DNA of 64,000 bases from Erodium maritimum (taxonomy: Eukaryota > Streptophyta > Magnoliopsida > Geraniales > Geraniaceae), in contig OY997588.1 of the NCBI GenBank assembly GCA_963921825.1, positions 126,635,203 to 126,699,202 on the forward strand. Direction: 5' to 3'. How positions within the stretch are numbered: the stretch's first letter is position 1; every line of letters starts with the position of its first letter. Below, one piece after another: positions 1-64,000 of this stretch. Below the pieces are notes generated by a model. That model saw only the letters and a list, made by a program, of their open reading frames with translations. It made no database searches and had not been told where the DNA came from. Position numbers and translations under genes: made by a program.

Positions 1-180
1 CTTTTTTTACTGTCCGAATCTAGAACGTTAGAGCGTCGTCGATCTCCCATCTTCCCTCCACTCTCTTTTTCTCAAAGGGAAGGTAAACCCTAGAGCCTCG
101 TCGATCTCGAAGGGAAAGGTAAACCCTGGATTATTCATTGTTTTTTTAAAATTTTGTTTGGTATTTTGTCATATTATTTT
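1..180. other. Leader-like sequence at window edge, no gene called
   Basis: About 130 bases of C/T-rich and AAACCCTAG-bearing sequence resemble a plant 5' leader. A short unit (GTCGTCGATCTC followed by AAGGGAAGGTAAACCCT) occurs twice in imperfect form. The second AAG/GTAAACC could be a splice donor, but no open frame supports a gene and the sequence is cut by the window edge. The T-rich stretch near 170-185 is the poly(A) tail of the minus-strand retroposon that follows. Confidence 0.3.
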
Positions 181-1490
181 TTTATCAGCAAATACATATA
201 TTAAAACCTGCTCTACGAAGAGTAGAACAGGGGTGGAGTACAATGAAGAACGTTCCTTTGATCGGAACATCATGAACATCCTCAACACACTGAGGGAAAA
301 CCAACAACACCAAGAACCCACACAAGGGCACAAATGAAATGAAACAAGAACAGAGCAACAACAATGATAAAGTTCTAAATAACATATTTTTCTACCATTA
401 AGCTCAGGAAAAACAGGTCTAAATACCCAAATTTATCAACCATTAAGCCCAAAGAAAGTAGCAACACCTACAAACTGAAGCCCCTCAACCCTAAACGAAA
501 ATGGAATTACAACTACTCCCATCTCAACAAATCTTTCGATCCCGAAAAAGATACAGAGGAAATGTCATAGCCGGTGGCAAACACCACAGTCGGCAGAGAC
601 TACTCTGGATGGAACCCCAGACACCAAAGGACCGAACTACTGATCGAAAGGATTTCCAGGAAAAGCCTCATGCCCTCGCCGGCGGCCAACACCAAACCGG
701 CGAGTCCAAGACATAGAGTGGTCGGGGGCACATGAATACCCATCGAAGAGAGAACGGAACAGGGGGAGAGGAGGACCAAATACGTGAAGGGAGAGGAAAG
801 AGCAGAGCAAACCTCAGAAGAAAGAGACGCGGGCCGAAGACCGAATCTACAGGCGAAGCCAAGAGGGAGAGAAATCGTCTCACCAGCGACCACCACGAGC
901 CAGAACCGCGTCGATCCAAAGAGGAAACGAGTCCCACACCAATGCCAGTGCGAGAAGCCGGGATCTGATGAGCCAGCCTCAACCTACAAGACCCCGAAGG
1001 AGCCACCACTGGAGTGTCAAGACAGGCCAGATCCGAGAGAAACCAAATCTAGCCAGTGACAACGCTGAGACTAGAGAGCTCGGGACGGAGAGCGAGAACC
1101 CTAGCCGGAGAGCCAAACGCCCAAACAAGTAGAACTGACCACCTCTGAAGGTCAGATCTACAAAAGAAAGCCCCAACCGCCACAAGCCAAGAGCCACCCC
1201 AACGCCCACAGACTTCGAACTACAAAGATCCCAACCAAGGAGAAAGGGAAGGAAGCCCCACGACCAGAAAGAGGGTCGCAACGAAGAGGAGGAAGACCGG
1301 CGATCCTCGCCTCAACAGAGGAGAGAGAGGAGCAAGAGCCTAGAGGGGTTGAGAAAAGGAGACAGAGAGGGAGGATCCACTGGTGGCTGTCAAGGCCGAA
1401 GTCGAGACTGCCACCGATGGCTGCTGATCGGAGAAGAAAGGGGAGCTAGGGTTAGGGTTTAGGTAGCAATTCTAGAGAGAGGTGAGAGCT
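181..1490 (-). mobile_element. Non-coding LINE-like retroposon, copy 1
   Basis: Read on the minus strand, this begins with a CTCTCTCTAGAA and AAACCCTAACCCTAG-rich leader near 1490-1440. It runs through about 1.2 kb of G/T-rich sequence without a convincing reading frame and ends at 181 with TTTGCTGATAAAAAA, a short poly(A) tail. The same 3' end (ATTGCTGATAAAAAA) closes the plus-strand copy at 10057. Both copies also share GGTGTTGGCCGCCG with a following GAGG. No endonuclease or RT motif is present, so it is probably a non-autonomous retroposon using LINE machinery. The 5' boundary is approximate and I found no clear TSD. Long frames on both strands here are low-complexity and I do not call them genes. 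Confidence 0.55.
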
Positions 1491-1975
1491 TCTCTCTCTA
1501 GAACGCGTTTATCCAAGTATGAGTATTATGATATTATAATTGGGCTCTTCCACTTCGTTACAAGGTTGTTTGTTGATCTTGACAAAAACAATGACTTTTA
1601 TTAGTTTATCTTATATATTTTGTTTCTTGATTGATATGAAGTTACTTCATCATACGGCTTGTAATTTGTCCTGAAACATTCCACAAGCCAAGCCTCTTTG
1701 TATAATCCGGTGAAGTCGTTCAGTTAACACTGCAAACAATAAAAGGGACAAAGAGGACACTTATGCAAACACACAGCTTCAGTAGACGGTCAAACTTTTT
1801 CTCTCTAGAGCTACAATAGCTACTTTCCGTTTCATCGGCTTTAAGGTTTTGTTTCTCATATATGGGTGTTGTGTCCATGATGATCAAGCTCTGATCATCG
1901 AGCCACCTGTGTTGTACTTCGCTTTTGCTCTGTTTTGTGGTGATTTGGGTGTTTCTTTCAGCTAGGGGTTTTGGT

Positions 1976-3887
1976 ATGATCATGGATTCCTCGTCGGCGA
2001 CAGGACCTCCTCCGGGATTCGAGCGTAATGTTGGGGTTGAAATTAGGAATGAAAGAAGGTTAGACTCGGTTATTGTTGCAACATAAAACCGATTCGAGGT
2101 GCTACAGGACAAGTTGTCTGAGCGGGAAAATGAGACCTTCAAACTTTTGTGCACAATCTGCCACCAAAGACTTCTAATCAATGGTTGCAGAATTTGTTCT
2201 TGGAATGTGGAGAGATTGTGAAGGTGGTGTCGCCTATCAACCCAAATAGTAGGGGCAGGTGGTTTGGGTTTGTGACTTTTAGAACCAGCGAAGCGATGTT
2301 CAAAGGAATTCATATTTTCAATGGCTTTGTTCTAAAAAGGTATAAATTGTTTGTTGCCAAAGCTTGGGACAAAAGACCTGATAATCCGAGAAAGGTTAAC
2401 TTTCCTTGTTGGAAAAAGAAGGCAAATATCAATGGGATGGAAGAACAGGAACTTGAACAAGATCCTGGTTTGCTGATTCCCAGAGGTAAAGTGGTGAATG
2501 ATTACAAGCTGTGGCTGGAAAAAGGGCATCTTGCAGTTCTAAACAAAGACTATCCTGTGGAGATGATCATGGATGATTTTAGGGCTGAGAGAGATGGACA
2601 AATTTGTATCAAATCGTTGGGGAACAGGGTGGTGTTAGTATTTTTCCCAGAAGAACAGGTGGAAAGACCTTTGAAGCAGCCTGTGCTGACCTTGGGTCGG
2701 TTGTTTGGATCCATCCTGATACGTTGAATGGCTCTTCTTTGGAGGTGGGTTTTGTGCTTATGCATTCACAGGATTATCTGAGATTGTTTAAGGAATCTGA
2801 ACTCCTTTTAGATGGTCAAGAATACAATTTCATGGCTAGCTCAGTGGACATTCAAGTTGTGCCAAAGGTGATTTTTGAGCCTTGTATCTCTTCTAGCTCG
2901 GATTCTTCCCACTCTGAGAAGGAGCACTTAGGCTCTTCTAGGTCTGACACTTGCATTGGTACTAACTCTGAGAATGGAAAAAGTTGTGAGGCTGTGAAGA
3001 AGGCCTATAAGGAGATGGGTTGCTTATTAGCCATTGCAGGGCCTGTGGTTGATCCTGGATTGATGGTAGGATTGGAGTTGTTGGGGGCAGATCAATCATT
3101 GAGGAATAATTTAACTCCTCCAGTTGGTACTATTTGCAACATTGATGTTTGAACATTGGTTTCACCTACCTTCAAAGAGGTATTGATTGCACCAGACACT
3201 CTGGGAGAAGAAAATTCTGCAAGTTTACGTACTGTTCCGGCGACTGGTTCAATTCAATGTAGTACTATTCCAACGTTGGGGCTTGATGCAATTCCCACAA
3301 ATCCTATCACTGAGGTTGAAGGGACAACTTTGGAGGTACAAGGAAAAAAGGGCTCATTGGGTTTGGGTGCTATTAATGAGATGGCAAGTTCTTCCCCTAA
3401 TTTTGCAGGTTTGGGGCCCAGGACCCAGTCTACTGTGGGGAGTTTTTTGGTTTTGGAGGGAACTGAAGGTTCAAATTTTAATTTAACTCCCAATAAGCTT
3501 TTAATCAGTACACCTGGCAGTAAGGGTCTCTTGACCAAAAAGAAAGACAAGGGGGTTGATATTGTGGCTTACAACACAAGATCCAAGGCCAAGACAATTA
3601 TTTCTACACTGAAACCCTATGCAAAAAACAAGAAGAGGGATTGTGGGAGGAAAAATTTCAATCAAGGAGGGGCTGGAACTCTGGAGTATTGCAAGGCACT
3701 TGGTTTGAAGGCTTATCTCTCAGATGATGATGTGGCAGAACAATTTGATAACCTTGATCAAGAGGTGAATCAAGCTGTGGAACTTGATACCAGTACAGAG
3801 GATGAGTACTGTGATCTGGAGGAAGTTGAGGAGGATGGAGTAGATGTGGGGAGATCCATCACTCCTCTTAGACTCTCTCTACCATGA
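1976..3887 (+). pseudogene. LINE ORF1 (RRM-domain RNA-binding protein), broken
   Basis: The ATG at 1976 opens a frame reading IMDSSSATGPPPGFE that stops at 2084. The RRM part lies in another frame at 2149-2727, with RNP1-like WFGFVTFR. It then shifts to the frame of 2604-3887, which has one in-frame TGA at 3150. The middle part (VVWIHPDTLNGSS) and the long hydrophilic C-terminal tail match the usual plan of plant LINE ORF1 proteins, which bind element RNA. The final stop overlaps the ORF2 start as ATGA (3884-3887), an arrangement suited to re-initiation. At least two frame changes and two stops make this a pseudogene. Confidence 0.75.
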
Positions 3888-5434
3888 GAATTCTTTCTTG
3901 GAACATTCGAGGGGCCACTTCGAGACAAAAGAGAAGAGCCATTCGAAACGTGTGTTCCAAGCAACTGGTTACTATGGTGTTAATTCAAGAGACCAAACTA
4001 GCTACCTTACATGTATTCTTTCTCTCTTCTTGTGGTTTCAACTCCTCTTGGGAGGGCATTTGTAGTCCCTCTTTGGGGAATTCTTGAGGATTGTTCACTC
4101 TGTGGGATAAGCATATATTTGAGATGCATCAGAATTTCTGTGATGACAATGTTATTTATTGGACTGGCTGCTATAAGCCACTGAATCTCAGTATTGCAGT
4201 GATTAATGTCTATGGCCCTTGTTCTGTCACTGCCAGGACATATCTGTGGATGGAGATTGGGGATGTAGCATCATCCCTTCATAGTAATCTTGTGGTGGCT
4301 GGGGATTTCAATGCCATCCTTGATCCTGGAGAAAAGACTGGTACCAATTATTCTTCTACAAGTCTGAGGGAGTTCAGGAGTTTTGTAAATGATCAGGGTT
4401 TAGTGGATCTGCAATTGGAAGGTGGGAAGTTTACTTGGTTTAATTCTAGGGATATGGCCTCATGGATTGACAGATTTCTGGTATCAAACTCTTTCCTTGT
4501 TGCTTTTAACAATTTATCTCAAGCTTGCCTCCCTAGAATTTTATCTGATCACAAGCCAATCCTTTTAACTAATCCAGTGGTAGATTGGGGTCCTAGGCCT
4601 TTTAAATTTATCAATGCTTGGGTCAGTCATCCCAAGTTTTTATTACATGCAAAAGAGTGTTGGCAAAACATTCAGATTGGAGGCTCACCTGCTTTTAGGC
4701 TCCGGTACAAATTAAAGGCTTTAAAATCCTTCTATAGAACTTGGAATGTTAATGTCTTTGGCTGGTTAGAAAAACACATTGAGGAACTGAAGGGGGAGAT
4801 TGGTGCTCTGGATACTTTATTTGAAGAAAGGGGGCTCAGTACAGTGGAGATTGCTTATAGGGCCTTGTTGAATGCTTATTTAATTCAGAAGTTGAAAACT
4901 CAGGCTAGAATCTGGTGTCAGAAGTCCATGCAAAAATGGTCTACTGATGGGGATAGATGTACTAAATATTATCACATTGTGGTTAAAATTAACCATGCAA
5001 GGTTAAAAATTGCTAGCATTGCTGAAGGAGGAGTGGTGTATCATTCTCCTGCTCAGATTAAAGAGGTTGCAACTTTACATTTTGCCAAAAGGTTCCAAGG
5101 GACATTTTCTGTGTGCATGGATTTATCATCTCTACCTTTCAAAGGTATTACTCAGCTACATGCAACAAACTTGGAAATTCCTTTCACTGAAGCAGAGATT
5201 TTTGGAGTTATCAAGGCCTGCAATGGGGACAAATCACCTGGTCCTGATGGTTTCACAATGCTATTTTATCAGTCTTGTTGGGAGGTGATTAAAGGTGATA
5301 TCTTGGAGTTCTTTGAGCATTTCCATAAGGGTTGAAAGTTGGGGAAGGGATTAAATTCATTCTTCATTACTTTAATCCCTAAGAATAGTGCACCAGTAAC
5401 TTTTGATGAATTCAGGCCCATCAGTCTTGTACAT
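3884..5434 (+). pseudogene. LINE ORF2: AP-endonuclease plus truncated reverse transcriptase
   Basis: The start MRILSWNIRGA is the typical N-terminus of the exonuclease-endonuclease-phosphatase domain of plant LINEs. Further EEP motifs are IQETK, VINVYGP, VAGDFNAIL, WIDRFLVS and the terminal SDHKPI. A linker follows, then the RT entry motifs GDKSPGPDGF, FITLIPK and FRPISLV. Two in-frame TGA codons (4085 and 5333) interrupt an otherwise single frame. The sequence around 4010-4090 looks altered, because the expected catalytic-Glu context continues poorly. Homology ends at about 5434, before the RT active site, so the protein could not be functional. Confidence 0.8.
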
Positions 5435-6031
5435 ATTCTTGAATTGTCATGTATTCTTTCTCTCATCACAACGGATTCCTTAACATTTCTTTGATTAATA
5501 GTATTTACTTGTTCCCAGTGTGATGGGTTTCTATTTTATTATAATGTTCTCCATCTATTCTCTGGGAAGTTATCGTTATCCTTGAGAATGCACTATTGAT
5601 ATTGTTGCTTCTTATTTGTTTATTACATCCTTTGGTCTAAGGGTTTTAAATACTTTTGTGACATCGAATTAAAACAGTGTTAATATTAAACTTGGAGACT
5701 AAGGTCATTTACGATTTTCCCTACTGAGCGTAAGCTCACCCCTATTTGTTTATTTATTGTGTGTACAGGGATGCTTGAGATTTGGGGAAATTCGAGGCTC
5801 GGGAGCTTCCGGATGTCTTGAGGATTGTATTAGAGATGTGTTGGTCCACATTGTTGAACTTTATTTACCTTATGTTACTTATCAAGTTTTGACATCTTTT
5901 TTTTGGATTATTGAGAAATACTTTGGACTAGTTTTCAGTTGTAAAGGAATTTATTACAGTTTTATTACTTTTACCTCGTTTGTTTTAGGTCACGTCTCGA
6001 GTCCGGCCAAAACCGGATTTGGGGCGTGACA
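5428..6031 (+). mobile_element. LTR fragment ending GGGGCGTGACA
   Basis: The last bases (GGATTTGGGGCGTGACA) are the reverse complement of the TGTCACGCCCC start shared by four solo LTRs further right. The segment also shares the landmark GAGCGTAAGCTCACCCCTA followed by a pyrimidine-rich TGTGTACAG, the counterpart of CGTTCGCTCACCCCTAGCTG...CTACAG in those LTRs. It starts TGTACA and ends TGACA (TG...CA). However, the flanks AGTCT and GGCCT do not match, so I cannot show a target duplication. It is either a solo LTR of a related family whose flanks were rearranged, or a truncated LTR. Confidence 0.5.
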
Positions 6032-6800
6032 GGCCTCTCCGACCACTGATTGGCGCGGATCTGGGTTGGCGTCGCTTCGTCGAAGTCAGCTCTATGGTCA
6101 GCGTTTGGCTCTCGTCTTCCGTGCTCGGTCAACATCTGGTTCTACTCTGTTGTGGGTTGGATTAGGCTTGGGGTGGCAGCTTCGGGCTTGCGTTGCTGAG
6201 CGTGGTGGGCTAGTAGGAGTGGTGGGCTGGATCTGGACTAGAACTTGGGCGTGGATAGTTGTGTGTTCGGGTAGGGCTCGGGCTGGGTTAGGTGTAGATG
6301 CGGATTTGGGTCGACCCGTCTTCCTTCACAGGTTCTGGGGAGAGCAAAAAGTTATTTTTTGATGGCTCTCTGGTAGTCGGCGCTCGTGCTGGTGCTATTG
6401 GTGGTTGCTATTGGTGTTTTTTGATTCAATTTCTTCTTAGCTTCGGGAGTTGGTGGTGTTTGAGACTTGAGTGGGAAGTGTTTCTCCATCAATTGGTGAA
6501 GATTGGCGTATGTCTGTTCTACATCTCTCTCCTAATTTATTGTTGTGATGAGGCAAGGTTGGTAGAGTCCTGATCGCTTGCGGGAGGCTTTTCTTGTTGG
6601 GATTGTTGCGACTCTCTTCTTTCTTCTGCTCGCTGGTAAAGCTCTCGGCTACGTAGTGGTCACTTGCCTTTGCTCGGCAGGTTCTAGTGCTTTGAGGTAA
6701 CACCTGACTGTACTCTAGGCAGGTTTTATGCTCGGTAGAATTACCGATCCTCTCCTTTGAGTGTCTCGGTGTTGGCTAGAACTTAAGGAGGACCAGGCGT

Positions 6801-9285
6801 ATGGATGGCAAAACAGCCCATTCCCCACGGGGATCCCCTTCCCCGCCCCGCGCGGGACGGATTTGGGACATGGATTTTTTGAACGGGACGGGATACGGGG
6901 AATTAAATAGGGATTTTGACGGGGACGGAGCGGGGACGGGGTAAGCAGTCCCCATCCTGCGGGGAACCCCGCCCCGCGCCCCGCGCCCCGCACTATTAGT
7001 TTTAAAATAAAATTTTAATAATATACACATAACACATTTGTTTTTTTGTTTGTTAAAGATTTGACTTCTATGCATGTAAAAAAGTTTGATGGACACATCA
7101 TTCTTGTTTTTACATTTGATATTTTCTTATTTATATTTTATATCTAAAATATAGAAAATTTAGTTGGAATATGTCAAATAGTGATTGTTGCTTATTTCAC
7201 CAATTTGAATATGTTATTTGTTTACAGATTGCACAGAGTCCCATGATGAATGAAGTTGCTTCAAGTTCAACGTGCTGATTCTATTTATATCATTATGAAG
7301 TCAAGTTGGGAACTTTAAGTTATGTTATAAGATATTTTGTTAAGACACTTTTTTATTATGGGTAAACTATTATGAGACATGGATGTCATCGTCATGATGT
7401 TTATTTTATATGTATGTTGTTTTAAATTAGGGTAAACTACAAATGCATACCCTTAAGTATGCACGTTTAACCGATGAATACCCTAAAGTTTAAAGTTAAA
7501 TGATGCATACCCTAAAGTTTCATGTATTAACCCAGAACCCCTTCCGTCAGTTACTTCCGTCACTTTACTGTTCACTTTTTAAAAAATGTCCAAAATACCC
7601 TTTATTTTATAATTATTTTGAATAAATAATAAATATTAAACAAAAATAAATATTAAAAAATATATAAAAAAAAGCTAATCTATCCTTATCTCTACACACC
7701 CACCTTTGTATCTCTCTAAAATCAAACGTATCCCGTCCATTTATCTCTCTAAGAATCAAACATATACAAACACATGTTCTTCCCCTTTTGTTCTTCCTTT
7801 TCACCATTGTTTTTCATATCTCCTCTTCTCTTCATTTTCACCACAATCCCTTTATTATTCAAATCACCCTTCAACCATGGAGAGCATTTCGAGTTTCAAC
7901 TCAAGGTCTAAGGAGACACGAGATCTTCAAGTTGGACGTCGACAATAACTATGGGGCTTCAGATATGGGTGGCAGAAGAGGCGAGACTTGGACCTCCACG
8001 GCTTGGGGAAGTTGTGGACGGCGAGGAGCACACCAGATTTGTGCCGGACCTTTTCCAAATCTGGGTCTTTGAAGAATAGATTTGTTCTCGAATAGGGGTT
8101 TTTTGAGGATTTCAATTTTGGTTGTTCTTCATCTTTTCCTAATATTTTCTGGGGGTGAACGAATTTCTTCATCTGGGTTTTTTTTTTAACTTATGAGTTC
8201 ATTGTTCTTCATCTGGATTTGATGGGGCCATTTCTCCAACGAGTTGTGACTTTTCTTTTTTTGTTTCACAAATGCAATCGAGTTATTTAGTGCTTGATTG
8301 TGGTTGATCATTATTATTTTCTGGTAAAGTGGACTTGGCAATATCACTACGTGGAGTGTTAAAATGGAGTTTCACTTGAATTGGGGATTATGGATTATCC
8401 TTCTAATTAGGTTTGAAGGACACGGTTGCGGTGATGATTTTGAATCCTATGAATAATGGATGGATCAGTTCAGAAATTGAGTATATTGGTCTGAGAACTT
8501 GAAATTGGTTAAAAAAAAAGTTAAGGAAAATTAATGATTTTTTTAATAAATATTGGATTCAAACCTAATTTTTGAGAGAAAAAAAATAGATTTATATATT
8601 TTTTAAAATTAAAATATAAAATAAATAGATTATATAAAATAGATTTATATTAAAATCTGAAATTAAAAAAAAAAATCTGAAAATTGTAAATAAAGATTTG
8701 GAATTAAAAACAGAAAATTTAAAAAATATATAAACAAAAGAAAAGATTATAGAAAGGAAAAAATAAGTAAAAAAAAAAAGAATTAAAAACTGAATTATGA
8801 TAGGTTGTGTAACATAAAAGGGTAGTTGAGGGTATTTTGGTCTTTTTACACTTCACTATTACAGTCTAACTGACGGAAGGGGTTCTGGTTTAGTACATGA
8901 AACTTCAGGGTATGCATCAGTTAACTTTAAACTTCAGGGTAATCATCGGTTAAACGTGCATACTTAAGGGTATGCATTTGTAGTTTACCCTTTAAATTAT
9001 GGGTTGACTACGCTTGTTATTTAAAATTATGGATTGAGAGTTGTCATTTAAAATGTGCATTTTTTGGGTAATGAGGATGGGGTAGGAACGGAGTAGGGAA
9101 TAAAATCCTCCGCGGGACAAGAATGAGACGGGGAATAAAATCCCCGTTCCCCGCCCCATCCTCGCGGGGTCCTTGCGGGGCGGGGTCAACGTGGGGTCAA
9201 CGCGGGGATGGGGCGGGGATGGGGAGAGTAGCGGGAACGCGGGACGGGGACGGGGACTGTGGTCCCCGCCCCATTGTCATCCCTA
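6801..9285. mobile_element. MULE-type element with 9-bp TSD (outer)
   Basis: The flanks carry a perfect 9-bp duplication, ACCAGGCGT (6792-6800 and 9286-9294). The ends are inverted and related: GGATGGCAAAACAGCCC on the left and, read inward from the right, GGGATGACAATGGGGCGGGG. Each end runs into a GC-rich tract of repeated GGGGACGGGGCGGG-like units (6820-6990 and 9090-9275). A 9-bp TSD with long TIRs is the signature of Mutator-like elements. No transposase frame is seen, so it is non-autonomous. A second MULE is nested inside at 7430-8990. Confidence 0.75.
7430..8990. mobile_element. MULE-type element with 9-bp TSD (nested inner)
   Basis: A perfect 9-bp TSD, TTTAAATTA (7421-7429 and 8991-8999), flanks inverted repeats of about 125 bp. 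The left one starts GGGTAAACTACAAATGCATA and the right one is its near reverse complement. Both contain CCCTTCCGTCAGTTA. The interior has a CT-rich leader-like stretch (7680-7870), short frames without recognisable domains, and an A/T-rich right half (8500-8800). It is non-autonomous. It sits inside the MULE 6801-9285, giving the relative order of insertion. Confidence 0.85.
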
Positions 9286-10057
9286 ACCAGGCGTAAGCTC
9301 AGGCCTAGGGTTTCTAGTATGATGGTCCGTCCTTTGAGGTCTTTATCCTCTCCCTGTTTGGTTAGAAATCTCCACCTGTTTTTCTTGTTTTCTATTGCGT
9401 TTTGGTTTTGCTTCTTCTCGACCCGGCGTCGGTCAAGCTCATCGGTTCAAAGGTGTTGGCCGCCGACGAGGTCATCGGGCACTGTCTGGCCTCTTCTAAA
9501 GCCAAGCGCATGGAATAGTAAGGCCAATTAGGTTTTTCTCTTGCTATCCTCTCGCTGAGGGATGCTAGACTAGTGACAAGGGAGATGTTTCATCTCCTAC
9601 AAGGTTTTGTTTTAGAGTTTAGCAGGTAGTCGACGCAGGCAGTTGGAAACTTCCTTTTCAATCGAGCTTCATGGTGGTTAAATCCTGTTATTTTAGACCT
9701 TTGTCAATTCAGGGCTTCATGGTTGTCAAATTCGGGTTCTAGACCCTCTCTTTTTATATTCTCTTAGGAAGGTTTCCTCTGTTTTTCCTGGTTGTTTCTT
9801 TGTCTGTTTGTTGGTTGGTGTTGTTTTCTGGTGTAAGGGTATATGTACCTATTCTTTGCACTGTCTGGTTTTGCCCGACTGATTTGGGTTGTTTGCTTCA
9901 GGGTCTGCGTACCCAATCTTTGTGGTTGTTGGTCTTCCCTAGTGTGGGGCTTCTTCAGGTTCCGAGAGGAATGCTCCTTATTGTATCAGTTCCACCCATC
10001 GTATTCTTTATTTCAAATAATCGGTGTTTTAATACATGCATTGCTGATAAAAAAAAC

Positions 10058-10795
10058 TCATCGTTTGACATTCTAGAAGGGTTTTATGTTTTGTATTGAG
10101 AAGAATAGGAGAGGTGGAAGTTGTACTTTATGTCTGACACAGAATATTCAAACTCAAGCGATATTTAATGGCTATGGTGTTGCATTGTTCCAATATAAGC
10201 AAATAATGTAGCTAGTATAGTTGCTCAAAGGGCCGCCTGATTAGGAAAAGCGAACAATGACCATATGTGTCTCTTGAGCTTCTCCAAAATATAATTCTTA
10301 AGGAGGGATATAACTCATGATGTATAGAAAAACCTTTAATTTGTTTGATAAGCTTTTAGAGCAACTACTCGAATTGGATTTAAAAAAATAGTGAATAATT
10401 GACTGAGGTAAACGAAATGTTGACCGCGACGTTTTCCATTTTTCGTCCTCAAATTTAATGGTCGTTAGTGAGTAACAGGAAAAGTAGATAGGTCAGGGTT
10501 ATGATTTGAGGATAAACGAAAGGTATACGTTATGACATCAAGTTTTCTCATGCCATTTCAGGAATGTGTAAGAGGCACGTGACAAGCATGTGACTGGTAT
10601 TTCACAGAGTCAATCACACTTAACAGATTTTAATACATTTTGAGAATTATTTTGTCAAATTTGTTACTATGTAAGAAAGTTGACAAGTATGAGTTATGAT
10701 TTTGAGAATTGACCAAAGTACAACGAGACTACATGGGGTTTTGCCTAATTGATTTTCTGAAGACAAATATAAAGACTAATTTCAAAGCAGCATAA
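10058..10795. other. Intergenic, nothing recognised
   Basis: About 740 bases of A/T-rich sequence between a retroposon tail and the PIF/Harbinger element. I see no long reading frame, inverted repeat or RNA gene. Confidence 0.5.
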
Positions 10796-12653
10796 GAGCA
10801 TCTTCAATGATATTAATTTAGGTAGTTGCAGGGAGGGGTTGTACGAGCACGTTTTGAGTTTCTCCCTTCTCCAAACAACTACCTCTACAATTGTAACAAC
10901 TTGTTTGATTGTTTTTTCACTTTTTACTATTTCCAAAACAACCCCAAATTAAACTACTATTTATATTTATGCCAAATATGAAATACATTATATTACTCTA
11001 ATTGTTGTCGCCATCTTCAAATTTAGCCTAAATGTGTGATCGACGAGGTCAGCGTGGAGACGGTTATAGACATCTCGATCTCGGATCCTTGGTATATATT
11101 CCATGATATTATCCATGTTCACCGATGGTGGTGGTTCTAGCGGGTCGCTGCGTTTGGGACACCAATATCTTCAAATGGATCAGTGGGGTACGATCTCCGT
11201 TGATCCTCAATAATTATGTTGTGCTAGATAATACAAGTAGTCATGATCACTACGAGTGAATTCACATCCCACAATTGGCTCGGATGAGTGACGATATGAA
11301 AGCGTGCTTATAGAACTCCCAATGTTTGTTCAATATCCTTCCTCGCCGCCTCTTGGTTTCTAGCAAAACACATTTGCTTTTCCGTTTGTGGGTCTGTTAT
11401 TGATTTCACAAATGTCACCCAAGTAGGATACATTCCATCTGTCAAATAATAAGAGTTTGTATATTCTCTGCCGTTGACCTTAAACTTAGCCGGTGGAGTG
11501 AAGCCTCGAACTTCCTGGTGAAACAATGTAGACCTATTTAGCACGTTGATGTCGTTGTTGGAACCTAGTGTTCCGAAAAAAGCGTGCTAAATCCAAAGGT
11601 ATTGGGAAGCAACAACTTCTACCATGATTGTGGGGATGTTTTCGTGGTCCCTGCTTGAGAATTGTGCAGCCCATGCCACATTACAGTTCTTCTAATCTCG
11701 GTGCATGTAGTTGAGAATCCTTATCATCCCTAGAAAGGCGTGAGCTTCGTTGATTTTCAGCATATGGCGGGCATCTTCCTCGTTGGGCGTCGTAGATATG
11801 TTCGCCCAAAAATCTTGATCACGCCCAAGCAGAATTTCTGGACGCAATCCAAAGTAGTGGTCTCCGCCATTCGCAAGTACTCGTCAACGGTATCGGCGAG
11901 ACCTCTATAATAGAGCTGACGAAGTGCTGCCCTGCACTTCTGGTGTGGAGAGAATCTGGGTTTCCTACAACATTGGGCCGTTGACGAAAGTATGTGTACC
12001 GCTCACTCAATGCACTTATGATTCGTAGAAACAATTCCCTCGATATCTGAAAGCAACGCCGAAATTGTTGGTCATTGTACACCAGAGTAGGCGCGAAGTG
12101 GTCAGCTATCAACCGCTCGTGTGCTTCATCTCGACTGCGCTCTATCATTCTCCGCTTTGGTGGCCCCGACAACTATGAACCCTCGGCATCCTCATCTTCT
12201 GTCATTAGATGTATTCTTGCCATAAGCCGATCGTGAAGTCATTTGACCATTAGTTCAACCATCTTTTCTTCCGCTTGGTCTATTTCTTGAGGAGTCATTA
12301 GCTGCAATTCTGCTATTGTTGGATAACGATCCATCGAAAAAAATATGAAAAACGAGGTTTTGAGAGAAGAAAATATGAGAGAATAGATGTAGAAGAGAAG
12401 AGTTGTGATTTTTATATTGAGATCAAAATGTAGTTATAGAGAAATTAATTTTTTTTTTTAAATATGTCGTTGCCACGTGTCGCCTCGTCGTTGGGATTGA
12501 GAAGACGCGTCCCATCGTTGCAGATTCCTAAGGCAACAGGCGACGACAACTGGTTCTGAGACGACTCATGTGTTGACAAGACGTTGCAGGCGTCGTCTCA
12601 AGTACTACAACGACATTGAAACAACGACCTTATACCGCACATTACATATGCTC
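10796..12653 (-). mobile_element. PIF/Harbinger DNA transposon
   Basis: The element is bounded by the 3-bp duplication TAA (10793-10795 and 12654-12656), the TWA-type target of the PIF/Harbinger superfamily. The terminal inverted repeats are short: GAGCATCTTCAATG on the left and, inward from the right, GAGCATATGTAATG. It carries a degenerate DDE transposase on the minus strand (11308-12334). Its right end lies about 380 bp upstream of the ABHD17-like start codon, so it forms part of that gene's upstream region. Confidence 0.85.
11308..12334 (-). pseudogene. PIF/Harbinger transposase (HARBI1-like nuclease), broken
   Basis: The likely original start is the ATG at 12334 (MDRYPTIAEL). Recognisable segments follow in order: RDEAHERLIADHFAPTLVY with FRRCFQISRELFLRI (11990-12170), MLKINEAHAFLGMIRI (about 11720-11760), SNNDINVLNRS (about 11540-11565), and YYLTDGMYPTWVTFVKSI, which contains the second catalytic Asp region of plant harbinger transposases. 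Frameshifts and stops separate these pieces and the last frame stops at 11308. This is the DDE nuclease of the element; the Myb-like partner protein is not present. It is clearly non-functional. Confidence 0.85.
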
Positions 12654-13033
12654 TAATAAATTAGTTACAATTTTATTGAGGTGCTCTGATTTTATTAAAA
12701 AGGAAAGTTGGTTGAAATTGATTTCATTGATTCAATTTTTGTAAACTCACAAATTTGATACTAGGAAGATTCAATTTAACACGCCAGAAAACACTCTACC
12801 TTACATAATGGGACAAAAATCACTCCTCCTTGCCTCCTTTCCATCCTGGATCTCGCTCTCTCTTCTCCAATCAAACACACAATTTTCCCGAGAACCAAAC
12901 ATAAACCATTCGATCCATCATCTTATTTTGTGTCTTAAACGTTACCATGCACATCCCATCAACCACATACCGCCGCCCACACTGATCATAAACATAAAAC
13001 ATCACTCAAGTTTCTCGAATTCCCATCAAGATT
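12654..13033 (+). promoter_or_regulatory. Upstream region and 5' leader of the ABHD17-like gene
   Basis: About 380 bases between the Harbinger element and the start codon. The last 200 or so (12830-13033) are rich in C, A and T, as plant 5' leaders are, and contain no open frame continuing into the gene. I do not see an unambiguous TATA box. The core promoter probably lies close to or inside the right end of the transposon. Confidence 0.4.
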
Positions 13034-14744
13034 ATGGGGTCAGCGACGTCGTCGATGGCGGCCAAGTTCGCGTTTTTCCCGCCGGAGCCTCCGTCGTACA
13101 AGGTGTCCGTGGAGGAGTCAAGCGGCAAGCTGAGGCTCGTCGGAGTCCGGGAGATAGAAGGGTTGGACGTGGTGAGGCTCCCCACCAGGAAAGGGAACGA
13201 GATCATCGCCATGTATGTCAAAAACCCATCTGCCTCCCTCACTCTGCTCTACTCCCATGGCAACGCCGCCGATATCGGCCTCATGTTCCCCATTTTCGTC
13301 GAGCTCAGCCTCCAACTAGGTGTTAATCTCATGGGGTCAGTCCAAAAATCACATCTTTACCCTCAAAACTTGTTCTTTTTACTTTATGCTCACTCCTCTG
13401 TTACTTGTAAACTGTAATCCCCAGATACGATTACTCTGGATACGGGCAGTCCTCAGGAAAGGTAATCATCGGTTTCTGATTGTTGGGTTCATTCAAAAAA
13501 TGTTCCTTTTTCTTTGTTTTGAGAAGAACATGTTCATAACCGTACAAACCAAGTGAATTATTTTGAAGAAGAGGGAAATATAACTATAACTAAGCTTTCG
13601 ATTATCTGTTTAAGCTTTTAGTTGAGTTGGTTCTCTAATACTTTTATTATAGCCTAGTGAACAGGACACATACGCAGACATTGAAGCTGCTTACTCGTGT
13701 CTTGAAGGGGCATACGAGGTAAAGCAGGAGGATATTATTTTGTACGGACAGTCTGTGGGGAGTGGACCGACTCTCGAATTGGCTACTCGGTTGCCTCGTT
13801 TGAGGGCCGTGGTTCTTCACAGCCCTATCCTATCTGGCCTCCGTGTCATGTATCCCGTCAAGAAAACATTCTGGTTTGACATTTACAAGGTTTGTTTCTC
13901 CAATATAGTCAACGCCTCTACCTAGAATCCCCTTCTTAATTAGTTCACTGATACTAGCTAGTTTTCGTGTCTTGGTTGCAGAACATCGATAAAATTCATC
14001 TGGTTGGTTGCCCTGTTCTAGTCATTCATGTGAGTTTATACCGACTGTTTCATTTTCATGAATTCTCTACATGTTGTAGCATGATTTGTACTGTTTTTTA
14101 ATACCAATTTTATAGGTAATGTTTGGTCTTGAGAATGGGTTTTGGTATGTGCAGGGAACAGCTGACGATGTTGTGGATTTGTCACATGGCAAGAAGCTTT
14201 GGGAACGATGTAGAGACAAGTATGAACCCCTGTGGATTAAGGGTGGTAACCACTGTAACCTCGAGCTCTATCCCGAGTATTTGAGGCATCTGGAGAAGTT
14301 CATATCAGCCTTGGAGAAAATGTCTCGTCCTCCTTCTATAGCAGCTCAAGCACAAACTGCAAAGGAGCTGGTTGATTCTCCAAGCAGAGACCAAAAAGTG
14401 AAGGGTAATAGTAATGGTAGTAAGAGAGAAAGATCAAGGCTAAGCTTGGACAGCAGTGGGTGGAGTCGAGGAAGGTCGAGAACAAGCAGTGACAGGTCAA
14501 GAAAGAGCGTGGATTGCTCCGTGGATCAGCCCGAGAGAGCGAGGAGAAGCTTTGACCGGTAACCACACTACAACACTTGATTCATATAACGCAATCTATA
14601 ATAACTTTTTAGTTTTAAACATGTTTAGAGTTAAGGTGTGACTAATTTGGTGACAGGTTTGGAGATATGGTGAGGGCTGTTGGGTTGTGCAATGTTAAGT
14701 GTTTGAAGCAGGCAGCAGCTATTGAGGAAGGCAAGAGCTTGTGA
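13034..14744 (+). CDS. Alpha/beta hydrolase domain-containing protein 17-like
   Basis: Six exons: 13034-13335, 13425-13461, 13653-13889, 13982-14029, 14155-14558 and 14657-14744. All junctions are GT-AG and the total is 1116 nt, 371 residues. The fold is a serine hydrolase: nucleophile S147 in GQSVG (145-149), acid D212 in HGTAD, and H241 in GGNHCNLE. An oxyanion-region motif SHGNAADIG lies near residue 75. Mammalian ABHD17 proteins remove palmitate from S-acylated membrane proteins, and plant members are thought to act likewise; substrates cannot be read here. The N-terminus MGSATSS fits N-myristoylation (G2, S6). The tail after about residue 280 is rich in Ser/Arg ([15 protein letters not shown]) and ends with two Cys near GLCNVKC. 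Length and exon plan suit plant homologues, and no defect is seen. The ATG at 13034 is the first that leads into the conserved [12 protein letters not shown] segment. Confidence 0.93.
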
Positions 14745-15334
14745 TGGATGGAGTCATTGTTTTGTTTCTCTAATTTCCTTCTTCTGTACTAGTTTGCTTT
14801 CTCCTTAACAAGAGTCAAAGATGATTTTAAGTTTCAACTTCCTCAGCACAGCTTTTACATTTATGTTAAAGTGGCTTACCATACAATGCATAAGTACTTT
14901 TATAAAGAGACATATCAGTTTTGTTCTCAATATTGAATTTGCCAAACTCGAAGCAGTTGACATTTAATATTTCCCTGAAAGTCAAGCTAAACTGAAAGCC
15001 ATCATATTATACTATTTCCTGTAACTGAAAGTTTAATACACTTTTTATTAAGTACAGTACACATGGATTTTCAAAAAGATAAGTATCCAACTAGATATTA
15101 AATAGGAACTTTACCAAAGGAGTTACAGCATATTGTGTTGGTTTCATATTGTTTTGATTCTTACATGGATTCTTCTGTCGACTAGATAAATGTTTTGTTT
15201 CTCTAACATTGTATAATGTTCTTTAAAACAATTTGGAAACATCAGAATAAAACGTACCAAACATTCAATTTGATTAAGTTATTACATATTACATAATAAT
15301 TGATCAACAAATTTGCCTTTGATTCAGAGATCGA
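14745..15334. other. 3' flank of the ABHD17-like gene, nothing further recognised
   Basis: The first 150 bases are T-rich and presumably 3' UTR. The rest is A/T-rich spacer with no open frame or repeat I can define. Confidence 0.4.
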
Positions 15335-16270
15335 ATGGGTATTGGAGGGAACAAGACTGCAACTTATTTTGGAGGGTCATCTAGAATTTGGATGTTCCTC
15401 CAAAAGTCAAACATCATATACTTGAAGAATCTTAACAAGGTCACTTCCTACAAATTGAAATTTGTACTCGAGATTTGTCACATCAAATCCGGAATATGGA
15501 AGATGTGGCAAGATAGAATCAGGTAGCCCCATCTTGTTTCATTGTTCGGACATGAGTAATCTATGGGGGAAATTGGGGTTGGTGGTCTTGGGAAGTGATG
15601 TTGATCCCCGCGCTTGACTGGAAAATTGTTGGACCTTGGAGAGGAGGGGATTGACGAAGAAGGTGGTTGTTATGTGGTGGAAGATTTGGCGGGAGAGAAA
15701 TGATAGGGTCTGAAGGCAGGAGATGATAGGGGTTGAGGGGATTTGGAGGTCGGTTAAACAAGTCCTTTAAGATTTGGAAAATTCGAAAGCTAAGCCGACA
15801 GGAAAAGTCGAGCCCTATTCGAAGATGGTTGAAACCGGGTCCGGGGACAGTTAAGGTCAAGGTCAATGTCAATGGAGTGGTATTGGGACCGGATGGAGGA
15901 GGGGGACATGATTTGCCATTGAGAGATGGGTTGGGCTATGACCGCTTGAAGTATTGTTTTGTCGGGTCAAAAAAATCCAAGAATGATCGAGTTGATTACT
16001 CTAGATGAAGTGCTCTCTTGGATGTACGAGGAGGGCTGGCCGGTGGGCTTGGTAGAGTCGTATTGCATGAGTGTCGTTCAGGTAGTTAATAGGGAAGAGC
16101 TGATGATATCGCCTTTAAGGCTTTTAGTGATGGAATGCAGAGCTAAGTTAAATGTGCTCCCGAGTTTCAAATTATATTTTATTCGTAACGCTTGTGATTG
16201 ATGTACTTTTGATTGGCAGATCACGGAGATACCAATGGTTCTTCGTGATGCTCTATCAAATGATTTGATG
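15335..16270 (+). pseudogene. LINE 3' relic (zinc-binding and RNase H region)
   Basis: A chain of broken frames resembles the C-terminal part of a plant LINE ORF2. The segment around 15380-15530 (IWMFLQKSN, KSGIWKMWQDRI) looks like the zf-RVT region. The RNase H-like part follows: WLKPGPGTVKVKVNVNG (about 15820-15880), then SWMYEEGWPVGLVESYCMSV (16015-16080), the usual surroundings of RNase H acidic residues, and SPLRLLVMECRAKLNVL to FIRNAC (16100-16195). Several frameshifts separate the pieces, no tail is visible, and the RT core is absent. This is an old relic. Short frames called here on either strand are not genes. Confidence 0.6.
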
Positions 16271-17397
16271 ATCTAATACAAGTTTAAATTATCCTTAAAA
16301 AGACCTTTAATTACGTTTAGTCACGGGAAAAATGAAGATGTGTGCTCCAACTCGTGCGACATATCGAGAGTACCTAAGACAAACCTTGGGTATAGTGTAT
16401 TATGTAAATACAAAGTAAATGTAGTAGAACAATGTTCTATTAGAACCTCGCTCTACAAGGATACAAACAAGTACCTTGATTCTCTCTCTAGACTCTTACA
16501 CTATCTAAAGATTGAATGTCTATACATTGGAACTAAGAGTTCTATATATATGACTTCTAGTCGGCTATGTTTGTTTGGAATGCAAGGCAAGCTAGCCAAT
16601 ATAAGGGAGCTTTCCCCTTTATGAAAAGGGGAAACCTTGAGCTACAAGTCTTTGGATTCTAGAAGGAGCGGACGAGCTTAAGCGAGGATGGGTCGTACGG
16701 TGCATGCACTACGGACGGGCTAGCTGGGCTTCAGACGCGGACGCACGGACATGGCTTAGTTCCCGAACATCGAACAACTTGAGACGGGCCAACGGGCCTT
16801 CTGAGCTAGAGTGCTACGTTCTCTCGGTGTGATCCCCGTGAGTCAGGATGGGGATGCGAAGCGTCCTCAAAGGCGGATGAGGTCTCGTAGGTTTGTTGCA
16901 CGATACGTCTACCGACAACCGAGACATGTGACATTGCGGTGAATATAACCGAATTTCTCTGAGGCGTTACAATATGACATCTAAAGTGAACATGAAAACT
17001 AGATACTCGATGTAAATTAAAGTTATTACTTTTGATTGTCTTCATCCTCGTTATCGCTAATGTTTAGTGTAGTTGCATAAAACAACAAGGTTGTCTCATC
17101 GTTGTTTCGTTCTTCTTCGGTGTCCATCATATACAAATAATCTTCATTATCTCCTTTCACTGGATACTCATCAACTGGAAGCTATTAATCTTCTGTTGGG
17201 TCTTTCTCTTGCGACTCTTCATTTTCCGGAAATTCTTGAGCTAAAGAAGGGTAATCCTATTCAAGGTCTCACGGTAGAGAATCAAGGACCTTAAGAGGAG
17301 CCAACGCATGCATCAATCACTTGGATCGAATGAGAAGTGGAACAAAGGACATTACTCAATAAAATAAAACAATAACTCGTCCGAAAACATATTTCAA
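16271..17397. other. Unassigned spacer, possibly TE-derived
   Basis: The stretch contains a GC-rich block with GGACGGGCTAGCTGGGC-like text (16660-16800) and A/T-rich flanks. No long reading frame, LTR pair or TIR was found. Confidence 0.35.
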
Positions 17398-17414
17398 GGT
17401 TGAGACTATGTGTA

Positions 17415-19266
17415 ACAACACTGTAGCAACTACTGTAGCTCAGTATGAGAAGGAAGAAGGAGCAGTTTTCTTTCTCCTCCTTCTGCTCGGTGCTGATTTC
17501 CTCTTACGATGCCTACTGCCAGATCGTGAAGGATGTTACCAAGGCTTCAGGCAAGGGAAGAGACCGTGTTTCTGTTCGGGCGAAGAAGAAGGCCATGAAA
17601 GAAGCTGGCTCTACCAACAAAGCTGGTCGTGCTTCTCTAAGTACGAACGTTCCGAAGTTTGTTGACCTTGTCAAGGAATCGAAGGAAGTAGTTGTGGCTG
17701 GCAAGGTGAAGCAACCATGCCAGAAGCGTTTTGGATCTCAAAACAGAGCTTCGGCGTCACTGGTGAATGAAGGGCTCTCAGGTGTTGGGCCCTCCCAATC
17801 TGAGTAGAACGTTGTGGTGATGGGTTCGCAGTTAGTCCGGTCGGAGAAGGTAGAACGTTGGACTTCCACAAAAGGTTCGAGTTTTGTGCTGAAGGAGGAC
17901 GAAGTGTTCGTCAGTAACCTTCCCTTCGAGGCATCAGAGGTGTGGGTTCGAAATGTGAAGGTTCTCTGGCGTCCGAACCTTAAAGGTCGGTATTTTGGTT
18001 TCATTAGTTATGAATCCAAGGATGAAGCTGCTCAGGCCATTGAAGGTTTAAATGGCTACAAACTCAATGGTTATGTTCTCTTTGTTGCAGTAGCTCGCCG
18101 ACGGCCGGTTGATCACAAACTCGAAGGATCTGTTTTTGTTCAGAAATAGAGTACCACATCGGGAGTTCCTAAATCTCTGCAAGTTCGGCCTGAATTTCGG
18201 CCAGAGGAGTTGGTGAGTCTTGGTGCTGTCATCGAGCATAGAGGGGTCGAATCCTCAATAGCGTTGACATTTTCCCCATCGTCGGACGACAGTGTTTCAC
18301 CTCTAGCTGGTCAATCCGCAATTCCAGTTCACAATCCCGTGATTAACGCGAGTTCAACGGCTGAGTGATACGGGCGTGAACCGAGAAGTTATTGATCTGC
18401 ACAATCAGATCATCCCTGATTTGGAGGGATCAGTGGATCGATTGAGCGATTTGCGCAAAGAAGATAGCGTAACAAGGACTTTGGAGGAGATCGGGCTTGC
18501 TTATGGTGGGCCTGGCTCTGGGCTTAATTTAGTAGGTTCGGTCTTAGGCCCTACTGAGCCTCTTTTGAGCCCAAACAGTCAGGTTCAAATAATTGCAGGC
18601 CCGGTCTCATTAGAGGATCAGTCGATTAACTCGACTCAGTCTTCAGAAGTCGTTTTGGAATCAAGTAGCGCCTCTATTCAGCGGATAACGCAGATGGCCC
18701 AATCGGAGCAGGTTCAGGCCCAAGTTATGCAGTCACAAGTTCAGGATAATCCTGGTCTTGGGTCGGCTGTGGGTCCGAAGCAGGGGGTTTCGTTCGGGGA
18801 TCAGTTTGGTCCTTGGAAGGAAGCCTTGCTTAAGTCCCTGAAACACTTGAGTCGGGTTCCCTCTTATCTCTCGGATTATAAAGTGTTTGGCGTGAAGCTT
18901 CCACCCATTGAGAACGTGTCCCAAAAATCTTTGCAATCGATCGATGGGTGGGTAGAGGAAGCCCTCGCGGCTAAGGCCCGTAAGGGTCGGACTAAATCCA
19001 CTTTGGTACCTCGTCTCCATACTACCAGGTCCAAGACCCGAGCTTTCAATCAGAAGGCCTCCAGCGTTCCGACCTCAGATAGCGAGTGGTATGAGGAAGA
19101 TTAGAGGAAGTTGTTTTTGACTGGTTGATTCTGGTCGTTCTTTGGTAAGGATTTGTGCCCTGTTTTCTCCTTTGGAGACTTTTGTAATTGTGGTTGCTTG
19201 CTTTTTGGCTTCTCCTTCTTGGAGAATGTTCTTTGAATAAAATTTTGCGCTTATCCAAAAAAAAGA
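17415..19266 (+). mobile_element. ORF1-only LINE derivative, copy 1
   Basis: A 17-bp target duplication with one mismatch (GGTTGAGACTATGTGTA at 17398-17414, GGTTGAGACTGTGTGTA at 19267-19283) brackets a 1.85-kb element. It has a short leader, an RRM-type ORF1, about 140 bp of 3' UTR with AATAAAA, and a tail GCGCTTATCCAAAAAAAA. No endonuclease or reverse transcriptase follows ORF1. Truncation of a LINE during insertion removes the 5' end, so loss of ORF2 with ORF1 and tail kept implies an internally deleted, non-autonomous family. A second independent insertion with the same plan is at 23009-24748. Confidence 0.85.
17445..19104 (+). pseudogene. LINE ORF1-type RRM protein, one stop and one frame change
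   Basis: The frame opens at 17445 with MRRKKEQFSFSSFC, followed by a basic Lys/Arg-rich segment. After an in-frame TAG (17805) it continues with the RRM: RNP2-like VFVSNLPF, RNP1-like YFGFISY and the closing NGYVLFVAVARR (17900-18110). A TAG at 18147 ends this part. The remainder (18376-19104) lies in another frame and is hydrophilic, with PWKEALLKSLKHL and IDGWVEEAL near the C-terminus. The family role would be binding of element RNA. The order of basic region, RRM and a tail with PWKEALLK matches the second copy. Confidence 0.75.
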
Positions 19267-19639
19267 GGTTGAGACTGTGTGTAGAGTAATGTTTAGATTT
19301 CTCATATGGGGTTGGAGGCATATGTCGTTTTATAGATAGAAGAATATATTCGTTTTGACTTTGAATTGACGTATGTCTAAACACATGTACATATTCTGAA
19401 TTTGAATTGGAATATGATGGAAGAAATAATGAAGAAAGACGATTCATGCAACACTTTACTTCAAAAACAAAGACATACTACCATATCACCAACGATAAAG
19501 AAGGTCAGATACTTAATTTAAAATACAACCAATACAATAGACAACAACATTGGAAACTTCGATGCATCCTTAACAGTTCCAGATGTGTTCAACTAGATCT
19601 ACTTGAAGTTTCCTATGAATGACATTATTGTGCATTTGT

Positions 19640-20430
19640 TCTCGAATTGTCATGTAATGTCTATATGAGACCGAGCCTCCTTGAATGCAAGGTTGAGGTG
19701 GTGTCCAATCTGGTATGTCATCGTGTGTCTCATCAAGGAAGTCTTGAGCTTCTATTTCATATTGGTGTTCTCCTCATCGACAATCATATTATGCATAATG
19801 ATCATATATGTATTAAATCAGACAAAACATACCAGTCCCAGCCACAATTAGGACGAGTAACGATGTTCCAGCGTGCTTGCAGCACAACAAAAGATCATTC
19901 CATATCCTTTTGTGCACCCTCCTGATGTGATGTGTAAAGTTTATGCTTTTCTTGGATATGGTGTCGTATGGTTTTAAAAAAAACCGACTCCAATGTGGGA
20001 AAACACCGTCAATCAAGTAATAAGGTTAGTTATAGCACGTATCGTTGATATCAAGTCTATGGTATACTCACGACTGACACGAGTTTCATCAAACAAGTGA
20101 CCGTCGTTATGCACATTGATGTCGTTGTTCGAGCTAGATGTATCGAAATAAGCATGCCAAATCCAGAAATCACGAGACACCACCATTTTGAGAATTATTG
20201 TTGACTGGTTCACATGATCTCCCTATCCAAATATTCGTTTCCATGTTGTTGGAATATTCTTCCACTCCCATGCATGCGGTCAAGAGACTCGAGACTCTTA
20301 ATCATGCTCGAGATTTTTCGTATGTAGCCATATCCAACAATTGGGTCAAGTCATCAGCATTTGGTTCCCTCTCATATTGGGTTATGTGTTTCTTAAACAA
20401 GGCGGAAAACAAAAAATGTATTTCATAATC
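19640..20430 (-). pseudogene. PIF/Harbinger transposase relic
   Basis: Minus-strand segments match plant harbinger transposase. HAYFDTSSSNNDINVHND (about 20090-20160) corresponds to the FGxxGSNNDINVL motif, and IIMHNMIVDEEN (about 19755-19800) to the conserved IILHNMIVEDE near the C-terminus. Stops and frame changes occur throughout. The TIRs of this copy are not identified. It resembles the transposase at 11308-12334 but is more decayed. Confidence 0.65.
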
Positions 20431-20640
20431 CTAATTCCCTAATTTCATGCATCATTCGATTATTAATCTATAGTTGTGTGTAAATATGATTACCTTATCA
20501 TAGAGCAACTAAAACTGCTTCATTGGAGACCTTCACTCTGATGGAGAATTTTCAAGGCATCCTCTTGTAATTCGCCCTCTAACGGTATCCACATGTGCAA
20601 AGTAACCCCACAACTAAAAACTTGCTAGAGGTATGGAACA

Positions 20641-21007
20641 TGTAAGTAATCAACATGTGATCATACAAACACGTTATAATCACATAAATGCGGAATTAAG
20701 ATCACTTACCTCCAGCCATTGCTTTCCTTGGAGAAGAAGCTTTGAAGAACAAAAGTCTTTGATCTTCCAAGTCCTTCCACTCTTTTATTTCTCTTTCAAA
20801 GATGGTGTATGGGTAACTAATGAGAAGTCTGAGTATGTGTGGACTTGGGGACCAAAGATATATATACATATATGATGTCTCATTTTCTAACTTCTCCATC
20901 AAAAGTTACAAATGAAAATGCACCAGTATAATTGCACATATTGGCAATTGGACCAACCAAATATTGATCATAACCTTATGATATCAGTTTAGAGAATTAA
21001 TCCAACA
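20641..21007 (-). repeat. copia-1 left LTR (element 3' LTR)
   Basis: It starts TGTAAGTAATC after the duplication GAACA and ends ...TTAATCCAACA, a TG...CA LTR of 367 bp. Immediately inside lies TTCTCCCACTTGATC, which on the minus strand is the purine-rich tract GATCAAGTGGGAGAA used to prime plus-strand DNA. Positions 20860-20875 are a native TA-rich stretch (ATATATATACATATAT). The counterpart of that stretch in the other LTR received the (TA)n transposon chain. Confidence 0.85.
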
Positions 21008-21339
21008 TTCTCCCACTTGATCAATATTGATGTCCAATGCCCAACTATAAGAAACCAAATGCATGAATCATGGCGGTATGTCCTTTTAATATAAACAAGT
21101 AGTACCTTCCATGTACCACAATGCATATGCTTCTCATACTTTATGAATAAACTCAATGTTCATTCTTGGTCCAAACTTAATCGATGATTTCATGATTAAC
21201 CAACTTAATCATATACCGAATATGTACACATTTATAAATAATAATCATCTTTTCAACAAGAGCTTCAAAAGACAAACATCGTTCCAATAACAAAGAGTTT
21301 ACATCTGGAAACCAGGTATCATACTCTTAACATGATCCT

Positions 21340-22996
21340 TAAATTTTCCTGGTGGCATGCCTTTACTCAAAGGATCCTTTATCATTAAGACATTACTAAT
21401 ATGCTCAATGATAACGCTTTTGTCTTTCACATGTTCTCTTAAGGCTAAATACTTTATGTCGATATGCTTGTTTCAACTTCCACCTTTGTGGTTCTTAGCC
21501 ATGAACACAACAGCTGAATTATTGCAATACAGCTTCAGGGGCCTGCTAATAGAATCCATGATTCTAAGCTTTGGAAATGAAACCCTTAATCCATACACCG
21601 TGAGAAGTAGTCTCGAAACAAGACACGAACTCGGCTTTTATGGTAGAAGTAACAATCAAGGACTATTTGGCACTTCTCCACGACCCAACTCCATTGGCCA
21701 ACATAAAAATGCATCTAGAAGTTGATTTTCATGAATCAGCATAGCCAGCAAAGTCGGAATCAGAATAACCGATCACTTCCAGATTGTTCGTTCGTCTATA
21801 TACTAGCATGTAATCTCGAGCCCCCCTTAAGGTAACACAATACCTTCTTTGTAGCTTTCTAGTGCTTAATGCCTGGATTACTTTGATATCTCCCAACATA
21901 CCCACAATGAATGCAATATCTGTTTTAGTTCAGACATGTGCATACATTAAGCTTCCAATAGCTGAAGCATAGGGAATGTTCCTCATTTGTTCCCGTTCCA
22001 TGCCATTTTTCGGACATTGGTTTAAGCTGAATTTATCGCATTTCACAATAGGAGCTACATTGGGTGAACAATCTATCATCTGAAAACTTTCCAAAACTTT
22101 GTTGATGTATATATCTTGAGACATACCCAGAGTACCGACTACTCTATCGTGATGTATCTTTATCACAATGGCGTAAGATGCATCACCTAAATCTTTCATA
22201 TCAAAGTTCTTGGATAGAAATTGTTTCACCTCAAAAACCATATTCCTATCGTTACTTGTAAGCAAGTTATCATCTACATATAATATTAGGAAACAAGTCT
22301 TGCTCCCACTAACCTTCTGGTATATACAATTGTCCATAACTTTTCTTCGAAACCGAATGAAGAAATATTGTCATGAAACTTCAAATACCATTGACGTGAG
22401 GCTTGTTTTCAAACCGTAGATTGATCTTTAAAGCTTACAAACTAAATGCTCACCATTGCTAGAGGTGAATCCTTCAGGAAACTAAATGTTTCATGAACAC
22501 CTCTTCCTCTAGTTCTCCGTTTAGAAATGCCGTTTTTGCATCCATTTGTTGTAATTTCAAGTCAAAGTATGCAACTAATGACATGATTACCCGAAGCGAA
22601 TCTATCTTTGATATAAGAGAAAGAGTCTCCTTGTAATCGATTCCTTCCTTTGATTAAATCTTTTGGCAACTAGTTTGGCCTTATATCTCTCGATTCATTA
22701 TATGACCAAACAACTTATGGCTTCAAGATCCCAAACTTCATTCGATGCCTTCGAATTCATTTCATCATTCATAGCATCATACCATTGACTCGATTCATTA
22801 CAACTTATGGCTTGGGAAAAACGTCTCAGGATCATTTTCGGCTCTGACATTAAAGTCTAATTCTTGTAGATACACATAGTAGTCCTCATGGATTATTGAT
22901 TTCCTCATTCTAGTAGATCTCCTTAATGTTGGATCAACATTTTCCTAAGGATCGGGTTGGCCAACTAGTTGTTCATTGACCAAAGGTTCTTCTTGA
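21340..22996 (-). pseudogene. copia-1 pol: reverse transcriptase and RNase H, decayed
   Basis: On the minus strand from 22996 down are, in order, RT fragments (KAKLVAKRFNQ, QQMDAKTAFLNGELEEEVFMK), the active-site part LILYVDDNLL with the YVDD catalytic motif (about 22265), KFSLNQCPKN with IPYASAIGSLMYA, and RNase H-like pieces (KHIDIKYLALREHV and DPLSKGMPP near 21350-21460). The segment after the active site (21930-22337) is the longest intact frame. Elsewhere stops and frameshifts are frequent. This is the C-terminal half of a Ty1/copia polyprotein. Confidence 0.85.
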
Positions 22997-23008
22997 ACAA
23001 CTTGATTT

Positions 23009-24748
23009 TTTTTTTTGGATAAGCTCGAATAATTTTATTAGAAAAAGGTGAGATCCAAGAAGGATCCAACCGAAAGACAACCATTACAAAGGAGCTCTCA
23101 GAAGGAGCTGCGGGAACGATTCCCGAAACAAAAACTGAAAGGGAACACAAAATCACCCATCAGTTACCCATTCTTCATCTTTCGAAGTCAGGGTCGGATC
23201 ATCAAAAGCCTTAGCTTGATGAACTAGTTGAGCGGCCTGAGTAAGGGTAGCTGCATGAGCTAGCCGAGCATCTTGCACTTGCTTCCCAATATCCACAGGA
23301 TTAACCCATCTCTCTCGACTCTGGGAATGGGTTGGTTTGATTTGAACAGTATAGTAATCCCCAAAGAATTTAGGAGGTCGACTCTGTCGATTCGAAACTC
23401 TAGAAGGTAGTTTCGACTGACGTCCCTTGTCAGAGGGTTTAAGTAGAGCCTCCTTCCATGGACTACTCCGTTGATCACCGTTAAGATCGTTAGATACCAC
23501 CTGATTTGACTGTGTCAAAAGAGCAGGGCCCAAACCAAGCCCAACCAATTTACCATCTGCTGGGTTGCATTTAAGCCCAAAATAAGGTCTGCACCCATAC
23601 TCGACCCAGCAGTCATCACACTGAAAATTTTCTCAGCGTCACCAATTTGTGCCGCCTTTAACGCGTCCAACCTGTACCCATCTCCTGATTCTACGTTCGA
23701 GTCATCAAGTTGGGACGAGAATATCACGTCTTGATTGGAAATCAAATCTCCGGTGATTACGATCACTGACTCATCGCGATTCACCGTGATTGCAGGAGAT
23801 GGAAACTGAACTCGAGATCCATCCAAGGCCATCAAAGAAGTTACTGGAATCGCGGCCGGAGGAACTCCAGTCTGACCAGACTGATTGTCAGTGGAAATCG
23901 CCGGACTTGCCTCAGCCAAGGAATCCTGGACACCACCATGCTCAATCTCCATGCTCTACTCCACAATCGAGATCACATCGTTACCTCTCGAACTCCGGTG
24001 CACCTCCAAGGGAAGATCAACAACGTCCTGAACACCAGAGGACACTGGGGTATGATGCAGTGAATCCGAAGCCAGGTTAGTCATCATTGACATGCTCTGT
24101 TTTGGAGCTCCGATGAGAGGATCGAGTTTCTAGCGTCTGGCGATGGCTACAAACAGGATGTGACCGTTCATCTTCATCCTATTCATGCTCTCAACGGCTT
24201 GGAGAGCCGCTTCCTTCGAACGGAAACGAACGAAACAAAACAACTGGTTCTTGCGATTCGGTCTACTCAACGCAAACGAAGACATTACCTCACCAAAAGG
24301 TCCGAAGGTATTACACAACCACTCCTCCATCATTCCAAATGGTAAATTACAAACGAAGATCTCTTTGTCGACAAGTTGTATCTGCCTTGGTCGTCTTCCA
24401 CGTCTAGGCTTAAGCTTCCCAAACCAATCTGGAACTACCTTGACCTGCTGCAACTGATCGGAGGCCTTTGTTTTCTCCACAGCAGGAGTTAACACCTTGG
24501 CCTTGGACTTCGCCTTGGCTGCTCGTCTGCGTTCCTTCTTGCGATCAGGTTTACCGGCTAAAGCTTTTGTCCTCGAAACTCCACCAGAAAACTTGTTAGC
24601 CTTCTTACCCTTTTTGTCCTCCTTAACGGAGCCTGTAACTAGATTGCAGTACTCTGCATATAAGGCTAGTAACGTAGAACAAAAAATAGGGAATGAAAGG
24701 ATGCCATTCTCAGTTGAAGAAGCCATTTAGTGAATACCGACGATAAAG
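23009..24748 (-). mobile_element. ORF1-only LINE derivative, copy 2
   Basis: A perfect 12-bp duplication ACAACTTGATTT (22997-23008 and 24749-24760) brackets the element. The tail at the left is a T-run read on plus (poly(A) on minus), preceded on the minus strand by AATAAAATTATTCGAGCTTATCC. That ending closely matches the AATAAAATTTTGCGCTTATCC of the copy at 17415-19266. From the 5' end at 24748 there are only about 20 bases before the ORF1 ATG. ORF1 with its RRM occupies most of the element, and no EN or RT sequence is present between ORF1 and the tail. It landed within pol of copia-1. Confidence 0.87.
23153..24726 (-). pseudogene. LINE ORF1-type RRM protein, interrupted
   Basis: The ATG at 24726 opens MASSTENGILSFPIFCSTL. 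A Lys/Arg-rich region follows (KPDRKKERRRAAKAKSK), then the RRM with RNP2-like IFVCNLPF and RNP1-like LFCFVRFRS, closing with NGHILFVAIARR. A TAG follows at 24130. The same frame continues to about 23515 with another TAG before 23952, and the C-terminal part (SPWKEALLKPS) is in a shifted frame, 23153-23548. The N-terminal FCS...YAEYCNLV and the PWKEALLK motif are shared with the other ORF1-only copy, so the two belong to one family. Confidence 0.8.
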
Positions 24749-24811
24749 ACAACTTGATTTACTAGATCATTATCAACATGTGGAAAGTTAGAGATCAATC
24801 TCAATTTGAAC

Positions 24812-27174
24812 TGTCACGCCCCAATTTCAGCGAACCGAACTCGGGACGCGAACTTTTAAAAACATGAACACTTGAAACCTGTTTTCAATAAAAGCTTTGA
24901 CATTTCCATTTACTTCTCAAAATAATAAGAGTATTTACAATACAAAAACGTCCCAACAAGTGGACAAGGTACAACATCCGTCACTAGACTCAACAAAAGT
25001 AAAGACCAGACTCCGCTCCAAGCTCCAAGAACTTCAAGAGCTAACCTAGTCCGTCCGGTGATCAGTACCTGTAGGAAAAGCAGCTAGGGGTGAGCGTTCG
25101 CTCACCTCCACGGATAACAGACTGACTATGGCATAATTAGCAGAAAAAGCCAGTAACACTAAAACCAAACCCAACACCGGGACTACAGTCCCCAACTCAA
25201 GTACTCAACTGACCCACACCCCGTCACCTTCCTCAACAGACTCGACACTCGATAATACAGTGTAGGCCCGACACAACTATCGACGACCTCCTCAAGGACT
25301 CGAACGAAACGACACAACACCAAACAAGATCACAAAGGATCGCACACCAGCTGCTCAGTAACCAATCTCAATCAGGTCAGGGTTCGACCTATCGCAATTC
25401 CTCGACACGAAGTCGGATCAGGCTGTCGACCTTTCAAACTCGCAATTCCTCGACACTAAGTCGGATCAGGCTGTCGACCTTTAAAACTCGCAATTCATCG
25501 ACACTAAGTCGGATCAGGCTGTCGACCTTTAGAACTCACCACCCCAGGTAACCACAATCACAATCACAGGCAAGTTCAATCACACAGGCACTCAAGACAC
25601 CTCAACAGTCAAGACTCGGGTTCAACAACCCCACGTCACTTACTGCCACTCAAGACACCAAATTAAATACACGGCTCTCATGGCCACCCCGACTCAACAA
25701 TTAAATACGGGCTCTCAAGGCCACCCAAACTCAACAATTAAATACGGGCTCTCAAGGCCACCCAAACTCAACAATTAAATACGGGCTCTCAAGGCCACCC
25801 AAACTCAACAATTAAATAAAACGCACGACAACCTCCGGCATACTCGATGCCTCCAACGGTCCTAAAATCACTAGTTTCACAAACAACCTCCGGGCATGGT
25901 CATATGCCTCCAGTAATTCAATTATCGCTAAGTTCTCTGTTCCTACGACACTACTAAGTGTCACATGCTTTTCTCATAATTACTAAATTCCCGTAACATG
26001 CTTTTCTAATATTTAAATAAATCTACTCAACCCACGACACCCCGGTGTCACATGCAATTCTACTATTAACTTTCCCTAATCAGGGCCGAGATCCGGCTAC
26101 TTTTCCCTACCTCGTATATAATCCCAAAAGCGCTCCAACAACACCCGAAGCACACTCAGTCACTCGTCGAGCTTCCCCTTGCCTCGGTCCGTAGCACGAT
26201 CTAAAAGAACACAAATTCAAAGTACTTTTAAACTAGTACGAATAAACCGAAAATTAATAAACTTAACGCCCAAACGTAACCCCGACAACGACGATCACTC
26301 CCAAACTTCCCAATTACTCGATATTGCCGAAAAAGGACCCGTAAGGGCCAGATTCGCCCGACATGGCGAATCTGCCCGGTTTTGGTTAATTGCCTTCCGG
26401 GGCTCCAAAAGTCCCCATTTTCGTTTCTACGGTCTTAGAATAAATCAAGGAACTCAACGCACTTGACGGAATCGAATTCCGACTTCTAAATCAATTAATT
26501 AACGTTTAAAGTTTCCCAAAACCCGTTAATTACAACTTCTCCAATTTAATTCCAAAATTCGATTTGGTTTGGGATAAATGGTCCGGGGAACGTTTTAAAC
26601 TACCCGAGTAATTAAAACGCGAACAACCGAGCACGTGGGCCCCACCCAAAGGGCTTGGCCGTGCCCTAGGGTTTTAGGGAGGGGCTCGGCCACCAAGTGG
26701 TGGCTGCTGCCACCTCCGGCCAGCCACCACATGGCCGGCCGGCCACCACCCACGGTGGCCGGAGCTCCTCCCGAGCCTCCGGTCACCGGAAAACGTGAAA
26801 TTTCTCTCCCAAACACCTCTAAAACGTCTCCAACACCTCTCTAATCTCTACACAACCCTAAACCAAATTTTATAACCAAACCCTAGCTCTTGAAAATAAT
26901 CGAAACGAGAATCGGTTCGGGTATTACCGTAGAGGAGAAAGAGGGGAACGGGATTGCTCTTTGCTTCAAGACGATCCAAGGGCTCGATCACAAACCCTAG
27001 CTCCACCTTTCTTCTTCTCTCTTCTTCTTCTTCCCCTTCTCTCTCTAAAACCTCTCTTCCTCTTTCTAATTTTTAAAACAAAAACAACTAACTCCAACTT
27101 CCCCCCTCTTAAAAATTTTAAATTTTCCTGTTTTTCGCAGGTTTGACTGACGTTGACCAGAAGTGGTTATTACA
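24812..27174 (-). mobile_element. Solo LTR 1 of the TGTCACGCC family (2.36 kb)
   Basis: A perfect 5-bp TSD, TGAAC (24807-24811 and 27175-27179), flanks a TG...CA sequence starting TGTCACGCCCCAATTTC and ending GGTTATTACA. It interrupts copia-1 pol between the integrase and RT parts. Internal tandem repeats are a unit of about 49 bp around CGACACTAAGTCGGATCAGG (25395-25535, three copies) and a unit of about 37 bp containing CGGGCTCTCAAGGCCACCC (25670-25810). The landmark GTACCTGTAGGAAAAGC with GGGTGAGCGTTCGCTCACC (25065-25110) is shared with the other three. Its 3' part (26600-27174) differs from theirs and has no clear TATA equivalent. Confidence 0.88.
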
Positions 27175-27179
27175 TGAAC

Positions 27180-27970
27180 TCTAACGACAACGATTTGATC
27201 GACTAATGTAGGAGGTTGCTCAGTAATAGTTTCAGAATTTGAGCTCTGCAACCGATTCCTCCCACTGATCAAATCATTCTTAAGAAACTTTGCATTTCTT
27301 GACTCCACAATCCTAGTGCTATGAGATGGACAGTAAAATCTGTATCCCTTGGATCGTTCCACATATCCAACAAAATAACCGCTAAGGGTTATAGGATCCA
27401 GTCTATTTCCTTGTGGGTTGTAAATCCTCACTTCAGACGGGTATCCCCATATGCGTACATGGTGTAAACTTGGTATCCGACCCTTGAATAATTCAGAAGG
27501 TGTCTTGAAACAGACTTGGTTGGAACACAGTTTAATATGTACACAATCGTCTTAAGTGCATTAATCCACAAGAATAATGGGAGATGCACATTACTACGCA
27601 TACTCCTCACCATCTCCATCAAGGTCCAGTTTTTACTTTCAGCTACACCTTTCTCACTAGGAGATCCTGGATTGGTGTATTGAGCAACTATTTCATGCTC
27701 CTGAAGAAACTTAGCTAACGGACCCGATGCTTGACCACCTTCGTTGTATCTACCGTAATACTCTTCTCCTTTGTCACTCTTGACAATCTTAATTTTCTTC
27801 TCACATTGATTTTCAATGTGCACCCTTTTTTGGATCTTCAATGTGCACCCTTTTTGGATATCTTGGTTTGCTTTCCCTTTATGCAATCCACACAAACCTC
27901 GAAATCAGAAAAGTCTAGAGTACTAAGTACTCCATCTTTTACTAATCTCTTGATATGCACACAATCGTGA
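27180..27970 (-). pseudogene. copia-1 integrase, partial
   Basis: On the minus strand, the GAG-pre-integrase region (LVKDGVLSTLDFSDF, CVDCIKGK) leads into the integrase core: KSDKGEEYYGRY, the conserved D-containing segment, then GPLAKFLQEHEIVAQYTNPG and GVAESKNWTLMEMVRSM. A short direct duplication of about 25 bp (TTTTTTGGATCTTCAATGTG region, 27815-27860) interrupts the frame. The C-terminal chromodomain-like part (GYFVGYVERSKGYRFYCP) lies at 27290-27430. Homology ends abruptly at 27970, where sequence of the (TA)n transposon G begins. Confidence 0.85.
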
Positions 27971-28977
27971 TGTGTTTTGCAAATTTAGTGTATATGGTTT
28001 GCGGATTTAGTGTATATGGTTTGCGGATTTAGTGTATATGGTTTGCAGATTTAGTGTATATGGTTTGCGGATTTAGTGTATATGGTTTGCGAGTTTAGTG
28101 TGTTTTGCAAATTTAGTCTATATGGTTTGCGGATTTAGTGTATATGGTTTGCGGATTTAGTGTATATGGTTTGCGAATTTAGTGTATATAGTTTGCGAAT
28201 TTAGTGAATAGGGACATTTTGCTCTATTCTCATCTAATCGAGTCAAGGCATGGAAGTTCTTTGCTGGTATGTTGGGAGCATTTTTCAAACAAATCAAATG
28301 CACTGAACATCAAGAAGATGAAGATATTACAAATCAGCATAATATAGTATATATATTTATATATGGTATTAGACAATTAATATGATGATTTAAGTAACTG
28401 ACTTGGTGTTACAGGGGTTGCCAACTACAAGCACTTTGACATTTGGAGATGCAACAACATTGAGAGCACTGAATCAATAAAGATACAATTTTGAGCAACA
28501 CACATATAACATATATATATATAGACACACTATAAATAACACTAAATTCGTAAACCATATACACTAAATCCGCAAACCATATACACTAAATCCGCAAACC
28601 ATATACACTAAATTTGCAAAACACACAAAATTCGCAAACCATATACACTAAATCTACAAACCATATACACTAAATCCGCAAACCATATACACTAAATCCG
28701 CAAAACACATCACACTTTTTCGCACTCATATTCACACATCCACACACTTATTCAAAAACACATCAAAATATATGCAATTCACTACTTGTTAGAAAGCTCT
28801 TGAAATAATAAGAATATTGGCGCAAGAAAAAATGAAATCGGAGTTGAAACAAAACGGGAAAAATTTAATTAATAAACTTGATTATAAAAAAAGGGGGGCA
28901 TTTTCTGAACGCGACACATGGCGCAATCTGGTTGAGTTCGCATGTTCGCACCGTAACTCATGGTTCGCACATGATTG

Positions 28978-28982
<5 letters not shown>
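27971..28982. mobile_element. (TA)n-flanked TIR transposon G, left end deleted
   Basis: The right end read inward (GAGAGCAATCATGTGCGAACC, then ACGGTGCGAACATGCGAAC) matches the termini of elements D and F. The body carries two opposed arrays of a 22-bp unit containing TTTGCGGATTTAGTGTATA (about 27973-28206 forward, 28540-28720 reversed), with a captured gene fragment between them. The left arm is missing and begins within what is internal sequence in F and in the arm at 49568-50041 (GTGATGTGTTTTGC). This marks a deletion that also removed part of copia-1. Confidence 0.8.
28208..28470 (-). pseudogene. Captured fragment of NADP-malate dehydrogenase gene (in G)
   Basis: On the minus strand, exon-like sequence 28470-28404 encodes a segment ending VKVLVVGNPCNT. 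An intron of about 105 bp starts at GT and ends in CAG. The next exon (about 28297-28208) encodes [28 protein letters not shown]. These are the conserved coenzyme and substrate-binding blocks of plant NADP-dependent malate dehydrogenase; LTRLDxNRA holds the substrate-binding Arg. A single extra T shifts the frame after the acceptor. The fragment has no start, end or promoter of its own, so it is hitchhiking host sequence. The same fragment, shorter, occurs in element F (53303-53541). Confidence 0.85.
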
Positions 28983-29013
<31 letters not shown>

Positions 29014-29015
<2 letters not shown>

Positions 29016-29369
29016 ATTGGTATCAGGTAAAAACCACCCCTGATTGTGCAAACTACGAACTTACCAGGTGCTGACACGTGGGCGCGCGCGCTGCTGATGC
29101 GCGCGCACAGAGCTGACACGTGGCGCGCACGGTGCTAATAGTTTGGGCGCACAATGCTAATAGGTTGGCCTATTAGCACTGTGCGCGCCAAACTATTAGC
29201 ACCGTGCGCGCGCGTGGTCAACACGCTCACGCGCGCGGGCAGAGGCGCGCGCGCATCTGCCACGTGTCAGCATCGCGCGCGCTCTGCTGACGTCACTTTG
29301 ACCGCATCCTGTGGCTTAGATTGGTTCGTAGTTTGCACAATAAGGAGGGTTTTTACTAGATAGCTACCC
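29014..29369. mobile_element. Foldback element A1 (356 bp, (TA)n-flanked)
   Basis: The ends are inverted repeats of about 45 bp: GGTATCAGGTAAAAACC on the left and, read inward from the right, GCTATCTAGTAAAAACC. Both are followed by TGTGCAAACTACGAAC. The interior is an extremely CpG-rich palindrome of GCGCGCAC units centred near 29165 (GCTAATAGGTTGGCCTATTAGC). The GC-rich core contrasts sharply with the A/T-rich surroundings. No coding capacity. Nearly identical to A2 at 39392-39741. Confidence 0.85.
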
Positions 29370-29689
29370 TATATATATATATATAGGGGTACAATCCGTT
29401 GTAAATGTAGCTTATGTTATAAAATGTAAATAGATTGTAATCATTGGATTAGATTAGATGGAAGGATGAGATTAAAATAGTCATTAATGGCATAAATGTA
29501 AATATAAAGAATTTTAAATATATTATGGACATTTTATATGGGATGGGTAAATGTGATTTAATTACTGCAATTTGATTTTTTTACGGTTAAAAAATCTGAT
29601 TTTTTAATAAATTCGAAAATATTATTTTTTTATTACTTTATTTTTGGAAAAAAAATTTAAAAAATTATTCAGCTTTTTTTCTATAATTT

Positions 29690-30285
29690 TATGATTAATA
29701 CTACTATTATTGAATTTTATAGCTACCGTTACAGAATTTATAGCTAATAATACAGTAATTTATAATCAATATTACAGTAATTTGTAGTCAATATTATAGT
29801 AATTTATAACTGATATTACAGTAATTTATAATCAATATTACAGTAATTTATAGACAATATTACAGTAATTTGTAAATAATGTTATGAAACTTTATAGTCA
29901 ATATTACAGTAATTTGTGAGTAATGTTACAACATAGTCCAAACGATGTTATAGAACAATCCAAACGATAATACAAAATAATCTGAACGACGTTACAGTTG
30001 AATCCGAACGATGTTACAAAATAATCCAAACGACGTCACAGAAGAATCGAAATGATAATACAAAATATATTACAAAATAATCCTAATAGGGTTACAAAAT
30101 AATCTGAACGACGTTACAGTTGAATCCGAATGATGTTACAAAATAATCCAAACGATGTTACAAAAGAACCCAAACGATGTTACAGAAGAATCCAAACGAT
30201 GTTACAGATCCAATCTAGTTACGAATAATCCAAACAATATTACAGAATGATCTAAATTATATTATAGTTAAATAAAAGCGATATT
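29690..30285. repeat. Degenerate TTACA-core minisatellite in element B
   Basis: Units of about 21 bp of the form ATTACAGTAATTTATAATCAAT (29740-29930) grade into units of about 20 bp of the form AATCCAAACGATGTTACA (29935-30285). Similar GATGTTACA units continue beyond the solo LTR (33640-34135). All contain TTACA, the complement of the TGTAA found in the element's terminal motif. Confidence 0.7.
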
Positions 30286-30288
30286 ACA

Positions 30289-33200
30289 TGTCACGCCCCA
30301 ATTTCAGCGAACCGAAACTAGGGGCGCGAACGTTTAAAGAGTTACAATACTGAAACCTGTTTTCGTTAAATCACTTTAAAAGTCAGTTTAGTTCCACAAA
30401 AGAATAATATTTACATCTCCAAATAATAGTCCCACACTTGGACAAAACGAGATACACGTCTCTAGACTCAAAACGCCCAGCAACCCGCTTCAAGCTCTTC
30501 AAGCTTCAGAAGCTCACCTAGTCCAGACTACGAACGGTACCTGTAGGAAAAGCAGCTAGGGGTGAGCGTTCGCTCACCACCACAGATAACATACTGACTA
30601 ACGCATAAATAGCAGACAAAGCCGGTGACACCAACCACGACTCAAAAGACACACACACGACCAATACTTTCCTCAACTGACTCAACACTCGGACATGTGA
30701 TGTAGACCCCACACTACGATCGACGACCTCCTCCAAAGACACGACTGACCACACAATACCAGACAGGATCACAAAGGATCGCAAAACGGCTGCTCAGTAA
30801 CCAATCTCTGTCTCTCGCCCTTTACCGATCATAGACGTGGTCAGGCGGTCGACCTGTCGCGCAACTTCTCCCGATCCCAGTCGGGAGGCTAACCCACAAC
30901 CTCTCCGCTTCACCCGATCCCAGTCGGGTGGTTAGCCACACCCGCGCGTCCTTCCCCCGATCCCAGTCGGGGAGCCAGCCCACAACCCCTCTGCTTCTCC
31001 TGATCCCAGTCGGGAGGCTAGCTACACCACACAACCTCCACCAGTATCAAGTAACCAATCACAATCACAAACAAGTTCAAACAGACAGTAACGACACCGG
31101 TGACAACTCCACAGGAACTCAAGGCCAACAAGACACTAACAATCAAACACAGGTTCAACCACCGTACGGGCCCTCATGGCCACCCAAGACACCAACGATA
31201 AAGTACGGGTTCACAACCCCACGGGCACTCACGGCCACCCAAAACACCGAAACGACAAAACGGGCTCTCATGGCCACCCAAGACTCAGCAATAATTAACA
31301 CGGGCTCTCAAGGCCACCCAAACTCAATCAACAAATAACACGGGCTCTCAAGGCCACCCAAACTCAACAACAAATAACACTGGCTCTCAAGGCCACCCAA
31401 ACTCAACAACAAATAACACGCACAACAACCTCCGGGCATGGTCATATGCCTCCAGTAAAACAGTTAACGCTAAGTTCTCTGCTCCTACGACACTACTAAG
31501 TGTCACATGCATTTCCAGTATTCGCTACGTTCCCGTATCATGCATTTCTAATATTCGATAACCTAAATAACCCACGACACCCCGGTGTCACATGCAATTC
31601 TACAGTTAACTTTCCCTAGTCAGGGCCGAGATCCGGCTACTTTTCCCTACCTCGTAAGCAACTCCAAAAGCACTCCACTAAACCCGAGATGATCGCAGTC
31701 ACTCGCCGAGCCTCCCTTTGCCTCGGTCCGCAGCACGATCTAAAAGAACACAGATTTAACTCACTTAAAAACTAGTACGAACAGGCCGAAATTAAATAAA
31801 CTCAACGCCCAAGAGTAACCCCGATAATGTCGATAAAGGACCCTTAAAGGCCCGATTCGCCTGACATGGCGAATCTGCCCGGGTTTTGTAAATTGCCTTC
31901 CGGGGCTCCCCTTCGATCGGATCCGGACTCTAAATTTAACACGAAGCCCCAAATTAATAACGGTTCCGCCGTTAAGTTAAAGCTTACGATTTGTCCAGTT
32001 CAAATACGACAGTTGTCTTTTACACTCGAGCGGGCTAACAGTAGGGTCACGACGGATCGGGTTCGAGCACCCGCGCATCGAACCCAGATTTGATCTAAAC
32101 CCAGTTAAAACCCCTTTTTAGCTTAAACCGTCTTTGAAACTCCTTGCTTTAATTTATTCCAACTTTGATTTTAAAACAAAACGGTTTCCTTCTGCTCGTT
32201 TCCAAACTCGAGATTTTTGGTCCAAAACCCTTCTAAAACCGATTTGATTTCGTTTCCCCCCCCTTTTCGATTTAACTTAACTCAAGTTTGTTTAACAACC
32301 GACCTTCATTTTAAAACCCAATTAAATCAACCGATCTAGTTTTAACGATAACAATTTTACGTCCAAAGTCAAAGATCGAACTTTTGTTTCACATCTGATT
32401 TTCAATGTAAAACTCAACTTAACCCTTTTTTGTTCACATTTAAACAGATCAGGAAAAAAACGTAAGAAACATAATAACGATATCTTATATTTTGTCGTCC
32501 TTTACAATTTCAGATTTACAACGCTTACAATAATCCTTTAAACAAAACCAGAAATCACGCTTTGTTCTTGTTCCTTTCCATTTCGGGAGTTCCGTTCCAT
32601 CCCCGACCAGATCTGAACGAACTCGGGAAAGGGAAAAACAACAGAAGAAGAACGGGATCGGGTTCGGTGCGGCCGACCACCGGCGCCGGTCGGCCGAGGT
32701 TCCACGGGCCGAGAACTAACCGTGAGGAACGATGGCGGCGGTGGAGAGCGGCGGTGCACGGCGGTGTACGGCTCGGGTCCGGACGACTCGTCCCGTTCCG
32801 GATCTGACGAGCTCGCCGGCGACGGCGGGAGCTCGGGTCGTGTTCGGTCGAAGGGAAGGTGGAGCTCGGTGGCGAGCTAGGGCTCGGGACGGAACCGGTG
32901 GTGGACGGCCGGTTTTTGGACGGGGACGGGGAAGACGGCGTGGGGAGCTCGGGGCGAGGGTGGCCGGAGCTGGTGGTGGACAGTGGGAGTTTGGTGAGGA
33001 AGACGAAGGAGAAGGGAGAGGCAGGGAGGTCGGGGACGGTGGTTGTGTGGCTGGCCGGAGCGGTGACAGGGTCGGGATGGAGGAGAAGAAGACGGGACGA
33101 GGCTGGTGAGGGAGGTGGCGGCCGGAAACGGTGGTGGACGGGGCTGGTTTCGGCGAGGAAGACGAGAGAGGAGAGAGAGAGGAATCGAGAGGATCGAAGG

Positions 33201-33447
33201 AGAGGGAGGGAGGCTGCTGCGCGTTCTGATGCTGAAACCCTAGGGTTTCAGCTTATATCAGGACGCGTTGGGCCGAACCCTCTCGGGCCTCAGCTGAAAA
33301 ACGGGCCCAAGGCCCAAACGGCTGGCTGGCCGAAACAGGCCTGGCCTGTCCATTTTTTTTTTTTTTGCTTTACCACTTGTTTCAAAAACCTACCCTACGG
33401 TTTTCGGATTTTAATTTAATACCCTACGAAACGAAGCGGGTTTTACA
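30289..33447 (-). mobile_element. Solo LTR 2 of the TGTCACGCC family (3.16 kb)
   Basis: Perfect 5-bp TSD TTACA (30284-30288 and 33448-33452). It starts TGTCACGCCCCAATTTC and ends GCGGGTTTTACA. It carries a tandem repeat of about 60 bp with the hairpin CCGATCCCAGTCGG (30865-31020, four copies), the CGGGCTCTCAAGGCCACCC repeat (31150-31410), and a GC-rich block (32640-33220). On the minus strand, GATATAAGC about 170 bp from the end followed by AAACCCTAGGG suggests promoter and leader. Open frames in the GC-rich block are low-complexity and not called. It is inserted in element B. Confidence 0.9.
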
Positions 33448-33771
33448 TTACAAATCAAGAATATTAAACTAATGAAACATTTAATCTGCGGACATTAAAC
33501 TTTAGGAAAATCTTTATTATAGTTTCATAATATTATGTTACAGTTTTTGTCAATCTTTGTTACAGTTTTTGTTAAACATTATTACAGTTTTAAAAACATT
33601 ATGTTATCATTTTTAACGATTAAGCATTGAAAAATTACAAACCGATGTTACAAAAAATTACTACCGATGTTACAGTAGATGTTACAGAAAAATACTATCA
33701 CTGTTACAAAAATCGAGATCAATAGAGCTTGACGATTTAGCAATGAGAAATTACAAACGATATTATAGAAA

Positions 33772-34004
33772 TGGTTAATATCATAAAACACCACACAACT
33801 ATACACGTTTTTCAAATAACACATTAAGTTACGATTTTTTCATGTGGCTCATCTGTGTACCAACAAATTATCAAAGTTTGCTGATACATAGGTGTGTCAC
33901 TTGAAAAAATCGTTGATACATAGGTGTGCCACATGAAAAAATCATAACTTAGTGTGTTATTAGAAAAACGTGTATACTTGTGTGGTGCTTTATGATATTA
34001 ACCC
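33772..34004. mobile_element. MITE with 9-bp TSD, inside element B
   Basis: A 9-bp duplication TTATAGAAA (33763-33771 and 34005-34013) flanks a 233-bp palindromic element. The ends GGTTAATATCATAAA are inverted for about 75 bp on each side. The TSD length and long TIRs fit a Mutator-type MITE. No coding capacity. Confidence 0.8.
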
Positions 34005-35098
34005 TTATAGAAAATTACAAACGATGTTACAAAAGATTACAAACGATGTTACAGAAAATTATTATCGATGTTACAGAAAATTACAATCTATGTTACAAAA
34101 AACTTAAACGATGATACACAATGTTTCGACTAATGTTACAATTTAAAAAGTGACCCACACTCTGGAAACCGCAAGATCATTTACAAATGACGTATATGGT
34201 TAGTTTTTAATAACCTTCATGACAACAGTATGATGAATATAAAAATAAGGTGATAAAATAGTAATCAATATATTTAGATTCATGCAAATCACTAATTTTT
34301 TATAAACCTTCACAACAATACAGTGTAATTTGGTTCTTTCTCCAATGAGTTTTGTTATTTGTTGAAATGTATTAGATCTTACTCTCAATCTAATGATCTA
34401 AGTCCAATTGTCTCAAGTTATAAAAAACATATGCACGAAGTCAGCCTGATTGAGGCTACTATGCACATAACTAGTCATGTACATAATCAAAACACAGAAA
34501 AACCAGTGAACTAGTCATTTACAATGGACTGCGTAACTGGAGGTAGATCAACGAACCTTGTAGGAGACCAGCGAGGAGCATGGACGTCTGGTGGAGGTTC
34601 GTGGTTCCTCGGTTCGTAATGGCCGTGACCTCGGCTTCTCCGGACGACGGCGCCACAACATCAGATCCTAGGCTTCTCTGAACTCGGCTTCACCACACGA
34701 CGACACGAAGTGGGAGCTTCTCCTTCCACAGAGGGACGCGAGGATGACGACGGCCATGCAAATCTCGGTTTTGAATTCAGGAGACGGCGCATGCACGGGG
34801 TGAACGGGCGATGGAGGAGGCGTAGGGTGGGGAAGAACGCAACTGAGTATTTTGGGAAGTTGAAAAATGGAAGAGAGAATACGTAATACTAGGGTTGGGG
34901 TTTGGTAAAAAAATATATAGTAAAATACGATAATAACCTTTTATTAGTATAAAAAGTCTAAATAAATACAGATCTGCCATTAATGAAGTTAATAGAATCT
35001 GAGTCGTTGATTTTGTCTAATCTTATGATTACAATTTATTTATATTTTACAATATAAGGATCCATTTACAACGGATTGTGTACCTATATATATATATA

Positions 35099-36860
35099 GG
35101 GGCACGCTCACGTGTTACCCATGCTTAAGTTGTTACTTGTTACCCAAATCTAGACCATTGAATTTTGAAATCTAATGGTTATAGATTTTTTGCTTCAATT
35201 ATCCACAAATTAAATAGAAAAAACACCAAAAGGATAGTTTGGTAAGTCCATCTCCTCTATATATTTACTGCAGAATTAATTTTTACGATCCAAAAATGAA
35301 TTTTTAATATTTATTTTTTCTATAAAATATTTAAAAAAATTAGTTTAAACTTTCGACCGTTCCATAGATTTCGTACGTGAGGTTACAGAATATTATGTAT
35401 AATATTACATAAATTTTATATCTGATATTACATAAATTTTATCCGATATTACATAAATTTATATCGATATTTTATAAATTTTAAATGTTACATAATTCTA
35501 AACAGAAAGTTGCAGATTTCTAGATTAAAAAGTACAGTTTTTTTTATATGTATTACAGAATATTATTCTTTGAATTAAAAAAATCCAATAAGTAACAAAA
35601 ATACAATAAGAGTTGCAAAAATATATGTTATAATTATATAATCTATATACAATGGTTACATAAATTTACACTGACCGTCATAGAAATATTTGTGTTTCAA
35701 AACCCATATATTAAAGTACAGAATTATGCATTAAAAATTACAAAAATTTACACTAACAGTTACACAGAATATTTGTATTTCACTTTCATACATCAAAGTT
35801 ACTAAATACTTTGTTACAGAATTATGCATTCAAAGTTACATAAATTTAAGCTAACAATTACATAATATTTACAGAGAACTAGATTTGATTCAAACCAAAA
35901 TTAGATTAAAACCATATATGATTCAAACAAAAAACCATACAATTTAAGCAGCAAAGCAAAGGAACATTGAACTAAAAAAAAAATCAAACATGTAATATGA
36001 GCAGGAAATCAAGGCAATTTCTCAAACCCAGAAAGAGCACACAACGACTGACAACTTCTCTTAGGCGAGGGACTGCAGCAACGTTTCACGGTCACTGTCG
36101 CTCAGTGCTATGAGCACGACGGCCGGCAACGTGTCTCAGGCGAGGATCTGCAATAAAGTTTCGATGTCACGGTCTCTGGCTGAGGCGGAGCACGACACGC
36201 CGTGAGATCTGGCTGAAGTGTGGTCTCTCCGGTCACGGTCGTGGTAGTGTATCACGACTGCGGGAGAAGAGCGGCGACCTTATCCAGAGCTTGATGGAGA
36301 CGAAAGTTATTGGCACGACGAGTATGGGTACGACCTTGTTCGCTGCAGAGGCTTTGCGAGATGCATGTGGCGGCGAGTGAATCTCGGCGTCGATGTCTGG
36401 CGAGTGAAGCTCTGCGTCGATGTCCGGCGAGTGAAGCTCGGCGTCGATGTCGTGGTCGAGCAAAGGAGAGAGGGTTGGGATTGTTGTTTGCTGCAGAGGC
36501 TTCACGAGATGTAGATGGTGGCAGCCGCCCTGGGAGGAGTCTTCTCCATGTCCGGCGAGTGAAGCACGGCGTCCAAGTCGTGGCCGAGCAAATGAGAGAG
36601 GGTTGCGGCTGTGAAGATATGGAGGAGAGAAACACAATCTAGGTGGTGGACGTGTATTATATATGTAGGGTTTTGTAACATGTTTTTGAAAATGACAATT
36701 CAGCCCTTTCTAATAGTGAAATTACAACAATAAAATTTTAGTTTGATTTATTTATAATTGAGTGCCATTGATTTTATAACCCTTGGATTAATCAAATCTA
36801 ATGGCTCAAAACCAGGTAACAAGTAACGTTATAAGAAAATGTAACACTTGAGCACACTCC
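35099..36860. mobile_element. (TA)n-flanked TIR transposon C (1.76 kb)
   Basis: The left end (GGGGCACGCTCACGTGTTACCC...GTTACTTGTTACC) and the right end read inward (GGAGTGTGCTCAAGTGTTAC...GTTACTTGTTACC) pair imperfectly for about 90 bp. The left two thirds are A/T-rich with many GTTACA or ATTACATAAATTT units (35385-35880). A GC-rich block lies just inside the right end (36040-36630). That block has an internal repeat of 27 bp and open frames on both strands, but no known domain and no transposase. Both (TA)n borders are clean. Confidence 0.85.
36365..36455 (-). repeat. 27-bp in-frame tandem repeat in element C
   Basis: On the minus strand the unit encodes HSPDIDAEL, repeated about three times within an open frame spanning 36233-36637. 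On the plus strand it reads GGCGAGTGAAGCTCGGCGTCGATGTC-like. Since the unit length is a multiple of three, the frame stays open in both directions. I take this as repeat-driven rather than proof of a gene. Confidence 0.6.
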
Positions 36861-36885
36861 TATATATATATATATATATATATAT

Positions 36886-37270
36886 GGAGACAATCACGTG
36901 CGAACCTCCCTTACGGTGCGAACCTGCGAACCTCAAATCTGGTTTGCGGAAATAGCGAACATGGTTTGCGGAAATAAGCATCCCAGTTTGCGGAAAAAAA
37001 AAGTTTGAAAAGACAGCATTTTTATGTTGAGAAAATATATGGATTGCGAAAATAGTGTATCTGGTTTGCGGAAATAGCGAATATGGTTTGCGGAAATAAG
37101 CATCCCAGTTTGCGGAAAAGAAGTTTGAAAAAAAAGCATTTTATCTTGAGAAAAATATGGTTTGCGAAAACACCGCAAACCGAGAACACTATTTCCGCAA
37201 ACCAGATACACTGCACAAGCAGGTTCGCACGTTCGCACCGTAAGCCATGGTTCGCACTTGATTTCACCCG
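36886..37270. mobile_element. (TA)n-flanked TIR transposon D (385 bp)
   Basis: Ends: GGAGACAATCACGTGCGAACC, with ACGGTGCGAACCTGCGAAC inside, and its inverted counterpart GGTTCGCACTTGATTTCACCC. The TIRs are about 50 bp and match those of F and G, so D is a short member of that family. The interior holds a direct repeat of about 122 bp (36939-37060 and 37061-37182) built from GGTTTGCGGAAATAGCGAA-type units, then an inverted copy (37183-37215). Non-coding. Confidence 0.85.
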
Positions 37271-37280
37271 TATATATATA

Positions 37281-39373
37281 GACACTATCTACTAAAAACC
37301 AATGATTTAATAGAAACTAGGGAGTAAATATGACCACATGATTAGAATAAATGGATGAATGAGATTACACATCTCATTAATGGTATAGATGTAAATAAAT
37401 ATAACTTTAAATGCATTTTAGACATTTAAAATGGAAAGATAAAAGCTGATTTTTTTTATCGCACAATTACTGTAACGGCACTGTAGCGTTACTGTAGCAA
37501 ATTAATTGTTTCATTTAGATTAACTGAATGTTTCATTCCTGTTTTCATATTTGAATCAAGTGTTTCATTTGGTTGAACTAAATGTTTCATCTCTTGTTTT
37601 CAGATTTAACTTTGATAAATCTTTATTTTGTCGAATCATGTATTTCATTTGATGAATTTTTCATTTTGCATTGTTTCATTTGAATGATTATGGTGTTTCA
37701 TTCGCCGCATTTGATTTGGAACTAACCTATATCTCTGAATATAATGTTTCATTACTATAACATAATGTTTCATTTTGATGCACCTAATATTTCATATAAT
37801 CTAAGTTTTGAATTTTTCATTTTGCTGGTGTTTCATTTGAATGAAAATGGTGTTTTATTTTATTAATATAATGTTTCATATATTAAATAAATAAATATGA
37901 TGTTTCATTTCCATACACTTAGTGTTTCATTTCCATGAATGTTAATGTTTCATTTCTAAGCCATACCATGAATCTTACTGTTTCATTTTTAATACATAGC
38001 CATTTAACAAAACCCATAAATATATAATATTTACATTAAAAAAATGAAACAAAGTACAAATAAAGAACTTTGGCTCCATCCCAAACTAGAATAACAAAAA
38101 TCTCCATCTTGTGAGTTTAATGTTCCTGAAGCATCCCACACTAGAATAACACATATCTCCATCTCATGAGGCTCATGTTCCTGAAAAATCAATCAATTTC
38201 CAATGGTTTTATAGTGGTTTATTTGCCGGTAGTGATGTTTCACTGTCCAATTCAAACTAAAAATAATATCCCTCAACAAGATAACTTATAAATGAAAGCT
38301 AACATCAAATAGTACCCCAAAAAATACACAAAACCTAAACCAAACCATTGAAAATAAATTCATTTGTCATTTGAAGCAATTATAATTTAATAACAAGCTA
38401 AATTAGAAGGCCACAAATACATTTACATATGAAGAAATCGAACAGCTTGAAAAAAAATCCAGTTTGCTTTTAAAAGTAGCAACAATGATTAAAATGCATA
38501 TTGATACTTCCTTTTTAAGATAGTGAGACATTGTAATAACAAACAAAGCAATATCAAAATGCTCATAAATCCCATAAATGACATGAAACGACTGCCAAAT
38601 CCTCCCAAAATTTAAAATCTTGAAACGATTCTCATATCTTACTATGAAGACTTGGTGCCCCTTCTAGTCCAGACAGACAATCACAATTTCATGATTGCAA
38701 CATTACAATTTCAACAAGTACACAAATTTTATAATCATCATCAAATGGACACCATTTTTAATGGACATAATTGAATTGAACTCTTACCTGATTATCTGCG
38801 AGACCCATCTCCGAGCCACTTCCTGGTGTATTCTCTCGGATCAACGGCGACCCACGGCGGCGGACAACGCATGAGCTCACCAACGGCCCACGGTGAGGGA
38901 TCCACTTTGGAACAACATCGAAAACCTTGAAGCTCGCGTGACGACGGTGATAGAACCGCGCCAGACCTCGCGATTTTTGATCAGTTGTGTGGCAACCAAC
39001 AGTTGGAGCAACGAACTAAACCGTGCATCAGCGAGACCACCGGTAGGAGCATTGGAGAAGAGGGTTGAAACCGATCGCGCTGCATCTGGAAGAGCTCGAG
39101 GCGGCGGTATTCAGCTGTAGATGATGAGTTGAGAGAGGGAGAGGTACGAGTGAGAAACGTGAAAAAATGGTTAGGGTTAAGATTAGATGAAAGGGGAGGT
39201 AAAATTCCAGATATGTCCTTTTGGGGCGTGAAATTACCATTACTTTTTTTAGCTTTTTTAATAATTACGGTTGAGTACCCTTTTAATCTGGTCCCTTAAT
39301 ATCAATAGATCTAATGGTTACAATTAGTCCATAGTTTGTATCAAACCATATGGTTTGTAGTGGATAGTAAGTC
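37281..39373. mobile_element. (TA)n-flanked TIR transposon E (2.1 kb)
   Basis: The left end GACACTATCTACTAAAAACC and the right end read inward (GACTTACTATCCACTACAAACC) form imperfect TIRs of about 70 bp. The interior starts with an array of GTTTCATT units (37500-37990). A direct duplication of about 58 bp lies at 38070-38180, and a GC-rich block of about 350 bp (38800-39130) just inside the right end. The block has short frames but no domain I recognise. No transposase. Confidence 0.8.
37500..37990. repeat. GTTTCATT array in element E
   Basis: About 19 occurrences of TGTTTCATT or one-base variants occur within 490 bp, spaced irregularly at 15-45 bp. The core GTTTC is the complement of the GAAAC in the element's terminal motif TAGAAAC. 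Spacing is too irregular for a simple satellite and the text between units varies. Confidence 0.75.
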
Positions 39374-39391
39374 TATATATATATATATATT

Positions 39392-39739
39392 GGTATCAGG
39401 TAAAAACCACCCCTTATTGTGCAAACTACGAACTCACCAGGTGTTGACACGTGGACGCGCGCGCTGCTGATGCGCGCGCACAGTGCTGACACGTGGCGCG
39501 CACGGTGCTAATAGTTTAGGCGCACAGTGCTAATAGGTTGGCCTATTAGCACTGTGCGCGCCAAACTATTAGCACCGTGCGCGCGCGTGGTCAACACGCT
39601 CACGCGCGTGGGCAGAGGCGCGCACGCATCTGCCACGTGTCAGCATCGCGCGCGCTCTGCTGACATCACTTTGACCGCATCTTGTGGCTTAGATTGATTC
39701 GTAGTTTGCACAATAAGGAGGGTTTTTACTGGATAGCCA

Positions 39740-39741
<2 letters not shown>
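39392..39741. mobile_element. Foldback element A2 (350 bp, (TA)n-flanked)
   Basis: Nearly identical to A1 at 29014-29369 over its whole length: same TIRs (GGTATCAGGTAAAAACC inward) and the same CpG-rich GCGCGCAC palindrome centred near 39545. The copies differ by a few substitutions, many of them C/T or G/A at CpG sites. The right border enters the longest (TA)n tract of the window. Confidence 0.87.

Positions 39742-39800
<59 letters not shown>
39742..39800. repeat. (TA)n microsatellite, 59 bp, between A2 and F
   Basis: An uninterrupted AT dinucleotide run separates the last base of A2 from the first base of F. It is the longest of the eight (TA)n spacers in the chain. The IYIYIY frames reported across such tracts are artefacts. 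Confidence 0.95.
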
Positions 39801-39803
<3 letters not shown>

Positions 39804-40080
39804 AAGCAATCAGGTGCGAACCCCTCTTAAAATGCGAACATGCGAACTCAACAACAACATGACACGTGTCGCGCTTAGAAATGCTCATCTTTTTTTTCCC
39901 ACCAAGTTTATTAATTTAATTTTTCCCGCTTCGTTTCAACTCCGATTTAATTTTTTTTTGCACCAATATTCTTATATTTTCAAGAGCTTTCTAACAAGTA
40001 GTGGATTGCATATATTTTGATGTGTTCTTGAATACGTGTGTGGATGTGTGAATATGAGTGCGAAAAAGTGTGATGTGTTT

Positions 40081-40246
40081 TGCAAATTTAGTGTATATGG
40101 TTTGCGGATTTAGTGTATATAGTTTGCGGATTTAGTGTATATGGTTTGCGAATTTAGTGTGTTTTGCAAATTTAGTGTATATGGTTTGCGGATTTAGTGT
40201 ATATGGTTTGCGAATTTAGTGTATATGGTTTGTGAATTTATTTTTA
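40081..40246. repeat. 22-bp minisatellite, left arm of F
   Basis: Tandem units of TTTAGTGTATATGGTTTGCGGA with GCGAA and GCAAA variants, about seven copies. Matching arrays are at 27973-28206 and 28540-28720 (element G), 49805-50041, 53192-53240 and 53545-53765 (element F). They occur in opposite orientation in the two arms, so the arms can pair. Confidence 0.85.
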
Positions 40247-40254
40247 GTTGACTA

Positions 40255-40683
40255 TGTTAGAACCCTAATCGAATCCTTTAAGAATCCAACACTTAGTCAA
40301 ACAATCGGGATTTAAACATAGAACAACATAGAAAACGTACCTGATGATTCCATGTTGATGACGAGAACAAAATCGGTTTGGCCTTCCACAGTTCAATCCC
40401 TTATGCTCTCCTAATATGCTCTCGCTCTACAGATGGGGATGGAGGAGAAAAGAGAGACGACTGATTGAACTTGGGGACCAAACCCTAATATGCCTTTATA
40501 TATAGAATCTGAATAAAGCCCATTACTCTAATCAGATTTATATGGGTATCACACATTACAAAGCCCATACTCATTAATGTTTTAAATTGGGCTTCCCAAC
40601 TAGTAGCCCAATACGAATCATTGACTCCAAATATACTTGTCCAATTTGTAAGCCCACACGTTGGATTATAAAATAACCCAACA
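40255..40683 (-). repeat. copia-2 left LTR (3' LTR)
   Basis: 429 bp, TG...CA. On the minus strand it begins TGTTGGGTTATTTTATAATCC. Inside it, TATATAAAGGCATATTAGGG (about 40488-40507, minus strand) is a plausible TATA region. Confidence 0.9.
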
Positions 40684-41132
40684 ATCTCCCACTTGGGCTA
40701 CAAATCGATTCCTAATGACAATTATATTTGAAAACTGTATGTGCGCACAAAATGGTCAATATTCTTAAAACATTCCCCCTTAGTCAATCTGGTCCATCTC
40801 CTGTACCAACATCAGACCAAAGCGGCCTTTGCTACAACAATCGTAACTAGACCCATCAATGATCACCATGCCAAATACATTCAATGACATAGATCAAGTA
40901 TGGATGTGTGACTAGAAATTTCATGCAATGAGATATCATTCATGCCTATTTCCACTTGGTCCTTAATGCTTAAGTGAGATCAATATTTAGTCTTTCAAAC
41001 TTTATGCTAAACCGCAATTGAAAGACAAAACATTCAGAGCAAGAATGATTATAATATCATCAACTTTATTCTGCAGAATACTTAACAAGTATAGTGTCAT
41101 TCCAAATAGCAAACATAGGCAACAAACTCCCA

Positions 41133-43480
41133 CTAAAACCATATATCGTCAATTAAGACAACACCCATATGAGCAGTATGCTCATGAAACACTTTAGGTG
41201 TCAAGCCCTTAGTTAGTGGGTCCGCTAGCATGTAGTTTGTTCCTATATGCTCAATAGACACTATCCTACTCTGAACTCTTTCTTTAACAACCAGAAACTT
41301 AACGTCAATGTGTTTATACTTTGACGAGTTTCTGTCGTTATTCGAATACATGATTGCCGAAAGGTTGTCACAATAGACCTTTAGAGGTCTTTCGATTCCA
41401 TCCAGAACCCGCAACCCGGTGACAAAATTCCGCATCCATATAGCCTGATTGGTTGCCTCATAAAAAGCTATGAATTCTGTTTCCATGGTGGAAGGAGCTA
41501 TAAGTGTCTGCTTAGCACTTCTCTGAGATATAGCTCCTCCTGACAACATAAAAACATAACCAGAAGTGGATCTCCTAATATCTTGGCAACCCGCAAGATC
41601 GAAGTCAGAATACCTAATGATCTCCAAATTTTCTGACTTCCGATAGGTGAGCATGTATTCCTTTGTTCTCTGTAAGTACCTCATGACCCTTTTGGCTACT
41701 TTCCAATGATCCATACCAGGGTCACTTAAGTATCTGCCCAACATGCCGACTATGTACGCAAAATCTGAACGGATACATACCTGAGCATACATAAGACACC
41801 CAACAGCCGAAGCATATGGAATCTTAAGCATTTCCTTTCTTTATAATTCATTCTTGGGGCACTGTTTGAGACTAAACTTGTCTCCTTTAGTGACAGAAGT
41901 ATCTCTTAGTGCATAATCCTTCATGCCAAACCTAGTAAGAACCCTATCGATATAGTTCTTTTGTGATAACCCAAGAATACCACGAGAGCGATCTCGGTGT
42001 ATCTTGATTCCTAACACAAAAGTTGCATCACCAAGATCCGTCATTTGAAAATATTTTGTTAAAATTCTCTTGGTTTCGTGCAACAAACCTATATCGCTAC
42101 TTGCCAACAAAATATTGTCGACATACATTACTAAGAAGATGAATTTACTCCCACTGAACTTATGATATACAAAATTATACACAACATTGACCTCAAAGCC
42201 ATACGAGGTAATGATAGTATGAAACTTGTAATACCATTGACGGGAAGCTTGCTTGAGATCGTAGATGGACCTTTTGAGTTCACAAACCATAGACTTTGGG
42301 TCACCTGATACAAATTATTCTGGTTGTACCATACATATGATTTCCTCAATTTCACCATTGAGAAAATCCGTCTTAACGTCCATCTGATGCAACTCCAAAT
42401 CCAAATGAGCTACAAGTGCCATTATTGTTCTAAAAGAATCTTTCGCTGATACCGCAGAGAAATTTTCTTTATAGTCGATACCTTCCCGATGAGTAAAACC
42501 CTTAGCAACTAGACGTGTTTTATGCCTCTCAGTATTGCCCTTCGAATACCGCTTGGTTTTAAATATCCATTTGAAACCAATGGGGTTCGCACCTTCAGGA
42601 AATTTGATGAGTTTCCAAACGCCATTAGCATGCATAGATTTTATCTTATCATTCATAGCATTGATCCACCTTTGATAGTTAACACTTTGTTTGACCGAGT
42701 GAAAGTTGATTGGATCATCTTCCATTGTCGTTGTGTCAAACTCGTGTTCCTGAAGGAATACAATGTAATCATTAGAGATTACACACCTCATGTCTCTAGT
42801 GGATCGACTAAGTGGCACTTCCTCTTGAGGTAGTTGTGGTTGCTCTTCGAGAACAACCTCTTGAACTTGACCAGGGAGTGGTAGAGGAGAATCCTCATTG
42901 TTGTCTTATGTTGTGTCTTGAACAATGTCAACAGGTTGAACATTGTCAATAGCAACATCCGATAGAGAAACAAATTTCTCTTCAAAGACAACACTCCTAA
43001 TACTCTCTCTCCCCCTCAAACACAACATCCTCAAAAAATATCGCATTTCCCATTTCGAAAAAGGACTTAGTTGAGGGATCATAAAACTTAGAACCCCTCG
43101 ACCGTTCAGGATACCTAACAAAGTAGCAACTAACCGTTATGAAATCCAGATTATAAGGCCTCGCCTCAACTGGACAACCCCAAATGTGCAAGTGCCTAAT
43201 ACTAGGCCTTTTTCATGTCCACAATTCATAAGGGGTTTTAGTTAGCGCTTTACTAGGTACTCTGTTCAGTATGTATAATGCAGTCTTAATTGCCTCTCCC
43301 TAGAGTGCTTCTGGTAAAGAAGAATGACTAATCATACTTCTCACCATGTCCTTAAGCGTTCTGTTTCGCCTCTCCGCGTCACCATTCATGCTAGGTTGCC
43401 CTTGCATGGTGTATTGCGGGACGATTCCATACTCCTCTAGGAATTTGGCAAAGCGAAAGTATAAATGTTAACTTCCCACT
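41133..43480 (-). pseudogene. copia-2 pol (partial integrase, RT, RNase H)
   Basis: Downward from 43480: integrase C-terminal half (FAKFLEEYGIVPQYTMQGQ, RNRTLKDMVRSM, then the chromodomain-like CYFVRYPERSRGSKFY). RT follows at 42818-41841 (KWIFKTKRYSKGNTERHKTR, HQMDVKTDFLNGEIEE, then VMYVDNILLAS). RNase H follows at 41831-41133 with TLIAPSTMETEF and ADPLTKGL. The RT active-site motif, normally YVDD, reads YVDN, which alone should disable catalysis. The protease, zinc knuckle and first integrase part are deleted. Frames are long and easily read, in keeping with a young copy. Confidence 0.9.
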
Positions 43481-43986
43481 GCAGTTACCTTATCCTTAAT
43501 CCTCTTTCTTTTATTTTCCATTGAGGTCGTTGCAACATGAGCACTTTCAGCCTTTTCACGCTTCAACCTATCCTCTTGTTGCACAAAATGAGAAATGAGC
43601 TCATTAAGAGTCCATTTGTCCTAATAAGTATTATAGCTAACTATAAACTAACCATAGTGTGCAAGAAGTGAGATTATGACCAAAGGCACAAGCAAGTCAT
43701 CAGACAGATCAAGCTTGAGCCCTTTAAGTTTTGAAGCGATGTTAGACATCTCCATAATGTACTCCCTTCTGTTTCCTTTTCCTTTATACCTCATTTGGAC
43801 AAAGTCAGCTAAAAGCTTGCTTGTCTCGTCCTTTTCGTTCTTTGTAAAACGACTTACAATTTCTTAAAGGAAACTCCTTACAGTGACCTCATTCGGTATA
43901 CCGCCCCTAAATGTTTCTGGAACACTACTTCTAAAGTTTGTGCCGTTAAGCACATGAATTGAATTCATGTTGGCAGTGATATTAGC
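43481..43986 (-). pseudogene. copia-2 gag remnant (C-terminal side)
   Basis: On the minus strand this reads like a copia capsid region ending in ELISHFVQQEDRLKREKAES, the segment that normally precedes the zinc knuckle. The knuckle and everything up to mid-integrase are missing at the junction near 43480-43500. Solo LTR 3 separates this part from the gag N-terminus at 47201 and beyond. Confidence 0.7.
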
Positions 43987-46900
43987 TGTCACGCCCCAAT
44001 TTCAGTAAACCGAACTCGGGACGCGAACGTTTAGAATAAGAAAGCACTTTGAAAACATTTCCATTAAAACACTTTACAATACCAGTTTAGTTCAACAAAA
44101 GATAATTACAATTCAAATAAAACGTCCCACAAGCGGACAAAAGGGCGAGGTATCCGTCGCTAGACCAAAAGTAAAAACCCGGACTCCGCTCCTAGCTCCA
44201 CAAGCTTCGAGAGCTCACCTAGTCCGTCCCACGAACAGTACCTGTAGGAAAAGCAGCTAGGGGTGAGCGTTCGCTCACCACCACGGATAACAGACTGACT
44301 ACGGCATAATTAGCAGACAATGCCGGTAACACCAACAACAAACTCAACCCCGGGGATCACTGTCCCCAACCCAAGTACTCTGACTGACAAACACCCACGG
44401 TGACCTTCCTCGAACGACTCAACACTCAAACACGTAAGTAGACACGACAAAACGATCACGACCTCTTCCAAGGACTCAAAGGAACCACGTAACCCCAAAC
44501 AAGATCACAAAGGATCGCAAACCAGCTGCTCAGTAATCTCCCTCACTCATGCGCTTTGCCGAACCACTCAGGCCAGGCGGTCGACCTGTCTCAATAACCT
44601 CTCTTACTCACGCACTTTGCCGAACCACTCAGGCCAGGCGGTCGACCTATCTCACTCACCTCTCTTACTCACGCACTTTGCCGAACCACTCAGGCCAGGC
44701 GGTCGACCTGTCTCACTCACCTCTCTCACTCAGGCAACCACAATCACAGTCACAATCACCAACACAAACACAAGTAAGTTCGACAACACAGGCACTCAAG
44801 GCCACTCAAGACACCTCAACAATCAAGACTCGGGTCCAACAACCCCACGGGCACTCACTGCCACTCAAGACACACCAACGATCAAGACTCGGGTTAAACA
44901 CCCCACGGCACTCACGGCCACCCCAAAACACCGAAACGACAACACGGGCTCTCATGGCCACCCAAGACTCAGCAATAAATAACACGGGCTCTCAAGGCCA
45001 CCCAAGACTCAGCAATAAAAACACGGGCTCTCAAGGCCACTCAACTCAACCGTAAAAAATAACACACAACAACCTCCGGCCTAAACGATGCCTCCAACAG
45101 TCCTAAGATCGTTAGTTTCACAAACAACCTCCGGGCATGGTCATATGCCTCCAGTACTCCTAATATCAACAAGTTCACAAACAACCTCCGGGCATGGTCA
45201 TATGCCTCCAGGAAATCAATTATCGCAAAGTTCTCTGTTCCTACGACACTACTAAGTGTCACATGCTTTTCTCTTAAACGCTACAACCCCGTACCATGCA
45301 TTTCTAATAATTACTACAATCCCGTAACATGCTTTTCTAATAATCGATAACCTAGATAACCCACGACACCCCGGTGTCACATGCAATTCTACTATTAACT
45401 TTCCCTAGTCAGGGCCGAGATCCGGCTACTTTTCCCTACCTCAACTGAAGAGCAACCGCTACACTTCCTAGCTGCTGGCGTTCTAGCTCGCTACCCCCGA
45501 GCTTCACTTCGATCGAAGCCGGACTCTAAAGCCATAAATTAATGACGGTTCCACCGTTAAGTTAAAGATTAATTTAACGGTCAGGATCACTCCAGTTTAA
45601 ATCCGACAGTTGTCCCTTAAACTCGAGCGGGATAAAAACGGGGTCACGGCGAATCGGGTTTGAGTACCCGAGCACCGATACTGGTGCATGCGAGGCACGG
45701 TCCCAATGCACGAATCCCGGGGTCTGATTCAGCGGTCCGCTTTTGTTCCCCTTTTAACCCAGCTAGCAGTCCAATTTAACCAGAGTTCCAGATTCGTTCC
45801 TAATTCCGATTACCAACCGTTTATTCAAAACAGAACGGTTTTTGTTTCAAATCTAATTCCCTTTTTAATTCAAATCCATTTCCGTTCCGATCTTTGTTTT
45901 TGAACAACCGCCCCTAAATCCCATTTACAAATTAGATTCACAACTCCTCGATTCAAACTGTTTTTAAAACCGAAACGCTTTTAATCCCCTTTTCATTTTA
46001 AAACCCTTTTTTCTTAAATTTGATTTTCCGGTTTACAACCTTTTCTTTCCAAAACTGTGATTTCGATTTCAACCGAAGCAACTCCAAAAAAAACCGTCTT
46101 TTACTCCAATCTGATTTTCAAATTCTTTTCCTTCAAAACCCTAATCAAATCCAAACTGTTTTGTTTTGTTTTACTTCCCTTTTCAACTTCAAAACCGATT
46201 CTAAATTAATCGATTTCATTTACAGGTTTAACAGATATTAATCGATTTCATTAACGGTTTAACCAAATACAGATCCAAACTAACTCGAAAAAGGTTTTAT
46301 TTCATTTTCTTTGTTTGTTACAACAAAACCCGATTTACAGTAGTTCGAAGACGGGAAAAATAGAGGTTCGGTTTCGAACCGGTCGGCCGCCGGTGAGGGC
46401 GGCGTCGGCCGGGGCCTAACCGTAGAGAAGGGACGGCAAGGGCGGCGGCGGCGCACGGCGGTGCACGGCTGGACTCTTCTCGGCTCAGATCCGGACGACC
46501 ATGGAGGCTTCGTCCCGGATCTGTCGAACGCGCCAGAGTCGAGCACGGGAGAGGAAGCCGGCGTGGGGAGCTCGGGGACGGCGGCTTGACGGCGGCGTGG
46601 TTGGACAGATCTTGTGAGGGAGGAGGGTCGGACGGCGAACTCGGGCTCGGTCGGCGCTGGCGTGGTTGGACGGAGGAGGTGAGGAGGACAGAGGTGAGGG
46701 TCGCCGAAGCTGGAGACGGGAGAGGGAGTGGTGGCCGGATCTGGTTAGGGCGAAGAAGGAGGTCGGAGAGGACGTTTTCCGGCAAGGTGAGACGGCGAGG
46801 GGTGAGGGAGATGGTGGTCGGGGACGGCCGGCGACGGAGGAGGAAGGAGAGGGTCGGGGACGGCCGGCGACGGAGGAGGAAGGAGAGGGTCGGGGACGGC

Positions 46901-47195
46901 CGGCGACGGAGGAGGAAGGAGAGGGTCGGCTACGTGGGTCGAAGAAGAGAGGAGGAGGCGGCTGAAGGAGAAGGGGAAATGGGGATTAGGGTTTCAGAAC
47001 CCTAATGCCCACCCTTTTATAGGTCGGGCTTTGGGCCGGCCATTTGGGGCTCAGACAACAAATGGGCTCAAGCCCAAACCGGGTCTGGCCTGCCCAGCTT
47101 CCATTCTGTTTTTTTTGTGCCACTTGTTTCAAGAACCTACCCTAAGGTTTTAGGATTTTAAATTAATACCCTAATGAAACGAAGCGGGTTTTACA
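43987..47195 (-). mobile_element. Solo LTR 3 of the TGTCACGCC family (3.21 kb)
   Basis: Perfect 5-bp TSD TTAGC (43982-43986 and 47196-47200). TGTCACGCCCCAATTTC to GCGGGTTTTACA. Tandem repeats: a unit of about 60 bp with CACTTTGCCGAACCACTCAG (44545-44710, three copies), CGGGCTCTCAAGGCCACCC units, and a 36-bp G-rich unit AGGGTCGGGGACGGCCGGCG (46810-46925). On the minus strand CCTATAAAAGGGTGGG lies near 47010-47030, about 170 bp from the end, followed by AACCCTAATCCCC: a good TATA box and leader. TTTTCCTACAGGTAC near 44240 on the minus strand is acceptor-like. Inserted in gag of copia-2. Confidence 0.92.
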
Positions 47196-47518
47196 TTAGC
47201 ACCCGATAGTAACTATCAATACAGAACAAATAAATACATAAGCTCAAACATTGAAAATCATGTTATAACACATTAAGAATAAGCAAACAATTCTCATGTG
47301 ATACACAATTTTCAATCAACCGAAGTGATGGGCCCATACAACCAAGATACCTAGCACAACATTAATGTCTATCTTTGGATAGAATCATTAATTCGTAAGT
47401 GGTACTCTTGCACGCAGAAATCAAGTGCTGACAATAAGTTCGGTCAAATAACATCCTTCCTTTAGGCCGGTATGTTATCCACATGAAAACTTTACAATCG
47501 TCACACACCATTCCCACA

Positions 47519-47930
47519 CGTGTATTCATTGTTCGGCCAATCAATGACCTTCCTTTGGGCCGATGCATTGACCGCATGAACAATGAACACACACATCCCG
47601 TTATTCCAAAATAAATAAACCTACACACAAGAGTTTACTTTGGCAACTTTATGTGTTGATCTACTCATTTAAAATATGGGACAAAAAAATATATAAGTAA
47701 GTGCCCAAATCTAAAATTTTGATATCAAATTCATTGTTCGGCCAATCAATGACCTTCCTTTGGGCCGAGCATTGATCGCATGAACAATGAACACACACAT
47801 CCTACTATTTTAAAATAAACAAACCTACACACAAGAGGTTACTTTGGCAACTTTATGTGTCGATTTACTTATTCAAAATAGGGGACAAAATAATATAAGT
47901 AGGTATCCAAATCTAAAATTTAGATATCAA
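47519..47930. repeat. Direct duplication of about 205 bp in copia-2 leader/gag region
   Basis: The segment beginning at about 47524 with TTCATTGTTCGGCCAATCAA and ending near 47728 in TTTTGATATCAAA recurs at about 47729-47930 with small differences. It belongs to the untranslated part or the start of gag of copia-2. A third, weaker partial copy of the GGCCG...CTTCCTTT text lies at 47440-47470. Confidence 0.7.
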
Positions 47931-48747
47931 AAACTTAAAATTATTTTAAGCACTTCCCAATTCCAAAAGAATCAACAGTACATACATTAATCACCTATAA
48001 GGCTATTGTAATTTCAGTCACATAAACCATCACAAGGTGAGCAACAGTAAACCCATAATTAGCCAAATCACGTACATATACACACTCATACGATAATAAG
48101 TCAACAAGTATATAACAAAGGTTATATAACAACTTTAATCAACTATCTTCGTAAATCACAATAACATGTAGAGTACACAGCATATGCGTATGTATATGAC
48201 ATGTATAAACGGTCGTTAACCAATTTAATATGAAGAAGATACATACAAACATATGATTATTAAGCAAAAGCAACTCACGGGATCAACCAAGTCATGCCCT
48301 TAAGTCAAAGCAAATAATCAAATGATCAACCAAAAATCCTTAAATCAAATTATGATAAAGCATAACGACCTTTTGCTGAATTCAATTGAAAACAAATGCA
48401 TAGGAACATCTCAGTACATATATATGTCTTAACCTTAACCAGACATGATATATACATATATATATATATATATATAAAAGACTACTATATATATCACCAA
48501 AACCGATGGTTGACAAATAAATCAACCAAAACCAAAACTTTATCCATGTACAGAATACACGATCAACACTAAATCAAACCAAAACAATTAATTACTGTAT
48601 GAACCATTGTTACGCATACAACCACCAATTCATGCGTATAATCGCAGTATATAAATATGCATGTCTACGACAATTAAACCCAACAAACGGTAGTTAATCC
48701 CGACAAAAACCATTCAAATTAAACCCCGATAATTCGACTGAAGCGTG

Positions 48748-48759
48748 ACTCTGATACCA
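48748..48759 (-). other. Primer binding site of copia-2 (initiator Met tRNA type)
   Basis: On the minus strand TGGTATCAGAGT follows the 5' LTR by two bases. It is complementary to the 3' end of plant initiator methionine tRNA, the usual primer for copia reverse transcription. It fixes the element's orientation. Confidence 0.85.
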
Positions 48760-48761
48760 CT

Positions 48762-49190
48762 TGTTAGAACCCTAATCGAATCCTTTAAGAATCCAACACT
48801 TAGTCAAACAATCGGGATTTAAACATAGAACAACATAGAAAACGTACCTGATGATTCCATGTTGATGACGAGAACAAAATCGGTTTGGCCTTCCACAGTT
48901 CAATCCCTTATGCTCTCCTAATATGCTCTCGCTCTACAGATGGGGATGGAGGAGAAAAGAGAGACGGCTGATTGAACTTGGGGACCAAACCCTAATATGC
49001 CTTTATATATAGAATCTGAATAAAGCCCATTACTCTAATCAGATTTATATGGATATCACACATTACAAAGCCCATACTCATTAATATTTTAAATTGGGCT
49101 TCCCAACTAGTAGCCCAGTACAAATCATTGGCTCCAAATATACTTGTCCAATTTGTAAGCCCACACGTTGGATTATAAAATAACCCAACA
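48762..49190 (-). repeat. copia-2 right LTR (5' LTR)
   Basis: 429 bp, six substitutions against the left LTR and no indels seen. It is followed by the likely target duplication AACTA. Confidence 0.9.
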
Positions 49191-49567
49191 AACTACTATT
49201 AGATCTTCACGTTTATTTCTGAAGAAATATTGTTGAATTGCAATGAAATAGGCCCATGACATTGTTACTGTGTAATTAATATATCAACTAATAACCAATA
49301 TACATATTGAATGAAACTAAAATAGAACCAAACATAATTTCTTAATGCAAACACTGAAACTTATTAATAAACTTTCTTGTGCAAACAGTAATCAAAATTG
49401 AGAGATAACTTACTCAATTATCAAGTACCAGAAATTGAAAAGTGAAGAAGCTCTTCATCATTTATGGAAGAACCAAATTCTGAATATGTAATACATTATG
49501 TGGGTATGCATCAATTCACTTACATTCTCCATGGTTGATAATAATTGAACCCTTGTCACCCAAAGAA
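49191..49567. other. Unique interior piece of element F
   Basis: A/T-rich, no open frame, no repeat shared with the arms. It lies between copia-2 and the extra G-type arm. I recognise nothing in it. Confidence 0.4.
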
Positions 49568-50041
49568 CATGCGAACTCAACTAGATTGCGCCATGTGTCG
49601 CGCTCAGAAAATGCCCCCCTTTTTTTATAATCAAGTTTATTAATTCGATTTTTCCCGTTTCGTTTCAACTCCGATTTCATTTTTTCTTGCGCCAATATTC
49701 TTATTTTTTCAAGAGCTTTCTAACAAGTAGTGGACTGCATATATTTTGATGTGTTTTTGAATAAGTGTGTGGATGTGTGAATATGAGTGCGAAAAAGTGT
49801 GATGTGTTTTGCGGATTTAGTGTATATGGTTTGCGGATTTAGTGTATATGGTTTGCGGATTTAGTGTATATGGTTTGCGGATTTAGTGTATATGGTTTGC
49901 GGATTTAGTGTATATGTCTGCGAATTTAGTGTGTTTTGCAAATTTAGTGTATATGGTTTGCGGATTTAGTGTATATGGTTTGCGGATTAGTGTATATGGT
50001 TTGCGGATTTAGTGTATATGGTTTGCGAATTTAGTGTATAT
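49568..50041. repeat. Extra left arm of the G subtype within F
   Basis: Starting CATGCGAACTCAACTAGATTGCGCC, this matches the reverse complement of the G right arm (28700-28960) more closely than it matches the F left arm. Shared details include GCGCCATGTGTCGCGCTCAGAAAATGCCCCCC. The outermost 30 or so bases with the first terminal motif are missing. It ends in the 22-bp minisatellite (49805-50041). Confidence 0.75.
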
Positions 50042-53000
50042 TGTCACGCCCCAATTTCAGCGAACCGAACTCGGGACGCGAACGTTTAAAAAGTTACAAT
50101 ACTTGAAACCTGTTTTCATTAAAACACCTTAAAATACCAGTTTAGTTCAACAAAATAATATTTACAACTTAAAATACGTCCCAACACGTGGACAAACGAG
50201 GTACACGTCACTAGACTCAAAACTCCCAGAACCCGCTTCAAGCTCTTCAAGCTTCAGAAGCTCACCTAAACCAGCCTGCGAACGGTACCTGTAGGAAAAG
50301 CAGCTAGGGGTGAGCGTTCGCTCACCACCACGGATAACAGACTGACTGCGACATACTTAGTAGACAAAGCCGGTGACACCAACAACGACTCAAAAGACAC
50401 ACACACGACCAATACTTTCCTCAACTGACTCAACACTCGGACACGTGATGTAGACCCCACACTACGATCGACGACCTCCTCCAAAGACACGACTGACAAC
50501 CACACAATACCAAACAAGATCACAAAGGATCGCAAACCAGCTGCTCAGTACCCAATCTCTGTCTCTCTCGCCCTTTACCGATCACAGACGTGGTCAGGCG
50601 GTCGACCTATCGCGCAACTTCTCCCGATCCCAGTCGGGAGGCTAACCCACAACCTCTCCGCTTCACCCGATCCCAGTCGGGTGGTTAGCCACACCCGCGC
50701 GTCCTTCCCCCGATCCCAGTCGGGGAGCTAGCCCACAACCTCTCCGCTTCTCCCGATCCCAGTCGGGAGGCTAGCTACACCACACAACCTCCACCAGTAT
50801 CAAGTAACCAATCACAATCACAAACAAATTCAAACAGACAGTAACGACACCGGTGGCAACTCCACAGGCACTCAAGGCCAACAAGACACCAACAACCAAA
50901 CACAGGTTCAACAACCCTACGGGCCCTCATGGCCACCCAAGACACCAACGGTAAAGTACGGGTTCACAACCCCACGGGCACTCACGGCCACCGAAAACAC
51001 CGAAACGACAACACGGGCTCTCATGTCCACCCAAGACTCAGCAATAAATAAGACGGGCTCTCATGGCCACCCAAGACTCAGCAATAAATAAGACGGGCTC
51101 TCAAGGCCACTCAAGACTCAGCAATAAATAAGACGGGCTCTCAAGGCCACTCAAGACTCAGCAATAAATAAGACGGGCTCTCAAGGCCACTCAAACTCGA
51201 CAATAAACAACACTGGCTCTCAAGGCCACCCAACTCAACAGTAAATAACACACAACAACCTCCGGCATAAACGGTGCCTCCAACAGTCCTAAGATCACTA
51301 GTTTCACAAACAACATCCGGGCATGGTCATATGCCTCCAGCAGTCCTACTATCAACAGTTTCACAATCAACCTCCGGGCATGGTCATATGCCTCCAGTAA
51401 AACAATTAACGCTAAGTTCTCTGCTCCTACGACACTACTAAGTGTCACATGCGTTTCCAGTAATTACTAAGTTCCCGTAACATGCTTTTCTAATATTCGA
51501 TAACCTAAAAACCCACGACACCCCGGTGTCACATGCAATTCTACAGTTAACTTTCCCTAGTCAAGGACGAGATCCGGCTACTTTTCCCTACCTCACGACG
51601 AAACTACAGCAGCGTCTCCTAGCTGCTGACGACCGGGCCAACGCCGTCTTCCAGGGCGAAGTCCGCGTCTGGGTGTAACTCCGGTTTTCCCTTCGATCGA
51701 AGCCGCACTCTACTTTACACAGAAGGTTACAAATTAATAACGGTTCCGTCGTTAAATTAAAGGTTACGATTACTCTAGTTTTAAATCCGATAGTTGTCCT
51801 TTAAACTCGAGCGGGCTACAAGCGTATTACGGCGAATCGGATTTGAGTCCCCGAGCACCGAAACCGGTGCATGTTTCCGAAGCACGGTCCCAATGCACGA
51901 ATCTCGAGGCCCGGGTTTCGTGGCATGATTCCCGAGGTACCCGGTTCAGCGTTCCACTTTTAAAACTCGTTCTAAGTCCGATTTAAACGTCCAGCTTAAA
52001 CGTTCAGGTTCCAAAATCAAATCTGATTTTAAACTCTTTTATTTTAAACCCTTTTTCATTTTCCAATTTTAACCCTTTTTGTTTAAAACCGTTTTGATCT
52101 CCAAATCCCTTCTGGTTAACTATTTTTTTTGTTCTCAAAACCCTCTTTTAGATCTTTTCTGATAAATCCTTGGTCTTCTTCAATCAATTTGTTAAAATGC
52201 TTTAGTTTCGAAAACATTAACTCACAACCAGAAACTGCTCGGGAATCAAAAGGGAAGAAGGGATAGGTTTGATTTCGCAAATCGACCGACCTCGAAATTC
52301 TCACCGTAGGGAAACGGTGGACGGGCGGTGGCCGCGGTGCCGGTCGTGGAGGCGGAGCAAGGCGTGGCTCCGTCTTAGATCTAGACGAGACCGATGAGGG
52401 TTTCGGGTCTATGAGCGTGCCGGCGAGCTCACCTCGCCTCTGGACGTTCCCGGCGACGGCGAGGGCTCGGTTGCGCGCGGTTGAGGACGGTGGCGGCGAG
52501 AACTCGTAGAGGACGGCGGGACGAGGGCGTGGCTGCGAGGAGGAAGAGAGGGAGAGACGGTGGCGTGTCGTGCGGTGGTGGTCGGAAACGGACCCGGAGA
52601 CGGCTGGAAGGTCGGATCTAGGGGAGGGCGGCGGCGGACGTGAAGAGGGAGGTGGAGAGGGAGGTGAGGGCTCGGGTTTATGAGGACGACGGCGGGGAGG
52701 GCGGCGCTCGAGGTCGGGGAGGAGAGGTGGTCGGTGGGGGTCGGGTTCGAACGAAGAAGAAAGGGTCGGAACGAGGGGGGAGGTCGCTGGCCGGAGACGG
52801 AGATGAGGGTGAGAGGGTCGGGTTCGACGATGGAGAGAGGGTGAGAGAGAGGATCGGTTTTGAGAAGAGGGAGGCAGACTTTAGGGTTTCAGAGCAAAGC
52901 CATGGTTTTATAGTGAGGCCATGTGACGGGCTCGGCTAAGTGGGCTCAAGACAGAGGCTTTGGGCCTCAAGTGGGCTCGCGCCTGACTGCCCAAGGGAAG

Positions 53001-53191
53001 GAATGGCGGGCGGGCCTGGCCTGGCTGGGTTGCTGGTCGGGTCTGGCCTGCTCAACTTTTTTTTTACACGACTAAAGAATTAAAACGAATTTCTGCCTCG
53101 CCTTTACCAGAACCGATTTAGATTTCAACCTCGACGTTCCGCACGATTAAAATTTAATTAATTCAACCTTTTCACCGAAGCAGTGTTCACA
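50042..53191 (-). mobile_element. Solo LTR 4 of the TGTCACGCC family (3.15 kb)
   Basis: Perfect 5-bp TSD TATAT (50037-50041 and 53192-53196). TGTCACGCCCCAATTTC to AGTGTTCACA. The first half is very close to solo LTR 2 (same CCGATCCCAGTCGG hairpin repeat at 50620-50770), but the last 100 bp or so differ. Tandem CGGGCTCTCAAGGCCACTC units occur at 51010-51230. On the minus strand ACTATAAAACCATGG near 52895-52915 is TATA-like, with a leader of AAACCCTAAAG. The GC-rich block 52310-52870 has repeat-driven frames that I do not call genes. It lies in the minisatellite of F. Confidence 0.9.
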
Positions 53192-53302
53192 TATATGGTT
53201 TGCGAATTTAGTGTATATGGTTTGTGAATTTAGTGTTATTTATAGTGTGTCCATATATATATGTTATATGTGTTGCTCAAAATTGTATCTTTATTGATTC
53301 AG

Positions 53303-53541
53303 TGCTCTCAATGCTGTTGCATCTCCAAATGTCAAAGTGCTTGTAGTTGGCAACCCTTGTAACACCAAGTCAGTTACTTAAATCATCATATTAATTCATC
53401 ATATTAATTGTCTAATACCATATATAAATATATATACTATATTATGCTGATTTGTAATATCTTCGTCTTCTTGATGTTCAATGCATTTGATTTGTTTGAA
53501 AAATGCTCCCAACATACCGGCAAAGAACTTCCATGCCTTGA
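53303..53541 (+). pseudogene. Captured fragment of NADP-malate dehydrogenase gene (in F)
   Basis: After intron-like sequence ending TTGATTCAG, exon sequence 53303-53368 encodes LNAVASPNVKVLVVGNPCNT. An intron starts at GT (53369), and the next exon, 53482-53541, encodes [19 protein letters not shown]. The acceptor here reads CAA where the G copy has CAG. The same extra T shifts the frame. The F copy ends right after HAL, whereas G continues through [11 protein letters not shown], so each copy lost different edges of one ancestral capture. No promoter or start belongs to it. Confidence 0.88.
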
Positions 53542-54019
53542 ACATCACTAAATAAATTCGCAAACCATATACACTAAATTCGCAAACCATATACATTAAA
53601 TCTGCAAAACCATATACACTAAATCCGCAAACCATATACACTAAATTTGCAAAACACACTAAATTCGCAAACCATATACACTAAATCCGCAAACCATATA
53701 CACTAAATCCGCAAACCATATACACTAAATCCGCAAACCATATACACTAAATTTGCAAAACACATCACACTTTTTCGCACTCATATTCACACATCCACAC
53801 ATGTATTCAAGAACACATCAAAATATATGCAATCCACTACTTGTTAGAAAGCTCTTGAAAAAATAAGAATATTGGCGCAAAAAAAAAATTAAATCGGAGT
53901 TGAAACGAAGCGGGAAAAATTAAATTAATGAACTTGGTGGGGAAAAAAAAGATGAGCATTTCTAAGCGCGACACGTGTCATGTTGTTGTTGAGTTCGCAG
54001 GGTTGACACCTGAAAGCCT

Positions 54020-54055
<36 letters not shown>

Positions 54056-54059
<4 letters not shown>

Positions 54060-54189
54060 TCTCATTTTCTAACTTCTCCATCAAAAGTTACAAATGAAAA
54101 GACACCAATATAATTGCATATATTGGCAATTGGACCAACCAAATATTGATCATAACCTTATGATATCAATTTAGAGAATTAATCCAACA
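54056..54189 (-). repeat. Remnant of copia-1 right LTR
   Basis: GATGTCTCATTTTCTAAC to TTAATCCAACA matches the last 134 bp or so of the left LTR (20874-21007) with about five differences. It begins directly after the final (TA)n tract and is followed by the target duplication GAACA (54190-54194). Confidence 0.9.
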
Positions 54190-54194
54190 GAACA

Positions 54195-56360
54195 ATATCC
54201 CTCTTATTCTCTCACTATGATAGCCGAAAATTACTAGCACAATGCTTGTGATCTTCGACCAAGGGTGTCTTATATTTATAGGCTTTTGATTCCCAAATCA
54301 AATCCTTCTAGAACCAGGAAAACTTGGAAAAAGAGAAAAACTCAAGAATTATTTCCCTTTTCTAATCAGACTAGATTTTTCCTTTTCAAGTCCAACTAAT
54401 TTTTTTTCCTTTTCCTTCTTCTAACTAAAATAAAATACAAAATACATATTTTAATAGGGCTAGACGAAAATCCCCTAATATCCATTGGGGTTTTCATCCA
54501 AGCCTATTATTTATATATTAATATTTTATTTCACTTAAATAAATATCACGCAAGACATTTAATTAAAATTAAACAACAACATTATTCTGTGAATAAGTAA
54601 TTAAATAAATGGGAGAATTATATCAAATATAACCACTCTCATTTATTTAAGTTGAACCTCCACGGTCCAACTCGTCGTGAGATTTAGTCTATTGTGTGTG
54701 ACCCTTTAGGTTCACATGATATTGGTAGTATGAAATCTACATTTTATTTACAAGTTATGGATAAATCCTAGCTAGGTCCATAACCACCTAAGTCATATGA
54801 AGTTTGACATTTCTCTTTGTCAAAATATATTACCATAATTATCCTTATCTTTTTCGTTTGGTAATATCATCACCGAAAAATAGGCATAAAAGCATCATCG
54901 TTGTTCTATGTTGTGTCTTTGGTTTCTTGATCCCAAGATCAAATTGTAAGTGACAACTCTTTATTCCCTCGCTGGTCATGCTTCATTTTACAATCCTTAC
55001 TCATTAAGGGCCCGATGATATATGCCTTATGTTGATAACATATGTGACAAGATCCCTATGAAAATCACTCATACTCCTCATATGCATGTATCCATATCTG
55101 AGCATAACTTTTCTGACCATCTTGTTAGGAGTAGTGCTTGGTTGTGTCAAGACTTGAATCCACACATATAGATATATAGTGATTTCAAGGTTATAGGAGT
55201 AAGATATAATTTTGTAGATGAGAAATACGCATGTCCTTGTTCTATGGAGTATTCTCAAGGCGGGTCATCCAATGCTAACTTTTTTAACATCTGTGATGTT
55301 AACTCATATCTCTATATGCATCATCAATAAAACGTGATACTTTAATAAACTATCATATTAGTTCTAACCATCGTTTTAGACTAAGGACGAATGAATAAAC
55401 TCATTCTTTTGTTCCTAAGAGTTCTATTATCGAGAAGCGCGCTCCATATCTTAGAAAGAGTAGTATATTCATATTGTTAACATTACATCACATGTCAATA
55501 AAACACTTTGACATTTTATTAGTCACAAATAACTTTGTATTACATATTGTGGTTTATCTTAAGGACAAAACCCAACATCTCATACTTATCCATAAACACT
55601 TGGATCATGGCCTTGCAAAACCGCTTCATGTATTCCAGTCGGTGGTCACATCCATTCGTAAATTTTTTCGTCCAATGAATCGACAGAGCTCCGATAAGCT
55701 AAAATTCATATTACGGTCGTGTATTTCTGATACGTAGACAATTTGGGCCGGCTGAAAGCGTCATTCTTGTGGAAAATTAGTCGTCATATGCTGCAACGCT
55801 TCCATAACTCGAGTTAAAAGAGTTTAACTCATCCGGAACCGACACCTAAACATTTCGGGATTGTAAATTGGATATCCCTCGAATTAATCACATATAAGTC
55901 ATTCGAGTTCCTCAACACGACTTTCGTTCACCTGTCTTCAGGAAGGTTCCACGTTTTCTACTCTTCGCCTCACAGCCTCCAACCTTAACTGCATTGCGAC
56001 TGAAATCTGGGCCACCCTTTGGTGATTGACATCAATGCCCAAACCAGTTGTGTTCGATTCCTCCTCTGAAATCGCATTGACTGGTGCAGAATCCGATGCT
56101 GGCCACCAAAATCGGATCTCTGCTGCTTCGATGTATGAATCTCGATTCTAGTACCCATGAAGAGGAACCGACATTTCTATATTTGCACAATGTTCTTTTG
56201 ATTTTGTAGGCTTGGTATAATATGAACAAGTTATAAAATAAGTAATGAATTTTTGTAGCACATCAAACGAGCTTTTTATTGATAGGAAAAGGAAAGGCCA
56301 TACATGCGTGTAAATAATTGAACTAGGATGAGATACAACTTTGGTGACATGCATAACACT
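54195..56360. other. Unassigned A/T-rich region, possibly old LTR-retroelement sequence
   Basis: No open frame of interest. The stretch with CGACCAAGGGTGTCTTATATTTATAGG (54258-54285) resembles a minus-strand TATA/leader of a copia-type LTR, and 54700-55600 reads like non-coding retroelement interior. I could not find paired LTRs or a TSD. From 55740 to 56360 nothing is recognised apart from a minus-strand AATAAA near 56275. Confidence 0.35.
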
Positions 56361-56364
56361 GATC

Positions 56365-56606
56365 CTATATCTTATAACCCGGATAATTCCAGGGAGAGTG
56401 TAGGGGGTCGTTCCCTATTCCAACTGTGTTGAGTATGGATGTTCTTTTGAGTTTTCCACGTTTGGACTTTATCGATATTGGTGTGTCAAACCAGACGGTC
56501 GAAGGAGTATGCCAGGGAAAAGAAGAGGTTGAGAACCAGAGCGCTAATAATTCATTAGGACTTGGTTGTGGCTCCGCTCCTCTGTGACACCCCACGGTGT
56601 CCTGGA
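56365..56606 (-). CDS. Small open frame of unknown nature, possibly a terminal exon
   Basis: A minus-strand frame of about 77 codons ends at 56365 with NDPLHSPWNYPGYKI. It contains a basic stretch (KSKRGKLKRTS). There is no ATG upstream before an in-frame TGA; the frame opens only with GTG or by splicing. An AATAAA on the same strand about 90 bp past the stop (near 56275) is where a poly(A) signal would be expected. That makes a real 3' exon possible. I recognise no family. Confidence 0.25.
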
Positions 56607-56639
56607 CGACTCATGACGACCCGCGAGGCAACTGACCGT

Positions 56640-57056
56640 ACCTTGTTCTCTCGAAACCATCAAGTAATGGATTTAATCCATAATTAAATAATTAATTAAA
56701 AATCAAGTAACTCATAATAATTAACAAAGAAAGATAAAAGTAATTTTTTAATTGATATAAAAAAGTTCATTCAAATTTGAAAGGAAAAAATAATCCGTTC
56801 ATGTCAATTATTAGTTTTTACTAACGAAAATGTATTCATGATTTGGAAACATTGACATTTAACCCTCGTAATTATATTTCACCAAAACTAAACCAAACCC
56901 CATTAAATTTGGTTTAGGAGCTTTCTGGTTCGCACACAAGAACAAGAGTTGGGTTTTAGGATTCAAAGCATTTCGTCTCTTTCAGTTCGCTTCCCAAAGA
57001 GATAACCCCCAAACAAGCAACAGTTCTTCCAACCTCAGAAACTCCGCTCTCTGTCC
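56640..57056 (+). promoter_or_regulatory. Upstream region and leader of the chloroplast HSP90 gene
   Basis: A/T-rich sequence to about 56880, then a C/T/A-rich stretch (56930-57056) typical of a plant 5' leader. The start ATG at 57057 lies in TCCATGGCT. I could not identify an unambiguous TATA box or a full heat-shock element, so regulation cannot be read from sequence alone. Confidence 0.4.
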
Positions 57057-60000
57057 ATGGCTCCTGTTCTGAGCAGAAGCTTGGCCGGTGCTTCTCTCGC
57101 TGCTGTTCCATCTTCACGCTTCTGCAGGAGAAACTATAATGAAGTCTTCAACTTGACGACTGGTTTCGTGCCCCGTAATGGCCTCAGAAGCGGCTTGCCT
57201 TCTTCTGGGTTGAAATGGAAGCTTGAGAAGAAGAACGACCGAATTGCAGTACGGTGCGAGGCCGCCGTGGCGGAGAAGGAGGCTACCCAAGGTTCTGGCG
57301 AGAAATTCGAGTACCAGGCTGAGGTGCTTGTCTCTCCTCCTACCTTGAAGTTTGCATTTCTAAGTTTTAGCTCATTCATATGTGTTTCATCCATTTTTGT
57401 TATAATAGAGACTTTTGGGTGTAGATAAATTCATTTTTTTCTCGTGAAATTTGTGAATTTATCTGCTTACTATGTGAATAAATGTGAAGTATTAAGTTTT
57501 TGTGATGTTGGTATTAAAGAGATAGCCCGTTATTGGCGTTTTGGTGATTGACGAAATGGAATTGGTTAAAATGGTTGCAGGTGAGCAGACTCATGGATTT
57601 GATTGTTCACAGTTTGTATAGCCACAAGGAGGTGTTCCTTCGAGAGCTTGTGAGGTCAGTATCTGCATTCTCTTTTTCCTTGGGTGGGGCATGAGAGCAT
57701 GTCTATGTGCATAGATCGAACTTTTTTGGCAACTCTTTTTAGATAATCTGGTTGATTTTTGTAATGCAGTAACGCTAGTGATGCTCTGGATAAGCTGCGA
57801 TTCTTAAGTGTGACCGAGCCCTCACTTCTTGGAGATGCTGGGGACCTAGAGATACGAATCAAACCTGATGTCGACAATGGGACTATCACTATAACGTATG
57901 TGTACTGTGTTTTTATTTTGTCTTTTTCTATGGATAGATAAGATGGAATTATAGTTTGAGAAAGTCATCTGAATTCGCAGAGATACTGGCATTGGTATGA
58001 CCAAAGAGGATCTTGTTGATTGTCTCGGGACCATTGCCCAGAGTGGCACTTCGAAATTTTTGAATGCTCTGAAGGTATTTATGACTTCTTAATGTACTGT
58101 GAATCGATATTGTATTCCCTCGTTGAATACTAAGATTATTCAAGTGTTGTTCTATTTGCAGGAAAATAAGGATCTTGGAGCAGATAACGGTTTAATTGGG
58201 CAATTTGGTGTTGGATTCTATTCTGCTTTTCTTGTAGCTGAAAAGGTGATCTCTACACTGCTAAAGTATTTTTGTATTATATTTTTGTAGTTATCTGTTT
58301 CCAACTAACAGTTTTGATATGAAATTGCTGATGGATATTTATTGTATGTACCCTTTATATGGTTAGGTTGTTGTATCAACAAAGAGCCCAAGGTCAGATA
58401 AGCAATATGTATGGGAATCTGAAGCTGACAGCTCCTCTTACGTGATTAGGGAGGAAACTGATCCAGAAAAGATGCTACGGCGTGGAACACAAATAACTCT
58501 CCATCTGAGGGTAGTGCTTCTCTTTCTCTAGTTACTTTTAATACCTTTTATTTAGACATAATTATTTAACATAGGGAATTCATTAGCGTGCTTTTTGGGA
58601 CTTTAGACGACTACATAATACATTTGATGTGCTAATATGTCACTCTATCTGAATGATATGCCTAATGTTACATTATTAGGATTGTCCGGTCCAGTCATGC
58701 GCTCAAATGCATCTAATTATCTCAAATGTATAGGTTTTGGATAACCTCTTGAAATTATTCCGGGCCAATATAGAAAAATATTGATGAGAAATGATAACTT
58801 GTTTCCTGGATTTGTCACTCTTAGAACTTTATAATATTTTTAACATTATGATATTTTCTTGCAGCCTGATGATAAGTACGAGTTCTCGGACCCAACCAGA
58901 ATTCAGAGTTTGGTGAAGAATTATTCACAGTTTGTCTCCTTCCCCATCTATACATGGCAAGAGAAATCAAGGACGGTAGAGGTGAGAATGCATCTTCCTC
59001 TTGTTATACAATTTGATTCTTCCCCTAGCAAGCAGGAGCTTGTATAAGAGAAATATGTAATATTTGTTGCTTTAGGATGGTCAGTTGCTCCTCTCTGTAA
59101 TGCACTTGTGATCCCACACCCCCCTGGCTTTCTGCGTATGAAAATTGGTTCATGATGATGCTGATGTGTATCTAGTATTAACTGTCATTTAAAAGTTATG
59201 GTTGCTAGCATTGTATTTTCTGTTACCTTCACGAGCTTAAACCTTACATCTGTGTGCATGGGTTGTTGCTGACTTTGTGTTCTCTATCTAATACTATAAC
59301 TAATAGTTGTGGGTACTGGTAAAATACATACTTTCAGCCTTTTATATTTTAAATTGATGATTTGAGCAGGTGGAAGAGGAAGTTGAACCCACAGAAGGAG
59401 AAGAGCCGAAGGCAGAGGTATCCAACATTGTATATATGGTTATGGGCGTTATTTTTTTCAGTATCAGTGTCAATAACAGATTGATTTATAGGGAGAGAAG
59501 GAAAAGAAGAAGAAGACTAAAACAGAAAAGTACTGGGATTGGGAGCTGGCCAATGAGACAAAACCAATATGGGTGAGTGCCCCATTAGAGGATTCTGTTA
59601 TATGTGTGGCATCCACATCAATTCACAAGGAAAATATTTGAATGCTTTTATTCTTGCTGATTATTTGAACTTCTGTTACGTGGTAATATCTCTTATTTTT
59701 ACCACTTCCATTCTTCTATGTAGATGCGTAGTCCTAAAGAAGTTGAAAAAGAAGAATACGAAGAATTCTACAAGAAGACTTTTAATGAGTTTTTGGATCC
59801 ACTTACACATGTTCACTTCACTACTGAGGTATTTCAACAATTTTAAATTGTGATTATATCATTGTAGGTGTGCTTTTAGAAGTTTTAACTCACTTTTCTA
59901 ACGCCGTGCAGGGAGAGGTGGAGTTTAGAAGTGTTCTGTACATCCCAGGAATGGGGCCTCTTAACAATGAGGAGATGACAAATCCTAAAACAAAGAACAT

Positions 60001-62878
60001 ACGGTTGTATGTAAAGCGTGTATTTATCTCTGATGATTTTGATGGAGAGCTGGTACGTGCTGTTCTTAAGACTATCAAGATGCTTAACCACCTATTCAAT
60101 TCGTCACATTAAGCACGCTTAACTGTAATTTCAAAATAGTTATTCCAAATCTTAAATAATTCATTTGTATGTTGAAGGTGTCCTTCCTCATTTTCTCTCT
60201 GCACCTTTATTTTACATCTACAGTATGGAGTATAAGAGCTTTAACTTTTAATCTTGAAGTCTCTGATTGTAAATGAGATATATTTATCTACATGCGATTC
60301 CCAATGAAATATAGAGCACTAACAATTGCATTGGAATTTGGAGTGGTGCCTCTATTTGTCTGCCACGCAAGTACACCTTGGATGTAGTATTTAGGTGTTG
60401 TTCGTGGATGCTAAATAATAGGAGCAGGAGCAGGAACGGTGTGATGTTCTCTTGTTTAATTTAAAAGAAGAGAAAGTGAGAAACTGAAGTTTTAAGATCT
60501 GTTGGTGTATAATGATTAAAAGGTTTGTTTCTTTATTGCGGGATCTTCTTTTCTGCAATGTATACAGAATGGATGTCAGAATAGATTGGTTTAATTCATC
60601 AGAGCATTAAAGAAAATACTAGTATCTCTGTACTGTGATTTTATATTTCAGTGAAATGGAACCATTTCAAGGTTTAGAACATCACTAGTTCGTATTCAGA
60701 GCACTACACAATAGCAGTCAGATAGGCACATATGCATTGAGTATTCAGTTCCATATTTCAAGAGATTTTGTGGTCTATTTGCAGTTCCCACGGTACTTGA
60801 GCTTTGTGAAGGGTGTGGTGGATTCAAATGATCTCCCTCTTAACGTCTCTCGGGAAATTCTGCAAGAAAGCCGAATTGTAAGAAAGTCAAACTTTTCCCT
60901 TTATGACAAAACATATGTACTCTAATTCATTAATGTGAAATAATTTAGGTAATCTCAAGTAACCACTAGTATTTTTCAAGATAATTTTTTGTTTTCTTTG
61001 TGGTTGTCCAGCTAAGTGAATTATTGGGATGCTTTTGTTTTTGTGTGATCCAGGTAAGGATAATGAGAAAGAGACTTGTCAGGAAAACATTTGACATGAT
61101 TCAAGATATTGCTGACAGTGAAAATAAGGAGGTAGGTGGATATAATCTTTCTTTTTATAGTTTGAGTGGAGATAGGCTATTATATTGCCAATATGATTTA
61201 TTTAAATCCATGTCCAGGACTACAAGAAATTTTGGGAGAACTTTGGCCGGTTTGTGAAGCTAGGATGCATTGAAGATACTGGGAATCACAAGCGCATAAC
61301 TCCTCTGTTGCGGTTTCACACATCAAAAAGTGGGGACGAGCTAAGAAGCTTAGATGCTTATGTGGAGAACATGGGTGAAAAACAAAATGCCATATATTAT
61401 TTAGCAGCCGACAGTTTAAAAAGTGCCAACACTGCTCCATTCTTGGAGAAATTGCTTCAAAAGGATATAGAGGTATGTGCTTTATTTCTGATGACAGTAT
61501 GGGAAACTAAATTTCTATTCTGTTTTCTTTGGGCACTAGTATCATGTAAAGTATTTTTGGGGGTGTTTGAACAATTTGCTAATCTTGGGATGATGATTAA
61601 GTAACTCTGATGGTGTCTAAACTTGTTAGAACAAATTTCTATTCGTTTTGTTTGCAAATATTCTTACATCCCAGGTTATACTTGTTTAAAGATATATTTT
61701 TGTTCTGGTTGCTGATGTAGCTTCTTTGTTTAGGTCCTATATTTGATTGAACCTATCGATGAAGTAGCAATCCAAAATCTTCAGACTTTCAAGGAAAAGA
61801 AATTTGTGGATATCAGCAAGGAAGATTTAGAGCTAGGTTAGTTATCATTTTCTGTTTTGCCATTTGTTCTCTCTAGTATGCTGGTATTATAGTTCTCAAC
61901 ATTCTGTTATATTGCTTGACCTTTTCATCTCCATTTTGGCTTATGACATGATTTGTAACGCAGGAGATGAGGATGAGGTCAAAGATAGGGAGACCAAGCA
62001 AGAATTCATTCTGCTCTGTGATTGGGTAAAGCAACAACTTGGTGAAAAAGTTGCCAAGGTCCAAGTTTCCAAACGTCTAAGCTCGTCTCCTTGCGTCCTT
62101 GTTTCCGGAAAGTTTGGATGGTCTGCCAATATGGAGAGGTCAGTCTCTCAGTTTGAAATGCAAATCTCGTTACAAGGAGCAGAACGTGCTCTTCGTCCAT
62201 AAGCTTTCATCGATATCTGATGTGTCTTTCCCTTTTGTAGGTTAATGAAGGCACAGACACTTGGAGATGCTTCAAGTTTGGAGTTCATGAGAGGAAGGAG
62301 GATATTGGAGATCAATCCAGATCATCCCATCATAAAAGACCTAAATGTTAGTTCATTCATTCTATTTGGTCTGAATGTAGGTCTATTCTATTGAGTGCAA
62401 GAACTTAATCGAATATAATAAGCAAGTACAAAGAAAGATCCCTAAAACATATGGAAGCTGAATTTGAATTTCATCTACTATTTTCACTTGCAGGCTGCAT
62501 GCAAGAATGCACCTGATAGTGCAGAGGCTAAGAGAGCTGTGGATCTCCTATATGACACAGCATTGATATCCAGTGGCTTCTCGGTAAGTAGAACCAACCT
62601 ATAGCATCTCTTCATGTTGTATCCACGACTTTGTGAATGAGTCATGTTCTGTCTCTTATATACAGCCTGAAAGTCCTGCTGAGTTGGGGAACAAGATATA
62701 TGAGATGATGACAATGGCTCTTGGGGGGAAATGGGGTAGATCAGAGGGGGATGAGTCAGAGGCTGCTCAAGTAGAAGATAGTGCAACAGAACCTGACGCA
62801 GGCATTAAAGGAGCTCCTGAGACTGAGGTGATCGAACCCTCTGAAGTAAGAATAGAGAGTGATCCTTGGAGTGATTAA
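57057..62878 (+). CDS. HSP90.5: Chloroplast heat shock protein 90 (HSP90.5/HSP90C type)
   Basis: Nineteen exons: 57057-57323, 57581-57654, 57770-57895, 57981-58074, 58162-58245, 58367-58510, 58865-58981, 59370-59417, 59492-59572, 59724-59828, 59912-60052, 60785-60877, 61054-61131, 61218-61472, 61734-61836, 61964-62138, 62241-62346, 62494-62583, 62666-62878. The total is 2394 nt, 797 residues, all junctions GT-AG. The N-terminus is Ser/Arg-rich with few acids, a plastid transit peptide of roughly 60 residues. The GHKL ATPase domain has [10 protein letters not shown] with E111, N115 in SNASDAL, D157 in DTGIGM, and [11 protein letters not shown] (200-210). A short charged linker ([14 protein letters not shown]) replaces the long cytosolic one. 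The middle domain has the ATPase-activating Arg in [12 protein letters not shown] (R450). It ends DPWSD, not MEEVD, as expected of the plastid form. The protein is a dimeric ATP-driven stromal chaperone, known in plants to act in plastid biogenesis and protein import. No defect seen. Confidence 0.96.
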
Positions 62879-64000
62879 GCAAACGGAGAAAAATTGGATG
62901 TTACTTGTGCTGCAATGCATATCAATCAGGAGAGGGAGAGGAGAGAGAGCACATCACACAAGTGGATTTGTCATATGGTTCCTAAATTTTGTCCTGATAG
63001 TTGATAATTGGTTAGAATTAGAACTATGGTTGATTTTTATCCATATTATTTACTCTCTACTTCTCTATCCCTCTTTCGACATACTTTTGGTTAACCTGCT
63101 ACCTTATTTTATTGTTTGTTTTTGCCTAGGTTTTGTCCAGATTTTTATTTATGAATAATTCAAAAAGAGAGGAAGTCTTTGATATCTCATTTGCACTTGG
63201 CTTCCCAAAATATGGGTTCCATTGTCTTTGGTAATGTTGCCATCATATCTTGCTCCAATTCTCATGAAATTTAACTACTTCAATCATTTCAGCTTATTAT
63301 TGTTCTTAATACTTGTGAGTACTTGGAGAATTCATCATCCCTTTGGAGATGTTTTCTGGTACATCTTGTAATATCTCTTCTTCGTTTATTTGGAGATGGT
63401 TTTTAGTACATTTTGTAATATCGCTTAGTTTCCCAACGTCTCTGGTTGATTGTTTATGAATGGTAGTGGCTATGTCTTATACTAATATCATTGATTAGTT
63501 GAACACTTGAATTTAATATCTACTTCAGTGGTTGTGGTTGTAATATATGAGTTGATACTGTCAAATATAGAAGATCAAAGTGCTTGCTTTGTTTTACATA
63601 TAGTACTAAGTAATACTGATTCAGAAACGATGACAACAGATATGCATGTTTTCTAACATTTGGTGGGATACTAGATTGCTTTGGTCGCAGAAAATAGCCT
63701 TGTCAATCAACTAAATTTCCACATAAATAATCATAATTGGGAGTAGTTTGGAGTATTAAAACGATAATGAAGTTGAAAGTAGAAACAAGAAATAGATAAA
63801 AAAAGAAGAAAGTGAGCATTGATTTGATCTGTAATAACTAGCCATCCATCATGATCAGAATGAGTTAGCACCGAGAGTGAAAGCTTAAAGAAACCAATAA
63901 CTTGTACCTGTATCACTGTATATATTAATTGGTCAATGACCTTGTCCAATGCAGTGTATGCTGAACGAGTCTCCTGATCCTTTCTTTCTTTCCTAAATAC
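62879..64000 (+). other. 3' UTR of HSP90 and downstream spacer
   Basis: The first 250-300 bases are T-rich and probably transcribed as 3' UTR; AATAATTC near 63155 is a weak poly(A)-signal candidate. From about 63300 to the window end the sequence is A/T-rich spacer. Two similar lines with GGAGATG and TTTGTAATATC (63340-63425) form a small local duplication. No further gene is seen. Confidence 0.45.

Follow-up and report, generated by a model that had tools for sequence, protein, structure and literature searches.

A chain of (TA)n-linked transposable elements, probably of the SaTar type, in a Copia LTR of Erodium maritimum

The Erodium maritimum assembly (763 Mb) contains, in a window of 64,000 bp (C1:126635203-126699202; "the window" hereafter, to which positions without a prefix refer), a chain of eight transposon-like units that abut one another through pure (TA)n repeats and occupy positions 27968-54055. 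The chain is best explained, with a probability of about 0.9, as an array of microsatellite-targeted, non-autonomous Mutator-like elements of the SaTar type, grown by insertion into the (TA)n of a Copia LTR. The chain itself is a further example of a published pattern, now in another plant genome. What is new is its seat, an LTR (TA)n whose sister LTR in the same retrotransposon keeps the site empty.

According to this explanation, an older Copia retrotransposon would have brought a short (TA)n within its LTR and, after its integration, several families with one terminal signature would have inserted into that tract. The units would be joined only by TA repeats because the transposons insert into TA repeats; every insertion would leave outer TA tracts in which the next element could be received, and growth by this route would lengthen the chain without its elements cutting one another. 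Unrelated retroelements would later have landed inside two chain members, and a later deletion would have taken the left part of the occupied Copia LTR together with the left end of the first element, G.

Composition of the chain and its terminal signature

The features of the chain and of the Copia element that encloses it (Copia1) are as follows.

20636..20640: GAACA, left target duplication of Copia1
20641..21007, minus strand: sister LTR of Copia1 (TG..CA), with the empty site ATATATATACATATAT directly before GATGTCTC at 20874
21930..27904, minus strand: Copia1 pol remnants (RVT_2 at 21930-22370; retroviral SH3-like domain at 27066-27551)
27968..28982, plus strand: element G with 22-bp subterminal repeats; intact on the right, truncated on the left by a breakpoint near 27968
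28983..29013: (TA)n link G/A1, 31 bp
29014..29369, plus strand: element A1, 356 bp
29370..29385: (TA)n link A1/B, 16 bp
29386..35084, plus strand: element B, ~2.5 kb without its nested solo LTR
30289..33447, plus strand: solo LTR nested in B, target duplication TTACA
35085..35098: (TA)n link B/C, 14 bp
35099..36860, plus strand: element C
36861..36885: (TA)n link C/D, 25 bp
36886..37270, plus strand: element D, F/G-type termini
37271..37280: (TA)n link D/E, 10 bp
37281..39373, plus strand: element E
39374..39390: (TA)n link E/A2, 17 bp
39391..39741, plus strand: element A2, of the family of A1
39742..39800: (TA)n link A2/F1, 59 bp
39801..40254, plus strand: F1, first-type arm, F/G family
40255..49190, minus strand: Copia2, nested in F, LTRs at 40255-40683 and 48762-49190
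43987..47195: solo LTR within Copia2, flanks TTAGC
49565..54022, minus strand: F2, a G-family element in opposite orientation to G
50042..53191, plus strand: solo LTR nested in F2, target duplication TATAT
54023..54055: (TA)n between F2 and the Copia1 LTR remainder, 33 bp
54056..54189, minus strand: remainder of the second Copia1 LTR
54190..54194: GAACA, right target duplication of Copia1

The original prediction had described eight different transposons strung end to end with only TA between them, and eight units were indeed found at the predicted positions, separated by pure TA links of 10-59 bp. They are not all different: A1 and A2 are members of the same family (identity at 337 of 351 aligned bases), D, F and G have termini in common, both as predicted, and F is probably two elements, which would bring the number to nine. 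The chain does span 26 kb, but ~15.3 kb of this consists of later retroelements within B and F, so that its own part amounts to ~10.8 kb; the enclosing Copia1 element (20641-54189) is wider than the coordinates first given. No array member interrupts another in the window.

In the 26,088-bp stretch, 11 TA runs of at least 10 bp were observed, as against a mean of 0.07 and a maximum of 1 in 100 dinucleotide-preserving shuffles; eight of them lie at unit borders and the other three inside G, Copia2 and F2. For runs of at least 14 bp the count was eight, seven of which are at borders, compared to a mean of 0 in 50 shuffles. In each of the eight units, the inverted-repeat score also exceeds that of every one of 100 shuffles, the best alignment being formed by inner parts in A1 and, owing to the lost left end, by the inner arms in G; F is ambiguous. 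Among the ORFs of at least 130 aa in the chain units, the one scanned (36233-36709, in C) had no Pfam match. A 461-bp query from E (38240-38700) gave 17 matches in the genome, of which four cover the whole query, one in the window and three at other places.

Comparison of its arms suggests that element F consists of two parts. Its outer arms, the left from 39801 and the right to 54022, match each other at 98% over 400 bp and are of one type, whereas the segment 49565-50041 corresponds to the second type of arm, as found at the right end of G. F as a single simple element was ruled out by this inner arm of the second type. F2, when reversed, can be aligned with G throughout and has both types of arm, one of each, so that F most likely comprises two copies, F1 and F2. 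Judged from the arrangement of these arms, the two were most likely fused without a TA link after losing the far end of F1 and the outermost bases of F2. The outermost part of the left arm of F2 is degenerate or lost, and a possible similarity to this missing outer arm may be present at 49530-49564. Apart from 22-bp repeats, no G-like interior was recognised in F1. The Copia2 element nested here has LTRs that differ at 6 of 429 positions and flanks (GACTA and AACTA) alike at four of five. Fusions through deletion of the link and the adjoining ends have been reported for SaTar arrays (PMC5907723).

The retrotransposons in the window are plant-type. Apart from the chain, the window carries an HSP90 gene (Pfam match at 61206-61604), which presumably resembles the chloroplast type.

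Thirteen ends from the chain align without gaps and display an invariant TC, a T four bases on and an A four bases further, followed mostly by ACC; two A2 ends are left out of this alignment, and the left end of G is absent from it. The information content of the signature was reached by none of 200 null sets of inner segments. Using one end from each of five families, it was likewise reached by none of 500 null sets. Since the ends of all families share the signature, the six TIR types that had been distinguished are variants of one end type, and the resemblance suggests that one group of transposases stands behind all families. Exact and degenerate end patterns had no matches in viral contigs, and one degenerate end pattern had 17 matches in prokaryote records among genome contigs.

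The Copia LTR site, empty and occupied

The host of the chain, Copia1, lies on the minus strand. Where its second LTR, of which 129 of 134 remaining bases are identical to the sister, now meets the 33-bp TA run of the chain, the sister LTR carries ATATATATACATATAT. Both LTRs of an insertion derive from a single template. An LTR is informative as a target because the pair begins identical, so that the sister shows the site before insertion, and the presence of the chain in only one of the two LTRs indicates that it arrived after Copia1 had integrated. At the left breakpoint, beside the sequence with the SH3-like domain, neither the start of Copia nor the left end of G is present, and the right LTR lacks its left part; with the left half of this LTR absent, entry of the chain into the LTR is visible on the right side only. 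Two insertions, one LINE-like and the other a solo LTR, break up the pol remnants. Within the pol region, the segment 27259-27718 resembles Copia2 at 59%, and the ORF 27428-27904 had no Pfam match. When part of a second Copia copy (L108) was compared with window positions 27174-28000, no genuine alignment resulted. Dating by LTR divergence was set aside, since 5 differences in 134 positions (Copia1) and 6 in 429 (Copia2) differ at p=0.14 only, and the order of events is therefore based on nesting: Copia1, then the chain, then the retroelements within B and F.

Further copies of this LTR supply parallel cases. We read 30 of 40 listed LTR loci, which include several probable sister pairs and are thus not 30 independent insertions. 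The site is empty at 24 loci, including the sister LTR in the window (L057), with nothing but a short TA-rich tract, or a small deletion, between the LTR halves, and it is occupied at four, including that of the window (L046). One locus was unclear, with 37 unexplained bp between the halves (L060), and one was not assessable, being cut by another LTR (L072). In L054, an A-family element is located between TA runs of 22 and 17 bp, and in L065 a 900-bp element with inverted repeats of >300 bp has TA runs of 55 and 52 bp at its sides; each of the two loci retains both LTR halves. The filler of L061 is called C-like because its end aligns with element C over 424 bp at 69% identity, the signature score of that end being only 1.5; the 1,500 bp read did not contain the left LTR half. 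By coordinates and strand, L063 and L051 are the probable sister LTRs of L061 and L065, respectively, and both are empty. The same LTR site has thus been filled by different elements in different copies.

These fillings bear on a very improbable alternative, in which the chain spread through tandem or segmental duplication of ready-made modules instead of serial insertion. Three A termini at C1:90785410, 90786068 and 90786726 are exactly 658 bp apart, and module duplication therefore probably occurs somewhere in the genome. The neighbours of the units in the window differ, however, those of A1 and A2 not being alike, and the LTR site holds different elements in different copies. We infer that the chain elements arrived serially, rather than jointly.

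TA flanks across the genome and the mode of insertion

The original prediction proposed that the (TA)n next to a resident element is targeted repeatedly, a proposal that the empty sister LTR and the flanks of other copies of the G and A families support. The G family had 72 candidates at first look, of which 40 were scored; every scored place was read, 39 of them besides the window's. In these 39 copies, 68 of 78 possible ends were located, and 65 of the 68 adjoin TA of at least 8 bp, with such TA on both sides in 29 of the copies; the exceptions are one end each in L033, L039 and L080. For the A family, whose first look counted 2,078 candidates, 20 of 40 scored places were read with 90-bp flanks, and 39 of 40 ends adjoin TA of at least 8 bp, the remaining one having 6 bp. 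Exact 22-base termini tell the same story for the whole genome: 824 of 921 A ends, and 56 of 56 F/G ends, directly follow TATATA, leaving 97 A ends without it in the immediate position, and one place fits a pattern in which three of nine flanking positions are G or C.

A test of the neighbours for other TA-flanked elements had also been proposed. Past the TA of the G copies, another end bearing the signature follows in 34 of 65 cases (at a score above the 99th percentile, which 1% of random positions pass), and past that of the A copies, in 20 of 39, one flank having been too short to score. Elements of the G family also carry an internal TA tract of 6-30 bp, which is uninterrupted in 38 of 40 copies (that of the window included), the other two being L039 and L084, with weaker alignment; the copies were chosen by a query near this internal site, and some interruptions could be hidden.

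TA runs are hard to assemble, and an artefact at such repeats had been named as something that could undo the prediction. We consider this explanation to have next to no likelihood, as the links do not exceed 59 bp, the GAACA copies and the two parts of the LTR match up on the outer sides of the chain, 33.5 kb apart, many of the 39 copies of G and the 20 of A show signature ends linked by TA, and the small examples in L054 and L065 are complete elsewhere in the assembly.

Target duplications are unreadable inside pure TA, and a clear one was recognised in only one of 50 two-ended copies, that of L039, where the impure TA site shows an exact 10-bp duplication, TATACATGTA, at the element ends. 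Five other duplications flagged by the script were set aside as TA plus the end of a neighbour. The length in L039 fits the 8-11 bp of MULE target duplications (PMC5907723). The same paper offers a model in which microsatellite-carrying circular intermediates recombine with genomic (TA)n. Although this model would account for the strict microsatellite sites and for the lack of nesting, we regard it as unlikely here, since the L039 duplication at an impure TA site, a single case, points to staggered cutting.

The TA tracts at the elements are longer than those at empty sites. Pure TA touching element ends has a median of 17 bp (n=100; 11 of the 100 flanks are <6 bp), whereas the longest TA run in 19 empty LTR sites has a median of 9 bp (p=3e-5), a comparison that omits five further empty LTR copies with no tract counted and that sets paralogous copies of one site against flanks elsewhere, not alleles against each other. 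This difference fits lengthening on insertion, a pattern also described for MuTAnT (PMC4486113), and likewise the choice of longer tracts. The chances are about even that the elements target short TA-rich sites, and that repair or slippage produces the long (TA)n at or after insertion, as was proposed for the maize TAFT elements according to PMC5907723. Such expansion departs from the explanation favoured here only in what comes first, the long tract or the insertion. The longer flanks, and in particular those of 55 and 52 bp in L065, would be expected from it. On the other hand, the empty LTR copies L052 and L055 already have 28 and 30 bp, indicating that TA length varies without insertion; the choice of longer tracts would produce the same contrast, and the contrast is drawn from paralogous sites. 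In the reading of the chain as a serially grown array, we suggest that TA tracts were lengthened at or after insertion.

A candidate transposase and comparison with known systems

The chain elements would be mobilised in trans by a FAR1/MULE transposase. A search for the MULE transposase domain gave 1,627 candidate matches, and among the 150 that were scored, one (C1:84860160) is by coordinates 2.6 kb inward of an A terminus. The locus L109 contains TA-linked units, the last of which begins with the signature and holds FAR1 (PF03101) and MULE (PF10551) exons ~0.9 kb inside this end; the end is joined through TATATA to a small unit, itself TA-linked, that lies next to sequence of the A family. 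In L109 no right end could be recognised, the sole far reverse match (score 12.7) being without adjoining TA. By a rough estimate, chance alone would bring ~0.1 coincidences of a MULE match with an A terminus among the listed places, and L109 is therefore treated as a lead only to a candidate autonomous element. A tentative extension of the favoured explanation, which we hold as possible but somewhat doubtful, is that one FAR1/MULE-type transposase reads the common signature and aims at TA, with the Copia LTR (TA)n as a mobile landing pad. If this were true, the retrotransposon would spread targets at which the DNA elements seed and lengthen chains, and its copy number would set where, and how many, chains can start. 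The other LTR copies offer parallel empty and filled sites within one genome, in which target choice and TA lengthening can be measured without resequencing relatives, and the common end signature provides a simple means to seek more such families.

A chain of several families had been thought undescribed, which does not hold: mixed SaTar arrays are described in PMC5907723 and TA-linked clusters in pineapple in PMC8449440. The pineapple Ac-mMITEs form 4,024 clusters, with 46.1% of full-length copies clustered and non-nested (PMC8449440). They are TA-flanked and Mutator-like and have GA/TC runs by their ends, as seen here in L028, L029, L032 and L040, but belong to two short families, in contrast to about six here, some of at least 2 kb. 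MuTAnT of Medicago is a TA-targeted MULE family with a variable G run at its end, 9-nt duplications at imperfect (TA)n sites, flanks longer than empty sites, and an autonomous element encoding a Jittery-like transposase (PMC4486113). The present elements are likened to it by description, not by sequence, in their TA targeting and in flanks that exceed empty sites; the main sections of that paper do not describe chains. In carrot, MiMs comprise 15 TA-flanked families, three of them tied to putative autonomous Mutator elements (PMC8227079); the TA-flanked families are the likeness, and the difference is that the main text does not use the word "cluster", nor were chains seen described there. Micron of rice, a small element flanked by (TA)n and thus similar by description rather than sequence, is one of the rice SaTars, rSaTar2 (PMC5907723).

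The closest counterparts are the SaTar arrays (gSaTar, rSaTar, sSaTar and cSaTar; Valdes Franco et al. 2018, PMC5907723), described from guayule, rice, sorghum and citrus as non-autonomous MULEs that are unrelated to one another, uninterrupted and linked by microsatellites. More than 300 clusters are catalogued there for guayule and one cluster of eight elements for sorghum, together with a cluster in which an rSaTar4 is interrupted by a Ty3 element, copies outside microsatellites with 10-bp duplications, and empty TA sites between rice subspecies (PMC5907723). The Erodium chain shares with these arrays the joining of mixed non-autonomous TIR families by (TA)n, none interrupting another, the imperfect terminal inverted repeats that bound the elements (here in eight of eight units above shuffles), and genome-wide (TA)n flanking, shown here for the A and F/G families. 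The single clear 10-bp duplication in L039 is a likeness to MULEs in general, and the rarity of such duplications (1 of 50) is a difference from the SaTars. In the main-text literature searched, we found no description of an LTR microsatellite as a seed with the sister LTR as an empty control. The chain differs from the SaTar arrays in its genome and families and in its seed, an LTR microsatellite with an empty sister and several independent fillings.

Retrotransposon insertions and the neighboring gene

The window contains four solo LTRs, each beginning with TGTCACGCCCC and flanked on both sides by a 5-bp repeat; three are ~3.2 kb in size and one ~2.4 kb. They are the product of repeated LTR-LTR recombination within a single retrotransposon family.

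Solo LTRs and their 5-bp flanking repeats
24812-27174, TGAAC
30289-33447, TTACA
43987-47195, TTAGC
50042-53191, TATAT

Copia1, the older retrotransposon hosting the chain, carries another insert, which is probably a 5'-truncated, LINE-like copy:
about 23007-24750, minus strand, T run at left end, AACTTGATT flanking both sides

Separately, the interior of chain element B contains a ~240-bp foldback sequence (33770-34006) with 108-bp arms. An HSP90 gene starts ~3 kb to the right of the chain, presumably of chloroplast type, judging from the likeness of the ORF at 57006:
57006-61604, HSP90 gene, Pfam match at 61206-61604

Spacing of A-family copies elsewhere in the genome

Among the first listed A-family places in the genome, neighboring copies are often separated by ~6-40 bp, and closely adjoining copies occur in both direct and inverted order. 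One example is the following pair:
C3:35697081-35697436 and C3:35697443-35697798
On C1, the sequence containing the window, A-type ends at 90785410, 90786068, and 90786726 are spaced by exactly 658 bp, which suggests that a chain module was copied in tandem.

Transposase exons and G-family ends

Near C1:84860160, FAR1/MULE transposase exons adjoin a TA-linked chain, making this element a candidate autonomous partner of the chained elements. In four G-family copies elsewhere in the genome (L028, L029, L032, and L040), TC or CT runs separate the TA tract from the GGAGAG.. end. Like runs are reported for pineapple Ac-mMITEs in PMC8449440.
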